Shown piece after piece: positions 1 through 64,000 of a stretch of 64,000 nt of DNA (its first letter is position 1; each line of letters begins with the position of its first letter). Location: contig CAMWUN010000003.1 of the NCBI GenBank assembly GCA_947177425.1, positions 1-64,000 on the forward strand. Direction: 5' to 3'. The notes under the pieces are model-generated. The model was not told the DNA's origin and ran no database searches. It worked only from the letters and a program-made list of their open reading frames with translations. The position numbers were made by a program, and so were the translations under genes. Source of the DNA: an uncultured bacterium (GTDB taxonomy: Bacteria > Bacillota > Clostridia > Lachnospirales > Lachnospiraceae).

Positions 1-35
1 TTTACTGCGCTGGTCGTAAGAAAGTGATTCGAGAG

Positions 36-110
36 TGCAAAAATCCCATTGCCGGAGGCAATTTTCTATGGATTTTTGCATGTTACTGGTCACGGAGTGA
101 ACAGTAATGC
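36..110. repeat. Palindromic intergenic element with two nested hairpins
   Basis: Two inverted repeats lie back to back upstream of comM. The first pairs 36-46 (TGCAAAAATCC) with 70-80 (GGATTTTTGCA) and encloses a second perfect stem, ATTGCC (48-53) with GGCAAT (57-62), around a GGA loop. The second pairs TTACTG (83-88) with CAGTAA (102-107) and encloses TCAC/GTGA, again around GGA. GCA at 78-80 could pair with TGC at 108-110, so the two structures compete. No coding region is seen in 1-213. It looks like a REP-type repeat or a structured leader; which one is not decidable here. Confidence 0.55.
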
Positions 111-213
111 TGTATTTTCTTTCAGCGCCAGTATTGCTGGCATATTCATTTTTAATTTGGCACATCATTTTTTTCCCAGAGTAATTAAGGAATAAGATTC
201 AGGAGGTAGTTAT

Positions 214-1782
214 TTGTTCAGTACAATTTTATCAGGAACGATTGTCGGCATGGAGAGCCGTCTGGTGGAGGTGGAAGTGGATTTATCTGCCGGTCTGCCC
301 TGTTTTGTTATGGTGGGCAAGCTTGGGGCGGAGGTGAAAGAGTCCGGCGAGCGGGTCAGGATTGCCCTGAAAAATGCAGGGATTATCATACCGCCCATGC
401 ATATTTCCATCAATCTTTCCCCGGCAGGATTCAGGAAGGAAGGGACAGGATTTGACCTGCCTATTGCAGTGGGCGTTCTGGACGCTCTTGGCAGGCTTCC
501 GGCGGGATGTGGGAAAGATATGCTGATTTTGGGAGAACTGGGGCTGAACGGGGAAATCAGGCAGACGAAAGGTGTGCTGCCTTTAGCGGTCAGTGCTGTA
601 AAAGCAGGAATCCGGCAGTGCCTGGTTCCGGTGCAGAATGCAAAAGAAGCAGCCGCCGCTAAGGGGATGAAATCTGTAGGCGTCTCCCACTTGGGACAGG
701 TAATGGCGTATTTAAAGCTATCTGGGGAAAAAAGGGATATGCTCATCAGGCCGGAAAAGGAGGAGCCGGAGAGTTTGCTTCAGGAGTCACGTCAAAAGGA
801 AGAAGAGGAAGAAAGGCTGGATTTTGCCGATATTATGGGGCAGGAAAGCGTAAAGCGCGCAGCCCTTATTGCAGCCGCCGGATTTCACCATATGCTGATT
901 ACAGGGCCGCCGGGGGCCGGGAAAACCATGATTGCAAGGAGGATGTCCACCATCCTTCCGCCCCTTACCTTAGAAGAAAGCCTTGAGGTGTCTTCCGTTT
1001 ACAGCATAGCGGGAAGGCTTCCGGCAGAGAAAGGACTGATTACCCGGAGACCTTTCTTAAGCCCCCATCATACCGTGACGCCTGCAGCTTTATCCGGAGG
1101 AGGGAGGATACCGGGGCCGGGAATTATCAGCCTCAGCCACCGTGGAATTCTTTTTTTGGACGAACTGCCTGAATTTAAGCGCCAGACCCTGGATTTACTT
1201 CGTCAGCCTTTGGAGGACAAGGAAATACAGATTGCCCGCAGCAGCGGCTGTTTCACTTATCCGGCAGATATGATGCTGGTGGCGGCCATGAACCCCTGCC
1301 CCTGCGGATACTACCCGGACACCGGGCGGTGCCGCTGTACGCCTTTTGAAATTCACAGTTATACAGGCCATATATCAGGGCCGGTTCTGGACAGGATAGA
1401 TATACATGCCGAGGCTTCCCCCATAGAGGTTTCCCAACTGCAGTCCGGGAAAAGAGGGATTAGCAGCGCTTTTATGAGAGAGAGGGTCATGAAAGCGCGG
1501 GACAGGCAGGAAAAAAGATACGCAGGCACTTCTTTCCGCTTTAATTCAGATCTGAAGCCGGGAGATATGGAAAAGTACTGCCCTTTGGGGGAAGGAGAAA
1601 AAGAACTGATGGAGAAGATGTTTCATACCATGCATTTAAGCGCCAGAGCCTACCACAGGGTGCTGAAGGTGGCAAGAACCATTGCGGATTTGGAGGGAAG
1701 CAGAAGGATAGAAGCGAAGCATTTAAGAGAGGCAGTCTGTTACAGGGCAGTGGAACAGGGAGGATACGGGGATGATAAATGA
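214..1782 (+). CDS. comM: ComM/YifB-family Mg-chelatase-like AAA+ ATPase
   Basis: Family role: ComM is a cytoplasmic AAA+ helicase-like ATPase that promotes branch migration during integration of transforming DNA in competent bacteria; in Firmicutes the family (YifB) is less studied. The 522 residues are the usual full length. Residues 1-170 form the N-terminal Lon-protease-like (subunit ChlI) domain, followed by a charged linker near 180-200. The Walker A GPPGAGKT is at about 231-238 and Walker B (ILFLDE) at about 312-317. A cysteine cluster (CPCGYY...CRC) lies near 364-378, as in the family. The TTG start at 214 is chosen because AGGAGG at 201-206 precedes it by seven bases. It overlaps dprA by 11 bases, so the two are translated together. 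Confidence 0.93.
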   Translation: MFSTILSGTIVGMESRLVEVEVDLSAGLPCFVMVGKLGAEVKESGERVRIALKNAGIIIPPMHISINLSPAGFRKEGTGFDLPIAVGVLDALGRLPAGCGKDMLILGELGLNGEIRQTKGVLPLAVSAVKAGIRQCLVPVQNAKEAAAAKGMKSVGVSHLGQVMAYLKLSGEKRDMLIRPEKEEPESLLQESRQKEEEEERLDFADIMGQESVKRAALIAAAGFHHMLITGPPGAGKTMIARRMSTILPPLTLEESLEVSSVYSIAGRLPAEKGLITRRPFLSPHHTVTPAALSGGGRIPGPGIISLSHRGILFLDELPEFKRQTLDLLRQPLEDKEIQIARSSGCFTYPADMMLVAAMNPCPCGYYPDTGRCRCTPFEIHSYTGHISGPVLDRIDIHAEASPIEVSQLQSGKRGISSAFMRERVMKARDRQEKRYAGTSFRFNSDLKPGDMEKYCPLGEGEKELMEKMFHTMHLSARAYHRVLKVARTIADLEGSRRIEAKHLREAVCYRAVEQGGYGDDK

Positions 1783-2935
1783 GGAAGAAAAAATATGCCG
1801 GTTCCGGCTTCATAACTGGCCCGGCGTAGGGGACAGGACAATTGAAAAACTTTTAGATTACTTTGGAAGTGCGTGGGAAGCCTGTCACGGGACGGAGGAG
1901 GACTTAAAGCAGGTTCTGCGGGAAAAGACAGCGGTGCAGGCAGCAGCGTTTAACAGGACTTTTGATGGTAAAAAGGCTTATAACAGAATGCGGGAAAAGG
2001 GGATTGTATTTTATACCAGGGACGACAGGGAATATCCTTCCAGGCTGCGGAAGCTGAATCCGCCGCCCTTTGCCATTTACTGTCTTGGCAGGCTGCCTGC
2101 GGACGAAGGGCCTGCGGCTGCCATTATCGGCGCAAGAGAATGCTCCGAGTATGGAATCCATATGGCGAGAGCCTTTGCGGAGGGCTTTGCCAAAGCCGGG
2201 ATTGCTGTAGTAAGCGGCATGGCAAGAGGGATAGATGGAATCAGCCAGAAGGCCGCCCTTGCCTGCGGGGGAGAAACTTATGCTGTTCTTGGCAGCGGCG
2301 CTGATGTATGCTATCCAGCCTCTAACCGGGAGTTATATTGCAGGATTGTGGAAGGAGGTGGCGGCATTTTGTCTATTTTTCCGCCGGGAACCATGCCTTT
2401 AAAACAGCAGTTCCCAGAAAGAAACCGTATTGTGGCAGGGCTTTCTGATTTGGTTCTGGTGGTGGAAGCGAGACAGAAGAGCGGTACGTGGATTACCGTA
2501 GATATGGCGCTGGAACAGGGAAAAAATGTTTATGCGGTGCCGGGACGGCTGACGGACAGATTAAGCGACGGATGTAATCTGCTAATCCGGCAGGGCGCCG
2601 GAATTGCCCTTTCGCCGGAAGATATCATTGCAGAGACGGTCCTTCTTGGAAACAGGAAGCAGTGGGGACAGACGGCGCCTGCAAAGAAGAAGGGAGGGGA
2701 AGAGACAGAAAGCAAAGGGGTTTTGGACGGGAAAACAGCAGACGGAGAGAACTGTGAGGAAATTTTACAGTTTCTGGACTATTATCCCAAATCAGTGGAT
2801 GCGATAGCAAAGGACATGGAACTGAACGGTGTAAAGACAGAAATTTCGGAAATTTTCTCAAGATTAACCGAATTGTGCATAAGTGAAAAAGCGAAGCAGA
2901 TATCAGGGAAATATTTTGTGAAAATTGACAAATAG
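1772..2935 (+). CDS. dprA: DNA processing protein DprA
   Basis: DprA binds incoming single-stranded DNA and loads RecA during transformation; it is widely conserved even in species not known to be competent. The 387 residues carry an N-terminal helix-hairpin-helix-like segment (WPGVGDRTIEKLL), the Rossmann-type DNA_processg_A core (from about residue 115, with SGMARGIDG, the S/G-rich ATVLGSG-like loop, and FPERNRIVAGLS), and a C-terminal winged-helix-like tail after a Lys/Glu-rich linker. The start at 1772 overlaps the comM stop and has GGAGG at 1760-1764. In Bacillus the next gene downstream is topA; here topA is 24 kb away, beyond the accessory block. Confidence 0.94.
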   Translation: MINEEEKICRFRLHNWPGVGDRTIEKLLDYFGSAWEACHGTEEDLKQVLREKTAVQAAAFNRTFDGKKAYNRMREKGIVFYTRDDREYPSRLRKLNPPPFAIYCLGRLPADEGPAAAIIGARECSEYGIHMARAFAEGFAKAGIAVVSGMARGIDGISQKAALACGGETYAVLGSGADVCYPASNRELYCRIVEGGGGILSIFPPGTMPLKQQFPERNRIVAGLSDLVLVVEARQKSGTWITVDMALEQGKNVYAVPGRLTDRLSDGCNLLIRQGAGIALSPEDIIAETVLLGNRKQWGQTAPAKKKGGEETESKGVLDGKTADGENCEEILQFLDYYPKSVDAIAKDMELNGVKTEISEIFSRLTELCISEKAKQISGKYFVKIDK

Positions 2936-2947
2936 TGCATAAATTAG

Positions 2948-2976
2948 TTGACATAGGATGCCCTTTACTATATCAT
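2948..2976 (+). promoter_or_regulatory. Sigma-A-type promoter candidate for the HD-GYP gene and possibly the surface operon
   Basis: A consensus -35 TTGACA (2948-2953) is followed after 17 bases by TATCAT (2971-2976). It lies just past the dprA stop, in the only gap of any size (110 bases) before the accessory block, with the HD-GYP start about 70 bases downstream. No terminator follows dprA, so read-through from comM-dprA is also possible. No clear promoter is seen between here and 24454, so this site may drive the whole surface operon. Confidence 0.5.
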
Positions 2977-3045
2977 TTTTTATATACACTTCATATTATT
3001 TGTTCTTTTTTATGTAAGATTTGACAGCTTTTGGGGTACCTGACG

Positions 3046-3687
3046 ATGATAGTAAATGAAAAGGATAAAGTAAAACCTTCTGAAACAGGATGTTTTCCGA
3101 ATCTGGACGCTCTTTGGAGTACTTTTCCCAGAAATACCAGAGTACACATGGAGCAGGTTGGAAAATATGCAGATCTGATGTATCAATTCATGATGAAAAC
3201 CAACATGGAAAATGTGAGCGAAATTTTGGGAGGAGAATTCAGAAATGTGAGCGGACAGATTTTTGCCCTTCACGATGTGGGAAGGCATTATATCCCTTTT
3301 GCCTTATTAAATAAAGTAGGAAAACTGACACCGGAAGAACTGCAGACAATTAAAGATCACACAGTCAATGCAAGGCGGGCAATGAAAACCATCTACAGAC
3401 AGCCGTTTTCAGATGAAGTTATGAAAAGATGGGAAGAAATATCCGTATACCACCATGAAAGGTTTGACGGAACGGGATATCCGGAGGGACGCGCCGGCAC
3501 GGAAATTCCTCTTGGGGCCAGGATTTGTGCTATTGCGGATACTTATGAGGGGATTGTAAGCTGGAAACCTTACAAGAAGAAGCAGACCACGAGGCAGGAA
3601 GCGTCAGGGATTATTGAAAGCGAAGCGGGAAAACAGTTCCAGCCGGAACTTGTAGAAGTATTTAAACATTGTGTGGCGTTTTTTTAA
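3046..3687 (+). CDS. Stand-alone HD-GYP domain protein, predicted cyclic-di-GMP phosphodiesterase
   Basis: HD-GYP proteins hydrolyse cyclic-di-GMP. This one is 213 residues with no sensor or receiver domain. Visible family motifs: H76-D77 of the HD signature, H105, the H136-H137 pair in YHHERFDGTGYP with GYP at 144-146, and D165 in the ADTYEG segment. The HDxGK lysine is replaced by arginine (HDVGR); activity is therefore likely but not certain. ATG 3046 is preferred over TTG 3031 because GGGG at 3033-3036 lies nine bases upstream. The following gene starts 32 bases downstream. With the GGDEF/EAL gene at 24580 it brackets the surface operon, suggesting cyclic-di-GMP control, which is inference. 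Confidence 0.8.
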   Translation: MIVNEKDKVKPSETGCFPNLDALWSTFPRNTRVHMEQVGKYADLMYQFMMKTNMENVSEILGGEFRNVSGQIFALHDVGRHYIPFALLNKVGKLTPEELQTIKDHTVNARRAMKTIYRQPFSDEVMKRWEEISVYHHERFDGTGYPEGRAGTEIPLGARICAIADTYEGIVSWKPYKKKQTTRQEASGIIESEAGKQFQPELVEVFKHCVAFF

Positions 3688-3719
3688 ATGAAAGGAAGAA
3701 ACTGCGCCGGAAGACGTGG

Positions 3720-4679
3720 ATGCAGAATATGGGCGATAAGAAAGGTTTTCAAAAAGTGAAAAGGGAGCGCACAGCGCCGGATAAAGCAGCCTCCCCGGGC
3801 CAAAAGGAAAAACTGCCAGGGCGTACGCTGATAAGCAGGTTCGACTGGCTAAACCGCTTTAAACACTGGTATTTGGGCGGAATCAGCCTCTTTAGGGGGC
3901 TTTTTCGCGTGCATGCGGCCAAGCAGACGATTTTTCTTATCATCAGTTCTTTGTCTGTCTGCTTTGTTATGGCGGCATTTTATACGAATTCGGGGGAGTT
4001 CGTGGTGAAGGTGGACAGGAAGATGGCACGGGACGGTTTTTTTCTGTCGGAAATCCCCAACTTTGATGAACGGCTTATTACCCTTCATGCGGAAGCGCTG
4101 GTGGATGCCACCAATATCAGTATCTATAACATAGGAAGCGATGTGATGGATATTGACGGGGTGCATCACGGTTCGGATTATTTTGCCTATACATTTTATG
4201 CCAAGAATCTTACAGGTTCCACGCTGGATTACCGTTATACCCTGTATGTCAGACATCATACCAAAGGAATTGAGGAGGCGGCATGGATTATGCTTTTCCA
4301 CAACGGAAAGCAGGAGATTTTTGCGAAGATGAACAAGAACGGTTATCCAGAGACACAGTATTCGGAATATGAGTTTCCTTTTCAGGAATATGCAAAGTAT
4401 CCGGACAGGCAGCAGACTACCATCAGCCGGAAAGATCCAGGGCATATTACCCAGGAGATAATTGACAGGCAGCAGTTTGACTATCTGGACGGTATTTTCC
4501 AGTTGAATACCGTGCCTTTTGCTTCCGACAGAACCATATGCACGGGGCTTAGGGAGGATTTTGAGCATGAGGGAATGGATAAGTTTACGGTGGTGATCTG
4601 GTTAGAGGGGGAAGACCCGGAATGTGTGGACAGGATTATTGGAGGGGAAATTGAACTGGCAATGAGTTTTACATATTAG
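3720..4679 (+). CDS. TasA/camelysin-like membrane-exported protein with long cytoplasmic N-tail
   Basis: About 320 residues. A basic N-terminal tail of ~70 residues precedes one hydrophobic segment (about 71-88) ending in AAFYTNSG, reminiscent of the (A)xWFT ending of SipW-type leaders. The extracellular part has the Tyr/Asn-rich pattern of TasA-like beta-sandwich proteins (DYFAYTFYAKNLTGS), and its C-terminal motif (IWLEGEDPEC, then hydrophobic strands) recurs in the next gene (IWIEGTDDDC). ATG 3720 is chosen, with CGGAAG at 3708-3713; a TTG at 3669 inside the HD-GYP gene would add 17 residues. It is the first gene of the surface operon. A structural or anchoring subunit is inferred, not shown. 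Confidence 0.65.
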   Translation: MQNMGDKKGFQKVKRERTAPDKAASPGQKEKLPGRTLISRFDWLNRFKHWYLGGISLFRGLFRVHAAKQTIFLIISSLSVCFVMAAFYTNSGEFVVKVDRKMARDGFFLSEIPNFDERLITLHAEALVDATNISIYNIGSDVMDIDGVHHGSDYFAYTFYAKNLTGSTLDYRYTLYVRHHTKGIEEAAWIMLFHNGKQEIFAKMNKNGYPETQYSEYEFPFQEYAKYPDRQQTTISRKDPGHITQEIIDRQQFDYLDGIFQLNTVPFASDRTICTGLREDFEHEGMDKFTVVIWLEGEDPECVDRIIGGEIELAMSFTY

Positions 4680-4701
4680 TACTTTTTAATAAAGCAGAGA
4701 T

Positions 4702-5673
4702 ATGAGAGGGAATGAGTCGGTTATGGGAAAAGGAAAAAGCAAAAGGGCATATGAGAACGGGGCGGAAAATAAAAAAATATCTCCGGCAGGGAAAAAGGCA
4801 GGCGGCGCAGGATGGCTAAAATCAAAACTTCTGGTATGCCTTATGTATGTGGCTGTCCTTTCCACGGCCACTTACGCCTGGTTTACTCTGAACAATAAGC
4901 CCAAGGTATTCAACCTTTCGCTGACGGCAGGAGGAGCGGCGGATTTGCTGATTGCCGATGATTTGGGAGGCGGTCCCGGGGAGTATAGCGAGAAGCTTGA
5001 CCTGCAGACGGCGAACCAGACGCCTGTCGCCATGATGGATATGGAACTGAACCCAGTCACCACGGATAACGCAAGAACCTTTTATGAACCGGTCTATGAG
5101 GGAAGCAGCGTTACCAGCGTGAAGGAAATTACGGATGTTACGGAACTGAACCGGAGTTATGTATACCAGAAGACCTTTTACCTGAAGGCGGGAAGCATTA
5201 AGACAAAGAGCGGCAAAAAGGTAAGTTCCAGAGTGAAGTCATACGATATCATGCTTTTGGGGCCGGAACAGCATGAGGAGTTCAGCGGATGTGTAATTGA
5301 ACAGAAGTCAGGGTCTTCTGCAGAAGCTTCTGCGGCCAACTCTATCAGAATTGCGTTTATTGTGGAGGGGCAGGATGAGATTCCCATTTACGAGCCAAAC
5401 AGCAGTCAGCATAACGGCGGCGACAAGGCCACAAACGCGGTCAGTTACGGCAATTACAAGACCTTAAAGCAGCCCTCCCCCGGCGGGGAATTTGCAGACG
5501 GGGAGAACGGCAATTCCAAAACGCTTTTTACTATCAGAGAGGAAGAGGACGTGCTGGTGACGATGCTCATCTGGATTGAGGGGACGGACGATGACTGCAC
5601 AAACTCCATCCAGATGGACGATATTGTGGGAAATATCCAGTTTACTTCTAAGGATGCAGAAGATGCCAGATAG
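4702..5673 (+). CDS. SipW-dependent TasA/camelysin-like exported protein
   Basis: 323 residues. A lysine-rich tail (1-41) precedes a hydrophobic stretch (about 42-57) that runs into ATYAWFT (56-62), the signature of leaders cut by SipW-type signal peptidases. After cleavage an extracellular domain of roughly 260 residues remains, with a Thr/Ser/Gly composition and the C-terminal motif LIWIEGTDDDC followed by short strands, matching the protein encoded just upstream. TasA-family proteins polymerise into biofilm fibres in Bacillus; that role here is inferred from leader type and the linked peptidase. The start is uncertain: ATG 4702 has a weak ribosome site, and ATG 4723 is the alternative. Confidence 0.72.
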   Translation: MRGNESVMGKGKSKRAYENGAENKKISPAGKKAGGAGWLKSKLLVCLMYVAVLSTATYAWFTLNNKPKVFNLSLTAGGAADLLIADDLGGGPGEYSEKLDLQTANQTPVAMMDMELNPVTTDNARTFYEPVYEGSSVTSVKEITDVTELNRSYVYQKTFYLKAGSIKTKSGKKVSSRVKSYDIMLLGPEQHEEFSGCVIEQKSGSSAEASAANSIRIAFIVEGQDEIPIYEPNSSQHNGGDKATNAVSYGNYKTLKQPSPGGEFADGENGNSKTLFTIREEEDVLVTMLIWIEGTDDDCTNSIQMDDIVGNIQFTSKDAEDAR

Positions 5674-5685
5674 AAAGGACATGCC

Positions 5686-7281
5686 ATGAATGCATTTTTT
5701 TACTACTTTTATAATTTTATGAGAAGCATTTTTGAGCATATATGGAATGTGCTGGTGGCAATTAAGGATGCAATTATCGGCATATTTGATATCCGTTATT
5801 ATATGGAACTGTTCAGCACTTACAAGGACGAACTTTCCCCGCTGGGCTGGTTTTTTGCCATTGTGGTACATATTCTTCTGATTCTTCTGCTGTCCCTTTT
5901 TGTATTTCTGGTATGGAAGGGGCTTAAGGTGCTTTTCCGGTTTAAGGTTCCGGTGATTGAATACGAGAAGATGAAGGATGAAGTGGTGACATTAAAACGG
6001 GAAATTATGAAGGCAAATTATGAGAAGGATAAGATACTTGCCATGAAGATTTCTGAACTTGGAATGGAAATCAATCCTGATTTGCTGGAAACACCCAATG
6101 AACTGCTCAAAAAGGGAATGGCAGAGGAAAAAGATGAGACGAAGCAGAGGGAAGCAGGAGAGGAAGCCGTAGAAATAGTGGAGACGGCAGAGAAGAGATT
6201 TCCCAGGCTGTCCGGTGTGGACGTTTTTTACAAAAATCCTGACTATCAGCCGCCAGTGTACAATAATACCATTACGCTGGAGGAATTGTGCATCAATTTC
6301 AGGAATTATGCCGCCAGCAGGCTGGGACTGTATTATGAACTGGAGGTCATGAAGCAGACATTTGCCTCTTTTGGAGCGGCAAAAATGCTGATTTTCCAAG
6401 GAATTTCCGGTACAGGCAAGACCTCTCTTCCCTATGCTTTCGGGCAGTTTATCCAGAATCCGAGTGTTATCTGTTCTGTGCAGCCCTCCTGGAGGGATCG
6501 TACGGAATTGTTTGGCTATTATAATGATTTTACCAGAAAATATACAGAGACAGACTTTCTAAAGACTCTTTATGAAGCCCATTATTATGACGACCCCAGA
6601 ATCGTTATTTTGGACGAGATGAATATAGCAAGAGTGGAATACTATTTTGCTGAGATGCTTTCTATTCTGGAACTGCCAAGGGAAGAGGAGCGGTATGTGT
6701 CGGTGGTATCCAATACAGCAGCCAACGATCCTGACCTTATGGAGGAAGGCAAAATCCAGATTCCCAGCAATGTATGGTATGTGGGGACCATCAATAACGA
6801 TGACTCCACTTTCGCCGTGGCGGATAAGGTTTATGACCGTGCAATTCCCATTGATTTAGACGACCGGGCGGAATTCTTCGAGGCTCCTGACACAGAACCC
6901 ATGCGCCTTAGTTATAAGCATCTGGGAAAATTATATCGGGAGGCGAAAGAAAAGTATCCGGTATCGGAGGAAAACCTGATGCTTCTGGAGAGGCTGGACA
7001 AATATCTGGTGGATCATTTCCGGCTGACCTTTGGAAACCGTATCATGCGGCAGGTGCAGGAATTCGTCCCCTGCTATGTTGCCTGTGGGGGCTTAGAGAC
7101 AGACGGGATAGATTTCATGTTTGCAAAGAAAATTTTGCGTAAGTTCGAGTCCCTGGGGCTTGGGTTTATCCGGGATGAACTGGACAGCCTTGTGGTTTAC
7201 CTGGAACATGAATTCGGAAGCGAAAATATGAAAATCAGCAAAGAATATCTGGCACGGCTTAAGAAAATGAGCGGAAGCTGA
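5686..7281 (+). CDS. Membrane-anchored McrB-like AAA+ ATPase
   Basis: 531 residues. The N-terminus has an amphipathic or hydrophobic stretch (1-38) and a clear transmembrane segment (about 54-78), then a charged coiled-coil-like linker (90-165). The AAA+ module follows: Walker A GISGTGKT (about 240-247), Walker B VILDEMN (about 307-313) with the McrB-like continuation (A)RVEYYFAEMLS.LE, sensor-1 segment VGTINNDDST, and an Arg-finger-like YDRAI. McrB relatives are normally soluble GTP/ATP motors paired with McrC nucleases. Here the motor is fixed to the membrane and lies among exported-protein genes, so a role in surface assembly or secretion is inferred. The alternative, a diverged restriction/defence motor, is weaker because no nuclease motif is visible in its partner. 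Confidence 0.8.
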   Translation: MNAFFYYFYNFMRSIFEHIWNVLVAIKDAIIGIFDIRYYMELFSTYKDELSPLGWFFAIVVHILLILLLSLFVFLVWKGLKVLFRFKVPVIEYEKMKDEVVTLKREIMKANYEKDKILAMKISELGMEINPDLLETPNELLKKGMAEEKDETKQREAGEEAVEIVETAEKRFPRLSGVDVFYKNPDYQPPVYNNTITLEELCINFRNYAASRLGLYYELEVMKQTFASFGAAKMLIFQGISGTGKTSLPYAFGQFIQNPSVICSVQPSWRDRTELFGYYNDFTRKYTETDFLKTLYEAHYYDDPRIVILDEMNIARVEYYFAEMLSILELPREEERYVSVVSNTAANDPDLMEEGKIQIPSNVWYVGTINNDDSTFAVADKVYDRAIPIDLDDRAEFFEAPDTEPMRLSYKHLGKLYREAKEKYPVSEENLMLLERLDKYLVDHFRLTFGNRIMRQVQEFVPCYVACGGLETDGIDFMFAKKILRKFESLGLGFIRDELDSLVVYLEHEFGSENMKISKEYLARLKKMSGS

Positions 7282-7337
7282 GAGGCGGCAGCGAAGGTAT
7301 CTGAAGGGTTATGCAGAGAGTTGGCTTGGAGAGGGCA

Positions 7338-8636
7338 ATGGCAGAAAACACAGATTATGTACATGAAACTTATTTGAATATGAACCGGGAAGACGTACAG
7401 GAGAGGCTTAAGGAAGATAAGTTTTACAATTATTTCTATAACCTTCTTGAGACGGGCAGCAATTACTGTAAGTTTTCCAATGCCAGGCTGGTAAAAAGTA
7501 TTGACGAGGAGTGGGTGACGGCAATTGAAGATGCCATGCCGTCTCTTCACTATGTCATAACCCATCCACGGAAGTTTATTGAGGAGGACCGGGAAGTGGT
7601 AAATGTGGCCATGGCCCGGAATATTACCACGGAATCCATCAGGCACCTTTTGCAGCACAGCGATCTGATTGACGAGTACAAAAAGGACGGGACGGTCATT
7701 CCCAACCGTATTTTAAATGTGTATAAAGAGGAAAGTCTGAATATATATGAAAACCGTTTTATCTGCACGCTGGTGGCGGAACTGCAGTATTTTGTAAATA
7801 AGCGGTTTAATATGATATTTGAGGCAAGTAAGGATGAGGTGGGCGCTTTTTTTGAACTGCAGTCCCGTGTAGACAATTATACGGAAATGATTGAATATAA
7901 GCTTTCCGTGAGTATCAGGGAGAAACAGACAGATGTAAATAATGAAACGGAAAACACAAATATATTTGCAAGGATTATCAAAATACACCAGCAGATTAAC
8001 ACTCTGGCGTCCACAGAGTTTATTGGCACGATGCGCCGTTATCCGGCAGTTTCCCATCCAATTGTCAAGACAAACGTCATCGGCAGGAATAAGGATTATA
8101 AGGCATGCCACAAGCTTTGGAACTTTATCCATTCCTACAGCAGAGTAGGCTATAAGGTGAATATTGTAAGGCAGGATCCGATTATTTCCAGACAGTTTGA
8201 GAGAGATATTTATAATACAATGATACGGGATTATACCATTCTCCATGATAACATGGAATTTCACAATGATATCAGTATCGAACGGCCCTTAAAAGAAAAA
8301 AAGATGGATGTGAAGCAGATACGGCAGTTTCTTGATGAAATTGTGAGAAATACGGACTTAAGCGATGCAAATTTAAGAAAACTGGTGGTTAAGGAACTGA
8401 CCGATATCCAATCCAGAAGGAAAGCAGAACTTGCCGAGCAGGAACGCATTAACAGACAGAAAGTGAAAGAAATACAGAAAAACCATTCAAAATTGCCGGA
8501 AGATGGAATGCAGGAGACGGAAAAAAACAACATATGGAGTACGAAAAGCGGCGGAAACGCTGGAGAGAGGGCAAAGTTCATGCGCCAGAAGCGGCGTGAA
8601 AAGCTGGCGGCCCGCAAGGCAAAGAAGAAACAATGA
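7338..8636 (+). CDS. DUF2357-like (McrC-type) cytoplasmic partner of the AAA+ ATPase
   Basis: About 432 residues with no signal peptide or membrane segment. The central IYENRFICTLVAEL resembles the ENRF segment typical of DUF2357 proteins, which are usually encoded beside McrB-like ATPases; this assignment is by motif and neighbourhood only. I do not see the PD..(D/E)xK nuclease motif found in McrC-like effectors. The last ~50 residues are very basic (RQKRREKLAARKAKKKQ), suited to contact with nucleic acid or acidic lipid. ATG 7338 is chosen because GGAG at 7328-7331 lies six bases upstream; ATG 7311 has a badly spaced site. Its stop overlaps the signal peptidase start (ATGA), so the two are translationally coupled. 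Confidence 0.6.
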   Translation: MAENTDYVHETYLNMNREDVQERLKEDKFYNYFYNLLETGSNYCKFSNARLVKSIDEEWVTAIEDAMPSLHYVITHPRKFIEEDREVVNVAMARNITTESIRHLLQHSDLIDEYKKDGTVIPNRILNVYKEESLNIYENRFICTLVAELQYFVNKRFNMIFEASKDEVGAFFELQSRVDNYTEMIEYKLSVSIREKQTDVNNETENTNIFARIIKIHQQINTLASTEFIGTMRRYPAVSHPIVKTNVIGRNKDYKACHKLWNFIHSYSRVGYKVNIVRQDPIISRQFERDIYNTMIRDYTILHDNMEFHNDISIERPLKEKKMDVKQIRQFLDEIVRNTDLSDANLRKLVVKELTDIQSRRKAELAEQERINRQKVKEIQKNHSKLPEDGMQETEKNNIWSTKSGGNAGERAKFMRQKRREKLAARKAKKKQ

Positions 8637-9178
8637 GACGAGTATTGTCAATTACAGGAAATATTATATTTACGGCAGTTGTATTGTACCTGTGCTATTT
8701 TATCATACAGGCAGTCCAGAATCAGTCCCCGGCGGTGTTCGGCTACCGGATGCTCCGGGTGGTGACGGACAGTATGGAGCCGGTATTTACAAGCGGAGAC
8801 TGTATTATTATAAAGGAAACAGGACAGGAGGAACTTGCAGTCGGTGATATTATAACCTTTGTTTCCAGAGATCCTTCTTTGCAGGGAGGATTTAATACCC
8901 ATAGGATTATAGATATTGCCGCAGATTATACTGTCGGCAATGTTGTTTATTATACCAAGGGTGACAACAACAATTGGGAAGATGAATATGCGGTCCTTTA
9001 TGAAGATATTGTGGGCAGGTACGTAAATACCCTGCCCTTTGGGGAGCAGATTTCGTCCTTCCTTGAGAAGCTTTCAGACCGCAATTATTATTTTGCAGTT
9101 GTAATCATACCGATTCTGCTTTGCTTTATTTCCAGCATCCATCAGTTGGTGAAGGATATAAAGGAAAGGAAGAGTTGA
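8633..9178 (+). CDS. sipW: SipW-type (S26B) signal peptidase I
   Basis: 181 residues, the size of Bacillus SipW. There is an N-terminal membrane anchor (about 11-28) and a second hydrophobic segment near the C-terminus (about 153-167). The catalytic serine is in TDSMEP (Ser47). In place of the bacterial lysine, a histidine sits in FNTHRI (His90), giving the Ser-His dyad of the ER/archaeal class. GDIITF and YYTKGDNN are the further conserved boxes. SipW-type enzymes cut leaders of TasA-like proteins. Five genes in this operon encode such or related leaders, so this is the expected dedicated peptidase. The start overlaps the preceding stop by four bases. Confidence 0.9.
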   Translation: MRRVLSITGNIIFTAVVLYLCYFIIQAVQNQSPAVFGYRMLRVVTDSMEPVFTSGDCIIIKETGQEELAVGDIITFVSRDPSLQGGFNTHRIIDIAADYTVGNVVYYTKGDNNNWEDEYAVLYEDIVGRYVNTLPFGEQISSFLEKLSDRNYYFAVVIIPILLCFISSIHQLVKDIKERKS

Positions 9179-9197
9179 AACAGGTGACAGGCAGGAC

Positions 9198-9995
9198 ATG
9201 GAGAGATTCAGGAGATTCCTTCAGGAAAAAATTATATTAGGTATAGTGCTGTGCATACTGCTTGGCGTGGTGCTGGCTACAGCGTCCACTGCATGGTATG
9301 CCGTCAACAGTTCAGTAAGGACTTATGGAATTGAACTTAAGGCTGGAGGAACCGGCGGCATAAAAGTTGCCGCTTCGGCCGGAGGGGAGGACATCATGCT
9401 GGACGAAAGCCTTCCTTTGAATGAAGAGGGTGTCCCGGTTCTTTCCATTGCTTTAAAGGATTTTGAGAATATTGAGAGCGGAAGGATTGCCCCCGGCGCA
9501 TATATTCCCATGGATTTTTATATTACTGCATTAGGGGAGAATATCAAATCCTACTCTATCAAGGTGCAGATGGAATATAAGCCTGCGGATGAAAATATTA
9601 CCCAGGAGCAGAAAAAGAAGATAGAAGAGATGATAAACGACCATATCCAGGTCTATCAGACCATGTATGAGGAGGACGGTATTATTAAATTTAGTGACCC
9701 GCTCACTTTTTATAAGGAAGTGACGGATGAGGTGGAGACGGCCAGAGGGCCTCTTATCTTTAATCAGGAAGTGCTGGCCCAAATCTACTGGGTATGGAAT
9801 TATGAACTGACCGATATCCCGGATTATGAAAATATGGAGAGATTTCAGAGGTTTCGCGGCCCTGACGGTTTTGATGTGCGGGGAGCAGTGCGGGCTTACG
9901 ATGAAGAAGATACTGCATTGGGGAATTACATTGACAATATCTGGATGAATGTGTACATAGAAGGCAGGATGGAAGGGGTGGCAGTGACTGAATGA
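9198..9995 (+). CDS. SipW-type leader exported protein (first of three)
   Basis: 265 residues. A short basic N-terminus, a hydrophobic core (about 12-28) and TASTAWYAVN (28-37) form a SipW-type leader. The mature part begins with an alternating Gly/Lys strand (GIELKAGGTGG) and contains the sequence IYWVWNYEL near residue 200, a Trp-rich block I associate with TasA-like proteins of Clostridia. The start has a GGCAGG-like site a few bases upstream. It follows the signal peptidase by 19 bases and overlaps the next gene by four (ATGA). It is probably a fibre subunit or accessory subunit; there is no enzymatic motif. Confidence 0.7.
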   Translation: MERFRRFLQEKIILGIVLCILLGVVLATASTAWYAVNSSVRTYGIELKAGGTGGIKVAASAGGEDIMLDESLPLNEEGVPVLSIALKDFENIESGRIAPGAYIPMDFYITALGENIKSYSIKVQMEYKPADENITQEQKKKIEEMINDHIQVYQTMYEEDGIIKFSDPLTFYKEVTDEVETARGPLIFNQEVLAQIYWVWNYELTDIPDYENMERFQRFRGPDGFDVRGAVRAYDEEDTALGNYIDNIWMNVYIEGRMEGVAVTE

Positions 9996-10822
9996 ACGGA
10001 AAGAAAAAACTGACGGTGCTGGTTGTGTGCGGCCTTTTGTTATTGGCAGTAATGGGAGGGACTTTTGCATGGTATCTTAAGGAAGATGCAAAGCGGGCCC
10101 AGATGCAGGAAGCCCAGGTAATGGCCCCGTACAATTTATATCTGCTGAATCCAAACGCTTCAGACACCCTCCAGTTTGCAGTGGGAAATCTCCATCCGGG
10201 AGAGATGAAGCAGGCAGTGGTCTGTGTATCCAATATGCGCCCTGATGATTATGAGGGGGATGAAGATATGGATATGGCGGCGCTTGCCAAAGAGTCGGAG
10301 TTTGGATATGATTTGATGCTTGTGCACACGGAAAATCTGGCGGTGGATTACCATATCTATCCATTGCAGCGCCACGAAATGGCAGGAACACTTCCTTCTG
10401 GCGCCATTATTATGGAGGATGATACCAAAGACCATTTCTACTGGACGAAAAGCGCCGCTTCCTTAAATGGCAGCGATATATCGGAAGACATGCGCAAAAG
10501 GGTATTCGGGGAACAGGATGCGGACAAGAATGTCAATGTAGGTACATACTGGCTTTCCGATGATGAAGATATGATGCTGGCTTATCACATAGACGAAAAG
10601 GGCAATGGGAGCTATGAATACGATTATTATTTAATTGAAATTAAGTGGCAGAACATCAATAATTTTGACGATTATAAAAAGGAAACGGATTTAGTATACG
10701 TGGTAGTCAATGCAAAACAGCCGCGGCCTGTGGAAAAACCGGGCAGGTCAATGCAGCAGACAGGGATGACAGGCAATGAAGATGGTAACAGCGCTGAAAG
10801 ACAAAATGAAGAATATGAATAA
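9992..10822 (+). CDS. SipW-type leader exported protein (second of three)
   Basis: 276 residues with the leader KKKLTVLVVCG...GGTFAWYL ending at about 28. The mature protein is acidic and Asn/Tyr-rich. Near the end it has YDYYLIEIKWQ and VYVVVNAKQPRP, then a low-complexity tail rich in Gly, Asn, Glu and Gln. ATG 9992 overlaps the previous stop (ATGA), implying translational coupling. The stop lies inside the next gene (47-base overlap if that gene starts at 10776). The function is unrecognised beyond the shared leader and the operon; a surface subunit is inferred. Confidence 0.68.
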   Translation: MNGKKKLTVLVVCGLLLLAVMGGTFAWYLKEDAKRAQMQEAQVMAPYNLYLLNPNASDTLQFAVGNLHPGEMKQAVVCVSNMRPDDYEGDEDMDMAALAKESEFGYDLMLVHTENLAVDYHIYPLQRHEMAGTLPSGAIIMEDDTKDHFYWTKSAASLNGSDISEDMRKRVFGEQDADKNVNVGTYWLSDDEDMMLAYHIDEKGNGSYEYDYYLIEIKWQNINNFDDYKKETDLVYVVVNAKQPRPVEKPGRSMQQTGMTGNEDGNSAERQNEEYE

Positions 10823-11897
10823 AAAGTCCCGTATAGCAGGGGCTGTGCTGGTATGTCTTGTGCTGGCCGGACTGACTGTTACGGTCTATTCCAAATACTA
10901 TAAGACCGGATACAACAAAGGGATGGCTATCGCATCGGGATTCTATTTCAGCAGCAACTATATGGCCGCTTTGGAAGATTCCAAGGGGATTGATATGGAT
11001 TCTGTCATGGAGGAGATTGTGCAGAATTATTTGGATTCGATTGTTTCGTCGGCCAACCGGACGCCCTGGATGGGAACCAATGTATGTGATTTTCATATGG
11101 AAATACGGAATTTTGACAATCAGCTATTATTCAATGACAAAGACTTAAACGTAGAATACAGGGTGGAATTCATGCTTCTGGACGAGCCAAGAGGGGCTTC
11201 TTACAGTATTAAGTTCCAGGATGTGGCAAAACAACTGGAATGGAAGAACGGAAAAGGAACCGTTGCAAGTTTTACAGGGGAACTGCCGGGAGGCTTACTA
11301 TCGGCGGACCAGTACAATCTGGGGGTGGCAATGCAGGATGTGGCCGGATATGTGCCTGCAAGGGTTCTGATGGCGGCATACCCCATAGGACCGGATTATC
11401 TGGTCAATACGAAATGCATTGCAGGAATCGTGAAGGCCAATTATGAGGAGAAAGAGTTTAAAATTGAGGCAGGAAGCGGATTTACGGTTACTAAGACGAC
11501 GGAGTATGAGGATAATTGGGAAAAGGCTGTCAGGGATGAATCCGGGTTTGTATACCAGCTTATTACCACAGGCAGTTACACTGGAACCGGAAATACCTCT
11601 ACCCGGAAGAAAATCAGGTTAAAGTGGCGCAGCGATATGTACAAAATTAATAAAAATGATGAACATTATATTAATTTGCAGAAAGAGCCGGATTTCAACG
11701 ACAAATATAAAACGGAAGTGGATGATAAGGGGATTGAATGGCAGATTATGGAGATTGAAGTTATGCCCTATGCTTCTATTAAGTTTGTATTTTTCAGAAA
11801 TCCCGGAAGTGATACAGAACCTGGATTTGAGGATATAATAGCAGACATGGACAAAAATGCCTTTGAAAAGTCAGTAACGGCTGAGGTGATTCCTTAG
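10776..11897 (+). CDS. Exported membrane protein of the SipW operon (third of three)
   Basis: 373 residues. The hydrophobic segment (about 20-38) ends in TVTVYSKYYKTG, then a Gly/Ala/Phe strand (MAIASGFYFSS). This resembles leaders of clostridial surface proteins with an xYxKY ending rather than the classical AWFT box. The remainder looks like an all-beta extracellular domain, with a Ser/Thr/Gly patch near 265-275. Several starts are possible: ATG 10776 (used), 10782, 10806 and 10815. It is the last small gene before the giant protein, with 53 bases between, and may be a minor or capping subunit, which is inference. Confidence 0.62.
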   Translation: MKMVTALKDKMKNMNKKSRIAGAVLVCLVLAGLTVTVYSKYYKTGYNKGMAIASGFYFSSNYMAALEDSKGIDMDSVMEEIVQNYLDSIVSSANRTPWMGTNVCDFHMEIRNFDNQLLFNDKDLNVEYRVEFMLLDEPRGASYSIKFQDVAKQLEWKNGKGTVASFTGELPGGLLSADQYNLGVAMQDVAGYVPARVLMAAYPIGPDYLVNTKCIAGIVKANYEEKEFKIEAGSGFTVTKTTEYEDNWEKAVRDESGFVYQLITTGSYTGTGNTSTRKKIRLKWRSDMYKINKNDEHYINLQKEPDFNDKYKTEVDDKGIEWQIMEIEVMPYASIKFVFFRNPGSDTEPGFEDIIADMDKNAFEKSVTAEVIP

Positions 11898-11950
11898 AAT
11901 GTGTTTGTCACTGAACTGTTACCTGTGGGAATAAAAAGATGGAGGTTTGT

Positions 11951-14900
11951 ATGAAAAGAAAAGTAACGGCAGTCCGTATGATGGCGGTTTTCATGGCGGC
12001 AACCCTTTTTTTTAATAACCAGCAGATGCTTTTGGCAGTATGGGCGGCTCCACAGGGGCAGGAGGCGGATAATACAAGTGAGGATAACGCTCCAGAGGAT
12101 GATGTGTCTGATGACAGTGCCGGTGGGGGAGAAGATGGCCCTGGTTCTGGCGGAGATGCCGGAGAAGGGGACGATACCAGTTCAGATGAGGATACAGAAG
12201 AAGGGGATGGAGACGGCTCCAGTGAAAATCCGGGAGAAGGAGGCGGAGACGGCTCCAGTGATGATACAGGAGAAGAAGATGGAGATGGCTCCGGTGAAAA
12301 TCCGGGAGAAGGAGACGGGAGCAGTTCCGGGAACGATACAGAAGAAGGAGACGGAAACGGTTCCGGAGACGATACAGAAGAAGGAGACGGGAGCGGATCC
12401 GGGGATGATGCGGAAGAAGGAGACGGAAGCGGATCCGGGGATGATGCGGAAGAAGGAGACGGAAACAGCTCCGGTGAAAATCCGGGAGAAGAGGACGGAG
12501 GCGGTTCTGGTAATAACCCGGGAGCAGATGGTGAAAATCCAGGCTCCGGCATAGACGACGGAGATGGTGATAAACCGGCGGAAGAGGATTGCAGCCACCA
12601 GTGGGTGACAGATTCAGAAACCCAGAAGAGCATATGCAGTAAATGCGGGAAGGAACAAGTCATAGAAGACGGAGAAGGTAAGCCTGAGGAAGAAATCTGC
12701 GAGCATGAGTGGGTGACAGATGCAAAGACCCAGAAGAGCATATGCAGTAAGTGTGGGAAGGAACAAACCATAGAAGATGAAGAAGATAAGCCAGAGGAGG
12801 AAATCTGCGAACACGAGTGGGTGACAGATGAGGAAACACAGAAACTCATATGCAGTAAGTGCGGAAAGGAAAAAACACAGGAAGATGAAGAAATCTGTGA
12901 GCATGAATGGATTGTAGATGAGGAGACGCAAAAACTCATATGCAGTAAGTGCGGTAAAGAAAAAACAGAAGAAGACGGGGAAACTTGTCAGGAACATGAG
13001 TGGATCAGGGATTTGGAAACCCTGCTGATTGTCTGCGCAAAATGTGGGGAGGAAAATACGGAAGAAGAAAGTGAATGTCCCGAAGGGGGATTTCATATTT
13101 ATGATTTAAATGAGGAAGGTACAGGCTATGTCTGTATTCTTTGTGGTGCGGAAAAGGAAGTTCTGGATGGGCTGGACGTAACCCTGGAGATGTATCTTCA
13201 TGTGATGGGAGAAATTGATTTGTTTATCCTGGGCGATGCGGACGATCCGGCATCTTCCCAACTGCCTAAAACTCTGACGGATTTGCAAAACGGCGGAAAA
13301 AACCTGATTGTCAGTTCCTTTGGCGATTTGCTCGTGATACAGGAACTCAGTAAGCAGACGGATTTCCAGGGATATACTATTCAAATTATGCAGCGCTCCA
13401 TAGGGCAGCTTAGCAACCATGTTTCGATTCCAGACTGGGATTTAAGAAATACTCCGGCGTTTGAAGGACTTGGAACGGAAGACTATCCATTTAAAGGGAA
13501 GGTTGAGTCGGCATATCAGAATGGATTAAACTATTCTCTGGACAGACCTTTTTTTAACTATCTGTCAACGGATGCTGAAGTTGACACTATGAATATCAAA
13601 GGCTACATAAATACCTCCAGTTCCGATCCCCAGGGAATTCTTGCAGGAGTGCTTGTAAAAGGGGATAATGCCAATGCAAGTCTGCGAAACATTGTATTGG
13701 ACGGGGATGTATCCAATACAGGGGGAGCAGCCGGTATGCTCTTTGGCAGGGTGGAGGGCGGTACGGATTTATCCAACCCCATGAATTTAAGCTATGACAG
13801 CAGCGAAGTTATAATTGGAAGGAATGGAAGCGCGAATGTGTCAGGATTTCATGCAGGAGGAATTGCCGGGGAAATTACAGGCAGCACCGTATTCCATATC
13901 AGTGAGGATCCGGCTGTCAGTAATCTGCAGGTGAAGTCCGTGAATATGCCGGCCAACAGCATAAACGGTGAATATACATGGGAAAGCACCAGTGGGGCGG
14001 GCATGTATGTGGGCGCCATGAAGGATGGGGAGTTTATTATTGGCGGAGCGTCCTATACGGTCAGTGTGGCAAGGGCCAGCGGCCTGGGCGGTGCCAATGG
14101 AGGCCTGGCCGGAATATTGATTGGTACAAAAGTCAACACGGATGCTTCCGGGGAAAATCCTATTGTAATTTCGGGAAGCGGTATCGTGGGAAAAGTGTCA
14201 GGAGGCGTGATCGGCTATTATAACCATGCCGCTGATGGTGAGTTAAACCTGGATCATATAATTGTGGATGCGGTGGTGGATGCCACAGGTAATGACGGTT
14301 ATTTTGCAGGCGGCGTTTTAGGGCGTTATTACCGTGATGAAGAAGGAAGCCTGGATAAGCCTTATGATGCCATTAAGAATGTGCAGGTGAAAAGGGAACT
14401 GAAAGCCTGGAACGCCGTAGGGGGAATTGTGGGGTTTCTTCATGGCTCTAACCTTAAAATTGGGGATGTTGCCGTCACTGGAAATATTACCAGTAATTCA
14501 GGAGGCCAACTGACAGACACATCCATTAATGTACGGGCCATTGGCGGTGTGGCCGGATGGCTGGTGGGGCGCTATGTGGAAGTGGAAAATGCAGACATAA
14601 GTTCATCCTTTTCAACCAATGCCTTTTCAGCAGGCGGCATTGTGGGAGCAGTGGGAAAGGTTCTTCCCCAATTTGCAGGTGAGAGGGACTCCCTGTTAAA
14701 GGTAAAAGATGTATCTGTGAACTCTTCTTTTGGCGCCTACGCAAACCATTGCCGGGGCGGCATATTTGGCGTAGTACAGCCGGGGACTATGGCGGCGCTG
14801 GACGGGACCATCAGCATCAACATGAATTCAAGCCAGTCTTTTGAAAGTGATAATGGCGGTATCCGCATGAAAATCGGACATATAACCGGCGTCCAGAATG

Positions 14901-17900
14901 AATCCCTTATTTATCTGGAGGAGAGCGCCAGCTATACCAGGCCCTACGGAAAGAACTGGAAGGATGATGTAGGAAGCTATGGAGGCGTAATCAGAAACGG
15001 TTCCTGGGGGGAAGGAGACAGGCTGATTTCCTATGAGGATGGAAAAGTAAAAGGGAATGTTACGCAGTCGGGAGGCGGCTGGGTGATTGACACAGAGGCG
15101 GATTTCATACGTTTGTCCATCATGCTCAATACGCAGGGGAGGTTTGCTTCTGATTGCTTTGGGGGCGCTTCCAAGGCGGATTTGCTGGGCGGTTCTTATC
15201 TTTTAACAGGTAATATGAATCTGGCAGACAGCGGCGTCTATAGTTTAAACAGGAATGACAATAAAGGTCTGGATGGTGCGGAGACTTTTACAGGAACATT
15301 TAAGGGCGCTGGAACCGGAAGCGTGACCATTGATTTGGGCAGGCTTGAAACTACGCAAAGTAATCTGGCCCTGTTTCCGCGTGCAGGCGGCGGGGCGGAG
15401 ATTTCCGGTTTTACTTTAAACCGTTCCATAGACGGGGCAAGCAAATATGCAGCGGGACTGGCATGTCAGGTTTATGGGGATTTCACTGTTAATGATATCA
15501 GGGTAAATATAGATATAAAAAGTTATTCAACCAATAACAACAATTTTAATAATGTCTCCCATTACTATGGCGGACTGGCAGGGGAAATTTATGCGCAAAA
15601 TAACACAAGATTTACAGTGAATAATGCGAAAATAAGCGGAAATATGGATGTTGGAATTGCCTCAGACAATACATTGGCAGGAGGACTGGCGGCTTTATAT
15701 ATGCAGGAAGGGGCAGGCATGTCCGGCATTTTGGTAAATGGATTTGAATTGATGGATGGTTTTCATCTGTCTTCCGCCGGACGCAAGTGCAGCGGCATGA
15801 TTACGCAGATTAACGGTGATACGCAGCAGCAAGACAGGACAATGCTTTCCATGAGCAATATTGTTGTCCATAACGGCGCATCCTTAACATTCAGTGAAAA
15901 TACGGACAAACCGGGCGGCGGCTGGCTGGGGATGATGTGGAATGATGTGGTGCCGGACGAGGGGGCGCACTGTTCCATTGACGGAATTACTATAGGTGAC
16001 GGCGGAGCGGCCGGGGACGGCCCTTCTCTGTCAGCCGGGGGTGTATTCGGCGGTCTGGCGGATACTGTAACAGGGCACATCCAGGTAAAAAATATTACGA
16101 TTAATAATGGGACATTTAATAATAACAGCGCGAAAAAGGCAGGGCTGTTATTCCGTGACGGCATTAACGCATTGATTGAAATTGACGGCTATACCATTGC
16201 CGGACACCCCCTTGGGGAGACTGGCGGAAATAATGCCGGAGCAGTGCAGTGCACTGGCGGCGGAAATGTTGACGAAATCGTTGCTTATAATGTTGGCCGT
16301 GATTTAAATGGCGTCAATGATTACGCAACAGGCGGTATTGTAAATATAATTTATAATGGATTTCCCCAGAACCACAAGACTTATCAGAACAGACTGGCAG
16401 GGGATGCCAATGACAGAACCCGGTATTACTATAACCTGTTTGGAGACAGTTTTGCAGGGGAAGATACATTCCTGCAGAATGCGGAAAAGCTGGACGGGAG
16501 TGCGCCGGTAATTGCCAATGACAGACAGATGATGGTATGGCATTTGTCCCAATATATGAATAACTCCATCAGGCGGTATCTGGACAGGTATTATACAGGA
16601 GATATCAGTGCGCGTAATGCAGACACAGAATTTAAGGGGGAAATTGATTTAAGCAAAGTCAGCTATTATCCAACCATGGTGACAGGGGGAAGTTATTCTT
16701 TTAAGGATAATGCGGAAATCGTGTTCCACGGAAAAGAGATAGCAGACGGGGCTGGGATTATGACGCCCTCCGATGGCGGCAGACAGCATTATATGATGCA
16801 TGCCGGCCTGTTCCTTAGCAATTCCGGTGGTGTAACTGTGGAAGGTGATGAGAATTTTCTGACCCTGAGCGGCAGTGTATCCAATCTTGGGGATAACTCC
16901 GGGGCATTATTTTCCGGGACTATCAGTGATACGAAAAATATTTATCGTGTGTGTCTGAAAGATTTGTATATTGCAGGTTATCCGGAAGCTGCTCCGGGAC
17001 AGAACAGCCATGCTGTGGGACTTATGATTGGAAAAGTGATGGAGCGGACAGGGGTGGAGGATGGAAAAGAAGTCGTATACCCTGTCAGGCTGGACTTATC
17101 ATGGATAGAAACAAGAGGGTATGATGGGCTGGCGGGAAGAAAGACCGCCGCCGCACTGATAGGAACGGTGGGAAGCGAAGAATCCAGGGATATCAGTATT
17201 GAATTTACCAATATAAGACTGGACAGCCGTAAGGAAGGGATTTTTCAGTATGCAAGCCTGATTGATACAAATTATTATATGGAGGACCAGGAAAATCCTG
17301 CAGATGAGAACGGAAGGATGCGCCGTATCAGATACCTGTTCACGGAGTATGCGTTTCATAATGATGCTGGTGCGGATAAAAAGCAACCCTATTTTCCTTT
17401 TGACGGGAGCAATCCTTATTATGGAAACAATACAGACGGTACCTATGCGGAATCTTATGTGACAATCGGGTCTGAACTGGCGGAAGGAGTTGAGTATTGG
17501 GATAATAAGGAGGGGCCGGAAGACGGAAAATACTATAACTTGCCTTATCAAAACAGCTTTGAATGGAATACCACAAATGTAAATACTACTTATCTGCCTT
17601 ATGTACATACAGAGGGACACAAAGGGAGCAAAGAAATAGAGGTGAATCCCAAGAATTTTGCAATTGATAAGGGATGCGGCACCTATGAAGACCCCTACCA
17701 GATAGAAGATGCCAGACAGCTTCTGGCTCTGGCGCGTTATCTCCAGAATCGAAATGATTATAAATATCTGGGAGGATGGAAGATTCATGCTTTTGAGTCC
17801 GGGCGGACTGGCGGTTCTGTGTGTGCCGGAACAGTGACAGTACATACAGAAGATAACTTAATTACATATCCGGTCAGTGCAAATGGGAATGGGACAGTTT

Positions 17901-20900
17901 CACTTCCGGCAGATTTTCCTACCCAGGAGGAACTCAGCCGTGCCTACTATATAATTGTAAATGACATAGACATGTCTGCAATGAAGAACGGCACAGACAG
18001 GCAGATTGCAGAAGATTTTCAGGGGCTTGGCACAGAAAACATGCCTTTCAGGGGCGTTATCACAGGGAAAAAGCAGGATGATGGCTCTTACCCTGTCGTC
18101 ACGCTGCCTTTTAGAAGCTGCTGGACAGATAATACGGCGAATGTGAACCATGGGCTGATTCAGTATGCCAAAGGCGTAGTGGTCAAGGATTTGGAGATTA
18201 AGGGGGCAGGGACAGAAACAGGGGACAATAATACAGCAGGGACGAGAACCGGCGTTGTTAAGGTGCGGAGAATGGCAGGCGGTGTTATAGCCTGTATCCT
18301 GGGCGGCGACAATATTATTGATAATGTTACAGTAAATTTAAAAGTTGTTCCGGCGGCTGAGTCGGTTCAGGCAGGCGCTTACGTGGGAAATGTGGAGCAG
18401 GGAAGCCTGATTTTAAGAAACCTGTCAGAAAAAACGGCAGAGAATTTCCAGACAGGAAGCTGGGATTCCAATGCAAATACTTTTATGGCAGGGGATGCGG
18501 GCAGATACCAGTATATTTCCGGTCTGATTGGCAAGGTGGAAGACGGCTGTGTAATATATGAGGATAACTTTAGCGGCAATACATCTTATAGCGAAAAAGT
18601 ACTTGCCCATAATGCAAAGACAATATCAAATTCTACAGCCCTGATTTATAAAAATGACAGGCTTCCAATCTGTAAGCACTACGACATTATTGTTGCAAGC
18701 CAGTTACAGGGAAAGGTTGAGATAGCTGACGCGGCGGCAGGCGGTGATTTTACAGCCCGGATTCAGAACGCGTCACAATTACAGGTTGTTTCCATGGCAG
18801 TTAATGCCGATGCCTTTTCCATCTATTATAAGGAAGGAGGCTATGATGTAAAAGCGGCCTGCCGGAAAGCAGCTTATGACAACGTAGGACAGGGAGCCGC
18901 TACAATAACAGGGACAGGAAGCGATTTTGATGCCGCAACGAAGGAAGACGACGGAGTATATTATTATCCTTATCTTTATAAAAACTATATCGTCTTTGCA
19001 AACAGCAGCGGATGGCAGGGAACATTAAAGTCGGTCAGCGGCGGATATATCAGCCAGCTTAACGGGCCCTTTACGGAAAGTGACGGGACAGTTACGGATG
19101 TTCAGGCAGTCATGAATTATGAACTGGCAAAGGCGGAATATGATATGTCTGTCTATGACAGAGGATTCAGAGGATTGGGGGCAGCCTACGGAATGTCTGA
19201 CAGTGTCACGGTGACGGGGATTAACGAGGAGTCCGGCGTTCCCGTTGACAGGATTAACGACACCTTTTATTCAGATTTCAGGGCAAATTTTGATGGAAAC
19301 GGGGCCGTTATCCGCATGGCAATTGACAGAAGTTATGACGATGGCATCCACACAGCAGCCCTTTTTAATGACCTTCTGGATACAACGGCAGGGCGCAGTT
19401 ATACCATATCCGATTTTACAGTGACAGGAAGCGTAAGCAGTGTAAACAAAGATGCATCAGGGAGCGTTACGGACAGCGGCGATGGGAACTATTCCAACCG
19501 TACGGCGGCAGTAGCAGGTCTGGTGCGCGGCCCATGGACATTTGAAAATGTTACCCTGAAAGATATGACAATTGAAGGAAAAGGAAATACAGGCGGAATT
19601 GCGGCCTGGATTGAGCCGGTAAGCGGACAGACCTATACTTTTGACGGCTGCGTGATAGGAGAAAATACCCGTATTGACACTTACGGCGGCAGTGTGGGCG
19701 GCGTAATAGGGGTTGTCACCCAGCACGACAGTAATGCCGGGGGAGCGGCAAATGTTTCTGTAAATCTGGAAGGATGTTCCATCCAGGGCAGTGCAACAGG
19801 ACAGGCAGCACTGGAAGTAAAGGACAGAACAAGGGACAGAAGGGATACCTTTAATAATGGCAACAATAACTATGTCCAGATGGCGGCAGGACGCAGCGGC
19901 GGCCTGATTGGTTATGTGGGAAGAAGACATGTGACCGATGACTTCAGCAGCCGTCTTGCCATCTGGGTCAATATAAATGAAAAAGCAGGAAAATCAACAG
20001 TCATAGAATATGCAGAGATTGTGGGGGCTTATTCTTCCGGTGGAGTAATAGGAGAGTATGATTCTCTTGGGGAATATGAGAATCCGTCTGTCAGCCCGGG
20101 GATACAGACGCCTTCCGGTATAACGATGCAAAACGTTACTGTGGAAAGCTGTAAAGTGGAAGGCTTCCGCTGGAATATGAATGCAAGAGATGACTGCTTT
20201 GATTACGGTGTTGGCGGCCTTATAGGAGAAATCCGGGGAAACAGTCTGACTATGAAAGCGTCAAAGGTGCTGGACACAAATGTTACAGCCTCTGACAGGC
20301 CGGACCAGCCTGACAGGAAAACGGCGGGAATGTATGCCGGAGGAGGAATAGGATGCCTTAAGGCAAGGACAGCTTCTGTTTTGGATGTTGGAATTCAAGG
20401 AGAAATTGACAATGCGCTTAAGGATACGCTGGAACTTGGCGGCCAGCAGTACAAGGTACGTTCCGGCGCCGCCGATGCAGGAGGACTGATAGGAAAGACT
20501 GTCTGCGGGGCAAGTGCAATTCCATCCAAACTTACTTTGAGTGGTATTCAGATACTGGGGATGCATATTGAAGTGGATAACCGGACACAGACGGAAGAAA
20601 AAAGCGGAACCTTTGGAGCCGGAGCCGGGGCTGTGGGCTGTGCAGGCGGCGTAATCGGCACAAACCAGATGGAACTGGAAATCAGGACGGTGGAAAACAG
20701 CACAGACGCTGACGGCGGCGCAAAGGTAAACAACTGCATGGTCATGGCTTCCGGCAGGAATTCCGGAGGTATTATTGGGGCAATAGATAAATATTATAAT
20801 GAGAGCAAAGTACGGCCTACGGATATACGGAACGTTAATGTAACAGCCTGTCTGATTGGCATAAACAATATAAAGGATTTTAATGCAGAAGGAGCTTCAA

Positions 20901-23900
20901 ACGAGTATGGGGCAGGCGGTATCTATGGCTATATGCCCAATATAAATGGGGGAAACAGCCATCATCTGGAAAATGCCAGTGTAAGCGGCTGCTGGATATA
21001 CGGGCACAATTCCGGAGGAATGCTGGGCTATGCAGGCCAGTATACAGTTATCTTTTCCAATGCAGAAGGAACAGGTAAAAATGCCAGTATTAATCTTTGC
21101 GAAAATAAAATTTACGGTGTACACGCAGGGGGAGCAATTGGAAGATGCAGGTCGTATAATGTAAACTATATCGGCATGAACATTGAAGGCAATCTTGTGC
21201 AGGCTTACAGAGATTCCAGGGCAAGCGCTGCCCTGGCGGGAGGATTCTGCGGCTGGGTGGACGCAGGCGGGGACAATGATGAAGGGTATTTGGATTACAT
21301 TACCATTAAGGATAATTCTATCCTGGCGGCCAATGCCAATGAAAATAAGCATGTCAGTGCCGGAGGCGTTTTTGGTAATGCCAACTGGAAACGCTGTTAT
21401 GCATACCGGACGGAACTGAAAAATAATCTCATTGGCTATAGTGAAAGTCCAGGCGGCGCAGCCCTGCTAAAGAGAAATCCGGTTCCGGGGTTAAATACCC
21501 TGCAGGCGCTTTTTAACAGCACAGACGGAGAGTTCTGTGCAGACAGGGAAGTGTGCCTGATTACAGGGAATGATGTCAGCCATTTTGCGGCTGAGCCCAT
21601 GCCCACAGCCGGACAGTTGCAGGATGAGACAACGGGCATTGGTTATTATGCAGGACGGACAGGAAATTTCATAGGAGTATTTAGCGGCAGCGGTGAAATA
21701 TATTTCCTGTCTCCTTCGGTGATTTTTGATGGCAATTTTAAGGGGAAAACCCGTCCGGTAACGGATGTGGGTATGGAAGTGGGCGCAGCAGGTACAGACG
21801 GCAGTCTTTTGGGAACCCCCTATGGTTACAGGAAAAATGTCCATATTATTTATCATGATGTGGAAGAAACAGCCGATGGGGATGCCGCCGTATGGAATGG
21901 GGTATCTTTTGAAGGCGCTCCCGGAAGCTGGAAAACCCTTTTTGACGGAATAAGTTATAACAATGTGATAGAGGAATACCGGGATGCGGCAGAAGCCAGT
22001 GATGCCTTCCAATATCTGGACGCCAGCCGCCTTGATGTGAAAGCTGACAGTCAGGGAGACATTACGATAGAGGAAATATATGAGAAGCTTTACAGGAATG
22101 AAAAAGGGCTGCTCCTGTCGCCGCTGATAACAGCAGACGGAAAGTATCTGCCCATGATTGTACTTGACACCCAGTATGGCACGGCGGATCAGCTCATGAA
22201 AGGCGTTGTGGCAGCGCTTACCAATGTGGGGGGCGTTTATGCCGCTGACGATAGTGCATTTTCTTCCGGTATCGGGGAAATAACGGATATAAAAACCCGC
22301 CCCATGATGATTACCAGGGATGGGGAAATTGTTGCCGGAAGCGGGCAGACGAGTTTGGAAGCAAGGAAAGTTTCGGGCAGATGGATCGTTGAATACAAAG
22401 GATTTGACAATGACGGTCTGGATGGAGAGGAACAGACATTTACCCTTCTTAACATAACCTATTCCTGGCAGTACACGCCTGTGGGCCGGCCGGCTGCAGA
22501 GAAGGTGGAAAGAAAAGAAGTCTTAAGCATTCCCGTTTTCGTGGTAGAGCGGCTGACCATTGATACACATCTGAAAATCATGGAAGATTTGGTATACAAT
22601 GGAGATAAGGTGAAAAAGGACGGATTATGTTCCTCCGGTATTGTTATTGCAAATGACAGTTCCTACACTTTATATTCGGAATACATATACGGAGAAGCGA
22701 GAAAGAAATACCCGGTTGGTATAGAAAAAAGTGTGGGATTGTCCTATGAGGAAAATAATACAACCATAGAAAGGGGATTTGCGGAGGGGACGAAACTGAC
22801 GCTGATTGATATTTGTGACAGCAATAAAGTGTATTATTACACAGTTGGGAAAGATGATCACGGGCCATATCCTTACACGATGTTCGTGGACGACGAGGGG
22901 AACCCTTATAAGAATAAGGATATCAGCAAAAACGATGGATTTGAGCTTTATGGTGAAGATACAGCCAGCCCGCCTTTTCACACAACCGATATGGTAGATG
23001 GGAACAAAGAAGAATTTGAATACGCTAATGTGGCAGTGGAGCGGTTTTTGATAACCGTTGATATTTCAGGTGTGGAACCGGAAAAGATACAGGGACGGGA
23101 ACTGAGGGATTTCAGCATCAGTCCCGGACTTTCGGAAGACCTGGAGAAAAAGACGACTCTCACAAATCATACTGCCTTAAAGGCGGCGATACAGCCGGGA
23201 ATGTCAATCAGATTTGACAGCAAAAATGTTGTGGAAGAAGAGGAAAAGACGTGGATTGAAGGAAATATAAAAGCGGATGACGATGGTTTTGTCAATATCT
23301 GGGCAGTCATTGATATCAGCGCAGATCCACTGTACTGGGCGGCAGTCCTGCAAAATGGCGGCGTCAATACCATTGACAGTGCAAATAATAATAAATATCT
23401 GGAACTGCAGGTATACATGACGCCTAACAACAGTGAGCAGGAAGTGTTCCTGCCTGCAGGAACCAATGTTTCCATAGAAGGGGTGAGAACCAGACCAGAG
23501 GGAATAAAGGTGGAAGATATTCCGGATACCATCGAAAAACAAAATCTGGAGCCTTATTACGATGAATCGAACATTCATTTTTATAAAGACAGTAAACTGG
23601 AATTTAAAATGAATGATCTGAGGGAAATTATCAGTGAAGAAATCAGAAATAACGGATATACGGAAGGGGTAATCCGCTGGTGTGATAAGCTGACCTTAGA
23701 TTTCAGAAATGCAGACATGACCGAACACAATCTGGATGAGTATACCATGCACTTGAGACTTTTAAGGATAGAAAATAAGGATTATCCTACAGGCGGCGAA
23801 CGCATTGACGAGTATGAGAGGAATATTCCGGCCGCCCGGAAACAGGATTTGGCATGTGCAGTGGAGACAAAGGATTTGATGCAGCTTGGGATTAATATCT

Positions 23901-24454
23901 ATGAAAACCAGACAAAGATGCCTCATGAAATTGATTTTGATTTTAAACTGGATTTTACAGGGGTTCTGACAAACATTCAGGAGACTGACCAGAAGACGGC
24001 GGATAAATACTATACAGTTGCCTACCGCATCTGGGAAAAAACTAATGAAAGCGGTACGCCCCAATATAAGGTATATGAGGGAAACCAGATGGAACTGGAG
24101 CTGGAAAACGATCCCAACGGCAGGAAGCTGACTGGAGCGGTATCGGCTGATGGTGAAAAGTTCCGGTATGTAACATATCAGTTTGCTCTGGATGAAATGA
24201 AAAAAGGGACGAAACTTAATGCCAGCCAGTCAGGAATGACAAAGGAACAGAAAGAAGGGGTGATAGTCAGGAATCTGAAACTGACTCTGAAAGATGCGGA
24301 CAAGATGGATTTATCCAATTACAAAGTCCAGGCAATTGTGTATGTCACAGATGAAAAGCCGCTGCCTGCTGATTTAGACCTTGATTCCATCACAACGCTG
24401 ACAGACTTCTTCGTATTTACGGTGGCAAAGCTGAAAACAGATCTTGACTATTAA
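11951..24454 (+). CDS. Giant secreted repeat protein (4167 residues), probable beta-helix surface protein
   Basis: Predicted mass about 450 kDa. ATG 11951 is preferred because GGAGG at 11941-11945 lies five bases upstream; ATG 11939 has no site. Residues 1-32 form a classical signal peptide ending VWA/AP. Residues ~35-210 are a Gly/Asp/Glu/Ser stalk with 12-residue repeats. Residues ~214-402 hold six tandem C-x-H...C-x2-C units, likely metal-binding. From ~450 to ~3160 there are many GLUG-like GG(I/V/L)xG turns (GGIAGEITG, AGGVLGRYY, YYGGLAGEIY), interrupted by boxes such as GLGTEDYPFKG and GCGTYEDPYQIEDARQLLALA. The last ~1000 residues are non-repetitive and end DFFVFTVAKLKTDLDY. No LPXTG or SLH anchor is visible, so attachment may depend on the TasA-like partners. 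Confidence 0.85.
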   Translation: MKRKVTAVRMMAVFMAATLFFNNQQMLLAVWAAPQGQEADNTSEDNAPEDDVSDDSAGGGEDGPGSGGDAGEGDDTSSDEDTEEGDGDGSSENPGEGGGDGSSDDTGEEDGDGSGENPGEGDGSSSGNDTEEGDGNGSGDDTEEGDGSGSGDDAEEGDGSGSGDDAEEGDGNSSGENPGEEDGGGSGNNPGADGENPGSGIDDGDGDKPAEEDCSHQWVTDSETQKSICSKCGKEQVIEDGEGKPEEEICEHEWVTDAKTQKSICSKCGKEQTIEDEEDKPEEEICEHEWVTDEETQKLICSKCGKEKTQEDEEICEHEWIVDEETQKLICSKCGKEKTEEDGETCQEHEWIRDLETLLIVCAKCGEENTEEESECPEGGFHIYDLNEEGTGYVCILCGAEKEVLDGLDVTLEMYLHVMGEIDLFILGDADDPASSQLPKTLTDLQNGGKNLIVSSFGDLLVIQELSKQTDFQGYTIQIMQRSIGQLSNHVSIPDWDLRNTPAFEGLGTEDYPFKGKVESAYQNGLNYSLDRPFFNYLSTDAEVDTMNIKGYINTSSSDPQGILAGVLVKGDNANASLRNIVLDGDVSNTGGAAGMLFGRVEGGTDLSNPMNLSYDSSEVIIGRNGSANVSGFHAGGIAGEITGSTVFHISEDPAVSNLQVKSVNMPANSINGEYTWESTSGAGMYVGAMKDGEFIIGGASYTVSVARASGLGGANGGLAGILIGTKVNTDASGENPIVISGSGIVGKVSGGVIGYYNHAADGELNLDHIIVDAVVDATGNDGYFAGGVLGRYYRDEEGSLDKPYDAIKNVQVKRELKAWNAVGGIVGFLHGSNLKIGDVAVTGNITSNSGGQLTDTSINVRAIGGVAGWLVGRYVEVENADISSSFSTNAFSAGGIVGAVGKVLPQFAGERDSLLKVKDVSVNSSFGAYANHCRGGIFGVVQPGTMAALDGTISINMNSSQSFESDNGGIRMKIGHITGVQNESLIYLEESASYTRPYGKNWKDDVGSYGGVIRNGSWGEGDRLISYEDGKVKGNVTQSGGGWVIDTEADFIRLSIMLNTQGRFASDCFGGASKADLLGGSYLLTGNMNLADSGVYSLNRNDNKGLDGAETFTGTFKGAGTGSVTIDLGRLETTQSNLALFPRAGGGAEISGFTLNRSIDGASKYAAGLACQVYGDFTVNDIRVNIDIKSYSTNNNNFNNVSHYYGGLAGEIYAQNNTRFTVNNAKISGNMDVGIASDNTLAGGLAALYMQEGAGMSGILVNGFELMDGFHLSSAGRKCSGMITQINGDTQQQDRTMLSMSNIVVHNGASLTFSENTDKPGGGWLGMMWNDVVPDEGAHCSIDGITIGDGGAAGDGPSLSAGGVFGGLADTVTGHIQVKNITINNGTFNNNSAKKAGLLFRDGINALIEIDGYTIAGHPLGETGGNNAGAVQCTGGGNVDEIVAYNVGRDLNGVNDYATGGIVNIIYNGFPQNHKTYQNRLAGDANDRTRYYYNLFGDSFAGEDTFLQNAEKLDGSAPVIANDRQMMVWHLSQYMNNSIRRYLDRYYTGDISARNADTEFKGEIDLSKVSYYPTMVTGGSYSFKDNAEIVFHGKEIADGAGIMTPSDGGRQHYMMHAGLFLSNSGGVTVEGDENFLTLSGSVSNLGDNSGALFSGTISDTKNIYRVCLKDLYIAGYPEAAPGQNSHAVGLMIGKVMERTGVEDGKEVVYPVRLDLSWIETRGYDGLAGRKTAAALIGTVGSEESRDISIEFTNIRLDSRKEGIFQYASLIDTNYYMEDQENPADENGRMRRIRYLFTEYAFHNDAGADKKQPYFPFDGSNPYYGNNTDGTYAESYVTIGSELAEGVEYWDNKEGPEDGKYYNLPYQNSFEWNTTNVNTTYLPYVHTEGHKGSKEIEVNPKNFAIDKGCGTYEDPYQIEDARQLLALARYLQNRNDYKYLGGWKIHAFESGRTGGSVCAGTVTVHTEDNLITYPVSANGNGTVSLPADFPTQEELSRAYYIIVNDIDMSAMKNGTDRQIAEDFQGLGTENMPFRGVITGKKQDDGSYPVVTLPFRSCWTDNTANVNHGLIQYAKGVVVKDLEIKGAGTETGDNNTAGTRTGVVKVRRMAGGVIACILGGDNIIDNVTVNLKVVPAAESVQAGAYVGNVEQGSLILRNLSEKTAENFQTGSWDSNANTFMAGDAGRYQYISGLIGKVEDGCVIYEDNFSGNTSYSEKVLAHNAKTISNSTALIYKNDRLPICKHYDIIVASQLQGKVEIADAAAGGDFTARIQNASQLQVVSMAVNADAFSIYYKEGGYDVKAACRKAAYDNVGQGAATITGTGSDFDAATKEDDGVYYYPYLYKNYIVFANSSGWQGTLKSVSGGYISQLNGPFTESDGTVTDVQAVMNYELAKAEYDMSVYDRGFRGLGAAYGMSDSVTVTGINEESGVPVDRINDTFYSDFRANFDGNGAVIRMAIDRSYDDGIHTAALFNDLLDTTAGRSYTISDFTVTGSVSSVNKDASGSVTDSGDGNYSNRTAAVAGLVRGPWTFENVTLKDMTIEGKGNTGGIAAWIEPVSGQTYTFDGCVIGENTRIDTYGGSVGGVIGVVTQHDSNAGGAANVSVNLEGCSIQGSATGQAALEVKDRTRDRRDTFNNGNNNYVQMAAGRSGGLIGYVGRRHVTDDFSSRLAIWVNINEKAGKSTVIEYAEIVGAYSSGGVIGEYDSLGEYENPSVSPGIQTPSGITMQNVTVESCKVEGFRWNMNARDDCFDYGVGGLIGEIRGNSLTMKASKVLDTNVTASDRPDQPDRKTAGMYAGGGIGCLKARTASVLDVGIQGEIDNALKDTLELGGQQYKVRSGAADAGGLIGKTVCGASAIPSKLTLSGIQILGMHIEVDNRTQTEEKSGTFGAGAGAVGCAGGVIGTNQMELEIRTVENSTDADGGAKVNNCMVMASGRNSGGIIGAIDKYYNESKVRPTDIRNVNVTACLIGINNIKDFNAEGASNEYGAGGIYGYMPNINGGNSHHLENASVSGCWIYGHNSGGMLGYAGQYTVIFSNAEGTGKNASINLCENKIYGVHAGGAIGRCRSYNVNYIGMNIEGNLVQAYRDSRASAALAGGFCGWVDAGGDNDEGYLDYITIKDNSILAANANENKHVSAGGVFGNANWKRCYAYRTELKNNLIGYSESPGGAALLKRNPVPGLNTLQALFNSTDGEFCADREVCLITGNDVSHFAAEPMPTAGQLQDETTGIGYYAGRTGNFIGVFSGSGEIYFLSPSVIFDGNFKGKTRPVTDVGMEVGAAGTDGSLLGTPYGYRKNVHIIYHDVEETADGDAAVWNGVSFEGAPGSWKTLFDGISYNNVIEEYRDAAEASDAFQYLDASRLDVKADSQGDITIEEIYEKLYRNEKGLLLSPLITADGKYLPMIVLDTQYGTADQLMKGVVAALTNVGGVYAADDSAFSSGIGEITDIKTRPMMITRDGEIVAGSGQTSLEARKVSGRWIVEYKGFDNDGLDGEEQTFTLLNITYSWQYTPVGRPAAEKVERKEVLSIPVFVVERLTIDTHLKIMEDLVYNGDKVKKDGLCSSGIVIANDSSYTLYSEYIYGEARKKYPVGIEKSVGLSYEENNTTIERGFAEGTKLTLIDICDSNKVYYYTVGKDDHGPYPYTMFVDDEGNPYKNKDISKNDGFELYGEDTASPPFHTTDMVDGNKEEFEYANVAVERFLITVDISGVEPEKIQGRELRDFSISPGLSEDLEKKTTLTNHTALKAAIQPGMSIRFDSKNVVEEEEKTWIEGNIKADDDGFVNIWAVIDISADPLYWAAVLQNGGVNTIDSANNNKYLELQVYMTPNNSEQEVFLPAGTNVSIEGVRTRPEGIKVEDIPDTIEKQNLEPYYDESNIHFYKDSKLEFKMNDLREIISEEIRNNGYTEGVIRWCDKLTLDFRNADMTEHNLDEYTMHLRLLRIENKDYPTGGERIDEYERNIPAARKQDLACAVETKDLMQLGINIYENQTKMPHEIDFDFKLDFTGVLTNIQETDQKTADKYYTVAYRIWEKTNESGTPQYKVYEGNQMELELENDPNGRKLTGAVSADGEKFRYVTYQFALDEMKKGTKLNASQSGMTKEQKEGVIVRNLKLTLKDADKMDLSNYKVQAIVYVTDEKPLPADLDLDSITTLTDFFVFTVAKLKTDLDY
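12393..12464 (+). repeat. Two identical 36-bp tandem repeats in the stalk of the giant protein
   Basis: The 36-bp unit starting GCGGATCCGGGGATGATG occurs twice with no mismatch (12393-12428 and 12429-12464). It encodes a 12-residue block rich in Gly, Ser, Asp and Glu. Diverged copies of the same block extend from about 12187 to 12534. Perfect identity between neighbours in a diverged array points to recent slippage duplication, which would change stalk length in frame. Confidence 0.85.
12590..13156 (+). repeat. Six tandem C-x-H/C-x2-C coding repeats
   Basis: The encoded segment repeats six times with the pattern C-x(1-2)-H-x(11-12)-C-x2-C, for example CEHEWVTDEETQKLICSKCG. The last copy is the most diverged. 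Spacing between copies is about 30 residues, mostly acidic. The regular pairing of one Cys and one His with a CxxC looks like a zinc-ribbon chain, unusual outside the cell membrane; metal binding is inferred from spacing alone. Confidence 0.8.
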
Positions 24455-24558
24455 ACGGCAGATGCTGCCCTTTGTGTGATACGTATGTGAGAATACCCGG
24501 AGAGCGGATTGGGAATTGTGGAACAAACGCTGCCACGCTCCGAGAACCAGCTTATTGT

Positions 24559-24600
24559 AAAATGATGCAGAGAGAGGGATTATCCCACTCTCTGCATCAT
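24559..24600 (-). terminator. Rho-independent terminator of the GGDEF/EAL gene
   Basis: A perfect 13-bp stem (24562-24574 with 24588-24600), extended by GGG/CCC around ATTAT after one mismatch, overlaps the 3' end of the minus-strand gene. Read on the minus strand the stem is followed by TTTTAC. On the plus strand no T-run follows, so it serves mainly the minus strand, though the hairpin may also protect the 3' end of the giant gene's transcript. A smaller hairpin (GGCAG/CTGCC, 24457-24469) directly follows the giant gene's stop. Confidence 0.6.
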
Positions 24601-26124
24601 CTGGGTCAGAATATCCACGTCCTTTTCAAAATCCTCAAAGGTCGGGTAATATTCAGAAGGGCGGTACAGGGTACGGAGCATGGATTTGTTTAACTGGTCA
24701 AAAAGTCTCACGGTAAGAGGTTTTGCGAAGAAATAGCCCTGTGCGATATCACAGCCGATATCCGTCAGAAAATATGCCTGTTCCATGGATTCCACCCCTT
24801 CCGTGATGACCGTAAGATCCAGTTCCTTGGCCATGGCAATCAGATAACGAAGAATCGTCAGCCCCTCGTCGGAAGTGGAATTCCTGTTTAAGAAACTCCG
24901 GTCAAGCTTTATTCTCTCAATGGGATAGTCTTTTAAGAGATTTAAAGGGGAGTGAACGCTCCCGAAATTGTCGATGCACAGGGAGAAACCGTGTTCTTTC
25001 AGTTTACCTATGATTTCCGACACTTCCCGGGAAGCGTTGGCAACGCCCCTCTCCGGCAGTTCAAGGATAAGCAGATCCCTGGAAATCAGATAGGATTTAA
25101 GGAGCTGTTCCAGTTTATCAATAAAGGCGGTACCCTGTAAATGAATCGGCGATATATTCATGGAAATGGGCAGGGGCGTCATCTTATTATCAATCCATCT
25201 TCTGATGACTTTGCAGCATTCCTCCCACATATAATAGTCCAGTTTCTGAATCAGTGAGGAACTTTCAAACAACGGCAGGAAAGCGTAGGGGGAAAGGATG
25301 CCTTTTCCGGGGTAATCCCAGCGAACCAGCGCTTCTGCGGATATAATCTGATAAGAGTGGAGGTCGATCATGGGCTGTAAATAGACTATAAACTTATGGT
25401 TGTCCAGAGCTTCCTCCATTTCCTGGCTCATCTGGCGGTTTTCGTTGTATGTGCGGTTTAATTCTTCCGTAAAATAGGCATAATTCCGGTGCTTCGGGTT
25501 CTGGATTGCTTTCTGGGCAAGGAGCGTGCAGTTCATGATGTCCATAAGACTGTCGGAGGTACGCTTCTGGTCAATGACATAGACACCGAAGGAGGCGGTA
25601 ACGGCAAGAGCGGGAGAGTAGTCAGCCAGTTTCTGTGTAATCATGTTAATGGCACGAAGAATGTCTTTTTCACTGGCATCTTTAAATAAAATCCCAAAGA
25701 GATTGGAATTCACATGGGCGTAGGTGGTATTGCTTAACGAGCCGGATTTTAAAATCCCGGCTGTGTAAATCATGACTTTGTCCCCCTCGGAAGGCCCAAA
25801 AATCTGATTGATCCTGCCCATATTGGAAATGCTGAAACCTATCATTGTGAACTGTGAACGGGGATAACGCTCAAACAGGGAGGAACAGCGGTCGATAAAA
25901 TAATCAATGTTTCCTATTTTTGTGACAGTGTGGGTGAATGCTGTCTCGTTCAGTTCTCTGATTGTGGACTTAAGGGAGTGAATCTGGTTTTCATAGCTGG
26001 ACTCCATGGCGTCCAGCCTGTCAGATTTATATTGGTAATGATATTCCCTGGCCCGTATCTGGACACATAAAAAAATAATGACTCCGATTAGTATGAAGAT
26101 AATAAGACCAAGTATATAGACCAT
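24580..26124 (-). CDS. Membrane-bound degenerate GGDEF plus EAL cyclic-di-GMP phosphodiesterase
   Basis: 514 residues on the minus strand; the start codon is at 26122-26124, with an AAAGGA site upstream. One N-terminal membrane helix is followed by a short coiled coil. The GGDEF domain (about 85-245) has NSNLFG where the active GGDEF loop should be, so cyclase activity is unlikely. The EAL domain keeps EALVRW, NISPIH, the ELPE glutamate, IKLDRSF, TEGVES and QGYFFAKPL, but the usual DDFG is IDNFG. Hydrolysis is therefore probable, with possibly reduced activity; the GGDEF part may bind GTP as a regulator. It is convergent with the surface operon and divergent from the next gene. Confidence 0.88.
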   Translation of the reverse strand: MVYILGLIIFILIGVIIFLCVQIRAREYHYQYKSDRLDAMESSYENQIHSLKSTIRELNETAFTHTVTKIGNIDYFIDRCSSLFERYPRSQFTMIGFSISNMGRINQIFGPSEGDKVMIYTAGILKSGSLSNTTYAHVNSNLFGILFKDASEKDILRAINMITQKLADYSPALAVTASFGVYVIDQKRTSDSLMDIMNCTLLAQKAIQNPKHRNYAYFTEELNRTYNENRQMSQEMEEALDNHKFIVYLQPMIDLHSYQIISAEALVRWDYPGKGILSPYAFLPLFESSSLIQKLDYYMWEECCKVIRRWIDNKMTPLPISMNISPIHLQGTAFIDKLEQLLKSYLISRDLLILELPERGVANASREVSEIIGKLKEHGFSLCIDNFGSVHSPLNLLKDYPIERIKLDRSFLNRNSTSDEGLTILRYLIAMAKELDLTVITEGVESMEQAYFLTDIGCDIAQGYFFAKPLTVRLFDQLNKSMLRTLYRPSEYYPTFEDFEKDVDILTQMMQRVG

Positions 26125-26235
26125 AGCTTTTCCTTTCTGCCCAAGGGCATGTACATTGTTACAGTACAATTATATTATATAAATCACAAAAAGTAATGGG
26201 AAATTATAATAATTATCCGAAAAAATAAATATATG

Positions 26236-26244
26236 TGTTATAAT
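26236..26244 (+). promoter_or_regulatory. Extended -10 promoter for the 58-residue gene
   Basis: TGT followed directly by TATAAT (26239-26244) matches the extended -10 form, which needs no good -35 box. The next ATG is at 26279. The 26125-26278 gap between divergent genes is very AT-rich; TATAAT sequences on the minus strand (26169-26174 and 26174-26179) could serve the GGDEF/EAL gene. Confidence 0.5.
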
Positions 26245-26278
26245 TTAAATGCATTTTAGAGAAAGGAAGGATATTTTT

Positions 26279-26455
26279 ATGAACACTTTTTATTATGAAG
26301 TTGTGAGTATAGACGGCGATTACGCTAATTTAAGGAGGACAGACGAAGAAAGCAGTGATTTAAAACTGGTTGCGAGGGCGCTGCTTCCGCCGGAAACAGC
26401 GGAAGGAACCAGATTAAAATATGAATGGATGCAGTATGAGATTATCAATAGCTGA
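26279..26455 (+). CDS. Small conserved-looking cytoplasmic protein, function unknown
   Basis: 58 residues, acidic, with no signal peptide or membrane helix; it begins MNTFYYEVVSIDGDYANL. I do not recognise the family; the sequence looks like a small beta-rich protein in which a strand and turn (SIDGDYANLRR) repeat the pattern of short soluble Firmicutes proteins. ATG 26279 has GAAAGGAAGG at 26261-26270. An upstream in-frame ATG at 26249 lies five bases after the -10 box and is rejected. It overlaps the prepilin peptidase gene by about 20 bases, so the two are probably co-expressed. Confidence 0.65.
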   Translation: MNTFYYEVVSIDGDYANLRRTDEESSDLKLVARALLPPETAEGTRLKYEWMQYEIINS

Positions 26456-27050
26456 AATTTGCATTATCTTTATAGCCTGTTTAATGGCAGGCGGCAGGCT
26501 GCTTAGGTGGGGCAGGCGCAGGTATGGAATAGAAGTAAAGCCTGCTTTCCGCGTTGCTTTTGTGCTGGCGGGCAGTCTGGCCTGTCTCTGGATTCTGGAA
26601 ATCAGGGGGATGACCCTGGAGAGCGTACTCTATAGTCTGTGCACTTTTGTATTGCTGATGATAGGGATTATTGATGAAAAAACCTTTGAAATACCTGTAG
26701 AACTCAATCTGTTTATGGGTGCTCTTGGAGTCGTCCGGCTGTCGGCTGATTTGGCCTGCTGGCAGGAATATCTGGCAGGGATGGCAGCTGTCAGCAGTCT
26801 GCTCCTTGTGGCCGGCCTGCTCACCAAAGGAAAAGGAATCGGCGGCGGTGATATAAAAATGATGGCCGCCGCCGGGCTTCTGCTTGGGGCGGAAGGTATT
26901 GTTCCGGCCTTTTTCCTGGGGAGCCTGACAGGCTTGCTCATACATCCTCTGCGTATGAAACTGTGGGGGAAAAGCAGAGTTATGGCATTAGGCCCTTATC
27001 TGTCCTTTGGAATACTGGCTGTCATGGTCTTGGGCGATGAAATTTTATAG
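26436..27050 (+). CDS. Orphan A24-family prepilin peptidase
   Basis: About 204 residues, mostly hydrophobic with six or so membrane helices. A24 aspartate peptidases cut class III leaders of type IV pilins, Tad pilins and pseudopilins. The two catalytic aspartates are seen in IGIIDEKTFEIP and in GIGGGDIKMMAAAG (the GxGDxK box). The N-terminal N-methylase domain of PilD is absent, as in the CpaA/TadV type. No pilin, ATPase or assembly gene accompanies it in this window, so its substrates lie elsewhere. The start is uncertain (ATG 26421 or 26436), both overlapping the preceding gene. Confidence 0.82.
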   Translation: MRLSIAEICIIFIACLMAGGRLLRWGRRRYGIEVKPAFRVAFVLAGSLACLWILEIRGMTLESVLYSLCTFVLLMIGIIDEKTFEIPVELNLFMGALGVVRLSADLACWQEYLAGMAAVSSLLLVAGLLTKGKGIGGGDIKMMAAAGLLLGAEGIVPAFFLGSLTGLLIHPLRMKLWGKSRVMALGPYLSFGILAVMVLGDEIL

Positions 27051-27089
27051 TGGTCTGCGTTTTTTTACCTGTTCTGGTTATCTTTATTA

Positions 27090-27126
27090 CAATAAGCTGT
27101 CCCGCGAAGCGTGACAGCGTCTGAAC
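27090..27126 (+). repeat. 37-bp hairpin repeat, single copy
   Basis: This copy of an interspersed repeat family (other copies at 37943-38053 and 42512-42584) begins CAATAAGCTGTCCCGCGAAG. It folds as GCTGTC (27096-27101), C, CGC, loop GAA, GCG, T, GACAGC (27113-27118). It lies between the prepilin peptidase and the topA promoter, outside coding sequence. No T-run follows it, so it is not a typical terminator. Confidence 0.65.
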
Positions 27127-27223
27127 TAAAATCCCATGTATATTATGTGTATGTAAAGTATATAAATAGGAAGAAATCCATATCATACGGTGATATTATT
27201 AAGTAAAATTTAGAATTTTCTAC

Positions 27224-27252
27224 TTGCAACCGTTTGAAAAGTGGTGTATAGT
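27224..27252 (+). promoter_or_regulatory. Sigma-A promoter of topA
   Basis: TTGCAA (27224-27229), a 17-base spacer and TATAGT (27247-27252) form a good housekeeping promoter about 40 bases before the topA start. The predicted transcript would have a short leader containing the ribosome site AGGATAAGGGG (27272-27283). Confidence 0.65.
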
Positions 27253-27290
27253 TGAGCACGTTAAAGCTAAAAAGGATAAGGGGATACATT

Positions 27291-29369
27291 ATGGCAAAAT
27301 ATCTGGTAATTGTGGAATCACCTGCTAAGGTAAAGACTATCAAGAAATTTTTAGGTTCCAATTACGAAGTGGCTGCCAGCAACGGGCATGTGCGTGATCT
27401 GCCCAAAAGTCAGCTTGGGATTGATGTTGAACATGATTACGAACCTAAATATATTACAATCCGCGGCAAGGGTGATATTCTGGCAAAGCTTAGAAAAGAA
27501 GTGAAGAAAGCGGAAAAGATTTATCTGGCTACTGACCCTGACCGCGAAGGGGAGGCCATTTCCTGGCATCTGTTAAAAGCCCTTAAGCTTGAAGATAAAA
27601 AAGTTTACCGGATTACATTTAATGAAATAACAAAGAATGCTGTTAAGGAATCGTTAAAAAATGCCAGGGAGATCAACACGGATCTGGTGGACGCGCAGCA
27701 GGCGAGACGTATGCTTGACCGTATGGTGGGCTACCGTATTTCCCCGCTTCTGTGGGCGAAGGTCAAACGGGGATTAAGTGCCGGAAGGGTGCAGTCTGTG
27801 GCGCTGCGTATTATCTGCGACAGGGAGGATGAAATCAACAGTTTTATTCCGGAAGAATACTGGACGCTGGATGCGGAGTTTCAGGTGCCCGGGGAAAAGA
27901 AACCCCTGACGGCAAAGTATTACGGCACAAAGGACAGTAAAGCAGCTATTTCTTCTAAAGAGGAGATGGACAGAATACTGGCGGATTTAAAGGATGCGGA
28001 ATTTGTGGTGAGTGAGGTGAAAAAGGGCGAGAGGACGAAAAAGCCGCCCCTTCCGTTTACTACATCCACTTTACAGCAGGAAGCCAGCAAGGTTTTGAAT
28101 TTTTCCACCCAGAAGACCATGCGTCTGGCCCAGCAGTTATATGAGGGAATTGAAATCAAAGGCAACGGCACGGTGGGTGTCATTACCTATCTGCGTACCG
28201 ACTCCACAAGGGTTTCCAAGGAAGCGGAAGCCATGGCGGAGGAATATATCAGAAAGAACTATGGGGACGCCTATGTGGTGAAAGGGGCTGCTGCGGCGAA
28301 GAATGACAAGAAAATTCAGGATGCCCATGAAGCTATCCGGCCCACGGACTTAAACCGTACACCGGCGGAATTAAAAGAATCTTTATCCAGGGATCAGTTC
28401 AGGCTCTACCAGCTTATCTGGAAGCGGTTTACAGCCTGCAGGATGCAGCCTGCCAGATATGAGACTACTTCAGTCAAAATTGACGCAGGGCAGCACCGGT
28501 TCACGGTGGCGGCCTCCAAGCTTGCTTTTGACGGTTTTATGAGCGTTTATACCCAGGAGGATGACAGGGAAGAAGGCAATATGCTGGTAAAAGGGGTGGA
28601 TACATCCACTTCCTTAAAGCTTGTGAAGTTTGATGAGAAGCAGCATTTTACCCAGCCGGCGCCCCATTATACGGAAGCTTCCCTTGTGCGCGCTCTGGAA
28701 GAACTGGGTATCGGCCGTCCCAGCACTTATGCGCCTACTATTACAACCATTCTGGCAAGGCGCTATGTAGCAAAGGAGAATAAAAACCTGTATGTGACGG
28801 AACTTGGGGAAGTAGTCAACAGTATGATGAAGGACGCTTTCCCCAGTATTGTGGACGTGAATTTCACTGCCAATATGGAAGCCCTTCTTGACGGGGTGGA
28901 GGTGGGAAGCGTAAACTGGAAGACAGTGGTTTCCAATTTTTATCCGGATTTGGATGAAGCGGTAAAGACGGCGGAGAAGGAATTAAAAGAAGTGGATATT
29001 GCGGACGAGGTCTCCGACGAAGTCTGCGAGAACTGTGGCAGGCAGATGGTGATTAAGTACGGGCCCCACGGAAGATTCCTGGCCTGCCCCGGTTTCCCTG
29101 AATGCAGGAATACCAAGCCTTATTTTGAAAAGATTGGCGTTTCCTGCCCGAAATGCGGCAAGGACATTGTTCTTAAAAAAACGAAAAAAGGAAGAAAATA
29201 TTATGGCTGTATCGATAATCCGGACTGTGATTTTATGGTATGGCAGAAGCCCTCGGAGCAGAAATGTCCCCGGTGTGGCTCGCTGATGCTTCATAAGGGC
29301 AATAAGCTGGCATGCATGGAAGAAGGATGCGGTTATGTGACCCAGGCAAATAAGTCAGATAATTTATGA
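27291..29369 (+). CDS. topA: DNA topoisomerase I
   Basis: Type IA topoisomerase that relaxes negative supercoils by a transient single-strand break. The 692 residues are full length. The TOPRIM domain opens the protein (KYLVIVESPAKVKTI; DPDREGE), and the catalytic tyrosine is in ITYLRTDS (Tyr300). The C-terminus has three four-cysteine zinc modules (beginning CENCG, CPKCG and CPRCG). ATG 27291 is chosen from the ribosome site; upstream extension to 27252 would run into the -10 box. In Bacillus topA lies directly after dprA and several genes before codY; here codY follows at 95 bases. Confidence 0.97.
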   Translation: MAKYLVIVESPAKVKTIKKFLGSNYEVAASNGHVRDLPKSQLGIDVEHDYEPKYITIRGKGDILAKLRKEVKKAEKIYLATDPDREGEAISWHLLKALKLEDKKVYRITFNEITKNAVKESLKNAREINTDLVDAQQARRMLDRMVGYRISPLLWAKVKRGLSAGRVQSVALRIICDREDEINSFIPEEYWTLDAEFQVPGEKKPLTAKYYGTKDSKAAISSKEEMDRILADLKDAEFVVSEVKKGERTKKPPLPFTTSTLQQEASKVLNFSTQKTMRLAQQLYEGIEIKGNGTVGVITYLRTDSTRVSKEAEAMAEEYIRKNYGDAYVVKGAAAAKNDKKIQDAHEAIRPTDLNRTPAELKESLSRDQFRLYQLIWKRFTACRMQPARYETTSVKIDAGQHRFTVAASKLAFDGFMSVYTQEDDREEGNMLVKGVDTSTSLKLVKFDEKQHFTQPAPHYTEASLVRALEELGIGRPSTYAPTITTILARRYVAKENKNLYVTELGEVVNSMMKDAFPSIVDVNFTANMEALLDGVEVGSVNWKTVVSNFYPDLDEAVKTAEKELKEVDIADEVSDEVCENCGRQMVIKYGPHGRFLACPGFPECRNTKPYFEKIGVSCPKCGKDIVLKKTKKGRKYYGCIDNPDCDFMVWQKPSEQKCPRCGSLMLHKGNKLACMEEGCGYVTQANKSDNL

Positions 29370-29389
29370 GAATTTCTGGAATTATATAA

Positions 29390-29404
29390 AATTTTCAGTA
29401 TCGT
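29390..29404 (+). promoter_or_regulatory. Possible CodY box upstream of codY
   Basis: AATTTTCAGTATCGT matches the known 15-base CodY consensus (AATTTTCWGAAAATT) at 11 positions, with the left half perfect and the right half poor. A weaker 10/15 match lies just upstream (near 29369-29384). Both end immediately before the codY -35 box, where a repressor would act. Given the AT-rich region, chance is a real possibility. Confidence 0.28.
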
Positions 29405-29406
29405 CG

Positions 29407-29435
29407 TTGAAATTGAGCAAATCCTGTGATACAAT
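29407..29435 (+). promoter_or_regulatory. Sigma-A promoter of codY
   Basis: TTGAAA (29407-29412), 17 bases, TACAAT (29430-29435). It lies 30 bases before the codY start and its ribosome site CAGGAGGTA (29451-29459). No terminator is visible after topA, so read-through may add to expression. Confidence 0.68.
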
Positions 29436-29464
29436 AGCGTTGAGAGGTTCGCAGGAGGTAGGGT

Positions 29465-30253
29465 ATGAGCAGCGTACAGTTATTAGATAAGACCAGAAAG
29501 ATTGGTAAACTTCTTCATAATAACAATTCCAGCAAGGTTGTTTTTAATGATATCTGCTCTGTATTGTGTGAGATATTATCTTCTAATGTGCTCGTTATCA
29601 GCAGGAAAGGCAAAGTTCTGGGGGTGGGGGATGCAAGAGGCGTGGACTCCATCACGGAACTGATTGCCGGACAGGTAGGCGGGTTTATTGACGCTATGCT
29701 CAATGAGAGACTTCTTGCAATTCTTTCCACGAAAGAAAATGTCAATCTGGAAACCCTTGGCTTTGAGGAAGGCGATGTAAGGAAATTCCAGGCAATCATT
29801 ACCCCTATAGAGATTGCCGGGGAGAGGCTTGGCACGCTGTTTATCTATAAGTGCGTGGAACAATATGATATTGACGATATTATTCTGTGCGAATACGGTA
29901 CGACGGTGGTGGGTCTTGAGATGCTGCGCGCAGTCAATGAAGAAAATGCCGAGGAAAACCGGAAGCTGGCAGTGATTAAGTCTGCCATTAATACCCTGTC
30001 CTATTCAGAGATGGAAGCGGTAGTCCATATTTTTGAAGAACTCAACGGCATGGAAGGTATTCTGGTGGCAAGCAAGATTGCCGACAGGGTAGGAATCACC
30101 CGTTCTGTAATCGTAAATGCGCTCCGTAAATTTGAAAGCGCAGGCGTAATCGAATCCAGGTCATCAGGGATGAAAGGAACCTACATCAAGGTTTTAAATG
30201 ACATGGTTTTTGATGAAGTGGAAAAGATCAAAAAAGAAAACATGGTAAACTAA
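29465..30253 (+). CDS. codY: Global transcriptional regulator CodY
   Basis: CodY senses branched-chain amino acids and GTP and represses nutrient-limitation genes; in Bacillus it represses the fla/che promoter. The 262 residues match full length. The N-terminal GAF-type sensor domain (about 1-155) is followed by a linker helix and the C-terminal winged helix. The highly conserved recognition segment ASKIADRVGITRSVIVNALR is present, then FESAGVIESRSSGMKGTY. In Bacillus codY is directly upstream of flgB, and the same order holds here. A strong terminator separates the two, so flgB needs its own promoter. Confidence 0.97.
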   Translation: MSSVQLLDKTRKIGKLLHNNNSSKVVFNDICSVLCEILSSNVLVISRKGKVLGVGDARGVDSITELIAGQVGGFIDAMLNERLLAILSTKENVNLETLGFEEGDVRKFQAIITPIEIAGERLGTLFIYKCVEQYDIDDIILCEYGTTVVGLEMLRAVNEENAEENRKLAVIKSAINTLSYSEMEAVVHIFEELNGMEGILVASKIADRVGITRSVIVNALRKFESAGVIESRSSGMKGTYIKVLNDMVFDEVEKIKKENMVN

Positions 30254-30284
30254 ATAATGGCATAATGGATTATGCGGGCATGAT

Positions 30285-30335
30285 AAAAGGATTTATGAAG
30301 CTTTGAACAGACATGAATCCTTTTTGTATTTTTTT
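30285..30335 (+). terminator. Strong Rho-independent terminator after codY
   Basis: AAAAGGATTTATG (30285-30297) pairs with CATGAATCCTTTT (30312-30324), 13 pairs with one G-T wobble and a 14-base loop, followed by TTTGTATTTTTTT. It closes the codY transcript before the flagellar operon. Confidence 0.85.
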
Positions 30336-30345
30336 CAAAAATACC

Positions 30346-30373
30346 TTGTCTTTTTGGATAAATAATCTATAAT
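30346..30373 (+). promoter_or_regulatory. Sigma-A promoter candidate of the fla/che operon
   Basis: TTGTCT (30346-30351), a 16-base spacer and TATAAT (30368-30373) lie just after the codY terminator, about 120 bases before flgB. A long leader would result. Another TATAAT (30462-30467) nearer flgB lacks a well-spaced -35 box. Confidence 0.5.
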
Positions 30374-30402
30374 GTAATAAGGTGGGTATGTTATGTAGGA
30401 AT

Positions 30403-30428
30403 TAAAGTTCTTTTCAATAAGCCGCTTA
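30403..30428 (+). promoter_or_regulatory. Possible FliA (sigma-28/sigma-D) promoter before flgB
   Basis: TAAAGTTC (30403-30410) and GCCGCTTA (30421-30428) are spaced like the motility sigma consensus (TAAA, about 14 bases, GCCGATAA). The downstream box differs at two or three bases. If real, FliA encoded at 60154 would feed back on its own operon, as sigma-D does in Bacillus. Confidence 0.35.
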
Positions 30429-30495
30429 CGAAGGGTGGCATTTGATTTGAACTTGGGTTACTATAATAAGGGTACTATTTGAAGGGAGCTGTCAT

Positions 30496-30885
30496 ATGAT
30501 TAATAGTGATGTTTTTAATTATGTAAATGTGCTGAACAAGGCCGCCGACGCGGCCTGGCAGCGGAATGATATTCTGGGCAACAATATCGCCAATGTGGAT
30601 ACGCCGGGATATAAGAGACAGGATATTGATTTCCAGTCACAATTCAGGAGGGCGCTGGGCAACTCCAGATACGAAACAGTTGATGCCAAAGTGGCGCATG
30701 TGTCCAGCACGGAATTACAGGCAAGAGTCTATACGGACGCTGCCAATTTCTCCTACCGGTTAGATGGCAATAATGTGGATATTGATTCCGAGGAGACAGA
30801 ACTGGCTTCCAACCAGATATGGTATAATGGACTTAAGGACAGTATCAGTCAGGAATTTGCGAATCTTATGCTTGTCATGAAGTAG
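30496..30885 (+). CDS. flgB: Flagellar basal-body proximal rod protein FlgB
   Basis: First gene of the flagellar operon. FlgB polymerises into the proximal rod after export by the flagellar type III system. The 129 residues are normal length. The N-terminal axial motif is seen as NDILGNNIANVDTPGYKRQDIDF, typical of rod and hook proteins and needed for coiled-coil packing, and a second amphipathic helix closes the protein. AGGGAG precedes the ATG. flgC follows 13 bases later. Confidence 0.96.
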   Translation: MINSDVFNYVNVLNKAADAAWQRNDILGNNIANVDTPGYKRQDIDFQSQFRRALGNSRYETVDAKVAHVSSTELQARVYTDAANFSYRLDGNNVDIDSEETELASNQIWYNGLKDSISQEFANLMLVMK

Positions 30886-30898
30886 GGAGGAATAACAA

Positions 30899-31348
30899 AT
30901 GAGTATTTTCAACGCTTTTAATATCAATGCATCCGGCATGACCGCACAGCGCTACCGGATGGACACGATTTCTGAAAATGTAGCAAACGCCAACACCACA
31001 AGGACGGAAGACGGAACACCATACAGACGTAAGGTGGTGACTTTTGAAGAACGGGGTACGAAAGCAGGGACTTTCAGCAGCTTCCTTGGAAGCGCCAGCA
31101 GCAGATTCGAGGCACAGGGCGTCAGAGTCGGCAAGGTGATGGAGGATAACTGGACCCAGATGAATATGGTCTATGATCCTTCCCATCCTGATGCGGATGA
31201 GAATGGTTATGTTACATATCCAAATGTGAATATCATCACAGAAATGACCAATTTAATTGATGCAAGCCGCTCCTACGAAGCCAATGCGACTGCTTTCAAC
31301 GCCAGCAAGAGCATAGCGCTGAAGGGGCTGGAAATGGGACAGTCATAA
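30899..31348 (+). CDS. flgC: Flagellar rod protein FlgC
   Basis: FlgC is the second proximal-rod subunit. The 149 residues include the N-terminal axial motif (ASGMTAQRYRMDTISENVANANT) and the C-terminal flg_bbr motif (MTNLIDASRSYEANATAFNASK). GGGAGG lies nine bases upstream. It is the typical flgB-flgC-fliE order of Firmicutes; no insertions or truncation are seen. Confidence 0.96.
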   Translation: MSIFNAFNINASGMTAQRYRMDTISENVANANTTRTEDGTPYRRKVVTFEERGTKAGTFSSFLGSASSRFEAQGVRVGKVMEDNWTQMNMVYDPSHPDADENGYVTYPNVNIITEMTNLIDASRSYEANATAFNASKSIALKGLEMGQS

Positions 31349-31377
31349 TTAATTGAAAGAGAGGTTTGGAATAGAAA

Positions 31378-31695
31378 ATGGATATTTCATCGTTTTATAA
31401 TATATCATCCGGTGCCATCAGAGAGGCAGCAGAAGGGTACTCTGCGGCCAGGAATGAGAAAACGGCAGCGGAGTTTGGAGATTTTTTTGATAAAGCTGTA
31501 GAGAGCCTGAATACTACAAACGCATATCTCTCAGATGCGGAAAATGAGAAAATACGCTGGGCATTAGGCGAAACAGAAAACACCCATGAACTGACTACAG
31601 CCCTTCAGAAGGCATCTGCGGCCCTCCAGTACACGGTAGCGGTACGGGATAAGTTTATAGAAGCATATAAAGAAATTATGCAGATGCAGATTTAA
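31378..31695 (+). CDS. fliE: Flagellar hook-basal body protein FliE
   Basis: FliE joins the MS ring (FliF) to the rod and is among the first exported subunits. The 105 residues are typical. The conserved C-terminal helix is visible in ALQKASAALQYTVAVRDKFIEAYKEIMQMQI, with the mixed Gln/Met ending found in the family. It is preceded by a GAGAGG site and separated by 48 bases from fliF. Confidence 0.94.
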   Translation: MDISSFYNISSGAIREAAEGYSAARNEKTAAEFGDFFDKAVESLNTTNAYLSDAENEKIRWALGETENTHELTTALQKASAALQYTVAVRDKFIEAYKEIMQMQI

Positions 31696-31743
31696 CCTAT
31701 ATGTACGATATAGGATTATGTATGAACGGAAGAGGTTTGAGCT

Positions 31744-33345
31744 ATGGCTGACAGGTTTAGGGAACTTTTAAATAAAGTTCTTGAGTGGTGGAATAAATTT
31801 TCTACAAAACAAAAAACATTTATTGTATCTGCAGCGGCAGGTGTTGTTCTGGCTTTTGCAATACTGTTTTCCATACTGATGCGTCCCCAGTACATTATGC
31901 TTCTTAGCTGTGAAAGCACGAAAGAGGCGTCTGAGGTTACGAAACTGTTAGGAGACGCAGGACTGGATTATAAAGTGTCGGACGACGGATATCAGATTAG
32001 GATTAATAAGAAACAGCAGTCAGAAGCAAACCTGCTTTTGGGGGCCAATGATATTCAGTCCTATGCATATACCATAGATAATGTGACAAGCGGCGGTTTC
32101 AGTACTACCGAGGCCGATAAGCAGAAGCGGTATGAACTTTATCTTGAGAGCAGGCTTGCCAATGACATTATCGGGAAATTTACATCTATCAAAAGTGCGG
32201 TGGTAGATTTATACATACCGGAAAAAGACGGGACGCTGATACAGTCCGAGGAAGAATCTTCTGTATGGATTCTGCTTGAACTGAGCGGGGAATTCACCAC
32301 GGACAATGCGGCAGGGCTGGCGAAAGCGGTTTCTGTGGCAATCGGAAATAAGACGCCCCAGAATATCGTTATCATGGATACAGAGGGTAACACCCTTTAT
32401 TCCGGTGATGATACATACAGTTCGGCGGGCACGGCAAGTTCCCAGATGAGCGTAAAGTCCCAGTGGGAAACAAAAGTTAAAAATGATGTAAGGCAGGTAC
32501 TTCTTGGCACCAATGAATTTGAAAAAGTGGAAGTGGCAGTCAATTTAAATATGGATTTCTCTTCCACCAAGGAAACATATCATGAATACTCTGTGGCGGA
32601 CGGAAACACCCAGGGGTATCTTGCTTCCAACAGAACTTTCAGTTCTTCCTCCACAAACGCTAACGGCGATGTGCCGGGAACTGATTCCAACGGACAGCAG
32701 CCTGAATATGTATATCAGGACAACAGCGAGAGCAGTACGGAAACTACGGAAGAAGAAAATAAGTATCTGCCCAATGAGAGGATTACCGATAGGGATATTC
32801 TTCCCGGAGCGATCAATTACGACCAGTCTACAATTTCCCTGGCGGCCATTAATATGAATGTTGTCAGGGAAGAGGATGTCCGGTCCCAGGGGCTTTTGGA
32901 TGGAATTACATGGGATGAATATAAGCTTCAGAATGCAGGACAGGAGCGGATAGAAGTATCCGAAGAACTGTATGACATCGTAGCCAAAGCAACGGGATTC
33001 CCGACCGAGAACATAGCGATTGTTGCTTATTCTGAAAATGTATTTTTTGACAGGGAAGGCTTAAACGTATCAGCATCCGATATTATGCAGATAGTCCTGA
33101 TTGTGATTATCTTAGCGCTCCTTGCTTTTGTAGTGCTTCGGAGCATGCGGTCGGAGAGACCGGCGGAACAGCCAGAGGAACTTTCGGTGGAAAGCCTGCT
33201 GCAGTCCCAGCCCGAGGTGGAACTTGAGACTATTGATGTGGAGAAATTTTCTGAGACCAGAAAACTAATTGAGAAATTTATAGATGAAAATCCGGAAGCA
33301 GCCGCAAGCCTTTTGCGCAACTGGTTAAACGAAGACTGGAGTTAA
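31744..33345 (+). CDS. fliF: Flagellar MS-ring protein FliF
   Basis: FliF builds the membrane ring on which rod and switch assemble. The 533 residues have two membrane helices (about 25-46 and 447-468) enclosing the ring-building YscJ/FliF domains (DADVVxDGYQIRI-like strands near 70-110) and a low-complexity Ser/Thr/Glu stretch near 315-340. The cytoplasmic tail ends in EAAASLLRNWLNED, the FliG-binding helix. fliG follows at 33 bases. Confidence 0.96.
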   Translation: MADRFRELLNKVLEWWNKFSTKQKTFIVSAAAGVVLAFAILFSILMRPQYIMLLSCESTKEASEVTKLLGDAGLDYKVSDDGYQIRINKKQQSEANLLLGANDIQSYAYTIDNVTSGGFSTTEADKQKRYELYLESRLANDIIGKFTSIKSAVVDLYIPEKDGTLIQSEEESSVWILLELSGEFTTDNAAGLAKAVSVAIGNKTPQNIVIMDTEGNTLYSGDDTYSSAGTASSQMSVKSQWETKVKNDVRQVLLGTNEFEKVEVAVNLNMDFSSTKETYHEYSVADGNTQGYLASNRTFSSSSTNANGDVPGTDSNGQQPEYVYQDNSESSTETTEEENKYLPNERITDRDILPGAINYDQSTISLAAINMNVVREEDVRSQGLLDGITWDEYKLQNAGQERIEVSEELYDIVAKATGFPTENIAIVAYSENVFFDREGLNVSASDIMQIVLIVIILALLAFVVLRSMRSERPAEQPEELSVESLLQSQPEVELETIDVEKFSETRKLIEKFIDENPEAAASLLRNWLNEDWS

Positions 33346-33378
33346 CCGTGCAGCGGATTTTGGGAGGTGAAAGTAGAT

Positions 33379-34395
33379 ATGCCCAAATCTACCGAAGACA
33401 AAATATCAGGGGTTCAAAAAGCAGCGATATTATTAATTGCGTTAGGACCCGAAAAGTCAGCCACAATTTTTAAACATTTGAAGGAAGAGGAAATTGAGGA
33501 ACTGACCCTTGAAATTGCAAATACCAGGAGCATCACTCCCCAGGTGAAGGATGAAGTGATTGACGAATTTTATCAGGTCTGCCTGGCCCAGCAGTATATT
33601 GCTGAGGGTGGTATTTCCTATGCCAAAGAACTTCTGGAGAAAGCCCTTGGCAGTGATAAGGCTATGGATGTTATCGGCAAGCTGACAGCTTCCTTACAGG
33701 TAAAGCCTTTCGAGTTTGTCAGAAAGACAGATCCGTCCCAGTTGCTCAACTTTATCCAGGATGAGCACCCCCAGACGATTGCGCTTATATTGTCTTATCT
33801 GTCGGCAGCCCAGTCAGCGCTTATCATATCGGCCCTTCCGCCGGATAGGCAGGCTGATGTGGCAAAGCGTATCGCAGTAATGGACAGAACAAGTCCCGAT
33901 GTGATAAAGGAAGTGGAGAAAGTGTTGGAATCAAAACTGGCTTCTCTGGTAAATCAGGAATACACGATTATCGGCGGCGTAGATGCAGTCGTGGACATTT
34001 TGAATACAGTAGACAGGGGAACAGAGAAACATATTATGGAGACCCTGGAAATCGAAGAACCGGAACTGGCGGACGAAATCAGGAAGAAGATGTTTGTATT
34101 CGAAGATATCCTTCTTCTGGACGACCGTGCAATTCAGAGAGTGCTGCGTGACGTGGATAACAATGACCTGGGGCTTGCGCTTAAGGGTGCAAATGAGCAG
34201 GTACAGACTACGATCTTCAATAACCTTTCCAAGCGTCTTGCTGTCATGATTAAAGAAGATATGGAATTTATGGGCCCTGTACGTATGAAGGATGTAGAGG
34301 AAGCACAGCAGAAGATTGTAAATATTATCAGAAAACTGGAAGATTCAGGAGAAATTGTCATATCCAGAGGCGGAGGTGACGAGATCGTTGTCTAG
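33379..34395 (+). CDS. fliG: Flagellar motor switch protein FliG
   Basis: FliG forms the rotor part of the switch: its N-domain binds FliF, the middle domain binds FliM and the C-domain faces MotA. The 338 residues are full length. The N-domain is recognised by KAAILLIALGPEKSATIFKHL, the EHPQ motif is at about 130-133 (DEHPQTIALIL), and the C-domain carries the charged torque helix (DDRAIQRVLRDVDNNDLGLALKGA). ATG 33379 has GGGAGGTG at 33362-33369; the GTG at 33367 overlaps that site and is rejected. fliH starts inside its 3' end. Confidence 0.96.
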   Translation: MPKSTEDKISGVQKAAILLIALGPEKSATIFKHLKEEEIEELTLEIANTRSITPQVKDEVIDEFYQVCLAQQYIAEGGISYAKELLEKALGSDKAMDVIGKLTASLQVKPFEFVRKTDPSQLLNFIQDEHPQTIALILSYLSAAQSALIISALPPDRQADVAKRIAVMDRTSPDVIKEVEKVLESKLASLVNQEYTIIGGVDAVVDILNTVDRGTEKHIMETLEIEEPELADEIRKKMFVFEDILLLDDRAIQRVLRDVDNNDLGLALKGANEQVQTTIFNNLSKRLAVMIKEDMEFMGPVRMKDVEEAQQKIVNIIRKLEDSGEIVISRGGGDEIVV

Positions 34396-35245
34396 TAATC
34401 TTTACAAGGCCGGGTGGGTCGTGGTGAGCGAAGATGCCCGTGTGATAGATACAAATGAACTGGTAAGAACAAAACTGAACGATACCTTCGCAGAAGGAGG
34501 TTTCCTAGATGGTTTCGATTATGGCGGAGATGAGGGATTTTACGAGGGGCTTGATGCCAGTGCGGTGGATGCCCTGTTAAATCCGGATGGCACAGGTGCG
34601 GTAATTAAGAATCCGGCATATGAGCAGCAGGAAGCGTTGAATCAGGAACTTGAGGCCGCCCGTGCGGAATTGGAGACACTCCGGGCTGAAGCGGATCAGA
34701 TGCTGGATCTTGCAAATGCGCAGATAGAGGAAATGCGCAGGAAAACGCTGGATGAGGCGAAGATGCAGGGCTATCAGGAAGGCTATGAAAGGGGCATGGC
34801 CGAAGTTCAGAACATGAAGGACGAATTACGGCAGAAAGAGGTGCAGTTGGAGGAACAGTACAGCCAGATGATTGCGGAACTGGAGCCTGATTTTATCGAA
34901 ACTTTATCGGAAATTTACGGACATATTTTTAAAGTGGATTTAAGCAGCTACAGCCAGATTGTAGTTAATCTGCTGACAAACACCTTACAGAAGATGGACA
35001 GTGCGTCAAACTATATTGTGCATGTTTCCAAAAAAGATTACCAGCAGGTGCTTGCGGCGAAAGACAGTATATCAGAGGAAACAGGGGTTGTTCCCGGGAG
35101 TCTTGAGATTGTATCTGATGTAACTCTTTTACAATCCCAGTGTATGATAGAAACAGAGGGCGGTGTTTACGACTGTTCTCTGGGGACAGAGCTGGAGGAG
35201 CTTGAGAGAAAGCTGAAACTCCTTTCTTATAATAAGCAGATATAA
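34388..35245 (+). CDS. fliH: Flagellar assembly protein FliH
   Basis: FliH is the stator-like regulator of the export ATPase FliI. About 285 residues. The start is taken as TTG 34388 (MSSNLYKAGWVVV...) because GGAGGT at 34372-34377 lies ten bases upstream; GTG 34376 and TTG 34355 are further back in frame. A central, Glu/Ala/Gln-rich coiled coil (about 90-160) with the GxxxG-like GYQEGYERGMAE segment leads to the conserved C-terminal FliH domain. It overlaps fliG by eight bases, implying coupling. Confidence 0.9.
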   Translation: MSSNLYKAGWVVVSEDARVIDTNELVRTKLNDTFAEGGFLDGFDYGGDEGFYEGLDASAVDALLNPDGTGAVIKNPAYEQQEALNQELEAARAELETLRAEADQMLDLANAQIEEMRRKTLDEAKMQGYQEGYERGMAEVQNMKDELRQKEVQLEEQYSQMIAELEPDFIETLSEIYGHIFKVDLSSYSQIVVNLLTNTLQKMDSASNYIVHVSKKDYQQVLAAKDSISEETGVVPGSLEIVSDVTLLQSQCMIETEGGVYDCSLGTELEELERKLKLLSYNKQI

Positions 35246-35264
35246 GGATGAGGCGGAGTATAAA

Positions 35265-36599
35265 TTGATTGCAAAACCGAATATTAGTTTTAAAAAATAC
35301 ATAAATATTGCAGGTGACGACTTCTTTAAAGTCAGAGGAAAAGTAGTCAATGTGGTGGGGCTTACTATTGAATCGGCAGGACCTTCGGCGAAACTGGGGG
35401 ATATCTGCATGGTTTTCCCTGTCATAAGGGACGAAAATAGCCGCCCTGCCCTGGCGGAGGTGGTGGGTTTTAAAGAAGGCAGGAACCTGCTTATGCCTTA
35501 TGAGAACGTAGAGGGAATCGGGCCGGGGAGCAGCGTTGAAAATACCGGAAATACCTTAAAGGTAAGGGTAAATAATGAACTGCTGGGGCATACCCTGGAC
35601 GGACTGGGGCGCATAGACGGGAAGGAACCTCTTTTTGGGGAGGAATATTCCGTGGAGGCGAAGCCGCCGGATCCCATGAGCAGGAAAATTATTGATGAAG
35701 TCCTTCCGCTTGGCGTTAAGGCAGTGGATGGACTAATTACAGTTGGAAAAGGACAGAGAATAGGCATCTTTGCCGGCTCAGGCGTGGGCAAATCCACTCT
35801 GATGGGTATGTTTGCCAGAAACACCAAGGCGGATATTAATGTTATTGCCTTGATCGGGGAGCGCGGCAGAGAGGTTCGTGAATTTATAGAAAGAGACTTG
35901 GGGCCGGAGGGGATGAGACGCTCGGTGGTGGTGGTAGCCACTTCGGATAAGCCTGCCTTAGAACGTAAGAAGGCAGCCCAGACGGCGACGGCCATTGCAG
36001 AGTATTTCAGGGATCAGGGAAAAGATGTGCTTCTTATGATGGACTCTCTTACCCGTTTTTCCATGGCCCAGCGGGAAATCGGTCTTGCCAGTGGCGAGCC
36101 TCCTGTATCGAGAGGATATCCTCCCAGCGTATATTCTGAAATGCCCAAGCTTTTAGAGCGTGCGGGAAGGGCACAGACAGGTTCCATTACAGGGCTGTAC
36201 ACGGTACTGGTGGACGGGGATGATTTCAACGAGCCGATTACAGATACCGCAAGGAGCATTCTGGATGGCCATATTATGCTGGACCGGAAGCTGGCGCATA
36301 AGAATCATTATCCGGCTATTGACGTTTTACAGAGTATATCCAGATGTATGAGTCAGATTGCCCAGCGGGATCACAAGGGATGTGCTGGAAAGCTTAAGAA
36401 TGTTCTTGCCACTTATAGCGAGGCAGAGGATTTGATTAACATCGGTGCATATAAATCCGGGAGCAATCCGGGGATTGATTATGCGATCCAGAAAATAAAT
36501 GATGTAAACCGTTTTCTGATGCAGGACGTGGAGGAGAAGTTCAACTTTGAAGAATCTGTAGAACTGATGAAACAGATTTTTGCCGATGGAGCGGAATAA
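35265..36599 (+). CDS. fliI: Flagellum-specific export ATPase FliI
   Basis: FliI is the F1-beta-like hexameric ATPase of flagellar type III export. 444 residues. Walker A (GSGVGKST) is at about 171-178, the catalytic ALIGERGREVREFIE at about 193-207, and Walker B LLMMDSLTRF about 255. The PPSVYSEMPKLLERAGR segment is diagnostic of flagellar/T3SS ATPases. It starts with TTG 35265 behind GAGGCGGAG (35250-35258). fliJ starts four bases after the stop. Confidence 0.97.
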   Translation: MIAKPNISFKKYINIAGDDFFKVRGKVVNVVGLTIESAGPSAKLGDICMVFPVIRDENSRPALAEVVGFKEGRNLLMPYENVEGIGPGSSVENTGNTLKVRVNNELLGHTLDGLGRIDGKEPLFGEEYSVEAKPPDPMSRKIIDEVLPLGVKAVDGLITVGKGQRIGIFAGSGVGKSTLMGMFARNTKADINVIALIGERGREVREFIERDLGPEGMRRSVVVVATSDKPALERKKAAQTATAIAEYFRDQGKDVLLMMDSLTRFSMAQREIGLASGEPPVSRGYPPSVYSEMPKLLERAGRAQTGSITGLYTVLVDGDDFNEPITDTARSILDGHIMLDRKLAHKNHYPAIDVLQSISRCMSQIAQRDHKGCAGKLKNVLATYSEAEDLINIGAYKSGSNPGIDYAIQKINDVNRFLMQDVEEKFNFEESVELMKQIFADGAE

Positions 36600-36602
36600 C
36601 CG

Positions 36603-37058
36603 ATGGCAAAATTTGTATACCGTATGCAGAGTATTCTGGATATCAAGGAAAAGATGGAGGAGCAGGCAAAGATGGATTTTGCCGCCGCCCGGATGAAGCT
36701 TGATGAGGAGGAAGAGAAACTTCAGAGACTGTGGGAGAGAAAAGCCGGATATGAGGAGCAGGGCAGAAGTCTCCAGAAGGACAGCCTTAAAGTTCTTGAC
36801 ATATTAGGAAACCGGGATGCCATATCTATCATAAAAGAATACATAGTCTTTCAGGAAATACAGGTAGAGCGGGCGGAAAAGCAGCTTGAGGAAGCCCGGT
36901 ATAAACTACAGGTTGCCATGCAGGAAAGCAAAACCCATGAAAAACTTAGGGAAAAAGCTTTTGAAGCCTTCATGCATGAGGAAAATGCGCGGGAAGCAAA
37001 GGAGATTGATGAGCTTACCAGCTACACTCATGGACGGAAACAGGAAAGTGGGAGTTAA
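36603..37058 (+). CDS. fliJ: Flagellar export protein FliJ
   Basis: FliJ is the coiled-coil stalk that activates FliI and interacts with FlhA. The 151 residues are almost wholly helical and highly charged, with KFVYRMQSILDIKEKMEEQAK at the start, typical of FliJ. Two long antiparallel helices are expected (about 10-70 and 80-140). It is flanked tightly on both sides. No irregularity. Confidence 0.92.
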   Translation: MAKFVYRMQSILDIKEKMEEQAKMDFAAARMKLDEEEEKLQRLWERKAGYEEQGRSLQKDSLKVLDILGNRDAISIIKEYIVFQEIQVERAEKQLEEARYKLQVAMQESKTHEKLREKAFEAFMHEENAREAKEIDELTSYTHGRKQESGS

Positions 37059-37060
37059 AT

Positions 37061-37942
37061 ATGCCAATTGCTGATACATTAAGCCCGGAGGACGCGAAGC
37101 TGGAAAAGCAGCGCCTGAAGGAAGAAAAGAAAAAACTTAAAAATGAACGAAAAGTCCAGCGCAAGGAGGCGAAAGCCAGGGCAAAGGAACTGGCCAGCCA
37201 GGAAGCAAGCCTTATGGAGGATGAGGAAACTAACAGCGGCTCCGTTTTTATGGTGACGTTTGTAATTGTACTCATCTGGATTGCGATTTTGTGTCTGGTA
37301 GTGAAGCTTGATCTGGGTGGTTTCGGAAGCAATGTGCTGACGCCTGTCCTTAAGGATGTGCCGGTAATCAATATGATTCTTCCAAAGAAAGGCAATATTG
37401 TGGTACGGGAAGATGAAAGTGAAGAGTACGGCGGCTACAGCGATTTGAGAGAAGCAGTTGATTATATCAAAGAACTGGAGTTAGAGTTAGAGCAGGCCCA
37501 GTCAGCCCAGAATACCAGTTCTGATGAAGTGGCGGAACTCCGGGCGGAAATAGAGCGCCTTAAGACCTTTGAGGACAGCCAGGTGGATTTCCAGCGGTTA
37601 AAGACGGAGTTTTATGAGGAAGTAGTCTACGCGGATAAGGGACCAGGAATAGAAGAATACAGAAAGTATTACGAAGAAATGGACCCTGCTACCGCAGAAT
37701 ATTTATATAAACAGGTAGTTGCACAGACAGAAGAAAGCAGTGAAATTACAGAATATGCCAAGGCTTATTCGACGATGAAGCCGAAGGAAGCAGCAGCTAT
37801 TTTTGAGGAAATGTCAGATAATCTTGATCTGGCAGCCCGGATACTGGGTGTAATGGATGCAGAGAGTAGAGGTAAGATTCTGGGAGCAATGAACGCAGAA
37901 ACTGCCGCCCGGCTCACAAAGATTATGGATCCGGAATATTGA
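37061..37942 (+). CDS. MotE-like membrane protein with MgtE-N-type C-terminus
   Basis: 293 residues: a basic, coiled N-tail of about 60, one membrane helix (about 62-84), a periplasm-side or extracellular coiled coil (about 125-175), and a C-terminal helical repeat (STMKPKEAAAIFEEM, LAARILGVMDAESRGKILGAM) of the MgtE-N/MotE type. It occupies the place of YlxF in Bacillus, between fliJ and fliK. MotE in alphaproteobacteria chaperones MotC; a chaperone or stator role here is inference. The stop is immediately followed by a triple copy of the 37-bp repeat, which separates it from fliK. Confidence 0.75.
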   Translation: MPIADTLSPEDAKLEKQRLKEEKKKLKNERKVQRKEAKARAKELASQEASLMEDEETNSGSVFMVTFVIVLIWIAILCLVVKLDLGGFGSNVLTPVLKDVPVINMILPKKGNIVVREDESEEYGGYSDLREAVDYIKELELELEQAQSAQNTSSDEVAELRAEIERLKTFEDSQVDFQRLKTEFYEEVVYADKGPGIEEYRKYYEEMDPATAEYLYKQVVAQTEESSEITEYAKAYSTMKPKEAAAIFEEMSDNLDLAARILGVMDAESRGKILGAMNAETAARLTKIMDPEY

Positions 37943-38053
37943 CAATACGCTGGCCTGCAAAATGTGACATCGTTTGCTGCAAGGAGACGACTTGCAAAAT
38001 GTGACATCGTTTGTTGTAATAAGACGATTCGCAAAGCGTGTCGGCGTTTGCTC
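37943..38053 (+). repeat. 37-bp hairpin repeat, three tandem copies
   Basis: Units at 37943-37979, 37980-38016 and 38017-38053 follow each other with a 37-bp period. They share the core TGYRAARYGTGACATCGTTTG with the copies at 27090 and 42512. The third can fold as CGA, CGC, loop AAA, GCG, TCG, with the same CGC-RAA-GCG apical stem as the 27.1 kb copy. They fill most of the 183-base fliJ-side gap before fliK. Confidence 0.75.
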
Positions 38054-38125
38054 TGCACCTTAAACCAAATAAATAAGTACATTGAAAAAGAGTCCAAAGG
38101 ACTTATAAGAAAGGAGGAAGGCAAA

Positions 38126-39568
38126 ATGAGAAGCACACCTGTAAAGGATATGGGAACCCTGATGAACTTTGTGGGAACCAAAAACCTTACAAAAACAGGC
38201 AGCAAGAATCAGATGGGCAGCTTCGGTGATTTGATGGACAAAGCCAAAGGCGGCGCTTTCGCGCAGAACAAACCTGCGGCTAACATTGAAACTGGAAAAA
38301 CACCTGCGGCAGATGCTCTTCAAAACCGTAAGGAAACGGTTAAGCTTGATGAATCATCCACCCAGCCAGTGAAAGCGGAAGAAATAACCCAGGTTACGGA
38401 TGAACAGTCCCAGGAAGTAACAAAGGCAGGAGAGGAAATCATTAAGGAAATTGCCGAAGAGTTTGGCATTACAGAAGAAGAGGTAGAAAATGCCATGGAA
38501 CAGCTTGGGATTTCTATCTTTGGGCTTTTTGACCCGTCCAGCTTAAAAGAACTTGTGCTGTTAATCGGCGGCGAACAGGATGCGTCGGCGCTTCTTACCA
38601 ATGAAGGACTGTTTACCAATTTGCAGAATATCATCGCCAAAATGGGAGAAATCCAAAGCGGTCTTGCAGAGCAATTGGGAATGAGTCAGGAAGAACTTGC
38701 AGGACTGGTTGAGCAACTGCAGAGCTTGCCGGAACAGACAGTGGATGTAGAGACTGAACTGAATCCGGTGGATAAAGGCAGTTTTGCGGATGTTCTTGCC
38801 CAGGAAACCGAAATTCAGGAACAGCCGAAGATTACTGTGGAAATCAAGTCGGGAGATGAAACTGTAAAGCTTGCAACCGATGAAAACGGTAATGCGGTAA
38901 AAACCCTGGAGGTGACATCTTCCGCGACAGAGGAAAATATTGTTAAGGAGGATACCGGCAGGCAGGAGCAGAAGACCGGGGAAGAAGGAAAAGGCCATTC
39001 GGAAAATGCTTTCAGTACAGGGGGCCAGCTTTTTGAGGGACTGGTTCAGAATAAGACACAGAATGTGGAGATGCCTATAGAGCAGCAACCGGCCTTTTTT
39101 AACGAGCAGACGCAGGAAATTGTGGATCAGATTGTAAATTACATGAAGATCCAGCTTAGGCCGGGCATGAGCCAGCTTGAAATGCAGTTACATCCTGAAA
39201 GTCTTGGAACAGTGCATATCCAGCTTGTATCCAGAGGCGGTGAAGTGACAGCCCAGTTCCATGTACAGAATGAAGCGGTGAAAGCGGCTGTAGAAAGCCA
39301 GGTAAATACCCTTGTGGAGAATTTAAGGGAGCAGGGTGTAAAAGTGGAAGCCGTACAGGTCAGCGTGGAAAGCCACGGATTTGAGAGTAATCTCTGGCAG
39401 GGTCAGGGAAAAGAGGATGAGACGTCCTCACAAAATGGCAGAAAGACGCCCAGAAGAATTAATCTGAATGATTTGAATACGCTTCTGGAAGATGAGGCGG
39501 ACGAAGAGGAAGTTCTCGCTGCCAAAATGATGGAAGTAAATGGAAACACCGTGGATTATACGGTATAA
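38126..39568 (+). CDS. fliK: Flagellar hook-length control protein FliK
   Basis: FliK measures the hook and switches export specificity through FlhB. 480 residues. The long middle is acidic and Gln/Glu-rich, low in complexity; the conserved C-terminal Flg_hook domain is at about 355-440 (MSQLEMQLHPESLGTVHIQL, TAQFHVQNEAVKAAVE). ATG 38126 follows AAGGAGG (38111-38117) and fits well; the frame stays open back through the 37-bp repeats to 37964, which I do not accept as coding. Confidence 0.92.
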   Translation: MRSTPVKDMGTLMNFVGTKNLTKTGSKNQMGSFGDLMDKAKGGAFAQNKPAANIETGKTPAADALQNRKETVKLDESSTQPVKAEEITQVTDEQSQEVTKAGEEIIKEIAEEFGITEEEVENAMEQLGISIFGLFDPSSLKELVLLIGGEQDASALLTNEGLFTNLQNIIAKMGEIQSGLAEQLGMSQEELAGLVEQLQSLPEQTVDVETELNPVDKGSFADVLAQETEIQEQPKITVEIKSGDETVKLATDENGNAVKTLEVTSSATEENIVKEDTGRQEQKTGEEGKGHSENAFSTGGQLFEGLVQNKTQNVEMPIEQQPAFFNEQTQEIVDQIVNYMKIQLRPGMSQLEMQLHPESLGTVHIQLVSRGGEVTAQFHVQNEAVKAAVESQVNTLVENLREQGVKVEAVQVSVESHGFESNLWQGQGKEDETSSQNGRKTPRRINLNDLNTLLEDEADEEEVLAAKMMEVNGNTVDYTV

Positions 39569-39601
39569 AGGAAGCGCTAAAGGCGCAGGAAGGAGTAAAA
39601 A

Positions 39602-40360
39602 ATGGCAGTTACAGGAGTAGTACAGGATGGAAAAGTTCTAGAAACTGCATCAGAAAGTTCTGTCAAGAAAGCAGCGGCCAAGAATGGCATGGACAAAGAT
39701 GCTTTTTTACAGCTTCTGGTTGCGCAGATGAAGTATCAGGATCCCTTAGAGCCTACTTCAAACACGGAATATATATCACAGTATGCCACATTTTCACAGG
39801 TAGAGCAGATGCAGAATATGGCAGCTACCATGGAACTTACCAGAGCTTCTTCAATGGTAGGCAAACTGGTAGCGGTAGAGACTACGGACAGTTCTGGAAA
39901 TGCAAGACAGATTCAGGGAACGGTAGAGTACGTAACATATGAAAACGGAAAAGCTTTTGTCTCCGTAGGAAATGCCCTTTATTCTGTAGATGATGTAATA
40001 GCGGTAATTGATCAAACCTATCAGACAGCTTATGACATGGCAGTGGCATTCTGCGCGGCTATGGATAAACTTCCGAGAGTAAGCAGCTTAACACCGGATG
40101 ACAAGGAAGCAGTGGAAACATTGCAGAAAGCATTCAACAGCATGACTACCTATCAGCAGTCCTTTATCAGCGATGACTACATTAAGGCATTGCAGGAATA
40201 TGTTGCAAGGATGGCGGAATTAGTAGGCAACACGTCTGACGGGGATGGAAGCGATAATGAAGAAGGCGGAAGTACGGAAGGAAGCGGCACAGAGGGCGGC
40301 GGTGAAGGAAGCGGATCAGAGGGTGGCAGTACGGATGCAGGAGCAGCCCAGATAGTTTAA
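39602..40360 (+). CDS. flgD: Hook capping protein FlgD with an added helical module
   Basis: FlgD scaffolds hook polymerisation. The N-terminal family domain is clear (FLQLLVAQMKYQDPLEPTSN; QYATFSQVEQM), with a short strand region to about 135. Instead of the usual Tudor/FnIII C-terminus, residues ~139-209 have a helical segment (DKLPRVSSLTPDDKEAVETL; MTTYQQSFIS) resembling the LP..LT..DK..V...A...L...Q modules of clostridial surface proteins, then a 40-residue Gly/Ser/Glu tail. 252 residues in all. Spacing to fliK is 33 bases. Confidence 0.92.
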   Translation: MAVTGVVQDGKVLETASESSVKKAAAKNGMDKDAFLQLLVAQMKYQDPLEPTSNTEYISQYATFSQVEQMQNMAATMELTRASSMVGKLVAVETTDSSGNARQIQGTVEYVTYENGKAFVSVGNALYSVDDVIAVIDQTYQTAYDMAVAFCAAMDKLPRVSSLTPDDKEAVETLQKAFNSMTTYQQSFISDDYIKALQEYVARMAELVGNTSDGDGSDNEEGGSTEGSGTEGGGEGSGSEGGSTDAGAAQIV

Positions 40361-40408
40361 AAAAGATGCAGGATGCATAGATAAAATCTCAGGGAGGAGA
40401 AGAAAGGC

Positions 40409-40807
40409 ATGAAAGTTCAGAAGAACGGATTCCTTTCAATTGAACAGTTACAGGACAGATACCTGAAACAAAGCAAAACCATGGCATCGGCTGTGGACAC
40501 CGATGGAAAGTCTTTTTGGGAGATACTGGAAAACAGCCAGGCAAAAGCTCCGGCAGGGGTGAAATTTTCCAAACATGCCGCAGGAAGGCTGGCGGACCGT
40601 AACATCGAACTGACAAACAGCCAGATGGAGCGTTTGCAGGAAGGCGCATTAAAAGCGCAGGAGAAAGGAATTAAAGAATCGCTGGTACTGGTTGACCAGC
40701 TTGCATTTATCGTGAATATTCCAAACAGTACGGTAGTGACAGCCATGAACCAGAATGATGCAGCGGAAAATATATTTACAAATATTGATGGAGCCGTAAT
40801 TATTTAG
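40409..40807 (+). CDS. Flagellar operon protein of the TIGR02530 type
   Basis: 132 residues, soluble. It corresponds to the short protein found between flgD and flgE in Firmicutes (FlgD-associated, TIGR02530 flg_new; Bacillus YlzI neighbourhood). Visible are KFSKHAAGRLADRNIELT, LQEGALKAQEKGIKESLVLV and the final NEQDAAENIFTNIDGAV-like segment, all typical. The precise role is unknown; location suggests hook assembly. GGGAGGAG lies upstream, and the flgE start is 76 bases downstream. Confidence 0.88.
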   Translation: MKVQKNGFLSIEQLQDRYLKQSKTMASAVDTDGKSFWEILENSQAKAPAGVKFSKHAAGRLADRNIELTNSQMERLQEGALKAQEKGIKESLVLVDQLAFIVNIPNSTVVTAMNQNDAAENIFTNIDGAVII

Positions 40808-40883
40808 CCGGACCTTGTGGAGGCTTATAGTCCCTGAGTGACAGACGGGATAATACGGTAAATTGTAAGGAGGTCATTTCATT

Positions 40884-42380
40884 ATGATGAGATCATTGTT
40901 CTCTGGTGTGGCAGGTCTTAGGACACACCAGACAAGAATGGACGTTATCGGTAACAATATCGCTAACGTAAACACAACGGCATACAAATCACAGTCCATG
41001 ACATTTAGTGATTTGATGTATCAGACAACACAGGCGGCATCTGGTGCTAACGCTACCACAGGCGTGGGTGGTACCAATGCAAGACAGATTGGTCTTGGTT
41101 CCAAGACAAGCGCGATTAAGACCAACATATCTGGGCAGGGTTCAGCCCAGAGCACAAACGATGCTTTTGACATTATGATCAGCGGCGATGCATTTTTTGT
41201 CGTAAACAACGGTTCCGAGAACTTCTTTACCAGAGACGGTTCTTTCTATATCGACGGAAGAGGAAATCTGGCCATGACAAGTAATGGTTATAATGTTATG
41301 GGATGGGGACTGGATGATGCAGACCCTACTCTGATTAAAAAAGGTGCTGTACAACCATTACGCATTATGACAGGGGCGAATATGGTTTCTAATCCAGAAG
41401 CTACATCCTATGCAACGGTGGATGGTATCGTAGACAGATTTGATACGGATGTGCTTAGCAAGACGGGAAAGGTTATGAATCTGGAGTTTTTTGACAATCA
41501 AGGATATAAATATACAGCCAGATTTAATGTACGCACTTGTGATGAATTGGGAAAAGGAGAACATGGTTCTTTTTATGTAGAGTTGGATGACATATTTGAT
41601 CCCAGTGGAAAGTCAATCATGAAAGATGAGGATGGAAATGATTTAGGAACAGGTATTAAATTCGGATATGATAATATACAGACCGCAGGGGATCCGAATG
41701 CTACTCCACCAGTTCAACCAGCAAACGTTCAAAAAACAGTGGTTGATGCTCAAGGCCAAGAACAGAAGGTAGATGTTACTAATGCGGTTATTTTGCAGTT
41801 TGCGGATGGAAAAGGAACTTTTGCATATGTAGGGCAACAGGCTGGCCAGACAAATGTTACAGGTGGTACTTCCTTAATTAACTTTAATGGTTTGCCCAAT
41901 TTCCATGATATAGTAGTTGATTTTTCTTCCACTTTCAATTATAACAAGAACGGGACTTCCACTATAGGTGCATTAGCGGGAGACAGCGCCAACAATGGTT
42001 TGGGGGCAGGTCGTAAGACTGGTGCCATGAGCGGCCTTACGGTTCAGAAGGACGGCAGGATCTATGCGGATTATGACAATGGTGAAAACAGACTGCTGGG
42101 CCAGATTGCCACGGCTACCTTTGCCAACCCTTCGGGTCTTGCCAAAGAAGGGGATAACCTCTATTCGGCAACTATGAACTCTGGTGAATTTGACGGTATC
42201 GGTGAGGATGTTACAGCAAACGGCGGCCGTATGGACTCCGGTGTGCTTGAAATGAGTAACGTCGACCTGGCTGCTGAATTTACAGAGATGATTACTACCC
42301 AGAGAGGTTTCCAGGCAAACAGCCGTATCATTACGGTTTCCGATACGCTGCTGGAAGAACTTACCAATCTGAAGAGATAG
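40884..42380 (+). CDS. flgE: Flagellar hook protein FlgE
   Basis: FlgE polymerises into the hook outside the cell. 498 residues. The N-terminal axial motif (GLRTHQTRMDVIGNNIANVN) and the C-terminal one (LAAEFTEMITTQRGFQANSR) are intact. The start is ATG 40884 or 40887, behind AAGGAGG. The central, exposed part (about residues 154-367) shifts in codon use: 7 of 12 glutamines are CAA, against 0 of 11 in the flanks. That suggests replacement by recombination of the outer D2-type domain. The length and ends are normal, so it is expected to be functional. Confidence 0.96.
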   Translation: MMRSLFSGVAGLRTHQTRMDVIGNNIANVNTTAYKSQSMTFSDLMYQTTQAASGANATTGVGGTNARQIGLGSKTSAIKTNISGQGSAQSTNDAFDIMISGDAFFVVNNGSENFFTRDGSFYIDGRGNLAMTSNGYNVMGWGLDDADPTLIKKGAVQPLRIMTGANMVSNPEATSYATVDGIVDRFDTDVLSKTGKVMNLEFFDNQGYKYTARFNVRTCDELGKGEHGSFYVELDDIFDPSGKSIMKDEDGNDLGTGIKFGYDNIQTAGDPNATPPVQPANVQKTVVDAQGQEQKVDVTNAVILQFADGKGTFAYVGQQAGQTNVTGGTSLINFNGLPNFHDIVVDFSSTFNYNKNGTSTIGALAGDSANNGLGAGRKTGAMSGLTVQKDGRIYADYDNGENRLLGQIATATFANPSGLAKEGDNLYSATMNSGEFDGIGEDVTANGGRMDSGVLEMSNVDLAAEFTEMITTQRGFQANSRIITVSDTLLEELTNLKR

Positions 42381-42433
42381 TATGCCAATGGGGCAGTAAC
42401 ACAGTGTAAGGGCGATATAAAATCCATAAGGGG

Positions 42434-42463
42434 AAGGGAACCTGGCAGAAGGCCGGTTCCCTT
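42434..42463 (+). other. RNA hairpin between flgE and flbD
   Basis: AAGGGAACC (42434-42442) pairs perfectly with GGTTCCCTT (42455-42463), with a 12-base loop. No T-run follows, so full termination is not expected. In this position it could stabilise the 3' end of the hook mRNA or act as a partial attenuator that lowers expression of the downstream motor genes. Confidence 0.45.
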
Positions 42464-42511
42464 TAGCTTGTGGCTTATGAAGGGAAATGCCTGTATTTTC
42501 CTGTTTTTGTT

Positions 42512-42584
42512 CAATAAACCGGCCTGCGGAACGTGGCAGCATCTGAACAATAAGATGGCCCGTGAAGTGTGACAGTGTTTGAAC
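42512..42584 (+). repeat. 37-bp hairpin repeat, two tandem copies
   Basis: Copies at 42512-42547 (36 bases) and 42548-42584. Each begins CAATAA and contains GGCCYG..RAAYGTG..CAG and a closing TGAAC. They lie between flgE and flbD with the hairpin at 42434. Together they occupy about a third of this 247-base gap; I see no gene there. Confidence 0.7.
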
Positions 42585-42627
42585 GTCTGGTAAAAAATTG
42601 TTGTGGCACAGGAAAGGCGGAAGTGAT

Positions 42628-42813
42628 ATGATAGAAGTGACGAAAATTAATGGGAGTAAAGTGTTAATAAACCCTGATTTAATGGAACTGGTGGAGGAAA
42701 CTCCGGATACTGTGATTTCATTTACCACGGGTAGAAAAATAATTGTAAAAGAAAGTAGACAAGACGTAAAAAATCTTGTAAAATCGTATAGAAAGGAAAT
42801 TTTTGCGGATTAA
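42628..42813 (+). CDS. flbD: Flagellar protein FlbD
   Basis: 61 residues. FlbD-family (SwrD) proteins are short; in Bacillus SwrD raises flagellar motor power. The family signature is seen in MIEVTKINGSKVLINPDLME and TPDTVISFTTGRKIIVKES. ATG 42628 follows AAGGCGG; the frame extends upstream to 42598, but there is no ribosome site there. The motA start lies 21 bases downstream, fitting a role with the stator. Confidence 0.9.
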   Translation: MIEVTKINGSKVLINPDLMELVEETPDTVISFTTGRKIIVKESRQDVKNLVKSYRKEIFAD

Positions 42814-42833
42814 CGTAAAAAAGGTGGAGAATT

Positions 42834-43631
42834 GTGGATTTAGCGTCGATTATTGGTTTGTTGCTTTGTTTTGCCATGTGTATGTTTGGTATTATCCAGG
42901 CGGCAGGTGTCTCAAACATTGTATCACGTTATGTGGACATAGCTTCTGCAATCATTACTTTCGGGGGTTCTTTCTTTGCAGTTATGGCAATGAAATCCAT
43001 GTCCGATTATGTGGGAGGTCTTAAGAGTTTTTCTCTTGTATTTAAGGTGCCGACTGTGGATGTCAAGGGCATGATACAGAAAATTATTGATTTGTCCAAT
43101 ATTGCCAGAAAAGAGGGGCTTTTATCACTGGAAGAAGCTGCTGGCGATTTGGATGATGATTTCATGAAGAAGGGCATCCTGCTTATCGTGGATGGTACAG
43201 ACCCTGAACTGGTGCGCGGAATTATGGAGACGGAACTGGTTAGTACAGAAGACAGGCATAAGTCGAAGATTACGTTCTGGGAAGACTTGGGGGCCATGGG
43301 TCCTGCCTGGGGTATGATTGGTACGCTGATAGGTCTGGTTAACATGCTTTACGAGATGGATGACCCTACAACGATTGGACCATCCATGGCCGTAGCCCTT
43401 ATTACAACTTTGTATGGCTCTCTTCTTGCCAACTGGATTTGTGCGCCGGTTGCCGGGAAGTTAAAATCAAATAACGCAAATGAAATCATGATTAAGGAGA
43501 TTATGATCGAGGGGCTTCTTTCTATTCAGGCAGGGGAAAACCCCAGGGTCATAGAGGAAAAGTTGAAATCATTCCTGTCGCCGGGTGATAGGGTTAATCA
43601 GGATGATGGAGGTGGAGAGAATGGCGAATAG
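42834..43631 (+). CDS. motA: Motility stator protein MotA
   Basis: MotA forms the cytoplasmic-membrane ion channel stator with MotB. 265 residues with four hydrophobic segments; the conserved region EDLGAMGPAWGMIGTLIGLV is at about 145-164, and the proline of PSMAVALITTLYG also fits. GTG 42834 is the start, with GGTGGAG upstream (42823-42829). It overlaps motB by 11 bases. The coupling ion cannot be told from this sequence alone. Confidence 0.95.
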   Translation: MDLASIIGLLLCFAMCMFGIIQAAGVSNIVSRYVDIASAIITFGGSFFAVMAMKSMSDYVGGLKSFSLVFKVPTVDVKGMIQKIIDLSNIARKEGLLSLEEAAGDLDDDFMKKGILLIVDGTDPELVRGIMETELVSTEDRHKSKITFWEDLGAMGPAWGMIGTLIGLVNMLYEMDDPTTIGPSMAVALITTLYGSLLANWICAPVAGKLKSNNANEIMIKEIMIEGLLSIQAGENPRVIEEKLKSFLSPGDRVNQDDGGGENGE

Positions 43632-44427
43632 AAAACCGGATGAACCGCCGAAAGGCGCGCCGGCCTGGCAGTCGACCTTTGCAGACCTTATGAACCTTCT
43701 TTTGTGCTTTTTCGTTATGCTTTTTTCCATGTCATCTCTGGATGCCCAGAAGTTTGAGATGGTGGCAGCCTCCTTTAATCAGACTTTCAGTATCTTTGAC
43801 GCCGGGGCAATGGCTATTGGCGAGGGAGTTCTTGTGGGACTGGGGGTCAGCCAGTTAACCAATCTGGATGACTACATTAACAGTACCGGAAGGGATAATG
43901 ATGGGAATGTGATTCCCAAAGAACTGGAATCCGCCGCAGAGGTCATTGAAGAGGCAAAACTGAAAGAGTCAGAAGAAATGGCTGAGAGGATTGAGGAAGT
44001 CCTTGAAGAGAGAAATCTGGACAAAGAGGTGGATATTGAATTTACCTCCCAGTACGTACAGCTTACCTTAAACGGCGCTCTCCTGTTTGATTCGGGAAGC
44101 GTAGAGATTAAGGAAGATGCACTGCCCCTTATGAACCAGCTTGGGGTTATCCTTCAGAGATTCAGCCAGGGCGTTGTTGAGATTGAGGGGCACACAGACA
44201 ATGTTCCAATGTCGGGAGCAAAATATTCCAATAATGATGAACTGAGCAGCGGACGCGCTTTATCTGTTTTTTATTTTCTGGAAGAAAATACGGCTCTGGA
44301 CATGAGCAGAATCAAACATGCCGGCAGGGGGGAATATATTCCCATTGCGGACAATTCCACAGCGGAAGGAAGAGCCAAAAACAGGAGAGTAGAAATAAAA
44401 ATATATAATTCATTAAGTTCGTATTAA
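43621..44427 (+). CDS. motB: Motility stator protein MotB
   Basis: 268 residues: a short basic N-terminus, a single membrane helix with the essential aspartate in STFADLMNLLLCFFVMLFSM, an acidic linker with a plug-like helix, and the C-terminal OmpA-type peptidoglycan-binding domain (VEIEGHTDNVPMSG; LSSGRALSVFYFLEE; GRAKNRRVEI). ATG 43621 has GGAGGTGGAG just upstream and overlaps the motA stop. MotA/MotB here and FlbD in front make a complete stator set. Confidence 0.96.
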   Translation: MANRKPDEPPKGAPAWQSTFADLMNLLLCFFVMLFSMSSLDAQKFEMVAASFNQTFSIFDAGAMAIGEGVLVGLGVSQLTNLDDYINSTGRDNDGNVIPKELESAAEVIEEAKLKESEEMAERIEEVLEERNLDKEVDIEFTSQYVQLTLNGALLFDSGSVEIKEDALPLMNQLGVILQRFSQGVVEIEGHTDNVPMSGAKYSNNDELSSGRALSVFYFLEENTALDMSRIKHAGRGEYIPIADNSTAEGRAKNRRVEIKIYNSLSSY

Positions 44428-44448
44428 TGAAGAAAGGTTGTACCAGCT

Positions 44449-44952
44449 ATGAAAAAGAATCTGATATCAATTGTGATACTGGCTTTATTAGTGGTGAATA
44501 TCGTACTGACTTCCATTATGATGTTCAGCGTGACCAGTACAAACAGAAAGACGGCGGCTCTTGTGACGGATATTGCATCTGCCATCAGCCTTGATCTGGG
44601 AACAGAAGAGGAAGAGGCAGTTACTGTCCCCATAAGCGATACAAGCAGCTATACGATTTCGGAGATGCAGATCCCTTTAAAGAAGGGGGAGGACAATGAA
44701 GCCCATTTTGCAATGCTTACTGTGACACTGCTTATTAACACCAAGCATGACGACTACAAGGAATACGGAGAGGATCTTTCTACCCGTGAAGATCTGATAA
44801 AGGGCAGGATCAACGAGACGGTAAGCCAGTACACGATGGATGAAATAAATGCTGATTCGCAGATGTTGAAGGGTAAGATACTGAGCAGCATTCAGGAAAT
44901 TTTTAATTCGGATTTTATCTTTGATATAACACTTCAGGCACTCTATCAGTAA
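44449..44952 (+). CDS. fliL: Flagellar basal-body protein FliL
   Basis: FliL is a single-pass membrane protein around the stators that enhances torque. 167 residues with an N-terminal membrane helix (about 5-25) and a conserved external domain (HFAMLTVTLLINTK, GRINETVSQYTMDEI, LSSIQEIFNSDFIFDI). The start has AAGAAAGG upstream; 22 bases follow motB. No abnormal feature. Confidence 0.92.
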   Translation: MKKNLISIVILALLVVNIVLTSIMMFSVTSTNRKTAALVTDIASAISLDLGTEEEEAVTVPISDTSSYTISEMQIPLKKGEDNEAHFAMLTVTLLINTKHDDYKEYGEDLSTREDLIKGRINETVSQYTMDEINADSQMLKGKILSSIQEIFNSDFIFDITLQALYQ

Positions 44953-45012
44953 TGCCGTATCTGGGTGATTGTGATAAGTAAACAGCGGCAAAAATGAAAG
45001 GGGTGAAAACTC

Positions 45013-45990
45013 GTGGGCGAGGTGTTATCTCAAAGTGAGATTGACAATTTGCTTGCAGCGCTAAGCAGCGGTGAATTGAATGTGGATCAGATGTCGGAAG
45101 GCTCGGATAAACAGGTAAAGGATTATGATTTCAGCAGACCTGTGAAGTTTTCCAAGGAGCATCTGCGTACGCTCGAAATTATTTATGAACATTACGGAAG
45201 GTTGATTTCCAGTAACCTGCCGATTTATTTAAGAAAAAATATACAGGTGGCGGTAGCCAATTCCGAAACGGTTACTTTTTCGGAATTTACTAACTCGCTT
45301 TCTAATCCGGTTATTCTAGGCATTGTAGATTTTAGACCTCTTTCAGGAAATATTCTTATTGAATTATCGGCCAATCTGGGGTATGCTATGATTGACCGTA
45401 TGTTAGGGGGACAGGGGGTTCCAATGGAGAAGCTGAGGGACTTCTCCACCATAGAGATGACAATCTTACAGAAAATCATGGTTGTATGTATGGACTTGAT
45501 GCGTGAACCATGGAAGAATGTAATTGAGATTGATCCGGTTATGGAAAGAATTGAAACCAATGCACAGTTTGCCCAGATGATTGCACCCAGCGACATGATA
45601 GCTATTGTGTCAATGGAAGTGAAGATTGGCGATGCAGAGGGCTTTATGAATATCTGCCTGCCATATTTCACGCTGGAAGACGTGATGGACAATCTGAATA
45701 CCAAATACTGGTACTCAACGATGCAGAAGGATGAAGCGGATTACGAAGAGCACATTGAGTCGCTCATTAAGAGAATAGATGTACCGGTCAAAGCAGTCCT
45801 TGGCAAGAGCCAGGTATCCGTAAATGATTTCCTGCATCTCCAGTTAGGAGATATTATAAGGCTGGATACGAACGTGGAGTCAGAAATGGATGTGTACGTA
45901 GGCAATATCAGAAAGTTTACGGCGCTTCCGGGTTCCAGTAAGGACAAATATGCGGTCAGGGTAACATCAATAGTCAGAGAGGGGGAGTAA
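45013..45990 (+). CDS. fliM: Flagellar motor switch protein FliM
   Basis: FliM binds phospho-CheY at its N-terminus and links FliG to FliY/FliN. 325 residues. The CheY-binding peptide is VLSQSEIDNLLAALSSG, the middle CheC-like domain includes SNLPIYLRKNIQV and GYAMIDRMLGGQG, and the C-terminal SpoA domain lies at about 250-320. GTG 45013 starts it after AAAGGGGTG. FliY begins three bases after its stop. Confidence 0.96.
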   Translation: MGEVLSQSEIDNLLAALSSGELNVDQMSEGSDKQVKDYDFSRPVKFSKEHLRTLEIIYEHYGRLISSNLPIYLRKNIQVAVANSETVTFSEFTNSLSNPVILGIVDFRPLSGNILIELSANLGYAMIDRMLGGQGVPMEKLRDFSTIEMTILQKIMVVCMDLMREPWKNVIEIDPVMERIETNAQFAQMIAPSDMIAIVSMEVKIGDAEGFMNICLPYFTLEDVMDNLNTKYWYSTMQKDEADYEEHIESLIKRIDVPVKAVLGKSQVSVNDFLHLQLGDIIRLDTNVESEMDVYVGNIRKFTALPGSSKDKYAVRVTSIVREGE

Positions 45991-45993
45991 GAT

Positions 45994-47262
45994 ATGGCTG
46001 ATATGCTGTCACAAGATGAAATAAATGCACTGCTTAACGGCATGGATTTGTCCGAAGGAACGGACGAGGAAGAGCCTGCCGCTCCAGCGCATGTCTCAGA
46101 AATAGATGAAACTTTGTTGGCAGAAGATGAAAGAGACGCTGTCGGGGAAATTGCAAATATCAGTATGGGTTCTTCGGCAACAACACTGTATTCCCTGGTA
46201 AACAGAAAGGTCAATATCACTACGCCGGTAGTGTCGATGGCCAATTGGAATACGGTAGTAGAGGATTATGAGCGTCCCTGCGTACTGATACAGATACGTT
46301 ACACGGCAGGGATTGATGGATCGAACATCATGATTTTGAAGGAACATGATGTGAAGGTCATAACAGATTTGATGATGGGCGGCGATGGAAGCAACACAGA
46401 TGGCGAGTTGGGTGAGCTGCACCTTAGCGCGATTTCAGAAGCCATGAACCAGATGATGGGATCTGCGGCTACTTCCATGTCAACCATGCTGGGGAAAATG
46501 ATTGATATCAGTCCCCCAGAGGCAAGCCTGAAGGATTTGAATGAAATTAAAGAAGGTGGGGAAATCGCCTCTTTCCTTGAAGGAACCTTTGTAAAAATTT
46601 CTTTCCGGATGCAGATTGATGAACTGGTAGACAGTTCGATTATGCAGTTATATCCTGTAGATTTTGCCAAGAGCCTGTATGAGACATTTATGTCCTCACA
46701 GATGGGCGCAGCAGCAGAAGCTGCTCCGGCACCCGCACCAGCTCCTGCCCCGGCTGCTCCGGCACCGGATATGTCTGCAGGACAGCCGGCCATGAATCAG
46801 ATGAACATGGGTATGGGAATGCCACAGATGAATATGAATACAGGAATGCCGCAGATGGATATGAACATGCAGATGAATGGAATGCAGGGAATGAATATGG
46901 GAATGCCCCAGATGGGTATGATGGGCATGCCTGGTATGATGGGAATGCCGCAGATGAACATGCAGCCCATGAACATACAGCCTGCGCAGTTCCAGAGTTT
47001 TAATAATGATATGGGCGCTATGGCAGGCCAGGAAAATATTGGTCTTATCAGGGATGTGCCCCTTCAGGTAACTGTGGAACTGGGAAGAACCCAGAAATCC
47101 ATATCGGAGATATTGGACTTCGCACCGGGTACTATTATTGAGTTGGAGAAAATAGCCGGTGAACCTATAGATGTACTTGTAAACGGTAAATTTGTAGCAA
47201 AAGGCGAGGTTGTGGTAATCGAAGAAAGCTTTGGTGTCCGTGTAACTGAAATAATAAAGTAA
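45994..47262 (+). CDS. fliY: Flagellar motor switch phosphatase FliY (FliN/CheC fusion) with methionine-rich linker
   Basis: 422 residues. The N-terminus MLSQDEINALLNGM mimics the FliM CheY-binding peptide. The CheC-like domain has two phosphatase motifs of E..N type (AVGEIANIS; ISEAMNQMMG), so hydrolysis of phospho-CheY is likely. The linker is a Pro/Ala run (about 242-258) followed by about 74 residues with 27 methionines, mixed with Gly, Gln, Asn and Pro. The SpoA/FliN domain ends the protein (VPLQVTVELGRTQKSISEIL). FliY in Bacillus has the same order but not this linker composition as far as I know. Confidence 0.95.
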   Translation: MADMLSQDEINALLNGMDLSEGTDEEEPAAPAHVSEIDETLLAEDERDAVGEIANISMGSSATTLYSLVNRKVNITTPVVSMANWNTVVEDYERPCVLIQIRYTAGIDGSNIMILKEHDVKVITDLMMGGDGSNTDGELGELHLSAISEAMNQMMGSAATSMSTMLGKMIDISPPEASLKDLNEIKEGGEIASFLEGTFVKISFRMQIDELVDSSIMQLYPVDFAKSLYETFMSSQMGAAAEAAPAPAPAPAPAAPAPDMSAGQPAMNQMNMGMGMPQMNMNTGMPQMDMNMQMNGMQGMNMGMPQMGMMGMPGMMGMPQMNMQPMNIQPAQFQSFNNDMGAMAGQENIGLIRDVPLQVTVELGRTQKSISEILDFAPGTIIELEKIAGEPIDVLVNGKFVAKGEVVVIEESFGVRVTEIIK

Positions 47263-47280
47263 AAGGTAGGAGAGAAAAAT

Positions 47281-47643
47281 ATGGCGAAAAATATTTTAAT
47301 TGTTGACGATGCGGCTTTTATGCGTATGATGATTAAGGATATTCTTACAAAGAATGGTTACAATGTAGTGGGAGAAGCCGAGAATGGTGCAAAAGCATGC
47401 GAAAAATACAATGAACTGAAGCCGGATCTGGTATTGATGGATATCACCATGCCGGAAGTTGACGGTATTGCAGCGCTGAAGAAAATCAGAGGCGGAGATC
47501 CCAATGCAATGATTATCATGTGCTCGGCAATGGGACAGCAGGCAATGGTTATTGAAGCTATTCAGGCAGGTGCGAAGGATTTTATTGTTAAGCCTTTCCA
47601 GCCGGAGCGCGTTTTGGAAGCAGTGAAAAAGGTAGTCGGGTAG
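47281..47643 (+). CDS. cheY: Chemotaxis response regulator CheY
   Basis: Single-domain receiver of 120 residues that, when phosphorylated by CheA, binds the switch. Key residues are present: acid pair D9-D10 (IVDDAAFMR), phospho-acceptor in LVLMDITMP (about D55), the conserved Thr/Ser position (MCSAMG) and the lysine in FIVKPFQPE. The start has AGGAGAG upstream. Placed between fliY and fliO, as in Firmicutes. Confidence 0.96.
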   Translation: MAKNILIVDDAAFMRMMIKDILTKNGYNVVGEAENGAKACEKYNELKPDLVLMDITMPEVDGIAALKKIRGGDPNAMIIMCSAMGQQAMVIEAIQAGAKDFIVKPFQPERVLEAVKKVVG

Positions 47644-47644
47644 T

Positions 47645-48010
47645 ATGCTCCTTTCAGTTACAAGGACAGAAAGTTACCTACAGTTTTTGACAGTGCTCAT
47701 CCTGTTCGTATTCGTGCTTGCAGTTACATATCTGGTGACAAGATGGATTGCCAGGTATCAAAAGGGAAGAATTCATGAGGGGAATCTTGCGGTAGTTGAT
47801 ACATGCAGGATTGCGCCCGGCAAATATGTTCAGATAATCAGGGCGGGGAAAAAATACCTGGTAATTGCGGTGGGAAAAGACGAAGTTCATATGCTTTCAG
47901 AACTTTCAAGGGATGAGCTGGATCTTGGAGAAGACGTTAAGGAGCAGGCGGTTAATTTTGCAGGCGTCTTTGCAAAGGTAAAGGAACTGAGGGAAAAAGA
48001 TAAGGGTTAG
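47645..48010 (+). CDS. fliO: Flagellar export component FliO (FliZ-like)
   Basis: 121 residues, one N-terminal membrane helix (about 13-35), then a small cytoplasmic beta domain (NLAVVDTCRIAPGKYVQIIRAGKKYLVIAV, in pieces typical of FliO). FliO helps to assemble the FliP/FliR export core. ATG 47645 lies directly after the cheY stop, so translation is likely coupled. Confidence 0.88.
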   Translation: MLLSVTRTESYLQFLTVLILFVFVLAVTYLVTRWIARYQKGRIHEGNLAVVDTCRIAPGKYVQIIRAGKKYLVIAVGKDEVHMLSELSRDELDLGEDVKEQAVNFAGVFAKVKELREKDKG

Positions 48011-48026
48011 GGTATAAGGCAATAAT

Positions 48027-48893
48027 ATGGACAAGAATTTTGCCGTGAAAAAGATATGGAAGATAATATGCCTGCTTACGATAGTGGGCATATTGTGTGT
48101 TATCCCGGAATTCAATGTACAGGCATCCACGGTGGAACCTGCCCAGACAGGAGAGACAGAGCAGAGAACCAACAGGGAAGAGCCTGGCAGCGCGGATTCC
48201 AGAGATGACTTATCAGAACTGAATATTGCAAACAACCTGACTGTTACCTACAGCGGCGGTAATGGACAGGTAAATGGGACATTACGTATTCTGCTGACTC
48301 TTACGATGATATCGCTGGCACCGATACTGCTTATTATGCTTACATCGTTTGTCAGAATTATTATTGTCCTTCATTTTACAAGAGCAGCCTTAAATACCCA
48401 AACGGCACCGCCTAACCAGGTGTTGCTTGGGTTAGCTTTGTTTTTGACCTATTTCGTTATGCAGCCAACGCTGACTCAGGTTTATGAACAGGCTGTAGTG
48501 CCTTTTGAAGCAGGCACAATTACCCAGGAGGAGTTTCTCGAGGCTGGGATTGCCCCTTTCAGGGAGTATATGTACCGGCAGACCCAGACGAAGGATGTGA
48601 GAACTTTCCTGGATATATCAGGGCAGGAATGGGACGGCACACTAGATGATATTTCCCTTTCTGTACTGATACCCAGTTATATTATCGGGGAACTGAGGAT
48701 GGCTTTTATCATAGGATTCGTGATCTATATTCCTTTTATTGTAATTGATATGGTGGTGGCTTCCACGCTTATGAGTATGGGTATGATGATGCTGCCGCCC
48801 ACAACGATTTCCATGCCTTTTAAAATTTTGCTGTTTGTGCTTGCAGACGGGTGGAATTTGATTATAGTGAATCTGATAAGGACATTTAAATGA
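48027..48893 (+). CDS. fliP: Flagellar export gate protein FliP
   Basis: FliP forms the core of the type III export gate. 288 residues: a cleavable-type signal peptide (about 1-34), an acidic Ser/Thr/Glu-rich extracytoplasmic stretch (to about 70), then the conserved four-helix region: ILLIMLTSFVRIIIVLHFTR, PPNQVLLGLALFLTYFVM, and the C-terminal PSYIIGELRMAFIIGF and MGMMMLPPTTISMPFKILLF. There are 16 bases after fliO. Normal. Confidence 0.95.
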   Translation: MDKNFAVKKIWKIICLLTIVGILCVIPEFNVQASTVEPAQTGETEQRTNREEPGSADSRDDLSELNIANNLTVTYSGGNGQVNGTLRILLTLTMISLAPILLIMLTSFVRIIIVLHFTRAALNTQTAPPNQVLLGLALFLTYFVMQPTLTQVYEQAVVPFEAGTITQEEFLEAGIAPFREYMYRQTQTKDVRTFLDISGQEWDGTLDDISLSVLIPSYIIGELRMAFIIGFVIYIPFIVIDMVVASTLMSMGMMMLPPTTISMPFKILLFVLADGWNLIIVNLIRTFK

Positions 48894-48936
48894 CATAGTT
48901 TGATGGTACAGTTTCAATCGGGAGGATAAATAGTAT

Positions 48937-49206
48937 ATGACAGTTGGAGAGGTAACGGATCTTGCCAGTTCCGCCATGTTTCTCATTATCAGGGTTTCGG
49001 CTCCGGTTCTTTTGGTATCTTTGTGTGTAGGTCTGATTGTCAGTATTTTTCAGACAGTTACCTCCATACAGGAGCAGACACTTACCTTTGTGCCCAAGGT
49101 TCTCGCTATATTTCTGGCGTTGATGGTCCTGGGTAACTGGATGCTGGGAGAACTGACAGGCTATATAGTAGAAGTCTGGTCTGATTTTGCGCGTTATGTA
49201 AGGTAA
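48937..49206 (+). CDS. fliQ: Flagellar export gate protein FliQ
   Basis: 89 residues, two membrane helices with a charged loop. Typical positions: SAPVLLVSLCVGLIVSIFQ and TSIQEQTLTFVPKVLAIF. FliQ packs around the FliP/FliR core. GGAGG at 48921-48925 precedes the ATG; fliR follows after six bases. Confidence 0.95.
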   Translation: MTVGEVTDLASSAMFLIIRVSAPVLLVSLCVGLIVSIFQTVTSIQEQTLTFVPKVLAIFLALMVLGNWMLGELTGYIVEVWSDFARYVR

Positions 49207-49212
49207 CAGCTT

Positions 49213-49995
49213 ATGCTTGATTACTCATTTACCTATGCAGAATTAGAATATTTCCTGCTGATACTTGTAAGGGTAACGGCTTTTGTATATATAGCTCCAT
49301 TTTTTAGTATGACGAATACCCCAAGAAATGTGAGGATTGGATTAAGTTTTTTTGTAACAGTGCTTCTTTATCAGGCAATGCCCCACCAGAGCGTTTCCTA
49401 TGATTCCATGCTGGGGTATCTGACAATTGTGATGAAGGAAACACTTGTGGGCCTTCTGGTTGGTTTTGCGGCTAATTTGTGTACTTCGGTGGTTTCTTTT
49501 GCGGGCCATATTGCAGACATGGAGGTAGGGCTTTCCATGGTATCGCTGCTGGATCCGGCTACAAGGCAAAATGCTACCATTACAGGTGTTTACTATAATT
49601 ATATGGTCATGCTGATGCTGATGATTTCGGGAATGGATAAGTATCTGTTGAAAGCCCTTGCGGAGACATACGCCCTTGTGCCTGTTAACGGCATGATTAT
49701 ACACAGGGAAGAACTGCTCTCCGTTCTGCTGGAATTTTTGGCAGATTATATAATTATCGGTTTCCGGATATGTCTTCCAATATTTGCAGTAATGATTATC
49801 TTAAATTCCGTATTGGGAGTTCTGGCTAAAGTGTCGCCCCAGTTAAATATGTTTGCAGTAGGTATGCAGATGAAAGTGCTGGTGGGAATCAGTATTTTAT
49901 TCCTGTCCACTTCCATGCTGCCCACAGCCGCAACCTTTATTTACGATCAGATGAAGCGGATGGTTTCCACTTTTGTGGAAATTATGATGTTGTGA
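49213..49995 (+). CDS. fliR: Flagellar export gate protein FliR
   Basis: 260 residues with about six hydrophobic segments. The family signature is seen in ILVRVTAFVYIAPFFSM (near residue 15), LVGFAANLCTSVVSFAGHIAD, and the C-terminal FMISILFLSTSMLP-like region. FliR completes the FliP5-FliQ4-FliR1 export core. flhB begins 29 bases later. Confidence 0.94.
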   Translation: MLDYSFTYAELEYFLLILVRVTAFVYIAPFFSMTNTPRNVRIGLSFFVTVLLYQAMPHQSVSYDSMLGYLTIVMKETLVGLLVGFAANLCTSVVSFAGHIADMEVGLSMVSLLDPATRQNATITGVYYNYMVMLMLMISGMDKYLLKALAETYALVPVNGMIIHREELLSVLLEFLADYIIIGFRICLPIFAVMIILNSVLGVLAKVSPQLNMFAVGMQMKVLVGISILFLSTSMLPTAATFIYDQMKRMVSTFVEIMML

Positions 49996-50024
49996 CAGGG
50001 CAGCCGGTTACGGGAGGCGTATAA

Positions 50025-51152
50025 ATGGAGGAGAATATAAGGATTTTGCAGTATAATCTGCAGTTCTTTGCAAAGGATGGGCCCGGCGGGGAAAAGACCG
50101 AGGAGCCTACAGCCAAAAAGTTAAGTGATGCCAGAAAAGAAGGGCAGGTAGCCAAGAGCAAGGAAATTGCTAATGCGTTCAGCATGCTGGCATTGTTTCT
50201 TATGTTGAAGTTATATCTGGGAATCATGGGCACGGGATTTATTGAGAATTTCAGCGCCGTGTACAATCAGATACCTGATTTGGTAACACTGTATGAGGGG
50301 AATATTCCTTTTATATCCATACAGGTGCTTGTACGCAGTATGATGATAGAGCTTCTTATACTTGTTGCACCGATTTTCATTGTCGGGGTACTGGTGGTTT
50401 TCCTGTGCGATATTGTGCAGGTGAAATGGAAGCCTACCACGAAGCCCTTAAAGCCCAAATTTAATAAGTTAAATCCCATTCAGGGGGTTAAAAAGATCAT
50501 ATCCCTGAATTCCTTTGTGGAGTTGATTAAATCAGCCCTCAAGCTGGGACTTGTGGGGTATGTGGCCTATTCTTATCTGATAGACCGTATCGGTCAGATA
50601 TTTATTTTGTATGATATCGGCCTGAATCAGGCAATCGGGCTGATGGGACAGATTGTTACGGATTTAGGACTTCGGATTGCAGCAATGTATATGGTCATTG
50701 CTTTTCTGGACTTTGCATACCAGAAATGGAAGTTCAAGGAAGACATGAAGATGACCAAGCAGGAAGTGAAGGATGAGTTTAAAAACCAGGAAGGGGATCC
50801 GCAGATAAAAGGAAAGCAGAGACAGAGGATGCGGGAAGCTTCCATGCGCAGGATGATGCAGCAGCTTCCCCAGGCGGACGTGGTGATCACCAACCCTACC
50901 CACTATGCGGTTGCAATTAAGTATGACCCGGATAAGTATGATGCGCCTTATGTGATTGCCAAAGGTGAAGATCATCTGGCCCACCGGATCAAGGAAGTAG
51001 CAAAGGAAAATGACATAGAAATCGTGGAAAATAAGCCTCTGGCACGGATGCTTTATGCAAATGTGGAAATCGGGGGGCTGATACCACCGGAATTATATCA
51101 GGCGGTGGCGGAGGTTCTTGCTTTCGTATATCACCTGAAAGGAAAAGTGTAG
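50025..51152 (+). CDS. flhB: Flagellar export switch protein FlhB
   Basis: FlhB controls the change from hook to filament export by self-cleavage. 375 residues: four membrane helices and a cytoplasmic domain. The cleavage motif NPTH is at 290-293 (VVITNPTHYAVAIKYD). The N-terminal GEKTEEPTAKKLSDARKEGQVAKS is the family hallmark. FlhB starts with MEENIRILQYNLQFFAKDGPGG, an N-terminal stretch longer than in Bacillus. Confidence 0.96.
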   Translation: MEENIRILQYNLQFFAKDGPGGEKTEEPTAKKLSDARKEGQVAKSKEIANAFSMLALFLMLKLYLGIMGTGFIENFSAVYNQIPDLVTLYEGNIPFISIQVLVRSMMIELLILVAPIFIVGVLVVFLCDIVQVKWKPTTKPLKPKFNKLNPIQGVKKIISLNSFVELIKSALKLGLVGYVAYSYLIDRIGQIFILYDIGLNQAIGLMGQIVTDLGLRIAAMYMVIAFLDFAYQKWKFKEDMKMTKQEVKDEFKNQEGDPQIKGKQRQRMREASMRRMMQQLPQADVVITNPTHYAVAIKYDPDKYDAPYVIAKGEDHLAHRIKEVAKENDIEIVENKPLARMLYANVEIGGLIPPELYQAVAEVLAFVYHLKGKV

Positions 51153-51168
51153 AGAAAGGAGAGTGACC

Positions 51169-53202
51169 ATGAAAAAAGCGGATATTGGCGTAGCGGCATA
51201 CGTACTTTCAGCGTTTATTATGATGATTGTATCCATTCCCCAATGGCTTTTAGACGTGCTGCTCGCCTGTAATATGTCAATAGCGTTTACGATTCTTTTT
51301 ACCACCATGTTTTCAAAAGAAGTGCTGGATATGTCCTTTTATCCCACAATGCTTTTGTTCACCACAATTTTCAGGATTTCCCTGAATGTATCTTCTACCA
51401 GGCTGATTCTTACCACCGGAGATCCCGGAAGGGTGGTTGAAACTTTCGGTAACTATGTAGGCGGTAATGATCTGATAGTAGGCGGTATTGTATTTATTAT
51501 TCTGATATTGATCCAGTTTATGGTAATCAATAAAGGTTCCGAGAGAGTTGCGGAAGTAACAGCCAGATTTACCCTGGACGCTATGCCTGGTAAGCAGATG
51601 GCCATTGACGCGGACTTGAATACTGGAGCCATTGATGATGCGGAAGCCAAAAGGCGCAGGGATAAGATTCAGGATGAATCCAATTTCTTTGGTTCCATGG
51701 ATGGTGCCGTTAAATACGTAAAGGGAGATGCCACGGCGGGCCTTGTCATCACAGCCGTCAATATTATAGGCGGTATTGCCATGGGTGTTCTCCGTCAGGG
51801 CATGGGTGTAGGCGATGCGTTGAACAGATATGCGATTCTGACTATCGGTGACGGTCTGGTGAGCCAGATTCCTTCCCTTCTGATATCCCTTTCCACAGGT
51901 ATATTAGTTACCAAGGGTTCCAAGGATGCAGATTTTGGAACGGTGCTGGTAAGCCAGTTGTTTGGTATGCCCAAAGTCCTTTATATGGTGGGGTGTGTTA
52001 TTGCCGGGCTGGGTATTGTGACACCTCTGCCTAACCTTGTATTCCTGACTCTTGGCCTTGTATTTATTGTTACGGGAAGAATCGTAGCCGGAACCATTGA
52101 GACAGCCGTGATAGAAGGAGAAATTGATGCAGAGGAAGCGGCGGCGGAGGAAATCAGGCAGCCGGAGAATGTGAACAGTCTTTTGCAGGTAGACCCAATA
52201 GAACTGGAATTTGGTTATGGCATTATCCCCCTTGCCGATGTGAACCAGGGCGGTGACCTTCTGGACCGTGTGGTAATGATCAGAAGGCAGATAGCCCTGG
52301 AACTAGGTACGGTGGTGCCGATTATCCGTCTGCGGGATAATATCCAGCTAAATCCTAATCAGTATATTATTAAGATTAAGGGTATACAGGTCAGCGAAGG
52401 AGAAATCCTTTTTGACCATTACATGGCAATGAATCCGGGGTATGTGGAGGAGGAGATTACAGGTATTCCTACCTTTGAACCGTCCTTCCACCTGCCGGCC
52501 ATTTGGATCACGGAAGGCCAGAGGGAACGCGCCGAGAGCATGGGCTACACGGTAGTGGATCCTCCTTCCATCATTGCAACCCATCTGACAGAAGTTATCA
52601 GACAGTATATTGATGAACTCCTTACAAGGCAGGATGTACAGAATCTTATCAACAACCTGAAAGACTCCAATCCTTCCCTTGTGGATGAACTTGTTCCCAA
52701 GCTTCTTGGCATTGGCGAGATACAAAAGGTTTTGCAGAATCTTCTCAAAGAGGGAATTTCCATTAGGGATCTCCTTACAATTTTTGAAACTCTGGCAGAT
52801 TATGCATCTACCACAAGAGATACGGATATTCTGACGGAATATGTAAGGCAGAGCCTGAAACGGGCTATTTCCAGTAAGTTCTTCCCTGCCAATGAAACTA
52901 CCAGCGTGGTGACGCTTGATCCAAAGCTGGAGCAGGAGATTATGGCGGGTGTGAAGCAGACAGAGACAGGGGCCTATCTTACACTGGATCCGGAAAAGAC
53001 AAAAACGATTATGCAGTCAGTTGAGAGCGAAGTTAATAAGCTGGAGAACCTTGGAAAGAATCCCATTGTCATTACATCGCCAATTGTGCGTATGTATTTT
53101 AAGCGGCTGACGGAAGACTACTATAAAGATTTGATTGTTGTATCATATAATGAAATAGAAAATAATATTGAATTACAGTCAGTAGGAATGGTGACAGCAT
53201 GA
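51169..53202 (+). CDS. flhA: Flagellar export gate protein FlhA
   Basis: FlhA is the nonameric gate and docking platform for chaperone-substrate pairs. 677 residues, eight N-terminal membrane helices (to about 320) with the conserved loop FTLDAMPGKQMAIDADLNTG, then the large cytoplasmic domain (PIELEFGYGIIPL, VIREYIDxxL-like TEVIRQYIDELLTRQDVQ). ATG 51169 has AAAGGAG at 51155-51161; a GTG two codons earlier is not needed. Overlaps flhF by four bases. Confidence 0.97.
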   Translation: MKKADIGVAAYVLSAFIMMIVSIPQWLLDVLLACNMSIAFTILFTTMFSKEVLDMSFYPTMLLFTTIFRISLNVSSTRLILTTGDPGRVVETFGNYVGGNDLIVGGIVFIILILIQFMVINKGSERVAEVTARFTLDAMPGKQMAIDADLNTGAIDDAEAKRRRDKIQDESNFFGSMDGAVKYVKGDATAGLVITAVNIIGGIAMGVLRQGMGVGDALNRYAILTIGDGLVSQIPSLLISLSTGILVTKGSKDADFGTVLVSQLFGMPKVLYMVGCVIAGLGIVTPLPNLVFLTLGLVFIVTGRIVAGTIETAVIEGEIDAEEAAAEEIRQPENVNSLLQVDPIELEFGYGIIPLADVNQGGDLLDRVVMIRRQIALELGTVVPIIRLRDNIQLNPNQYIIKIKGIQVSEGEILFDHYMAMNPGYVEEEITGIPTFEPSFHLPAIWITEGQRERAESMGYTVVDPPSIIATHLTEVIRQYIDELLTRQDVQNLINNLKDSNPSLVDELVPKLLGIGEIQKVLQNLLKEGISIRDLLTIFETLADYASTTRDTDILTEYVRQSLKRAISSKFFPANETTSVVTLDPKLEQEIMAGVKQTETGAYLTLDPEKTKTIMQSVESEVNKLENLGKNPIVITSPIVRMYFKRLTEDYYKDLIVVSYNEIENNIELQSVGMVTA

Positions 53203-54440
53203 TAATTAAAAAATTTCAGGGAAAAACAGAAACAGAAGCGGTAGAAAACGCAAAAAAAGAACTGGGCAGCAATGTGGTTATTATGAATGTCCGTAATGTA
53301 AAGAAAAAAGGGGTTTTCGGCTTTTTAATGCCCCAGCTCACAGAGGTGACGGTAGCCCTTGAAGAAGAGTCTGAACGGTTGTCTGCGCCCAAAAAAGAGC
53401 AGCCCAAACCCCAGTCCCAGCATTATGTGGAGGCGATTTCAGGTGCAGATCCGGGAAGGACGGCAAGGGAGACGACGCCTCTTAGGGGAAACAGCGTTTA
53501 TGTCACGGAAGTGCCGGAAGACGACCGGAAGGACAACAACGCCATAGAAGAAAAGCTGGATACTCTTCATACGCTGCTGGAGCAGCAGCTTCAGAAGCCT
53601 GAGGAGGCGAAAGAGGAGCTTGATGAACAGCCGGAGACAGAAATAGAACGGTTTATGAAGCTTCTTTATAACACCATGCTGGATAATGAAGTGGATGAAC
53701 AGTATGCCAACCAGATTATTGACGAATTTGAAAAGATAAATAAGCCTAATATGCCATTTGACCATGTACTGTCAAATATTTATCAGAAAATGGTGCTCAA
53801 ATTTGGCATGCCCTCTGGGATTACACCAGCGGAAAAGGGGCCGAAGCTGGTCTTTTTCGTAGGCCCTACAGGGGTTGGCAAGACCACTACGATTGCGAAG
53901 ATTGCATCAAAATTCAGTGTGGAAGGGAAAAAGAAACTGGCGCTGCTTACGGCCGATACATACCGGATAGCGGCGGCAGAGCAGCTCCGCACCTACGCCA
54001 ATATTCTTGAAGTGCCTTTCCGGGTTATTTATACAGAAGAGGATATGGAACTGGCGCTGCAGGAATTTTGGGATTATGACTATATTATGGTGGACACGGC
54101 AGGTCATTCCCATCAGAATGATGCCCAGAGGGAAGCCATGAAGGAATTTATCCATTCCATGGATGGAAAAGCGGAAAAGGAAGTTTTTCTTGTTTTGAGT
54201 TCTACAATTAAATATCGTGATTTGGTAAATATTGCAGATGCTTATTCGGAAATGACAGAATATAAGATAATATTTACCAAACTGGATGAGACGACAACAC
54301 TTGGGAATCTGTTAAATTTAAAACTCTATACAGGCGCATCCCTATCTTATGTTACCAGCGGGCAGAACGTGCCGGACGATATTGAACAGTTCAATCCTCA
54401 GAAAACCGTGAAGCGGCTTTTGGGAGGTAAGAAAAACTGA
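53199..54440 (+). CDS. flhF: SRP-type GTPase FlhF
   Basis: FlhF sets flagellar number and location. 413 residues: N-terminal basic domain, an acidic Gln/Glu linker (about 105-155), N-domain and the SRP GTPase G domain. G1 is GPTGVGKTTT (about 222-231), then LLTADTYRIAAAEQLRTYA, VDTAGHSHQND (G3) and TKLDETTTLGN. The start overlaps the flhA stop (ATGA). FlhG follows at 34 bases, the normal pairing. Confidence 0.95.
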   Translation: MIIKKFQGKTETEAVENAKKELGSNVVIMNVRNVKKKGVFGFLMPQLTEVTVALEEESERLSAPKKEQPKPQSQHYVEAISGADPGRTARETTPLRGNSVYVTEVPEDDRKDNNAIEEKLDTLHTLLEQQLQKPEEAKEELDEQPETEIERFMKLLYNTMLDNEVDEQYANQIIDEFEKINKPNMPFDHVLSNIYQKMVLKFGMPSGITPAEKGPKLVFFVGPTGVGKTTTIAKIASKFSVEGKKKLALLTADTYRIAAAEQLRTYANILEVPFRVIYTEEDMELALQEFWDYDYIMVDTAGHSHQNDAQREAMKEFIHSMDGKAEKEVFLVLSSTIKYRDLVNIADAYSEMTEYKIIFTKLDETTTLGNLLNLKLYTGASLSYVTSGQNVPDDIEQFNPQKTVKRLLGGKKN

Positions 54441-54474
54441 TATAGATAAAGCCACAGACAAGTGAGGAAAGCAA

Positions 54475-55359
54475 ATGGATCAGGCTGAAAGGTTAAGAAA
54501 CATTATTAAAGCGAACGCAGTCTTGGAAAGCAGGCCTCTTGCCAGGGTAATCGCAGTGACAAGCGGAAAAGGCGGCGTGGGGAAGTCAAATACCTCCATA
54601 AACCTGGCTATACAGTTTCAGAAGATGGGGAAGAAGACCATTATCCTGGATGCTGATTTCGGGCTTGCCAATATTGAGATTATGTTCGGTACAGTTCCGA
54701 AACATAACCTGTGTGATTTGATTTATCAGGGGATGAATATTAGAGAAATAATCACATGGGGGCCTATGGATGTGGGATTCATTTCGGGAGGGTCAGGTAT
54801 TGCGGAACTCTCCAATTTAAACAAAGACCACCTGGCTTTTATTATCAGGAATCTTTCAGAACTGGATACCATTGCGGATGTTATTATTGTGGATACCAGC
54901 GCCGGAATTTCCGATGCTGTGCTGGAATTTCTGGTGGCAAGCGAAGAGGTTCTTCTGGTGACGACACCGGAGCCTACCTCTATTACAGATTCTTATTCCC
55001 TGCTAAAGTCGCTTGACAGGCATCCCGATTTTTCCAGTGAGACGACGACAGTCAAACTTGTTGCCAATAAGGTGGATAACCATAGTCAGGGACAGATTCT
55101 TTATGATAAGTTAAATGCGGTGGTGAGCAGGTATCTGGAGCTGCCTTTAAATTATCTGGGGGCGGTTCCCCAGGACAGCCAGCTTTCCAGGGCAGTTATG
55201 CAGCAGATGCCGGTGTCCATCAAAAATCCCCAGGCAAAGTCGGCGGCAGCCTATGCGATGATGGCAGAAAAACTGATAGACAGAGAACAGGATCAGGGCG
55301 TGCCCAGACGGGGAATGGCTGCGTTTTTTTCCCGTATTATTTCAGTTAAAAAAGAATAA
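54475..55359 (+). CDS. flhG: MinD-like ATPase FlhG (YlxH)
   Basis: FlhG stimulates FlhF and limits flagellar number. 294 residues with deviant Walker A SGKGGVGKSN at about 26-35, the dimer-interface lysine in that motif, switch segment DADFGLANIEIMFG, and DTSAGISDAV. No C-terminal MinD membrane-targeting helix is evident, although the end (AAFFSRIISVKKE) is amphipathic and could attach to membrane. Placed as in other Firmicutes. Confidence 0.95.
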   Translation: MDQAERLRNIIKANAVLESRPLARVIAVTSGKGGVGKSNTSINLAIQFQKMGKKTIILDADFGLANIEIMFGTVPKHNLCDLIYQGMNIREIITWGPMDVGFISGGSGIAELSNLNKDHLAFIIRNLSELDTIADVIIVDTSAGISDAVLEFLVASEEVLLVTTPEPTSITDSYSLLKSLDRHPDFSSETTTVKLVANKVDNHSQGQILYDKLNAVVSRYLELPLNYLGAVPQDSQLSRAVMQQMPVSIKNPQAKSAAAYAMMAEKLIDREQDQGVPRRGMAAFFSRIISVKKE

Positions 55360-55394
55360 AATGGTTACTTTGCACTTATGAGAAGTGTGTATTG

Positions 55395-55403
55395 TGTTAT
55401 ACT
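55395..55403 (+). promoter_or_regulatory. Possible internal extended -10 promoter before cheB
   Basis: TGT directly followed by TATACT (55398-55403) lies in the 81-base gap between flhG and cheB, the widest in the late operon. No good -35 box is at the right distance. An internal start here would let the chemotaxis and sigma genes be expressed apart from the basal-body genes. Confidence 0.38.
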
Positions 55404-55440
55404 GAAACAGTAAGATTAATAAATTGTAAGAAGGTTCATT

Positions 55441-56046
55441 ATGATTAAGTCTGTTGAATTAAGAGCCGGAAGAAAAATTGTCGCAATTGCCAGTTCTACC
55501 GGCGGACCCAAGGCATTGCAGACATTGATTCCTTTGCTTCCTGCAAATCTGAATGCACCTGTTATGATTGTACAGCATATGCCGGCCGGCTTTACCGAGG
55601 CGCTGGCGGGGAGGCTTAACACTTTAAGTCCTCTGGCGGTGAAGGAAGCAGCCGATGGAGATGTAATAAATACAGGTCAGGTATACCTTGCCAGAGGAGG
55701 CAGGCATATGAAAGCGGCAAAGAGCGGGGCAAGGCATATCATCCGTTATTCTGACGAACCGACCAGAGAGGGAGTGCGTCCATGTGCCAATTACATGTAT
55801 GAGTCCCTGGCAGACTGCGGATATGATGAAGTAGTATGTGCTGTCCTTACAGGTATGGGGGCGGACGGCACAGTGGGAATCAGGAATTTAAAGGAAAAAA
55901 AGAGGGTGAAGGTATTTGCTCAAAGTGAAGCCACCTGTGCGGTATATGGAATGCCCAGAAGTATTGTGCTTGCCGGACTTTCTGGTCCTGGGATAAGTCT
56001 GGAGAGAATTGCGCAGGAAATTATAAAGAACGTGGGGGTAATTTAA
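55441..56046 (+). CDS. cheB: Chemotaxis methylesterase CheB lacking the receiver domain
   Basis: CheB removes methyl groups from, and deamidates, chemoreceptors. Usual length is about 350 residues; this one has 201 and holds only the C-terminal esterase domain. Catalytic residues are seen in IASSTGGPKAL (Ser), VQHMPAGFTEALA (His) and TGMGADGTVG (Asp). Nothing before the ATG encodes a receiver; the start has AAGAAGG upstream. It therefore appears to be a natural stand-alone enzyme without CheA-controlled activation. The cheA start follows directly. Confidence 0.9.
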   Translation: MIKSVELRAGRKIVAIASSTGGPKALQTLIPLLPANLNAPVMIVQHMPAGFTEALAGRLNTLSPLAVKEAADGDVINTGQVYLARGGRHMKAAKSGARHIIRYSDEPTREGVRPCANYMYESLADCGYDEVVCAVLTGMGADGTVGIRNLKEKKRVKVFAQSEATCAVYGMPRSIVLAGLSGPGISLERIAQEIIKNVGVI

Positions 56047-58137
56047 ATGGATGTAAATCAATATCTTGAAATTTTTCTTGACGAAACAAAGGAGCACCTT
56101 GAAAATCTGAATACCCAGATACTGAAACTGGAGCAGGAACCGGAAGACTCGGATACTATTAATGAAATTTTCAGGGCGGCCCATTCTTTAAAGGGTATGG
56201 CAGGAACCATGGGATATAAGCGCATGCAGGCGTTGACCCACGATATGGAAAATGTGTTCTCGGAAGTCCGCAATGGGACCATGAAAGCAGATTCCAACAT
56301 GATTGACATTTTGTTCCAGTGTCTGGACGCTTTGGAGGAATATACCAGTACCATTCAGGAGACTGCTGATGAAGGAACCAACGACAACCAGCAGTTGATT
56401 GACCAATTGAACAGATATCTGAATCCTGGGGAAAAGAAAGAGAATTCCAAAGGGAAATCCGGTAAGGAAAAGAAGGATGCCGGAGAGGAAGGTTTTACCG
56501 GGAAGTGGACGGATATAAAAATTGGCGAGACGGAACGCCTTGTTTTTTCCTCAGCAAAGGCCCAGGGAAAGAGTGTTTACGGACTGACTGTATACATACA
56601 GGAGAGTTGTCTGCTTAAGGCAGCCAGGGCTTTTCTGGTATATAAAGCAGTGGAAGAGAGAGCAGAGATCATTGTGTGCAGCCCTTCCGCACAGGATATA
56701 GAAGATGAAAAATTTGATCTTGATTTCAGCCTGCTGGTGGTTTCAGAATGTACGCTGGAGGAAATCCTGGGTGTGACTGAAGGGGTTTCTGAAATAGAAA
56801 GGGTGGTGGGAGCTCCTTATGAGTGTGAGGCTGTTCCCGTAGAAGAAGGCGGGAATGCTCCGGCTGTAAGCACAAGCGCTGTGCAGACAACCCAGAGCCA
56901 GCCGCAGACTCAGACCCAGAGCCAGCCGCAGACCCAGAGTACGCCTGCAAAGACAAATGATAAGAAGACCGGAGGCAAGCCGGTAGTGAACCGGACGGTA
57001 CGTGTGGATATTGAGAAGCTGGATGTACTCATGAATCTGGTAAGCGAACTTATTATTGCAAAGAACTCACTGGTTTCCGCTTCCAATACGGACGGCGTAT
57101 CCAGTTCGGGCTTTAATGAGCAGATTGAATATCTTGAAAGCGTGACCACGAACCTTCATGAGTCTGTTATGAAGGTAAGGATGGTTCCCATAGAGAGTGT
57201 TGTAAGCAAATTCCCCAGAATGATCCGGGATCTTTCCAAGAAGCTGGATAAAAAGATGGAGTTGTATATGTCTGGTGAGGAGACAGAACTTGACCGGACT
57301 GTGGTGGATGAAATCGGGGATCCTCTTATGCATCTTCTTCGTAATTCAGCAGATCATGGTCTGGAATCGGCCGAACTGCGTGCCGAGAGAGGCAAATCTC
57401 CGGTAGGATCTATTTTCCTTGACGCATACCAGGATGGCAACAATGTTGTAATCGAAGTCAGGGACGATGGTAACGGCATTGACGTTCAGGCCGTTAAGAA
57501 CAAAGCCATTGAGCGGGGCGTCATTACACCTGATCAGGGAGATAACATGACTGAAAAGGACATTATCAACCTGCTTTTCCATGCCGGCTTTTCAACCGCA
57601 AAGGAAATTTCGGACGTATCAGGCCGCGGCGTGGGACTGGATGTGGTGAAGTCAAAGATTGAATCCTTAAGCGGGGAGGTGGAAGTGAAATCCCAGTTAG
57701 GACAGGGAAGCACATGGATTATCAGACTGCCTCTTACCCTTGCAATCATTCAGGCTCTTATGGTAGCTGTGGGCGGAGAAAAGTACGCAATTCCTTTAGG
57801 AAGTATCCAGACACTTGAGGACATCAGCCCCAGCGATATCAAACTTGTCCAGAATAAAGAGGTTATCAATCTGCGTGGCAGTGTAATACCGATTATCAGA
57901 CTGAGCGATGAACTGGACATTGAAAGTTCCAAGGCGCCGGACGAAAATCTGGTAGTCGTTATTGTCAAGAAAGGTGAGAATCTGGCCGGGCTTGTCATTG
58001 ATGAATTAAGAGGACAGCAGGAAATCGTTATAAAATCACTTGGCAGATATATCAGTAAGTGTAAGATTATCAGCGGTGCAACAATATTAGGCGATGGTGA
58101 AGTGGCTCTGATTCTGGATGCCAATGCATTGATATAG
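56047..58137 (+). CDS. cheA: Chemotaxis histidine kinase CheA
   Basis: CheA phosphorylates CheY in response to receptors. 696 residues: P1 (HPt) with the phospho-accepting His46 in AAHSLKGMAGTMG; a P2-like segment (about 155-265); a Gln/Ser/Pro/Thr linker (about 275-315) with short repeats; P3 dimer domain; P4 kinase with N box LMHLLRNSADHGLE, G1 VRDDGNGID and G2 GRGVGLDVVK; and the P5 CheW-like domain. It begins at the cheB stop; cheW follows after 16 bases. Full length and intact. Confidence 0.97.
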   Translation: MDVNQYLEIFLDETKEHLENLNTQILKLEQEPEDSDTINEIFRAAHSLKGMAGTMGYKRMQALTHDMENVFSEVRNGTMKADSNMIDILFQCLDALEEYTSTIQETADEGTNDNQQLIDQLNRYLNPGEKKENSKGKSGKEKKDAGEEGFTGKWTDIKIGETERLVFSSAKAQGKSVYGLTVYIQESCLLKAARAFLVYKAVEERAEIIVCSPSAQDIEDEKFDLDFSLLVVSECTLEEILGVTEGVSEIERVVGAPYECEAVPVEEGGNAPAVSTSAVQTTQSQPQTQTQSQPQTQSTPAKTNDKKTGGKPVVNRTVRVDIEKLDVLMNLVSELIIAKNSLVSASNTDGVSSSGFNEQIEYLESVTTNLHESVMKVRMVPIESVVSKFPRMIRDLSKKLDKKMELYMSGEETELDRTVVDEIGDPLMHLLRNSADHGLESAELRAERGKSPVGSIFLDAYQDGNNVVIEVRDDGNGIDVQAVKNKAIERGVITPDQGDNMTEKDIINLLFHAGFSTAKEISDVSGRGVGLDVVKSKIESLSGEVEVKSQLGQGSTWIIRLPLTLAIIQALMVAVGGEKYAIPLGSIQTLEDISPSDIKLVQNKEVINLRGSVIPIIRLSDELDIESSKAPDENLVVVIVKKGENLAGLVIDELRGQQEIVIKSLGRYISKCKIISGATILGDGEVALILDANALI
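56890..56933 (+). repeat. Short direct repeat in the CheA linker
   Basis: The 20-base sequence ACCCAGAGCCAGCCGCAGAC occurs at 56890-56909 and exactly again at 56914-56933, a 24-base period equal to eight codons. It encodes TQSQPQTQ-like Gln-rich linker repeats. Such exact copies are prone to slippage that would lengthen or shorten the linker in frame. Confidence 0.75.
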
Positions 58138-58153
58138 GACAGGGGGAAGAACA

Positions 58154-58636
58154 ATGGAAGAACTTAGAGTATCAGGCATGAATAATATAGGTGAAATGAA
58201 AACAGAATATGATACTATACAATATATCGTAATCAAATTAGGAGATGAGCAGTATGGCGTGGATATTAAATTTATAGATAATATTGTGCGCATGCAGCAT
58301 ATCACCAGAGTGCCCAGGGTGCCGGATTATCTCAAAGGGGTCATTAATCTGCGCGGGGAAGTCATCCCTGTCATGAGTCTTCGCCTTAAAATGGATCTTG
58401 AAGCAGACGAGATTACCAAAGCTACCAGAATCATTATTCTCAAGCTGGAACAGCATGGAACTATCGGCATTATGGTGGATGAGGTGAAGGAAGTTGTCAC
58501 CCTGACAATGGATGAAATTGATAAAATCACTTACGACGGTAAGGAAGACAAGAATGTTTTCCTTACAGGCATCGGCAAACATGACAATGAATTGATTTCT
58601 CTTCTTGACCTTAATGCTGTTGTTATGGACAGGTGA
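58154..58636 (+). CDS. cheW: Chemotaxis coupling protein CheW
   Basis: 160 residues. CheW couples CheA to receptors. Visible features: QYIVIKLGDEQYGVDIKFID, the RVPDYLKGVINLRGEVIPV core segment and VDEVKEVVTL; all typical. A 20-residue N-terminal extension precedes the domain. GGGGGAAG precedes the ATG. No irregularity. Confidence 0.96.
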   Translation: MEELRVSGMNNIGEMKTEYDTIQYIVIKLGDEQYGVDIKFIDNIVRMQHITRVPRVPDYLKGVINLRGEVIPVMSLRLKMDLEADEITKATRIIILKLEQHGTIGIMVDEVKEVVTLTMDEIDKITYDGKEDKNVFLTGIGKHDNELISLLDLNAVVMDR

Positions 58637-58683
58637 AGAGGATAGAATATGCGATAAAAATGTACTGTTAATTAGGAGGGATC

Positions 58684-59319
58684 ATGAAAGATCTTAGTAT
58701 GGAGCAATTAACAGGTCAGTATTTTGACGTGTTAAAGGAATTAGGCAATATTGGGGCAGGCAATGCTACCACAGCCCTTTCACAGATGATAGGATGCAAG
58801 GTGGATATGTCTGTGCCCCAGGTTCAACTGCTTGAGTTTAAGGATTTGGGCGGAATCGTAGGCGGTGATGACCAGATCATGGTCAGCATCTATCTTGAGG
58901 TGGCAGGGGATATAGATGGAAGCATGATGTTTATCTTAAGTAAAACTGCCGCTGCACATCTGGTAAATAAGCTGATGTGCGGTATGCTGGGAATTGATGA
59001 GGACACAGCGGAAGATTGTAATTTTGGCGACATGGAGATTTCTGCTATTAAGGAAGTTGGGAATGTAATAACAGGAGCATATCTGAATGCATTGTCGGCG
59101 CTTACTACTTTAAAGATCTATCCCTCTGTTCCCCAGATTGGAATTGATATGGCGGGCGCACTGCTCAGTGTACCTGCGGTTGAATTCGGCATTTACGGGG
59201 ATAACATATTGCTGATACAGACCCAGTTCTCAGATGATATTGAACTGGAAGGTTATTTCATCCTGGTTCCGGATATGGAGTCTTACGAAAAAATTCTTAC
59301 AGCGTTGGGTGTTATGTAG
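58684..59319 (+). CDS. cheC: CheY-P phosphatase CheC
   Basis: 211 residues. CheC hydrolyses phospho-CheY and partners with CheD in adaptation. Both E..N catalytic motifs are present: LKELGNIGAGNATTAL (near residue 20) and AIKEVGNVITGAYL (near 122). Together with FliY this gives two CheY phosphatases. GGAGG lies just before the ATG; cheD follows at 34 bases. Confidence 0.95.
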   Translation: MKDLSMEQLTGQYFDVLKELGNIGAGNATTALSQMIGCKVDMSVPQVQLLEFKDLGGIVGGDDQIMVSIYLEVAGDIDGSMMFILSKTAAAHLVNKLMCGMLGIDEDTAEDCNFGDMEISAIKEVGNVITGAYLNALSALTTLKIYPSVPQIGIDMAGALLSVPAVEFGIYGDNILLIQTQFSDDIELEGYFILVPDMESYEKILTALGVM

Positions 59320-59353
59320 GCTTCAGAAGAAAAAGGGACAGGAGATTCTTGAA

Positions 59354-59839
59354 ATGAGTGAAGTGATTAAAGTTGGTATGGCAGACATGAAAACATGCCG
59401 GGGAGATGACGGAGTGACTACACTGGGTTTAGGCTCCTGCGTGGGAATCGCAATCAGGGATCCGGGTACAGGTATCGGTGGACTTGTGCATGTCATGCTG
59501 CCGGATAGTAGTGAGATTAAAAATAATACAAACAGACCTAAATTTGCAGATACAGGAATAGAAGACCTTGTAAATGCGGTTGTGCGCATGGGAGCAAACC
59601 GCAACAGGCTTGTGGCCAAGATTGCCGGAGGCGCACAGATGTTTGCTTTTGGCGGCAAAAGCGATATGATTCGTGTAGGCGAGCGGAATGTGCTTGCCAG
59701 TAAGAAAAAGCTTGCCCAATTAAGAATACCGATTCTTGCGGAAGATACCGGGGATTCATATGGAAGGACGGTAATATTTTATCCAAAAACCGGCGATTTT
59801 TACATACGGTCTGTGGGGAAACCGGAGAAGATCATATGA
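59354..59839 (+). CDS. cheD: Chemoreceptor glutamine deamidase CheD
   Basis: CheD deamidates receptor glutamines and is regulated by CheC. 161 residues. The catalytic cysteine lies in LGLGSCVGIAI, the histidine in GGLVHVMLPDS, and the threonine/alanine-rich KIAGGAQMFAF follows. The start ATG 59354 has AGGAGA upstream; the frame is open back into cheC but there is no site there. It overlaps the next small gene (ATGA). Confidence 0.95.
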   Translation: MSEVIKVGMADMKTCRGDDGVTTLGLGSCVGIAIRDPGTGIGGLVHVMLPDSSEIKNNTNRPKFADTGIEDLVNAVVRMGANRNRLVAKIAGGAQMFAFGGKSDMIRVGERNVLASKKKLAQLRIPILAEDTGDSYGRTVIFYPKTGDFYIRSVGKPEKII

Positions 59840-60132
59840 AAAAGAATAAGTTATTTGCGCCATTTTTAATGCTGCTGGCAGGTGCAGTGGTAAGCATAGC
59901 TGCGTTTTGCTTTCACTATTCAATGGGAGAAATGCTGCCTATACTTTTGTTCGTGCTTATCTTCTTTTATCTTGCGGGGAATTTTATCCAGAAGAAAGTA
60001 ACTGCTTTCATGGATCAGATTCTGGAGGAAGAAGCAAAGGAAGGAGAAGTAATAGAAAAGGACATTGCCGGGGAAGGCGAAGAGTATATGGAAAGTAAAA
60101 ATGCGGAAAATGGGGCAGAAGAAAATATATAA
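59836..60132 (+). CDS. Small two-helix membrane protein between cheD and fliA, unknown function
   Basis: 98 residues: two hydrophobic helices (about 8-28 and 33-50), a short Lys-rich turn and a strongly acidic C-terminal tail (EEEAKEGEVIEKDIAGEGEE). I do not recognise a characterised family. It starts within the cheD stop (ATGA), so it is translated with cheD, and lies 21 bases before fliA. Perhaps a membrane anchor or regulator in the motility circuit; there is no direct evidence. Confidence 0.7.
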   Translation: MKKNKLFAPFLMLLAGAVVSIAAFCFHYSMGEMLPILLFVLIFFYLAGNFIQKKVTAFMDQILEEEAKEGEVIEKDIAGEGEEYMESKNAENGAEENI

Positions 60133-60153
60133 CCGCGGGTGATGGAGGTGTCA

Positions 60154-60918
60154 ATGGACGAGGCAGGAAGAAATAAGCTGTGGGAAACTTATGCAAAAAC
60201 GAAATCGCCCGAAATAAGAGAAAAACTTATACTGGAATATGCATCATTGGTAAAACTGGTAGCAGGACGCCTCAGCATGTATCTTGGGTACAATGTGGAA
60301 TATGACGATTTGGTAAGTTACGGTATTTTTGGACTGATTGACGCAATCGACAAGTTTGACAGCATGAAAGCTGTAAAATTTGAAACTTATGCAAGTCTCC
60401 GGATCCGGGGAGCCATTCTGGACCAGATTAGGAAGATGGACTGGATTCCAAGGACAATCAGGCAGAAGCAGAAAAAAATTGATGCAGCAATGAAAGAGAT
60501 AGAAAGTTCTACGGGCAGGGCAGCGACAGACGGAGAAATTGCGCTGAATCTTGGTATTTCAGAGGACGATTATCTGTCATGGCAGTCCCAGATGAAGATT
60601 ACCGGTCTGGTATCTTTAAATGAATTTATGGAATCCGGCAGTGAGATACCGGCCGACCAGACCAGCCAGAGCCGTTTTGACGGGCCGGAAGAAGTAATCG
60701 AGAAGGAAGAACTAAAGAAGATGTTACAGCAGGCGCTTGAGCTTCTGACTGAAAAGGAAAAGAAAGTGATACTGCTTTATTACTATGAAGATTTAACGCT
60801 AAAGGAAATCAGCAATGTGCTTGAAGTATCTGAATCCAGAGTATCTCAACTGCATACTAGAGCACTGCAGAAAATGAAAACAAAAATGGGTCATTATATG
60901 GGTTTCTTTTCTGCATAA
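60154..60918 (+). CDS. fliA: Motility RNA polymerase sigma factor FliA (sigma-28/sigma-D)
   Basis: 254 residues. It directs transcription of late flagellar genes. Region 2 is seen in YDDLVSYGIFGLIDAIDKFD and VKFETYASLRIRGAILDQIR, region 3 in TDGEIALNLGIS, and region 4 in EISNVLEVSESRVSQLHTRA. ATG 60154 is preferred because GGAGG (60144-60148) lies five bases upstream; GTG/ATG codons at 60139-60148 overlap that site. The anti-sigma factor FlgM and flagellin are not in this window. Confidence 0.95.
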   Translation: MDEAGRNKLWETYAKTKSPEIREKLILEYASLVKLVAGRLSMYLGYNVEYDDLVSYGIFGLIDAIDKFDSMKAVKFETYASLRIRGAILDQIRKMDWIPRTIRQKQKKIDAAMKEIESSTGRAATDGEIALNLGISEDDYLSWQSQMKITGLVSLNEFMESGSEIPADQTSQSRFDGPEEVIEKEELKKMLQQALELLTEKEKKVILLYYYEDLTLKEISNVLEVSESRVSQLHTRALQKMKTKMGHYMGFFSA

Positions 60919-60952
60919 CATAATAAACAGACTTATGTAAGGGGGTGCATGA

Positions 60953-62554
60953 ATGAGAAACGGCTATTTTCAGTTGGTATGTGGTGAGAATGAAACGTCA
61001 TTAAGAATTTTTCTTCCAGAAGATGGAGGAAAGCCGGTGAGGATCAGAGAAGTAATAAACTATCTGTCCCGCAATAACATAGACTTCGACACTACCGGGC
61101 TGAATAAGGGGATAATGGATTCTCTTGGAACGACAACCGGGGAATATCAATTTGTAATAAACCATAAACACCATAATGAGGTGCGTGAAAGTTATCAGAT
61201 GCAGGTCAGTCAGGATAAGATGCTTGCAATCGCCAGATTTTATCCTCCTTCTCTTCATGGTGAAAGAATGACGGCGGATGAGTTTTTTAACGATCTGCAG
61301 CAGAAGAAAATCAAATACGGTATATTAAAGAAGGGGCTGATCAAGTTTTTTGAAAGCCCGGTGTACTGTGCCGATTTGGTAGTGGTAAAAGGGAAACTTC
61401 CCAGGCATGGAAAGGACGCCCGGATAGAATACTATTTTGAAACAAATTTGAGTATAAAGCCTACACTGAAAGCGGACGGAAGCGTAGATTTTTTCAACCT
61501 GAATACAATCAATCACTGTAAAAAGGGCGAACTTCTGGCAAGACTGTATCCGGCGGATTTAGGCGAGCCGGGCAGGACGATTTATGATGAAAAGATAAAG
61601 CCCAGGGATGTAAAGAAACTGGCAATCAAAGGGGACAGAAATTCGGTTCTCTCTGATGACCGGCTGGAACTGACGGCCAAAGTGGACGGCCATGTATCGC
61701 TTGTGGACGGTATGGTATTTGTATCCAATGTCCTTGAGGTGGAAAATGTGGATAACGCCACAGGAAATATTGATTATGACGGCAGCGTCAAGGTGAACGG
61801 GAACGTGTGCGCTAATTTCTCGGTGAAGGCAAGAGGCGATATTGAAGTGAGGGGCGTTGTGGAAGGCGCTTATCTTGAATCAGGAGGAAACATCATCATT
61901 GTCCGTGGCATGAACGGGATGGGAAAGGGCGTATTAAAGGCGGAAGGAAATGTAATCGCCAAGTTCCTGGAAAATTCCAAGGTAAGCGCAGGCGGCTATG
62001 TGTCTACAGAGTCCATTCTCCACAGTGAGGTTATGGCTGATTCAGAAGTTATCGTAAATGGACGCCGGGGATTTATTACAGGAGGAAGAGTGTCAGCGGC
62101 GCATCTGGTCCAGGTAAAGACTCTTGGCTCGTCAATGGGGGCAGCTACCGTCATTGAGGTGGGGGCGGATCCCAGCGTTAAAATGAGGATGATGGAGTTA
62201 CAGCAGCAGGTTATGGATAAGGAAAAGGAATTGGAGACGCTTAAGCCGATTTTGGAGAATGCTGCAAAGAAATTAAGTACCGGTATCCAGCTTAGGCCGG
62301 AGCAGATGGAGTTTGCCCGCGAGACACTGGAGAAAGAGAAAGATTTGAAACGGGAACGGGATGCCTGTCTGAAAAAACTGGAAGATTTGCAGACGATTTT
62401 AAATGCAAGCAATTCCGCAAAGGTAGAAGTGACAGGAGAGGTTTACGGAGGGACCCGCATCAGCATTGCAGATGTCTCCACAATTATAAAGGGGCATACC
62501 CACTATTGCAGGTTCATAAAAGAAGCGGGAGATGTAAAGATGGTTCCTATGTAA
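60953..62554 (+). CDS. FapA/DUF342-family protein
   Basis: 533 residues, matching the FapA (DUF342, flagellar assembly protein A) family found in motility operons of Firmicutes. An N-terminal alpha/beta segment is followed by a long stretch of short Gly/Val/Asn strands (about 260-400: NGNVCANFSVKARGDIEVRG and similar), consistent with a right-handed beta-helix polymerising domain, and a coiled coil near 410-500. The C-terminus returns to beta structure. GGGGGTG lies upstream of the ATG. Confidence 0.85.
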   Translation: MRNGYFQLVCGENETSLRIFLPEDGGKPVRIREVINYLSRNNIDFDTTGLNKGIMDSLGTTTGEYQFVINHKHHNEVRESYQMQVSQDKMLAIARFYPPSLHGERMTADEFFNDLQQKKIKYGILKKGLIKFFESPVYCADLVVVKGKLPRHGKDARIEYYFETNLSIKPTLKADGSVDFFNLNTINHCKKGELLARLYPADLGEPGRTIYDEKIKPRDVKKLAIKGDRNSVLSDDRLELTAKVDGHVSLVDGMVFVSNVLEVENVDNATGNIDYDGSVKVNGNVCANFSVKARGDIEVRGVVEGAYLESGGNIIIVRGMNGMGKGVLKAEGNVIAKFLENSKVSAGGYVSTESILHSEVMADSEVIVNGRRGFITGGRVSAAHLVQVKTLGSSMGAATVIEVGADPSVKMRMMELQQQVMDKEKELETLKPILENAAKKLSTGIQLRPEQMEFARETLEKEKDLKRERDACLKKLEDLQTILNASNSAKVEVTGEVYGGTRISIADVSTIIKGHTHYCRFIKEAGDVKMVPM

Positions 62555-62613
62555 ATTTGTACCAGCGCAGAAAGAATCTGCGTTCAGGTTTTAGAAGGGG
62601 TGTGACTCAGGCT

Positions 62614-62931
62614 ATGACAATCAGCAGGGTAGAGCTTCAGGGGCAGGTAACGAGAGCCCAGGATTTTACAAATATCAAACAGAATGAGGACAATAAGGGG
62701 ACGGTAGACCAGTTTAATTTTCAGCGGCAGTTTGACCAGACAGTTGACAATAAACTACGTCAGGTGCAGCAGGGGGATAAAGCTGAAAATGAAGGCAGAC
62801 GTTTTGATGCGAAAGATAAAGGAAATGGAAGCTATTCCGGCGATGGCGGACGAAAGCGAAAGAAAGGAGAAATTGCCGGGGACGGAAAAGTGACCCTGAA
62901 GGGACGGGGCGGCTTTGACATGAAAATCTGA
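62614..62931 (+). CDS. Small charged protein of the flagellar operon, unknown function
   Basis: 105 residues; hydrophilic, rich in Asp, Lys, Gly and Gln, with no signal peptide or membrane helix. It begins MTISRVELQGQVTRAQDFTN and ends in a Gly/Lys-rich tail. Similar proteins occur after FapA in Lachnospiraceae to my knowledge, but no function is known. The start is uncertain: ATG 62614 is 13 bases from GAAGGGG; GTG 62602 is too close. It overlaps nothing. Confidence 0.6.
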   Translation: MTISRVELQGQVTRAQDFTNIKQNEDNKGTVDQFNFQRQFDQTVDNKLRQVQQGDKAENEGRRFDAKDKGNGSYSGDGGRKRKKGEIAGDGKVTLKGRGGFDMKI

Positions 62932-62949
62932 TGATATACGGGTGAAAAT

Positions 62950-63888
62950 ATGAGTGTAGTGGAAATAATCCTTGTTGCTTTTGGCGCTGTTGTGTTCATA
63001 CTGAGTTTCCTTCTTCCGTCGGGGAAGAAGGGCGGACAGCAGGCTTCTTCAGGGATAAGTGAAAAAGATATAAAGGAAATGGTTGAAAAAAAAGTGGAAG
63101 ATGCCAGAGGGCGGGTGGAAGACATTATTGACGAGACAGTCACTTATGCCATCGAAAAGACAGAGCGCTCCATGGAACGGCTGACCAACGAAAAGATGAT
63201 GGCGATTAATGAGTATTCCGACACGGTTTTGGATGAAATCAATAAGAGCCATAAGGAAGTGGTATTCCTTTATGATATGCTGAATGACAAGCAGGAAACC
63301 TTAAAAAGCACAGTGGGCGAAGCGTCCAGGACTGCCAGTCAGATAAAGCAGGCGGTAAGGGATGCAGAGATTACGGCAATAGAGACACAAAAGAAAGCAA
63401 AAGAAATCCAGGAAGCAGTTGACGGGACCGTGAAGGAAGCCGTAAAGGAGACTGTAAACGAAGCAGCCATCCAGATACAGGAAACAGAATTCATACCCAT
63501 ATCCGCTCCGAAGGTTGAAATTATATATCCGCCGTCCCAGCCGGAAACAGCGGCAAAGGAGACGGAAGAGACACAAAAGCCAAAGAAGAGAAACCGCAGA
63601 GGCCGGGCATCTAAGACAGCCGGGAAAGAAAATCTGGCGGCAGAAAATGGAAAAGAAGCAGTTCCAGCCGTTCCCATGGCATCGGAGGGGCTGCCCGAAA
63701 TAGAGGCGGCATTGGCAGTATTGGAGACAGCAGAGGGAAGAGAAACGGATAAGACTGTCAAAAGAAATAATAACGACAGGATACTGGAACTCCATAAAGC
63801 AGGAAAATCTGAAGTTTCGATTGCCAGGGAACTTGGACTGGGTGTAGGTGAAGTGAAGCTGGTTATCGGCTTATTTGAAGGAGTATAA
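62950..63888 (+). CDS. SwrB/DUF6115-like membrane-anchored coiled-coil protein
   Basis: 312 residues. There is an N-terminal membrane helix (about 3-22), a long charged coiled coil (about 35-180), a Lys/Arg/Ala-rich low-complexity stretch (about 200-235), and a C-terminal helix-turn-helix-like end (RILELHKAGKSEVSIARELG), the arrangement of DUF6115 and the swarming protein SwrB of Bacillus, which follows sigD there. SwrB activates flagellar export switching. Identity is from architecture and position. Confidence 0.75.
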   Translation: MSVVEIILVAFGAVVFILSFLLPSGKKGGQQASSGISEKDIKEMVEKKVEDARGRVEDIIDETVTYAIEKTERSMERLTNEKMMAINEYSDTVLDEINKSHKEVVFLYDMLNDKQETLKSTVGEASRTASQIKQAVRDAEITAIETQKKAKEIQEAVDGTVKEAVKETVNEAAIQIQETEFIPISAPKVEIIYPPSQPETAAKETEETQKPKKRNRRGRASKTAGKENLAAENGKEAVPAVPMASEGLPEIEAALAVLETAEGRETDKTVKRNNNDRILELHKAGKSEVSIARELGLGVGEVKLVIGLFEGV

Positions 63889-63901
63889 GGAATCAGGCAA
63901 G

Positions 63902-64000
63902 ATGATGAACTTGAAATACTATCTGAGGGGACTGGGCATAGGGGTAGTTGTAACCGCACTGATTATGGGAATTCTTGCGGGAAAAAGAGAAATTCTCAGC
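63902..64000 (+). CDS. Partial membrane protein, continues past the window
   Basis: An open frame from ATG 63902 to the end (33 codons). It starts MMNLKYYLRGLGIGVVVTAL, with a membrane helix at about 10-28, then basic residues. It has AAGGA upstream, 13 bases after the preceding stop. Only the N-terminus is visible, so it cannot be named; similar single-pass starts occur in operon-ending motility genes. Confidence 0.6.
   Translation, partial: MMNLKYYLRGLGIGVVVTALIMGILAGKREILS

Follow-up and report, generated by a model that had tools for sequence, protein, structure and literature searches.

DNA cleavage is the known activity of McrBC machines, and the locus described here raises the question of what an McrB-like AAA+ protein and its DUF2357 partner are doing among genes for surface fibres. 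The locus is part of a stretch of 64,000 nucleotides (the window) at the start of contig CAMWUN010000003.1 from an uncultured bacterium of the Lachnospiraceae. An initial annotation of the window had described nine adjacent genes on one strand, and nine co-directional open reading frames (ORFs) with short gaps or overlaps are indeed present on the plus strand between 3720 and 24454. Since an HD-GYP gene lies at 3046–3687 and occupies the same place directly before F1, the first of the nine, in six relatives of nearly identical gene order (L020–L025), the operon is taken to comprise ten genes. Together with one adjoining gene they are:

3031–3687 (first ATG at 3046), plus strand: HD-GYP protein, encoded by the operon's first gene (HD_5 match, HD/GYP motifs, synteny)
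3720–4679, plus strand: F1, predicted membrane-anchored paralogue of the fibre proteins with a beta-sandwich ectodomain and a conserved cytoplasmic helix (alignments, AlphaFold, hhalign, conservation)
4702–5673, plus strand: F2, exported, SipW-type leader TYAWF
5686–7281, plus strand: McrB-like AAA+ protein with an N-terminal transmembrane segment and the NxD motif NNDDS
7311–8636, plus strand: DUF2357 protein, like the N-terminal part of McrC, without nuclease and with a helical C-terminus
8633–9178, plus strand: SipW-type signal peptidase (NF046067, TIGR02228)
9198–9995, plus strand: F3, exported, SipW-type leader TAWYA
9992–10822, plus strand: F4, exported, SipW-type leader GGTFAWY (weak Peptidase_M73 match)
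10776–11897, plus strand: F5, exported, related leader VYSKYY
11939–24454, plus strand: giant secreted protein with acidic and zinc-ribbon-like repeats followed by GGLIG-like repeats (homologues in close relatives)
24580–26169, minus strand: GGDEF-EAL protein adjoining the operon, membership uncertain (Pfam EAL, GGDEF)

The dprA–topA adjacency occurs in other Firmicutes. In the window, a ChlI/ComM-type gene and dprA (214–2935) are located upstream of the operon and topA, codY, fliF and fliG (27252–34395) downstream, all assigned by Pfam, and thus the operon may be an insertion within a housekeeping neighbourhood. A gene of the Type IV leader peptidase family (Peptidase_A24, E 1.1e-15) is situated at 26421–27050, with no pilin gene noted nearby.

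The AAA+ protein had been assigned an N-terminal membrane helix, in agreement with one strong transmembrane (TM) segment (residues 58–76) ahead of the Walker A motif (at about 6400–6423). All 92 of the 92 AAA proteins of this family possess such a segment ahead of Walker A. The NxD motif of the window protein reads NNDDS, and N[NI]DDS is shared by 93 of 93 family members. In a comparison with PDB sequences the AAA profile matched the McrB-like AAA core of 6hz4, 6ut6 and 7vsr (E 4e-6 to 9e-6); a match to ATP synthase subunit b was weak (E 0.026). Judged by its sequence, the protein is a membrane-anchored McrB relative. The proposed DUF2357-like nature of the partner was confirmed as well (39.2 bits at a cut-off of 23.3, E 6e-10). 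No nuclease family was found in this protein by Pfam, and beyond residue 288 its structure model consists of helices and coil only, including long helices at 352–393 and 415–440, again with no nuclease. The DUF2357 profile gave no McrC match among PDB sequences. The partner looks like an N-terminal McrC domain that has lost the nuclease. The pair is therefore similar to McrBC type IV restriction in its McrB-like AAA core and its McrC N-terminal-like domain; however, a membrane segment replaces the DNA-reading domain, and the PD-(D/E)xK nuclease carried by McrC is missing.

The peptidase, announced as SipW-type, matches the NCBIfam SipW model NF046067 at E 1.9e-27 with 96 of 190 bits, which is under the cut-off of that model, and TIGR02228 above its cut-off; SMEP, THRI and KGD motifs were recognised by eye and the assignment was retained. 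Of the five exported proteins for which SipW-type or related leaders had been claimed, F2 to F5 keep this status, F2, F3 and F4 with leaders of the [A/S]xAW(F/Y) type and F5 with a related one (by eye). F1, on the other hand, is probably an uncleaved signal anchor, since only 20 of 47 F1 sequences have Ala or Ser at position −1 of a supposed cleavage site; the F1 of the window itself (MAAFYT) could still be cleaved. By hhalign F1 is related to the fibre proteins (prob 98.4), and its AlphaFold model (pLDDT 87.9) displays a beta-sandwich ectodomain. Cytoplasmic tails of 69 residues in F1 and 42 residues in F2 precede the TM segment. Among close relatives the cytoplasmic helix of F1 is better conserved than the ectodomain, which makes it a candidate docking site for the motor.

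An identification of the fibre proteins as TasA by sequence was rejected; their matches to TasA/M73 are weak (F4 against Peptidase_M73, E 0.062). NCBIfam contained no SipW-cognate model for any of 48 fibre proteins, and the fibre-protein profile gave 0 hits among PDB sequences. Foldseek with F1 returned nothing at E 0.001 (best 4e-3), and in the VIA listing of F1 TasA was not set apart from other beta-sandwiches.

Searching genome contigs with the AAA alignment gave at least 546 confirmed relatives, of which the best 80 loci were analysed, a choice that favours close relatives. According to their titles these 80 belong to Lachnospiraceae, Oscillospiraceae, Ruminococcus (including R. albus 8 and KH2T6) and other Clostridia. 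Taking 8 kb on the upstream and 5 kb on the downstream side of AAA, we found DUF2357 in 78, SipW in 77, F1 in 69, F2 in 61 and HD in 21 of these best 80 of at least 546 loci, and SipW and DUF2357 are the direct neighbours of AAA in 59 of them. Misses were kept in the denominators and most fall at contig ends: DUF2357 was missed in L097 and L112, which have <150 bases of sequence downstream, SipW in L057 and L077 (<210 bases upstream) and in L038 (a real or undetected absence, no contig end), and F1 in nine loci with <4 kb upstream as well as in L050 and L058 (no contig end). The controls were 20 loci of more distant McrB relatives, taken from the 41 non-own rows of the phylum sample, mostly the best-scoring and some cut by contig ends. 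SipW, F1 and F2 were each found in 0/20 of them, DUF2357 in 10/20 and an HD gene in 1/20; a TM segment was present in 0/19 of the control AAA genes scored (of 20).

Among 200 genomes of the family, DUF2357 occurs in 15 and F1 in 13, all 13 inside those 15. A SipW-type peptidase is encoded in 78, including all 13 F1 genomes, and 65 of the 78 are without F1. In 291 genomes of the class F1 was detected in 11, all of which also gave a strong full-length match to AAA. Fifteen genomes had AAA at E <1e-100, four of them without F1 (G590, G683, G699, G734). Of these 11 F1 loci, 10 have AAA alongside, 9 have DUF2357 and 8 have a c-di-GMP-type gene. At the eleventh (G653) AAA is about 37 kb away from F1 and is accompanied by DUF2357 and SipW. 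Across 299 genomes of the phylum F1 is restricted to the window's own genome. The samples overlap (L105 is L022, L055 is L162 and L063 is L170). Chance co-occurrence was rejected for SipW (77/80 versus 0/20, Fisher p 3e-18) and for F1 with DUF2357 in the 200 genomes (p 1e-18), the p values being only a guide because the genomes are related. With such frequencies for DUF2357, SipW and F1 against none in the controls for SipW, F1 and F2, the association in this clade is neither at chance level nor that of pairs which mostly sit in defence islands without exported neighbours, and the view that the motor forms one set with DUF2357, SipW and the fibre genes is supported. F1 is the operon's most specific partner, a point that the initial annotation had missed together with the HD-GYP/EAL gene and the lost nuclease.

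AAA+ proteins of the MoxR/McrB clade include remodellers, and F1 and F2 possess long cytoplasmic tails. The motor might then be a quality-control or extraction chaperone for leader-bearing membrane precursors and not an assembly motor. We consider this rather unlikely, as the many SipW-type genomes without F1 handle their precursors without it, and the F1-specific link and the conserved F1 helix point to one partner, not to many substrates.

The HD-GYP protein of the window (Pfam HD_5, E 9.8e-26) carries the motifs HDVGR and HHERFDGTGYP, by which it is a putative c-di-GMP phosphodiesterase. Room for a gene before F1 exists in 64 of the 69 loci in which F1 lies upstream of AAA, and in 49 of these 64 (from the best 80 of at least 546 relatives) the gene directly before F1 codes for a protein with HD-GYP, EAL or both. 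In the other 15, where this slot holds no c-di-GMP-type gene, EAL/HD matches were not found elsewhere in the stretches either; L047, L062, L087 and L099 among them have <0.6 kb beyond the next gene. In L051, L053, L059, L064, L069, L071, L073, L081, L082, L094 and L106 F1 is preceded by an additional gene for a fibre protein or a peptidase, or by nothing that was recognised, and no EAL or HD was found in the sequence around these loci.

When the window gene and the 49 slot genes were analysed with Pfam, EAL was found in 39/50 and HD_5 in 22/50. They comprise 10 short HD-GYP, 28 short EAL and 12 long proteins, the latter with HD in all 12 and EAL in 11. The motif E[AVSG]L[LIVMAF]R occurs in 0/50 of the slot proteins, so that sensing, not catalysis, may be the role of the EAL forms. 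No other functional clue found is as strong as the sharing of a single operon position by unrelated domains of one signalling system, which suggests control by c-di-GMP. Such signalling is plausible in the organism because its genome encodes 11 GGDEF domains. Rfam gave 0 matches over the window at gathering scores, hence no known c-di-GMP riboswitch there. A second c-di-GMP-type gene exists at the far end of the operon, where the GGDEF-EAL gene (Pfam EAL E 6e-64, GGDEF E 2e-10) is convergent with the giant gene; by eye its EAL motifs are apparently intact and its GGDEF apparently degenerate. LapD- and FimX-type degenerate EAL proteins control adhesion. Loci of the present kind may share with these a degenerate EAL protein next to a system for surface structures, but here the conserved partner is an NTPase.

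The giant secreted protein, originally given as 4167 residues, is present, and this length applies if translation starts at the ATG 12 bases downstream (11951); from the first ATG (11939) it is 4171 amino acids long. Pfam and NCBIfam gave no family match for it save weak zinc-ribbon-like hits. In its N-terminal part (12590–13100) zinc-ribbon-like repeats of the form C..H.W / CxxCG follow a long acidic Gly/Ser/Asp-rich stretch. It has 16 GGLIG-like motifs, where 200 shuffled sequences average 0.6, and this suggests a beta-helix. The ORF after F5 is similar to the giant by BLAST in L020–L023, L025–L028 and L030; in L024 it is truncated and has no BLAST similarity. Since a plus-strand ORF of at least 1000 amino acids occurs in only 35 of the best 80 of at least 546 loci, the giants look like cargo rather than a core component.

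CoCoPALM is the name given, in a short passage that defers them to a later paper, to NxD McrB systems that are fused to a membrane/coiled-coil part and have signal-peptidase genes as neighbours (Bell et al., eLife 2024, PMC11090510). Further features given there are an FtsB-like transmembrane and coiled-coil domain fused to the GTPase and a coiled coil on the McrC homologue. The initial idea of an undescribed system has thus to be given up, because loci of this McrBC–signal peptidase kind already bear a name (PMC11090510). The window locus shares with the description there the NxD McrB fused to a membrane segment, the McrC-like partner and a neighbour of the signal-peptidase family (SipW in 77 of the best 80 of at least 546 loci). 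Compared with that brief description, the operon adds the fibre paralogue F1, the c-di-GMP-type slot and a giant surface protein, and has no nuclease. SipW, TasA, camelysin, EAL, HD-GYP and di-GMP do not appear as whole words in the main text of PMC11090510. In openly licensed PubMed Central texts the word CoCoPALM is confined to the eLife paper and its preprint, apart from articles unrelated by title, and their main texts yielded no functional study of such a system. Within the literature searched, F1, the link to fibres and the slot for c-di-GMP-type genes appear to be new for the named group. A CoCoPALM-type locus is part of the explanation that accounts best for the whole, to which we give even odds.

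To our knowledge, TasA operons are without an McrB/DUF2357 motor, and TasA-type fibres are not known to need a cytoplasmic one. A SipW-type peptidase with co-encoded leader-bearing proteins is a common property of the operon, of TasA–TapA–SipW in Bacillus and, in what is reported of it, of the sipW-bsaA operon of C. perfringens, which produces filaments (PMC7395162); compared with the latter, the McrB/DUF2357 motor belongs to the operon described here only. TasA is reported to assemble by donor-strand exchange, with TapA proposed as the giver of the first strand, and the word ATP is absent from the main text of that paper (PMC9674648). In view of this mode of assembly, of the sipW-bsaA filaments and of the 65 SipW-type genomes without F1, the motor is better seen as controlling or placing assembly than as a requirement of SipW-dependent secretion. 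The initial annotation had suggested that motor and partner could drive export, length control or ordered placement of the fibres or of the giant protein.

Our main reading, to which we assign a probability of roughly 0.5, is that a nuclease-less McrBC machine was recruited as a c-di-GMP-linked membrane NTPase controlling the deployment of TasA-like fibres and surface cargo. The AAA+ ring and its nuclease-less McrC-like activator would form the cytoplasmic part; the machine would deploy TasA-like surface fibres matured by SipW and, in the present lineage, also the giant surface protein. From the gene position, the HD-GYP/EAL protein would read or lower c-di-GMP and switch the machine on or off. 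The DUF2357 protein would dock on the AAA+ ring and activate hydrolysis, as expected from its relationship to McrC, which does so for McrB. The ring would engage the conserved cytoplasmic helix of F1, and F1 would anchor or nucleate the fibre in a role comparable to that of TapA for TasA. SipW would mature F2 to F5, which would cross the membrane via Sec and join outside, perhaps by donor-strand exchange, while hydrolysis would license, place or retract assembly. Ring assembly, activation by DUF2357, F1 docking, c-di-GMP gating and fibre assembly are all steps that we infer. A more specific version, that a former restriction machine is a c-di-GMP-gated motor which actively controls assembly of TasA-like fibres with the F1 helix docked on the McrB/McrC-like ring, is put forward tentatively; if true, it would be the first powered assembly in this fibre class.

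The ancestry of the pair also invites a reading as a defence system, in which AAA/DUF2357 would detect foreign nucleic acid entering the cell and have its output at the surface or membrane through the fibre and peptidase genes. McrB and McrC descend from restriction, AAA matches the PADLOC candidate defence model PDC-M26A (E 7e-42), and the related CoCoNuT systems are proposed to be RNA-targeting defence systems in the paper that names CoCoPALM (PMC11090510). However, the structure model contains no nuclease after DUF2357, neither DUF2357 nor SipW matched any PADLOC model, and c-di-GMP and fibre genes fit surface control better, so that this reading is improbable. A defence-island setting of the window was rejected, as the genes flanking the operon there are housekeeping by Pfam and the PADLOC matches of flank genes (ShosA, DpdF and others) look like family cross-hits. 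That the genes are linked and co-regulated without the motor acting on the fibres is more doubtful still, for although F1 and AAA lie far apart in G653, adjacency is nearly complete over many Clostridia and F1 is confined to genomes with the AAA/DUF2357 pair.

With deployment of fibres as the preferred function, the conserved operon would show how common Clostridia of gut and rumen converted a defence NTPase to the building of surfaces. F1, SipW and HD-GYP/EAL provide concrete, testable partners for the CoCoPALM group, which is named but unstudied. A possible sister system is represented by AAA-DUF2357-AAA loci, which, if the assembly motor holds true, would make the machine a general chassis for building surface structures. 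An AAA-DUF2357 pair without single-pass surface neighbours (L182) argues against a universal surface link. The three AAA-DUF2357-AAA loci (L033:5397-12201, L034:7260-16311, L181:3262-12603) gave no match to F1 or SipW. Both of their AAA proteins have hydrophobic segments and single-pass membrane proteins adjoin them; those of L033 and L034 match AgI/II, MBG or transglutaminase, in some cases under the Pfam cut-offs.
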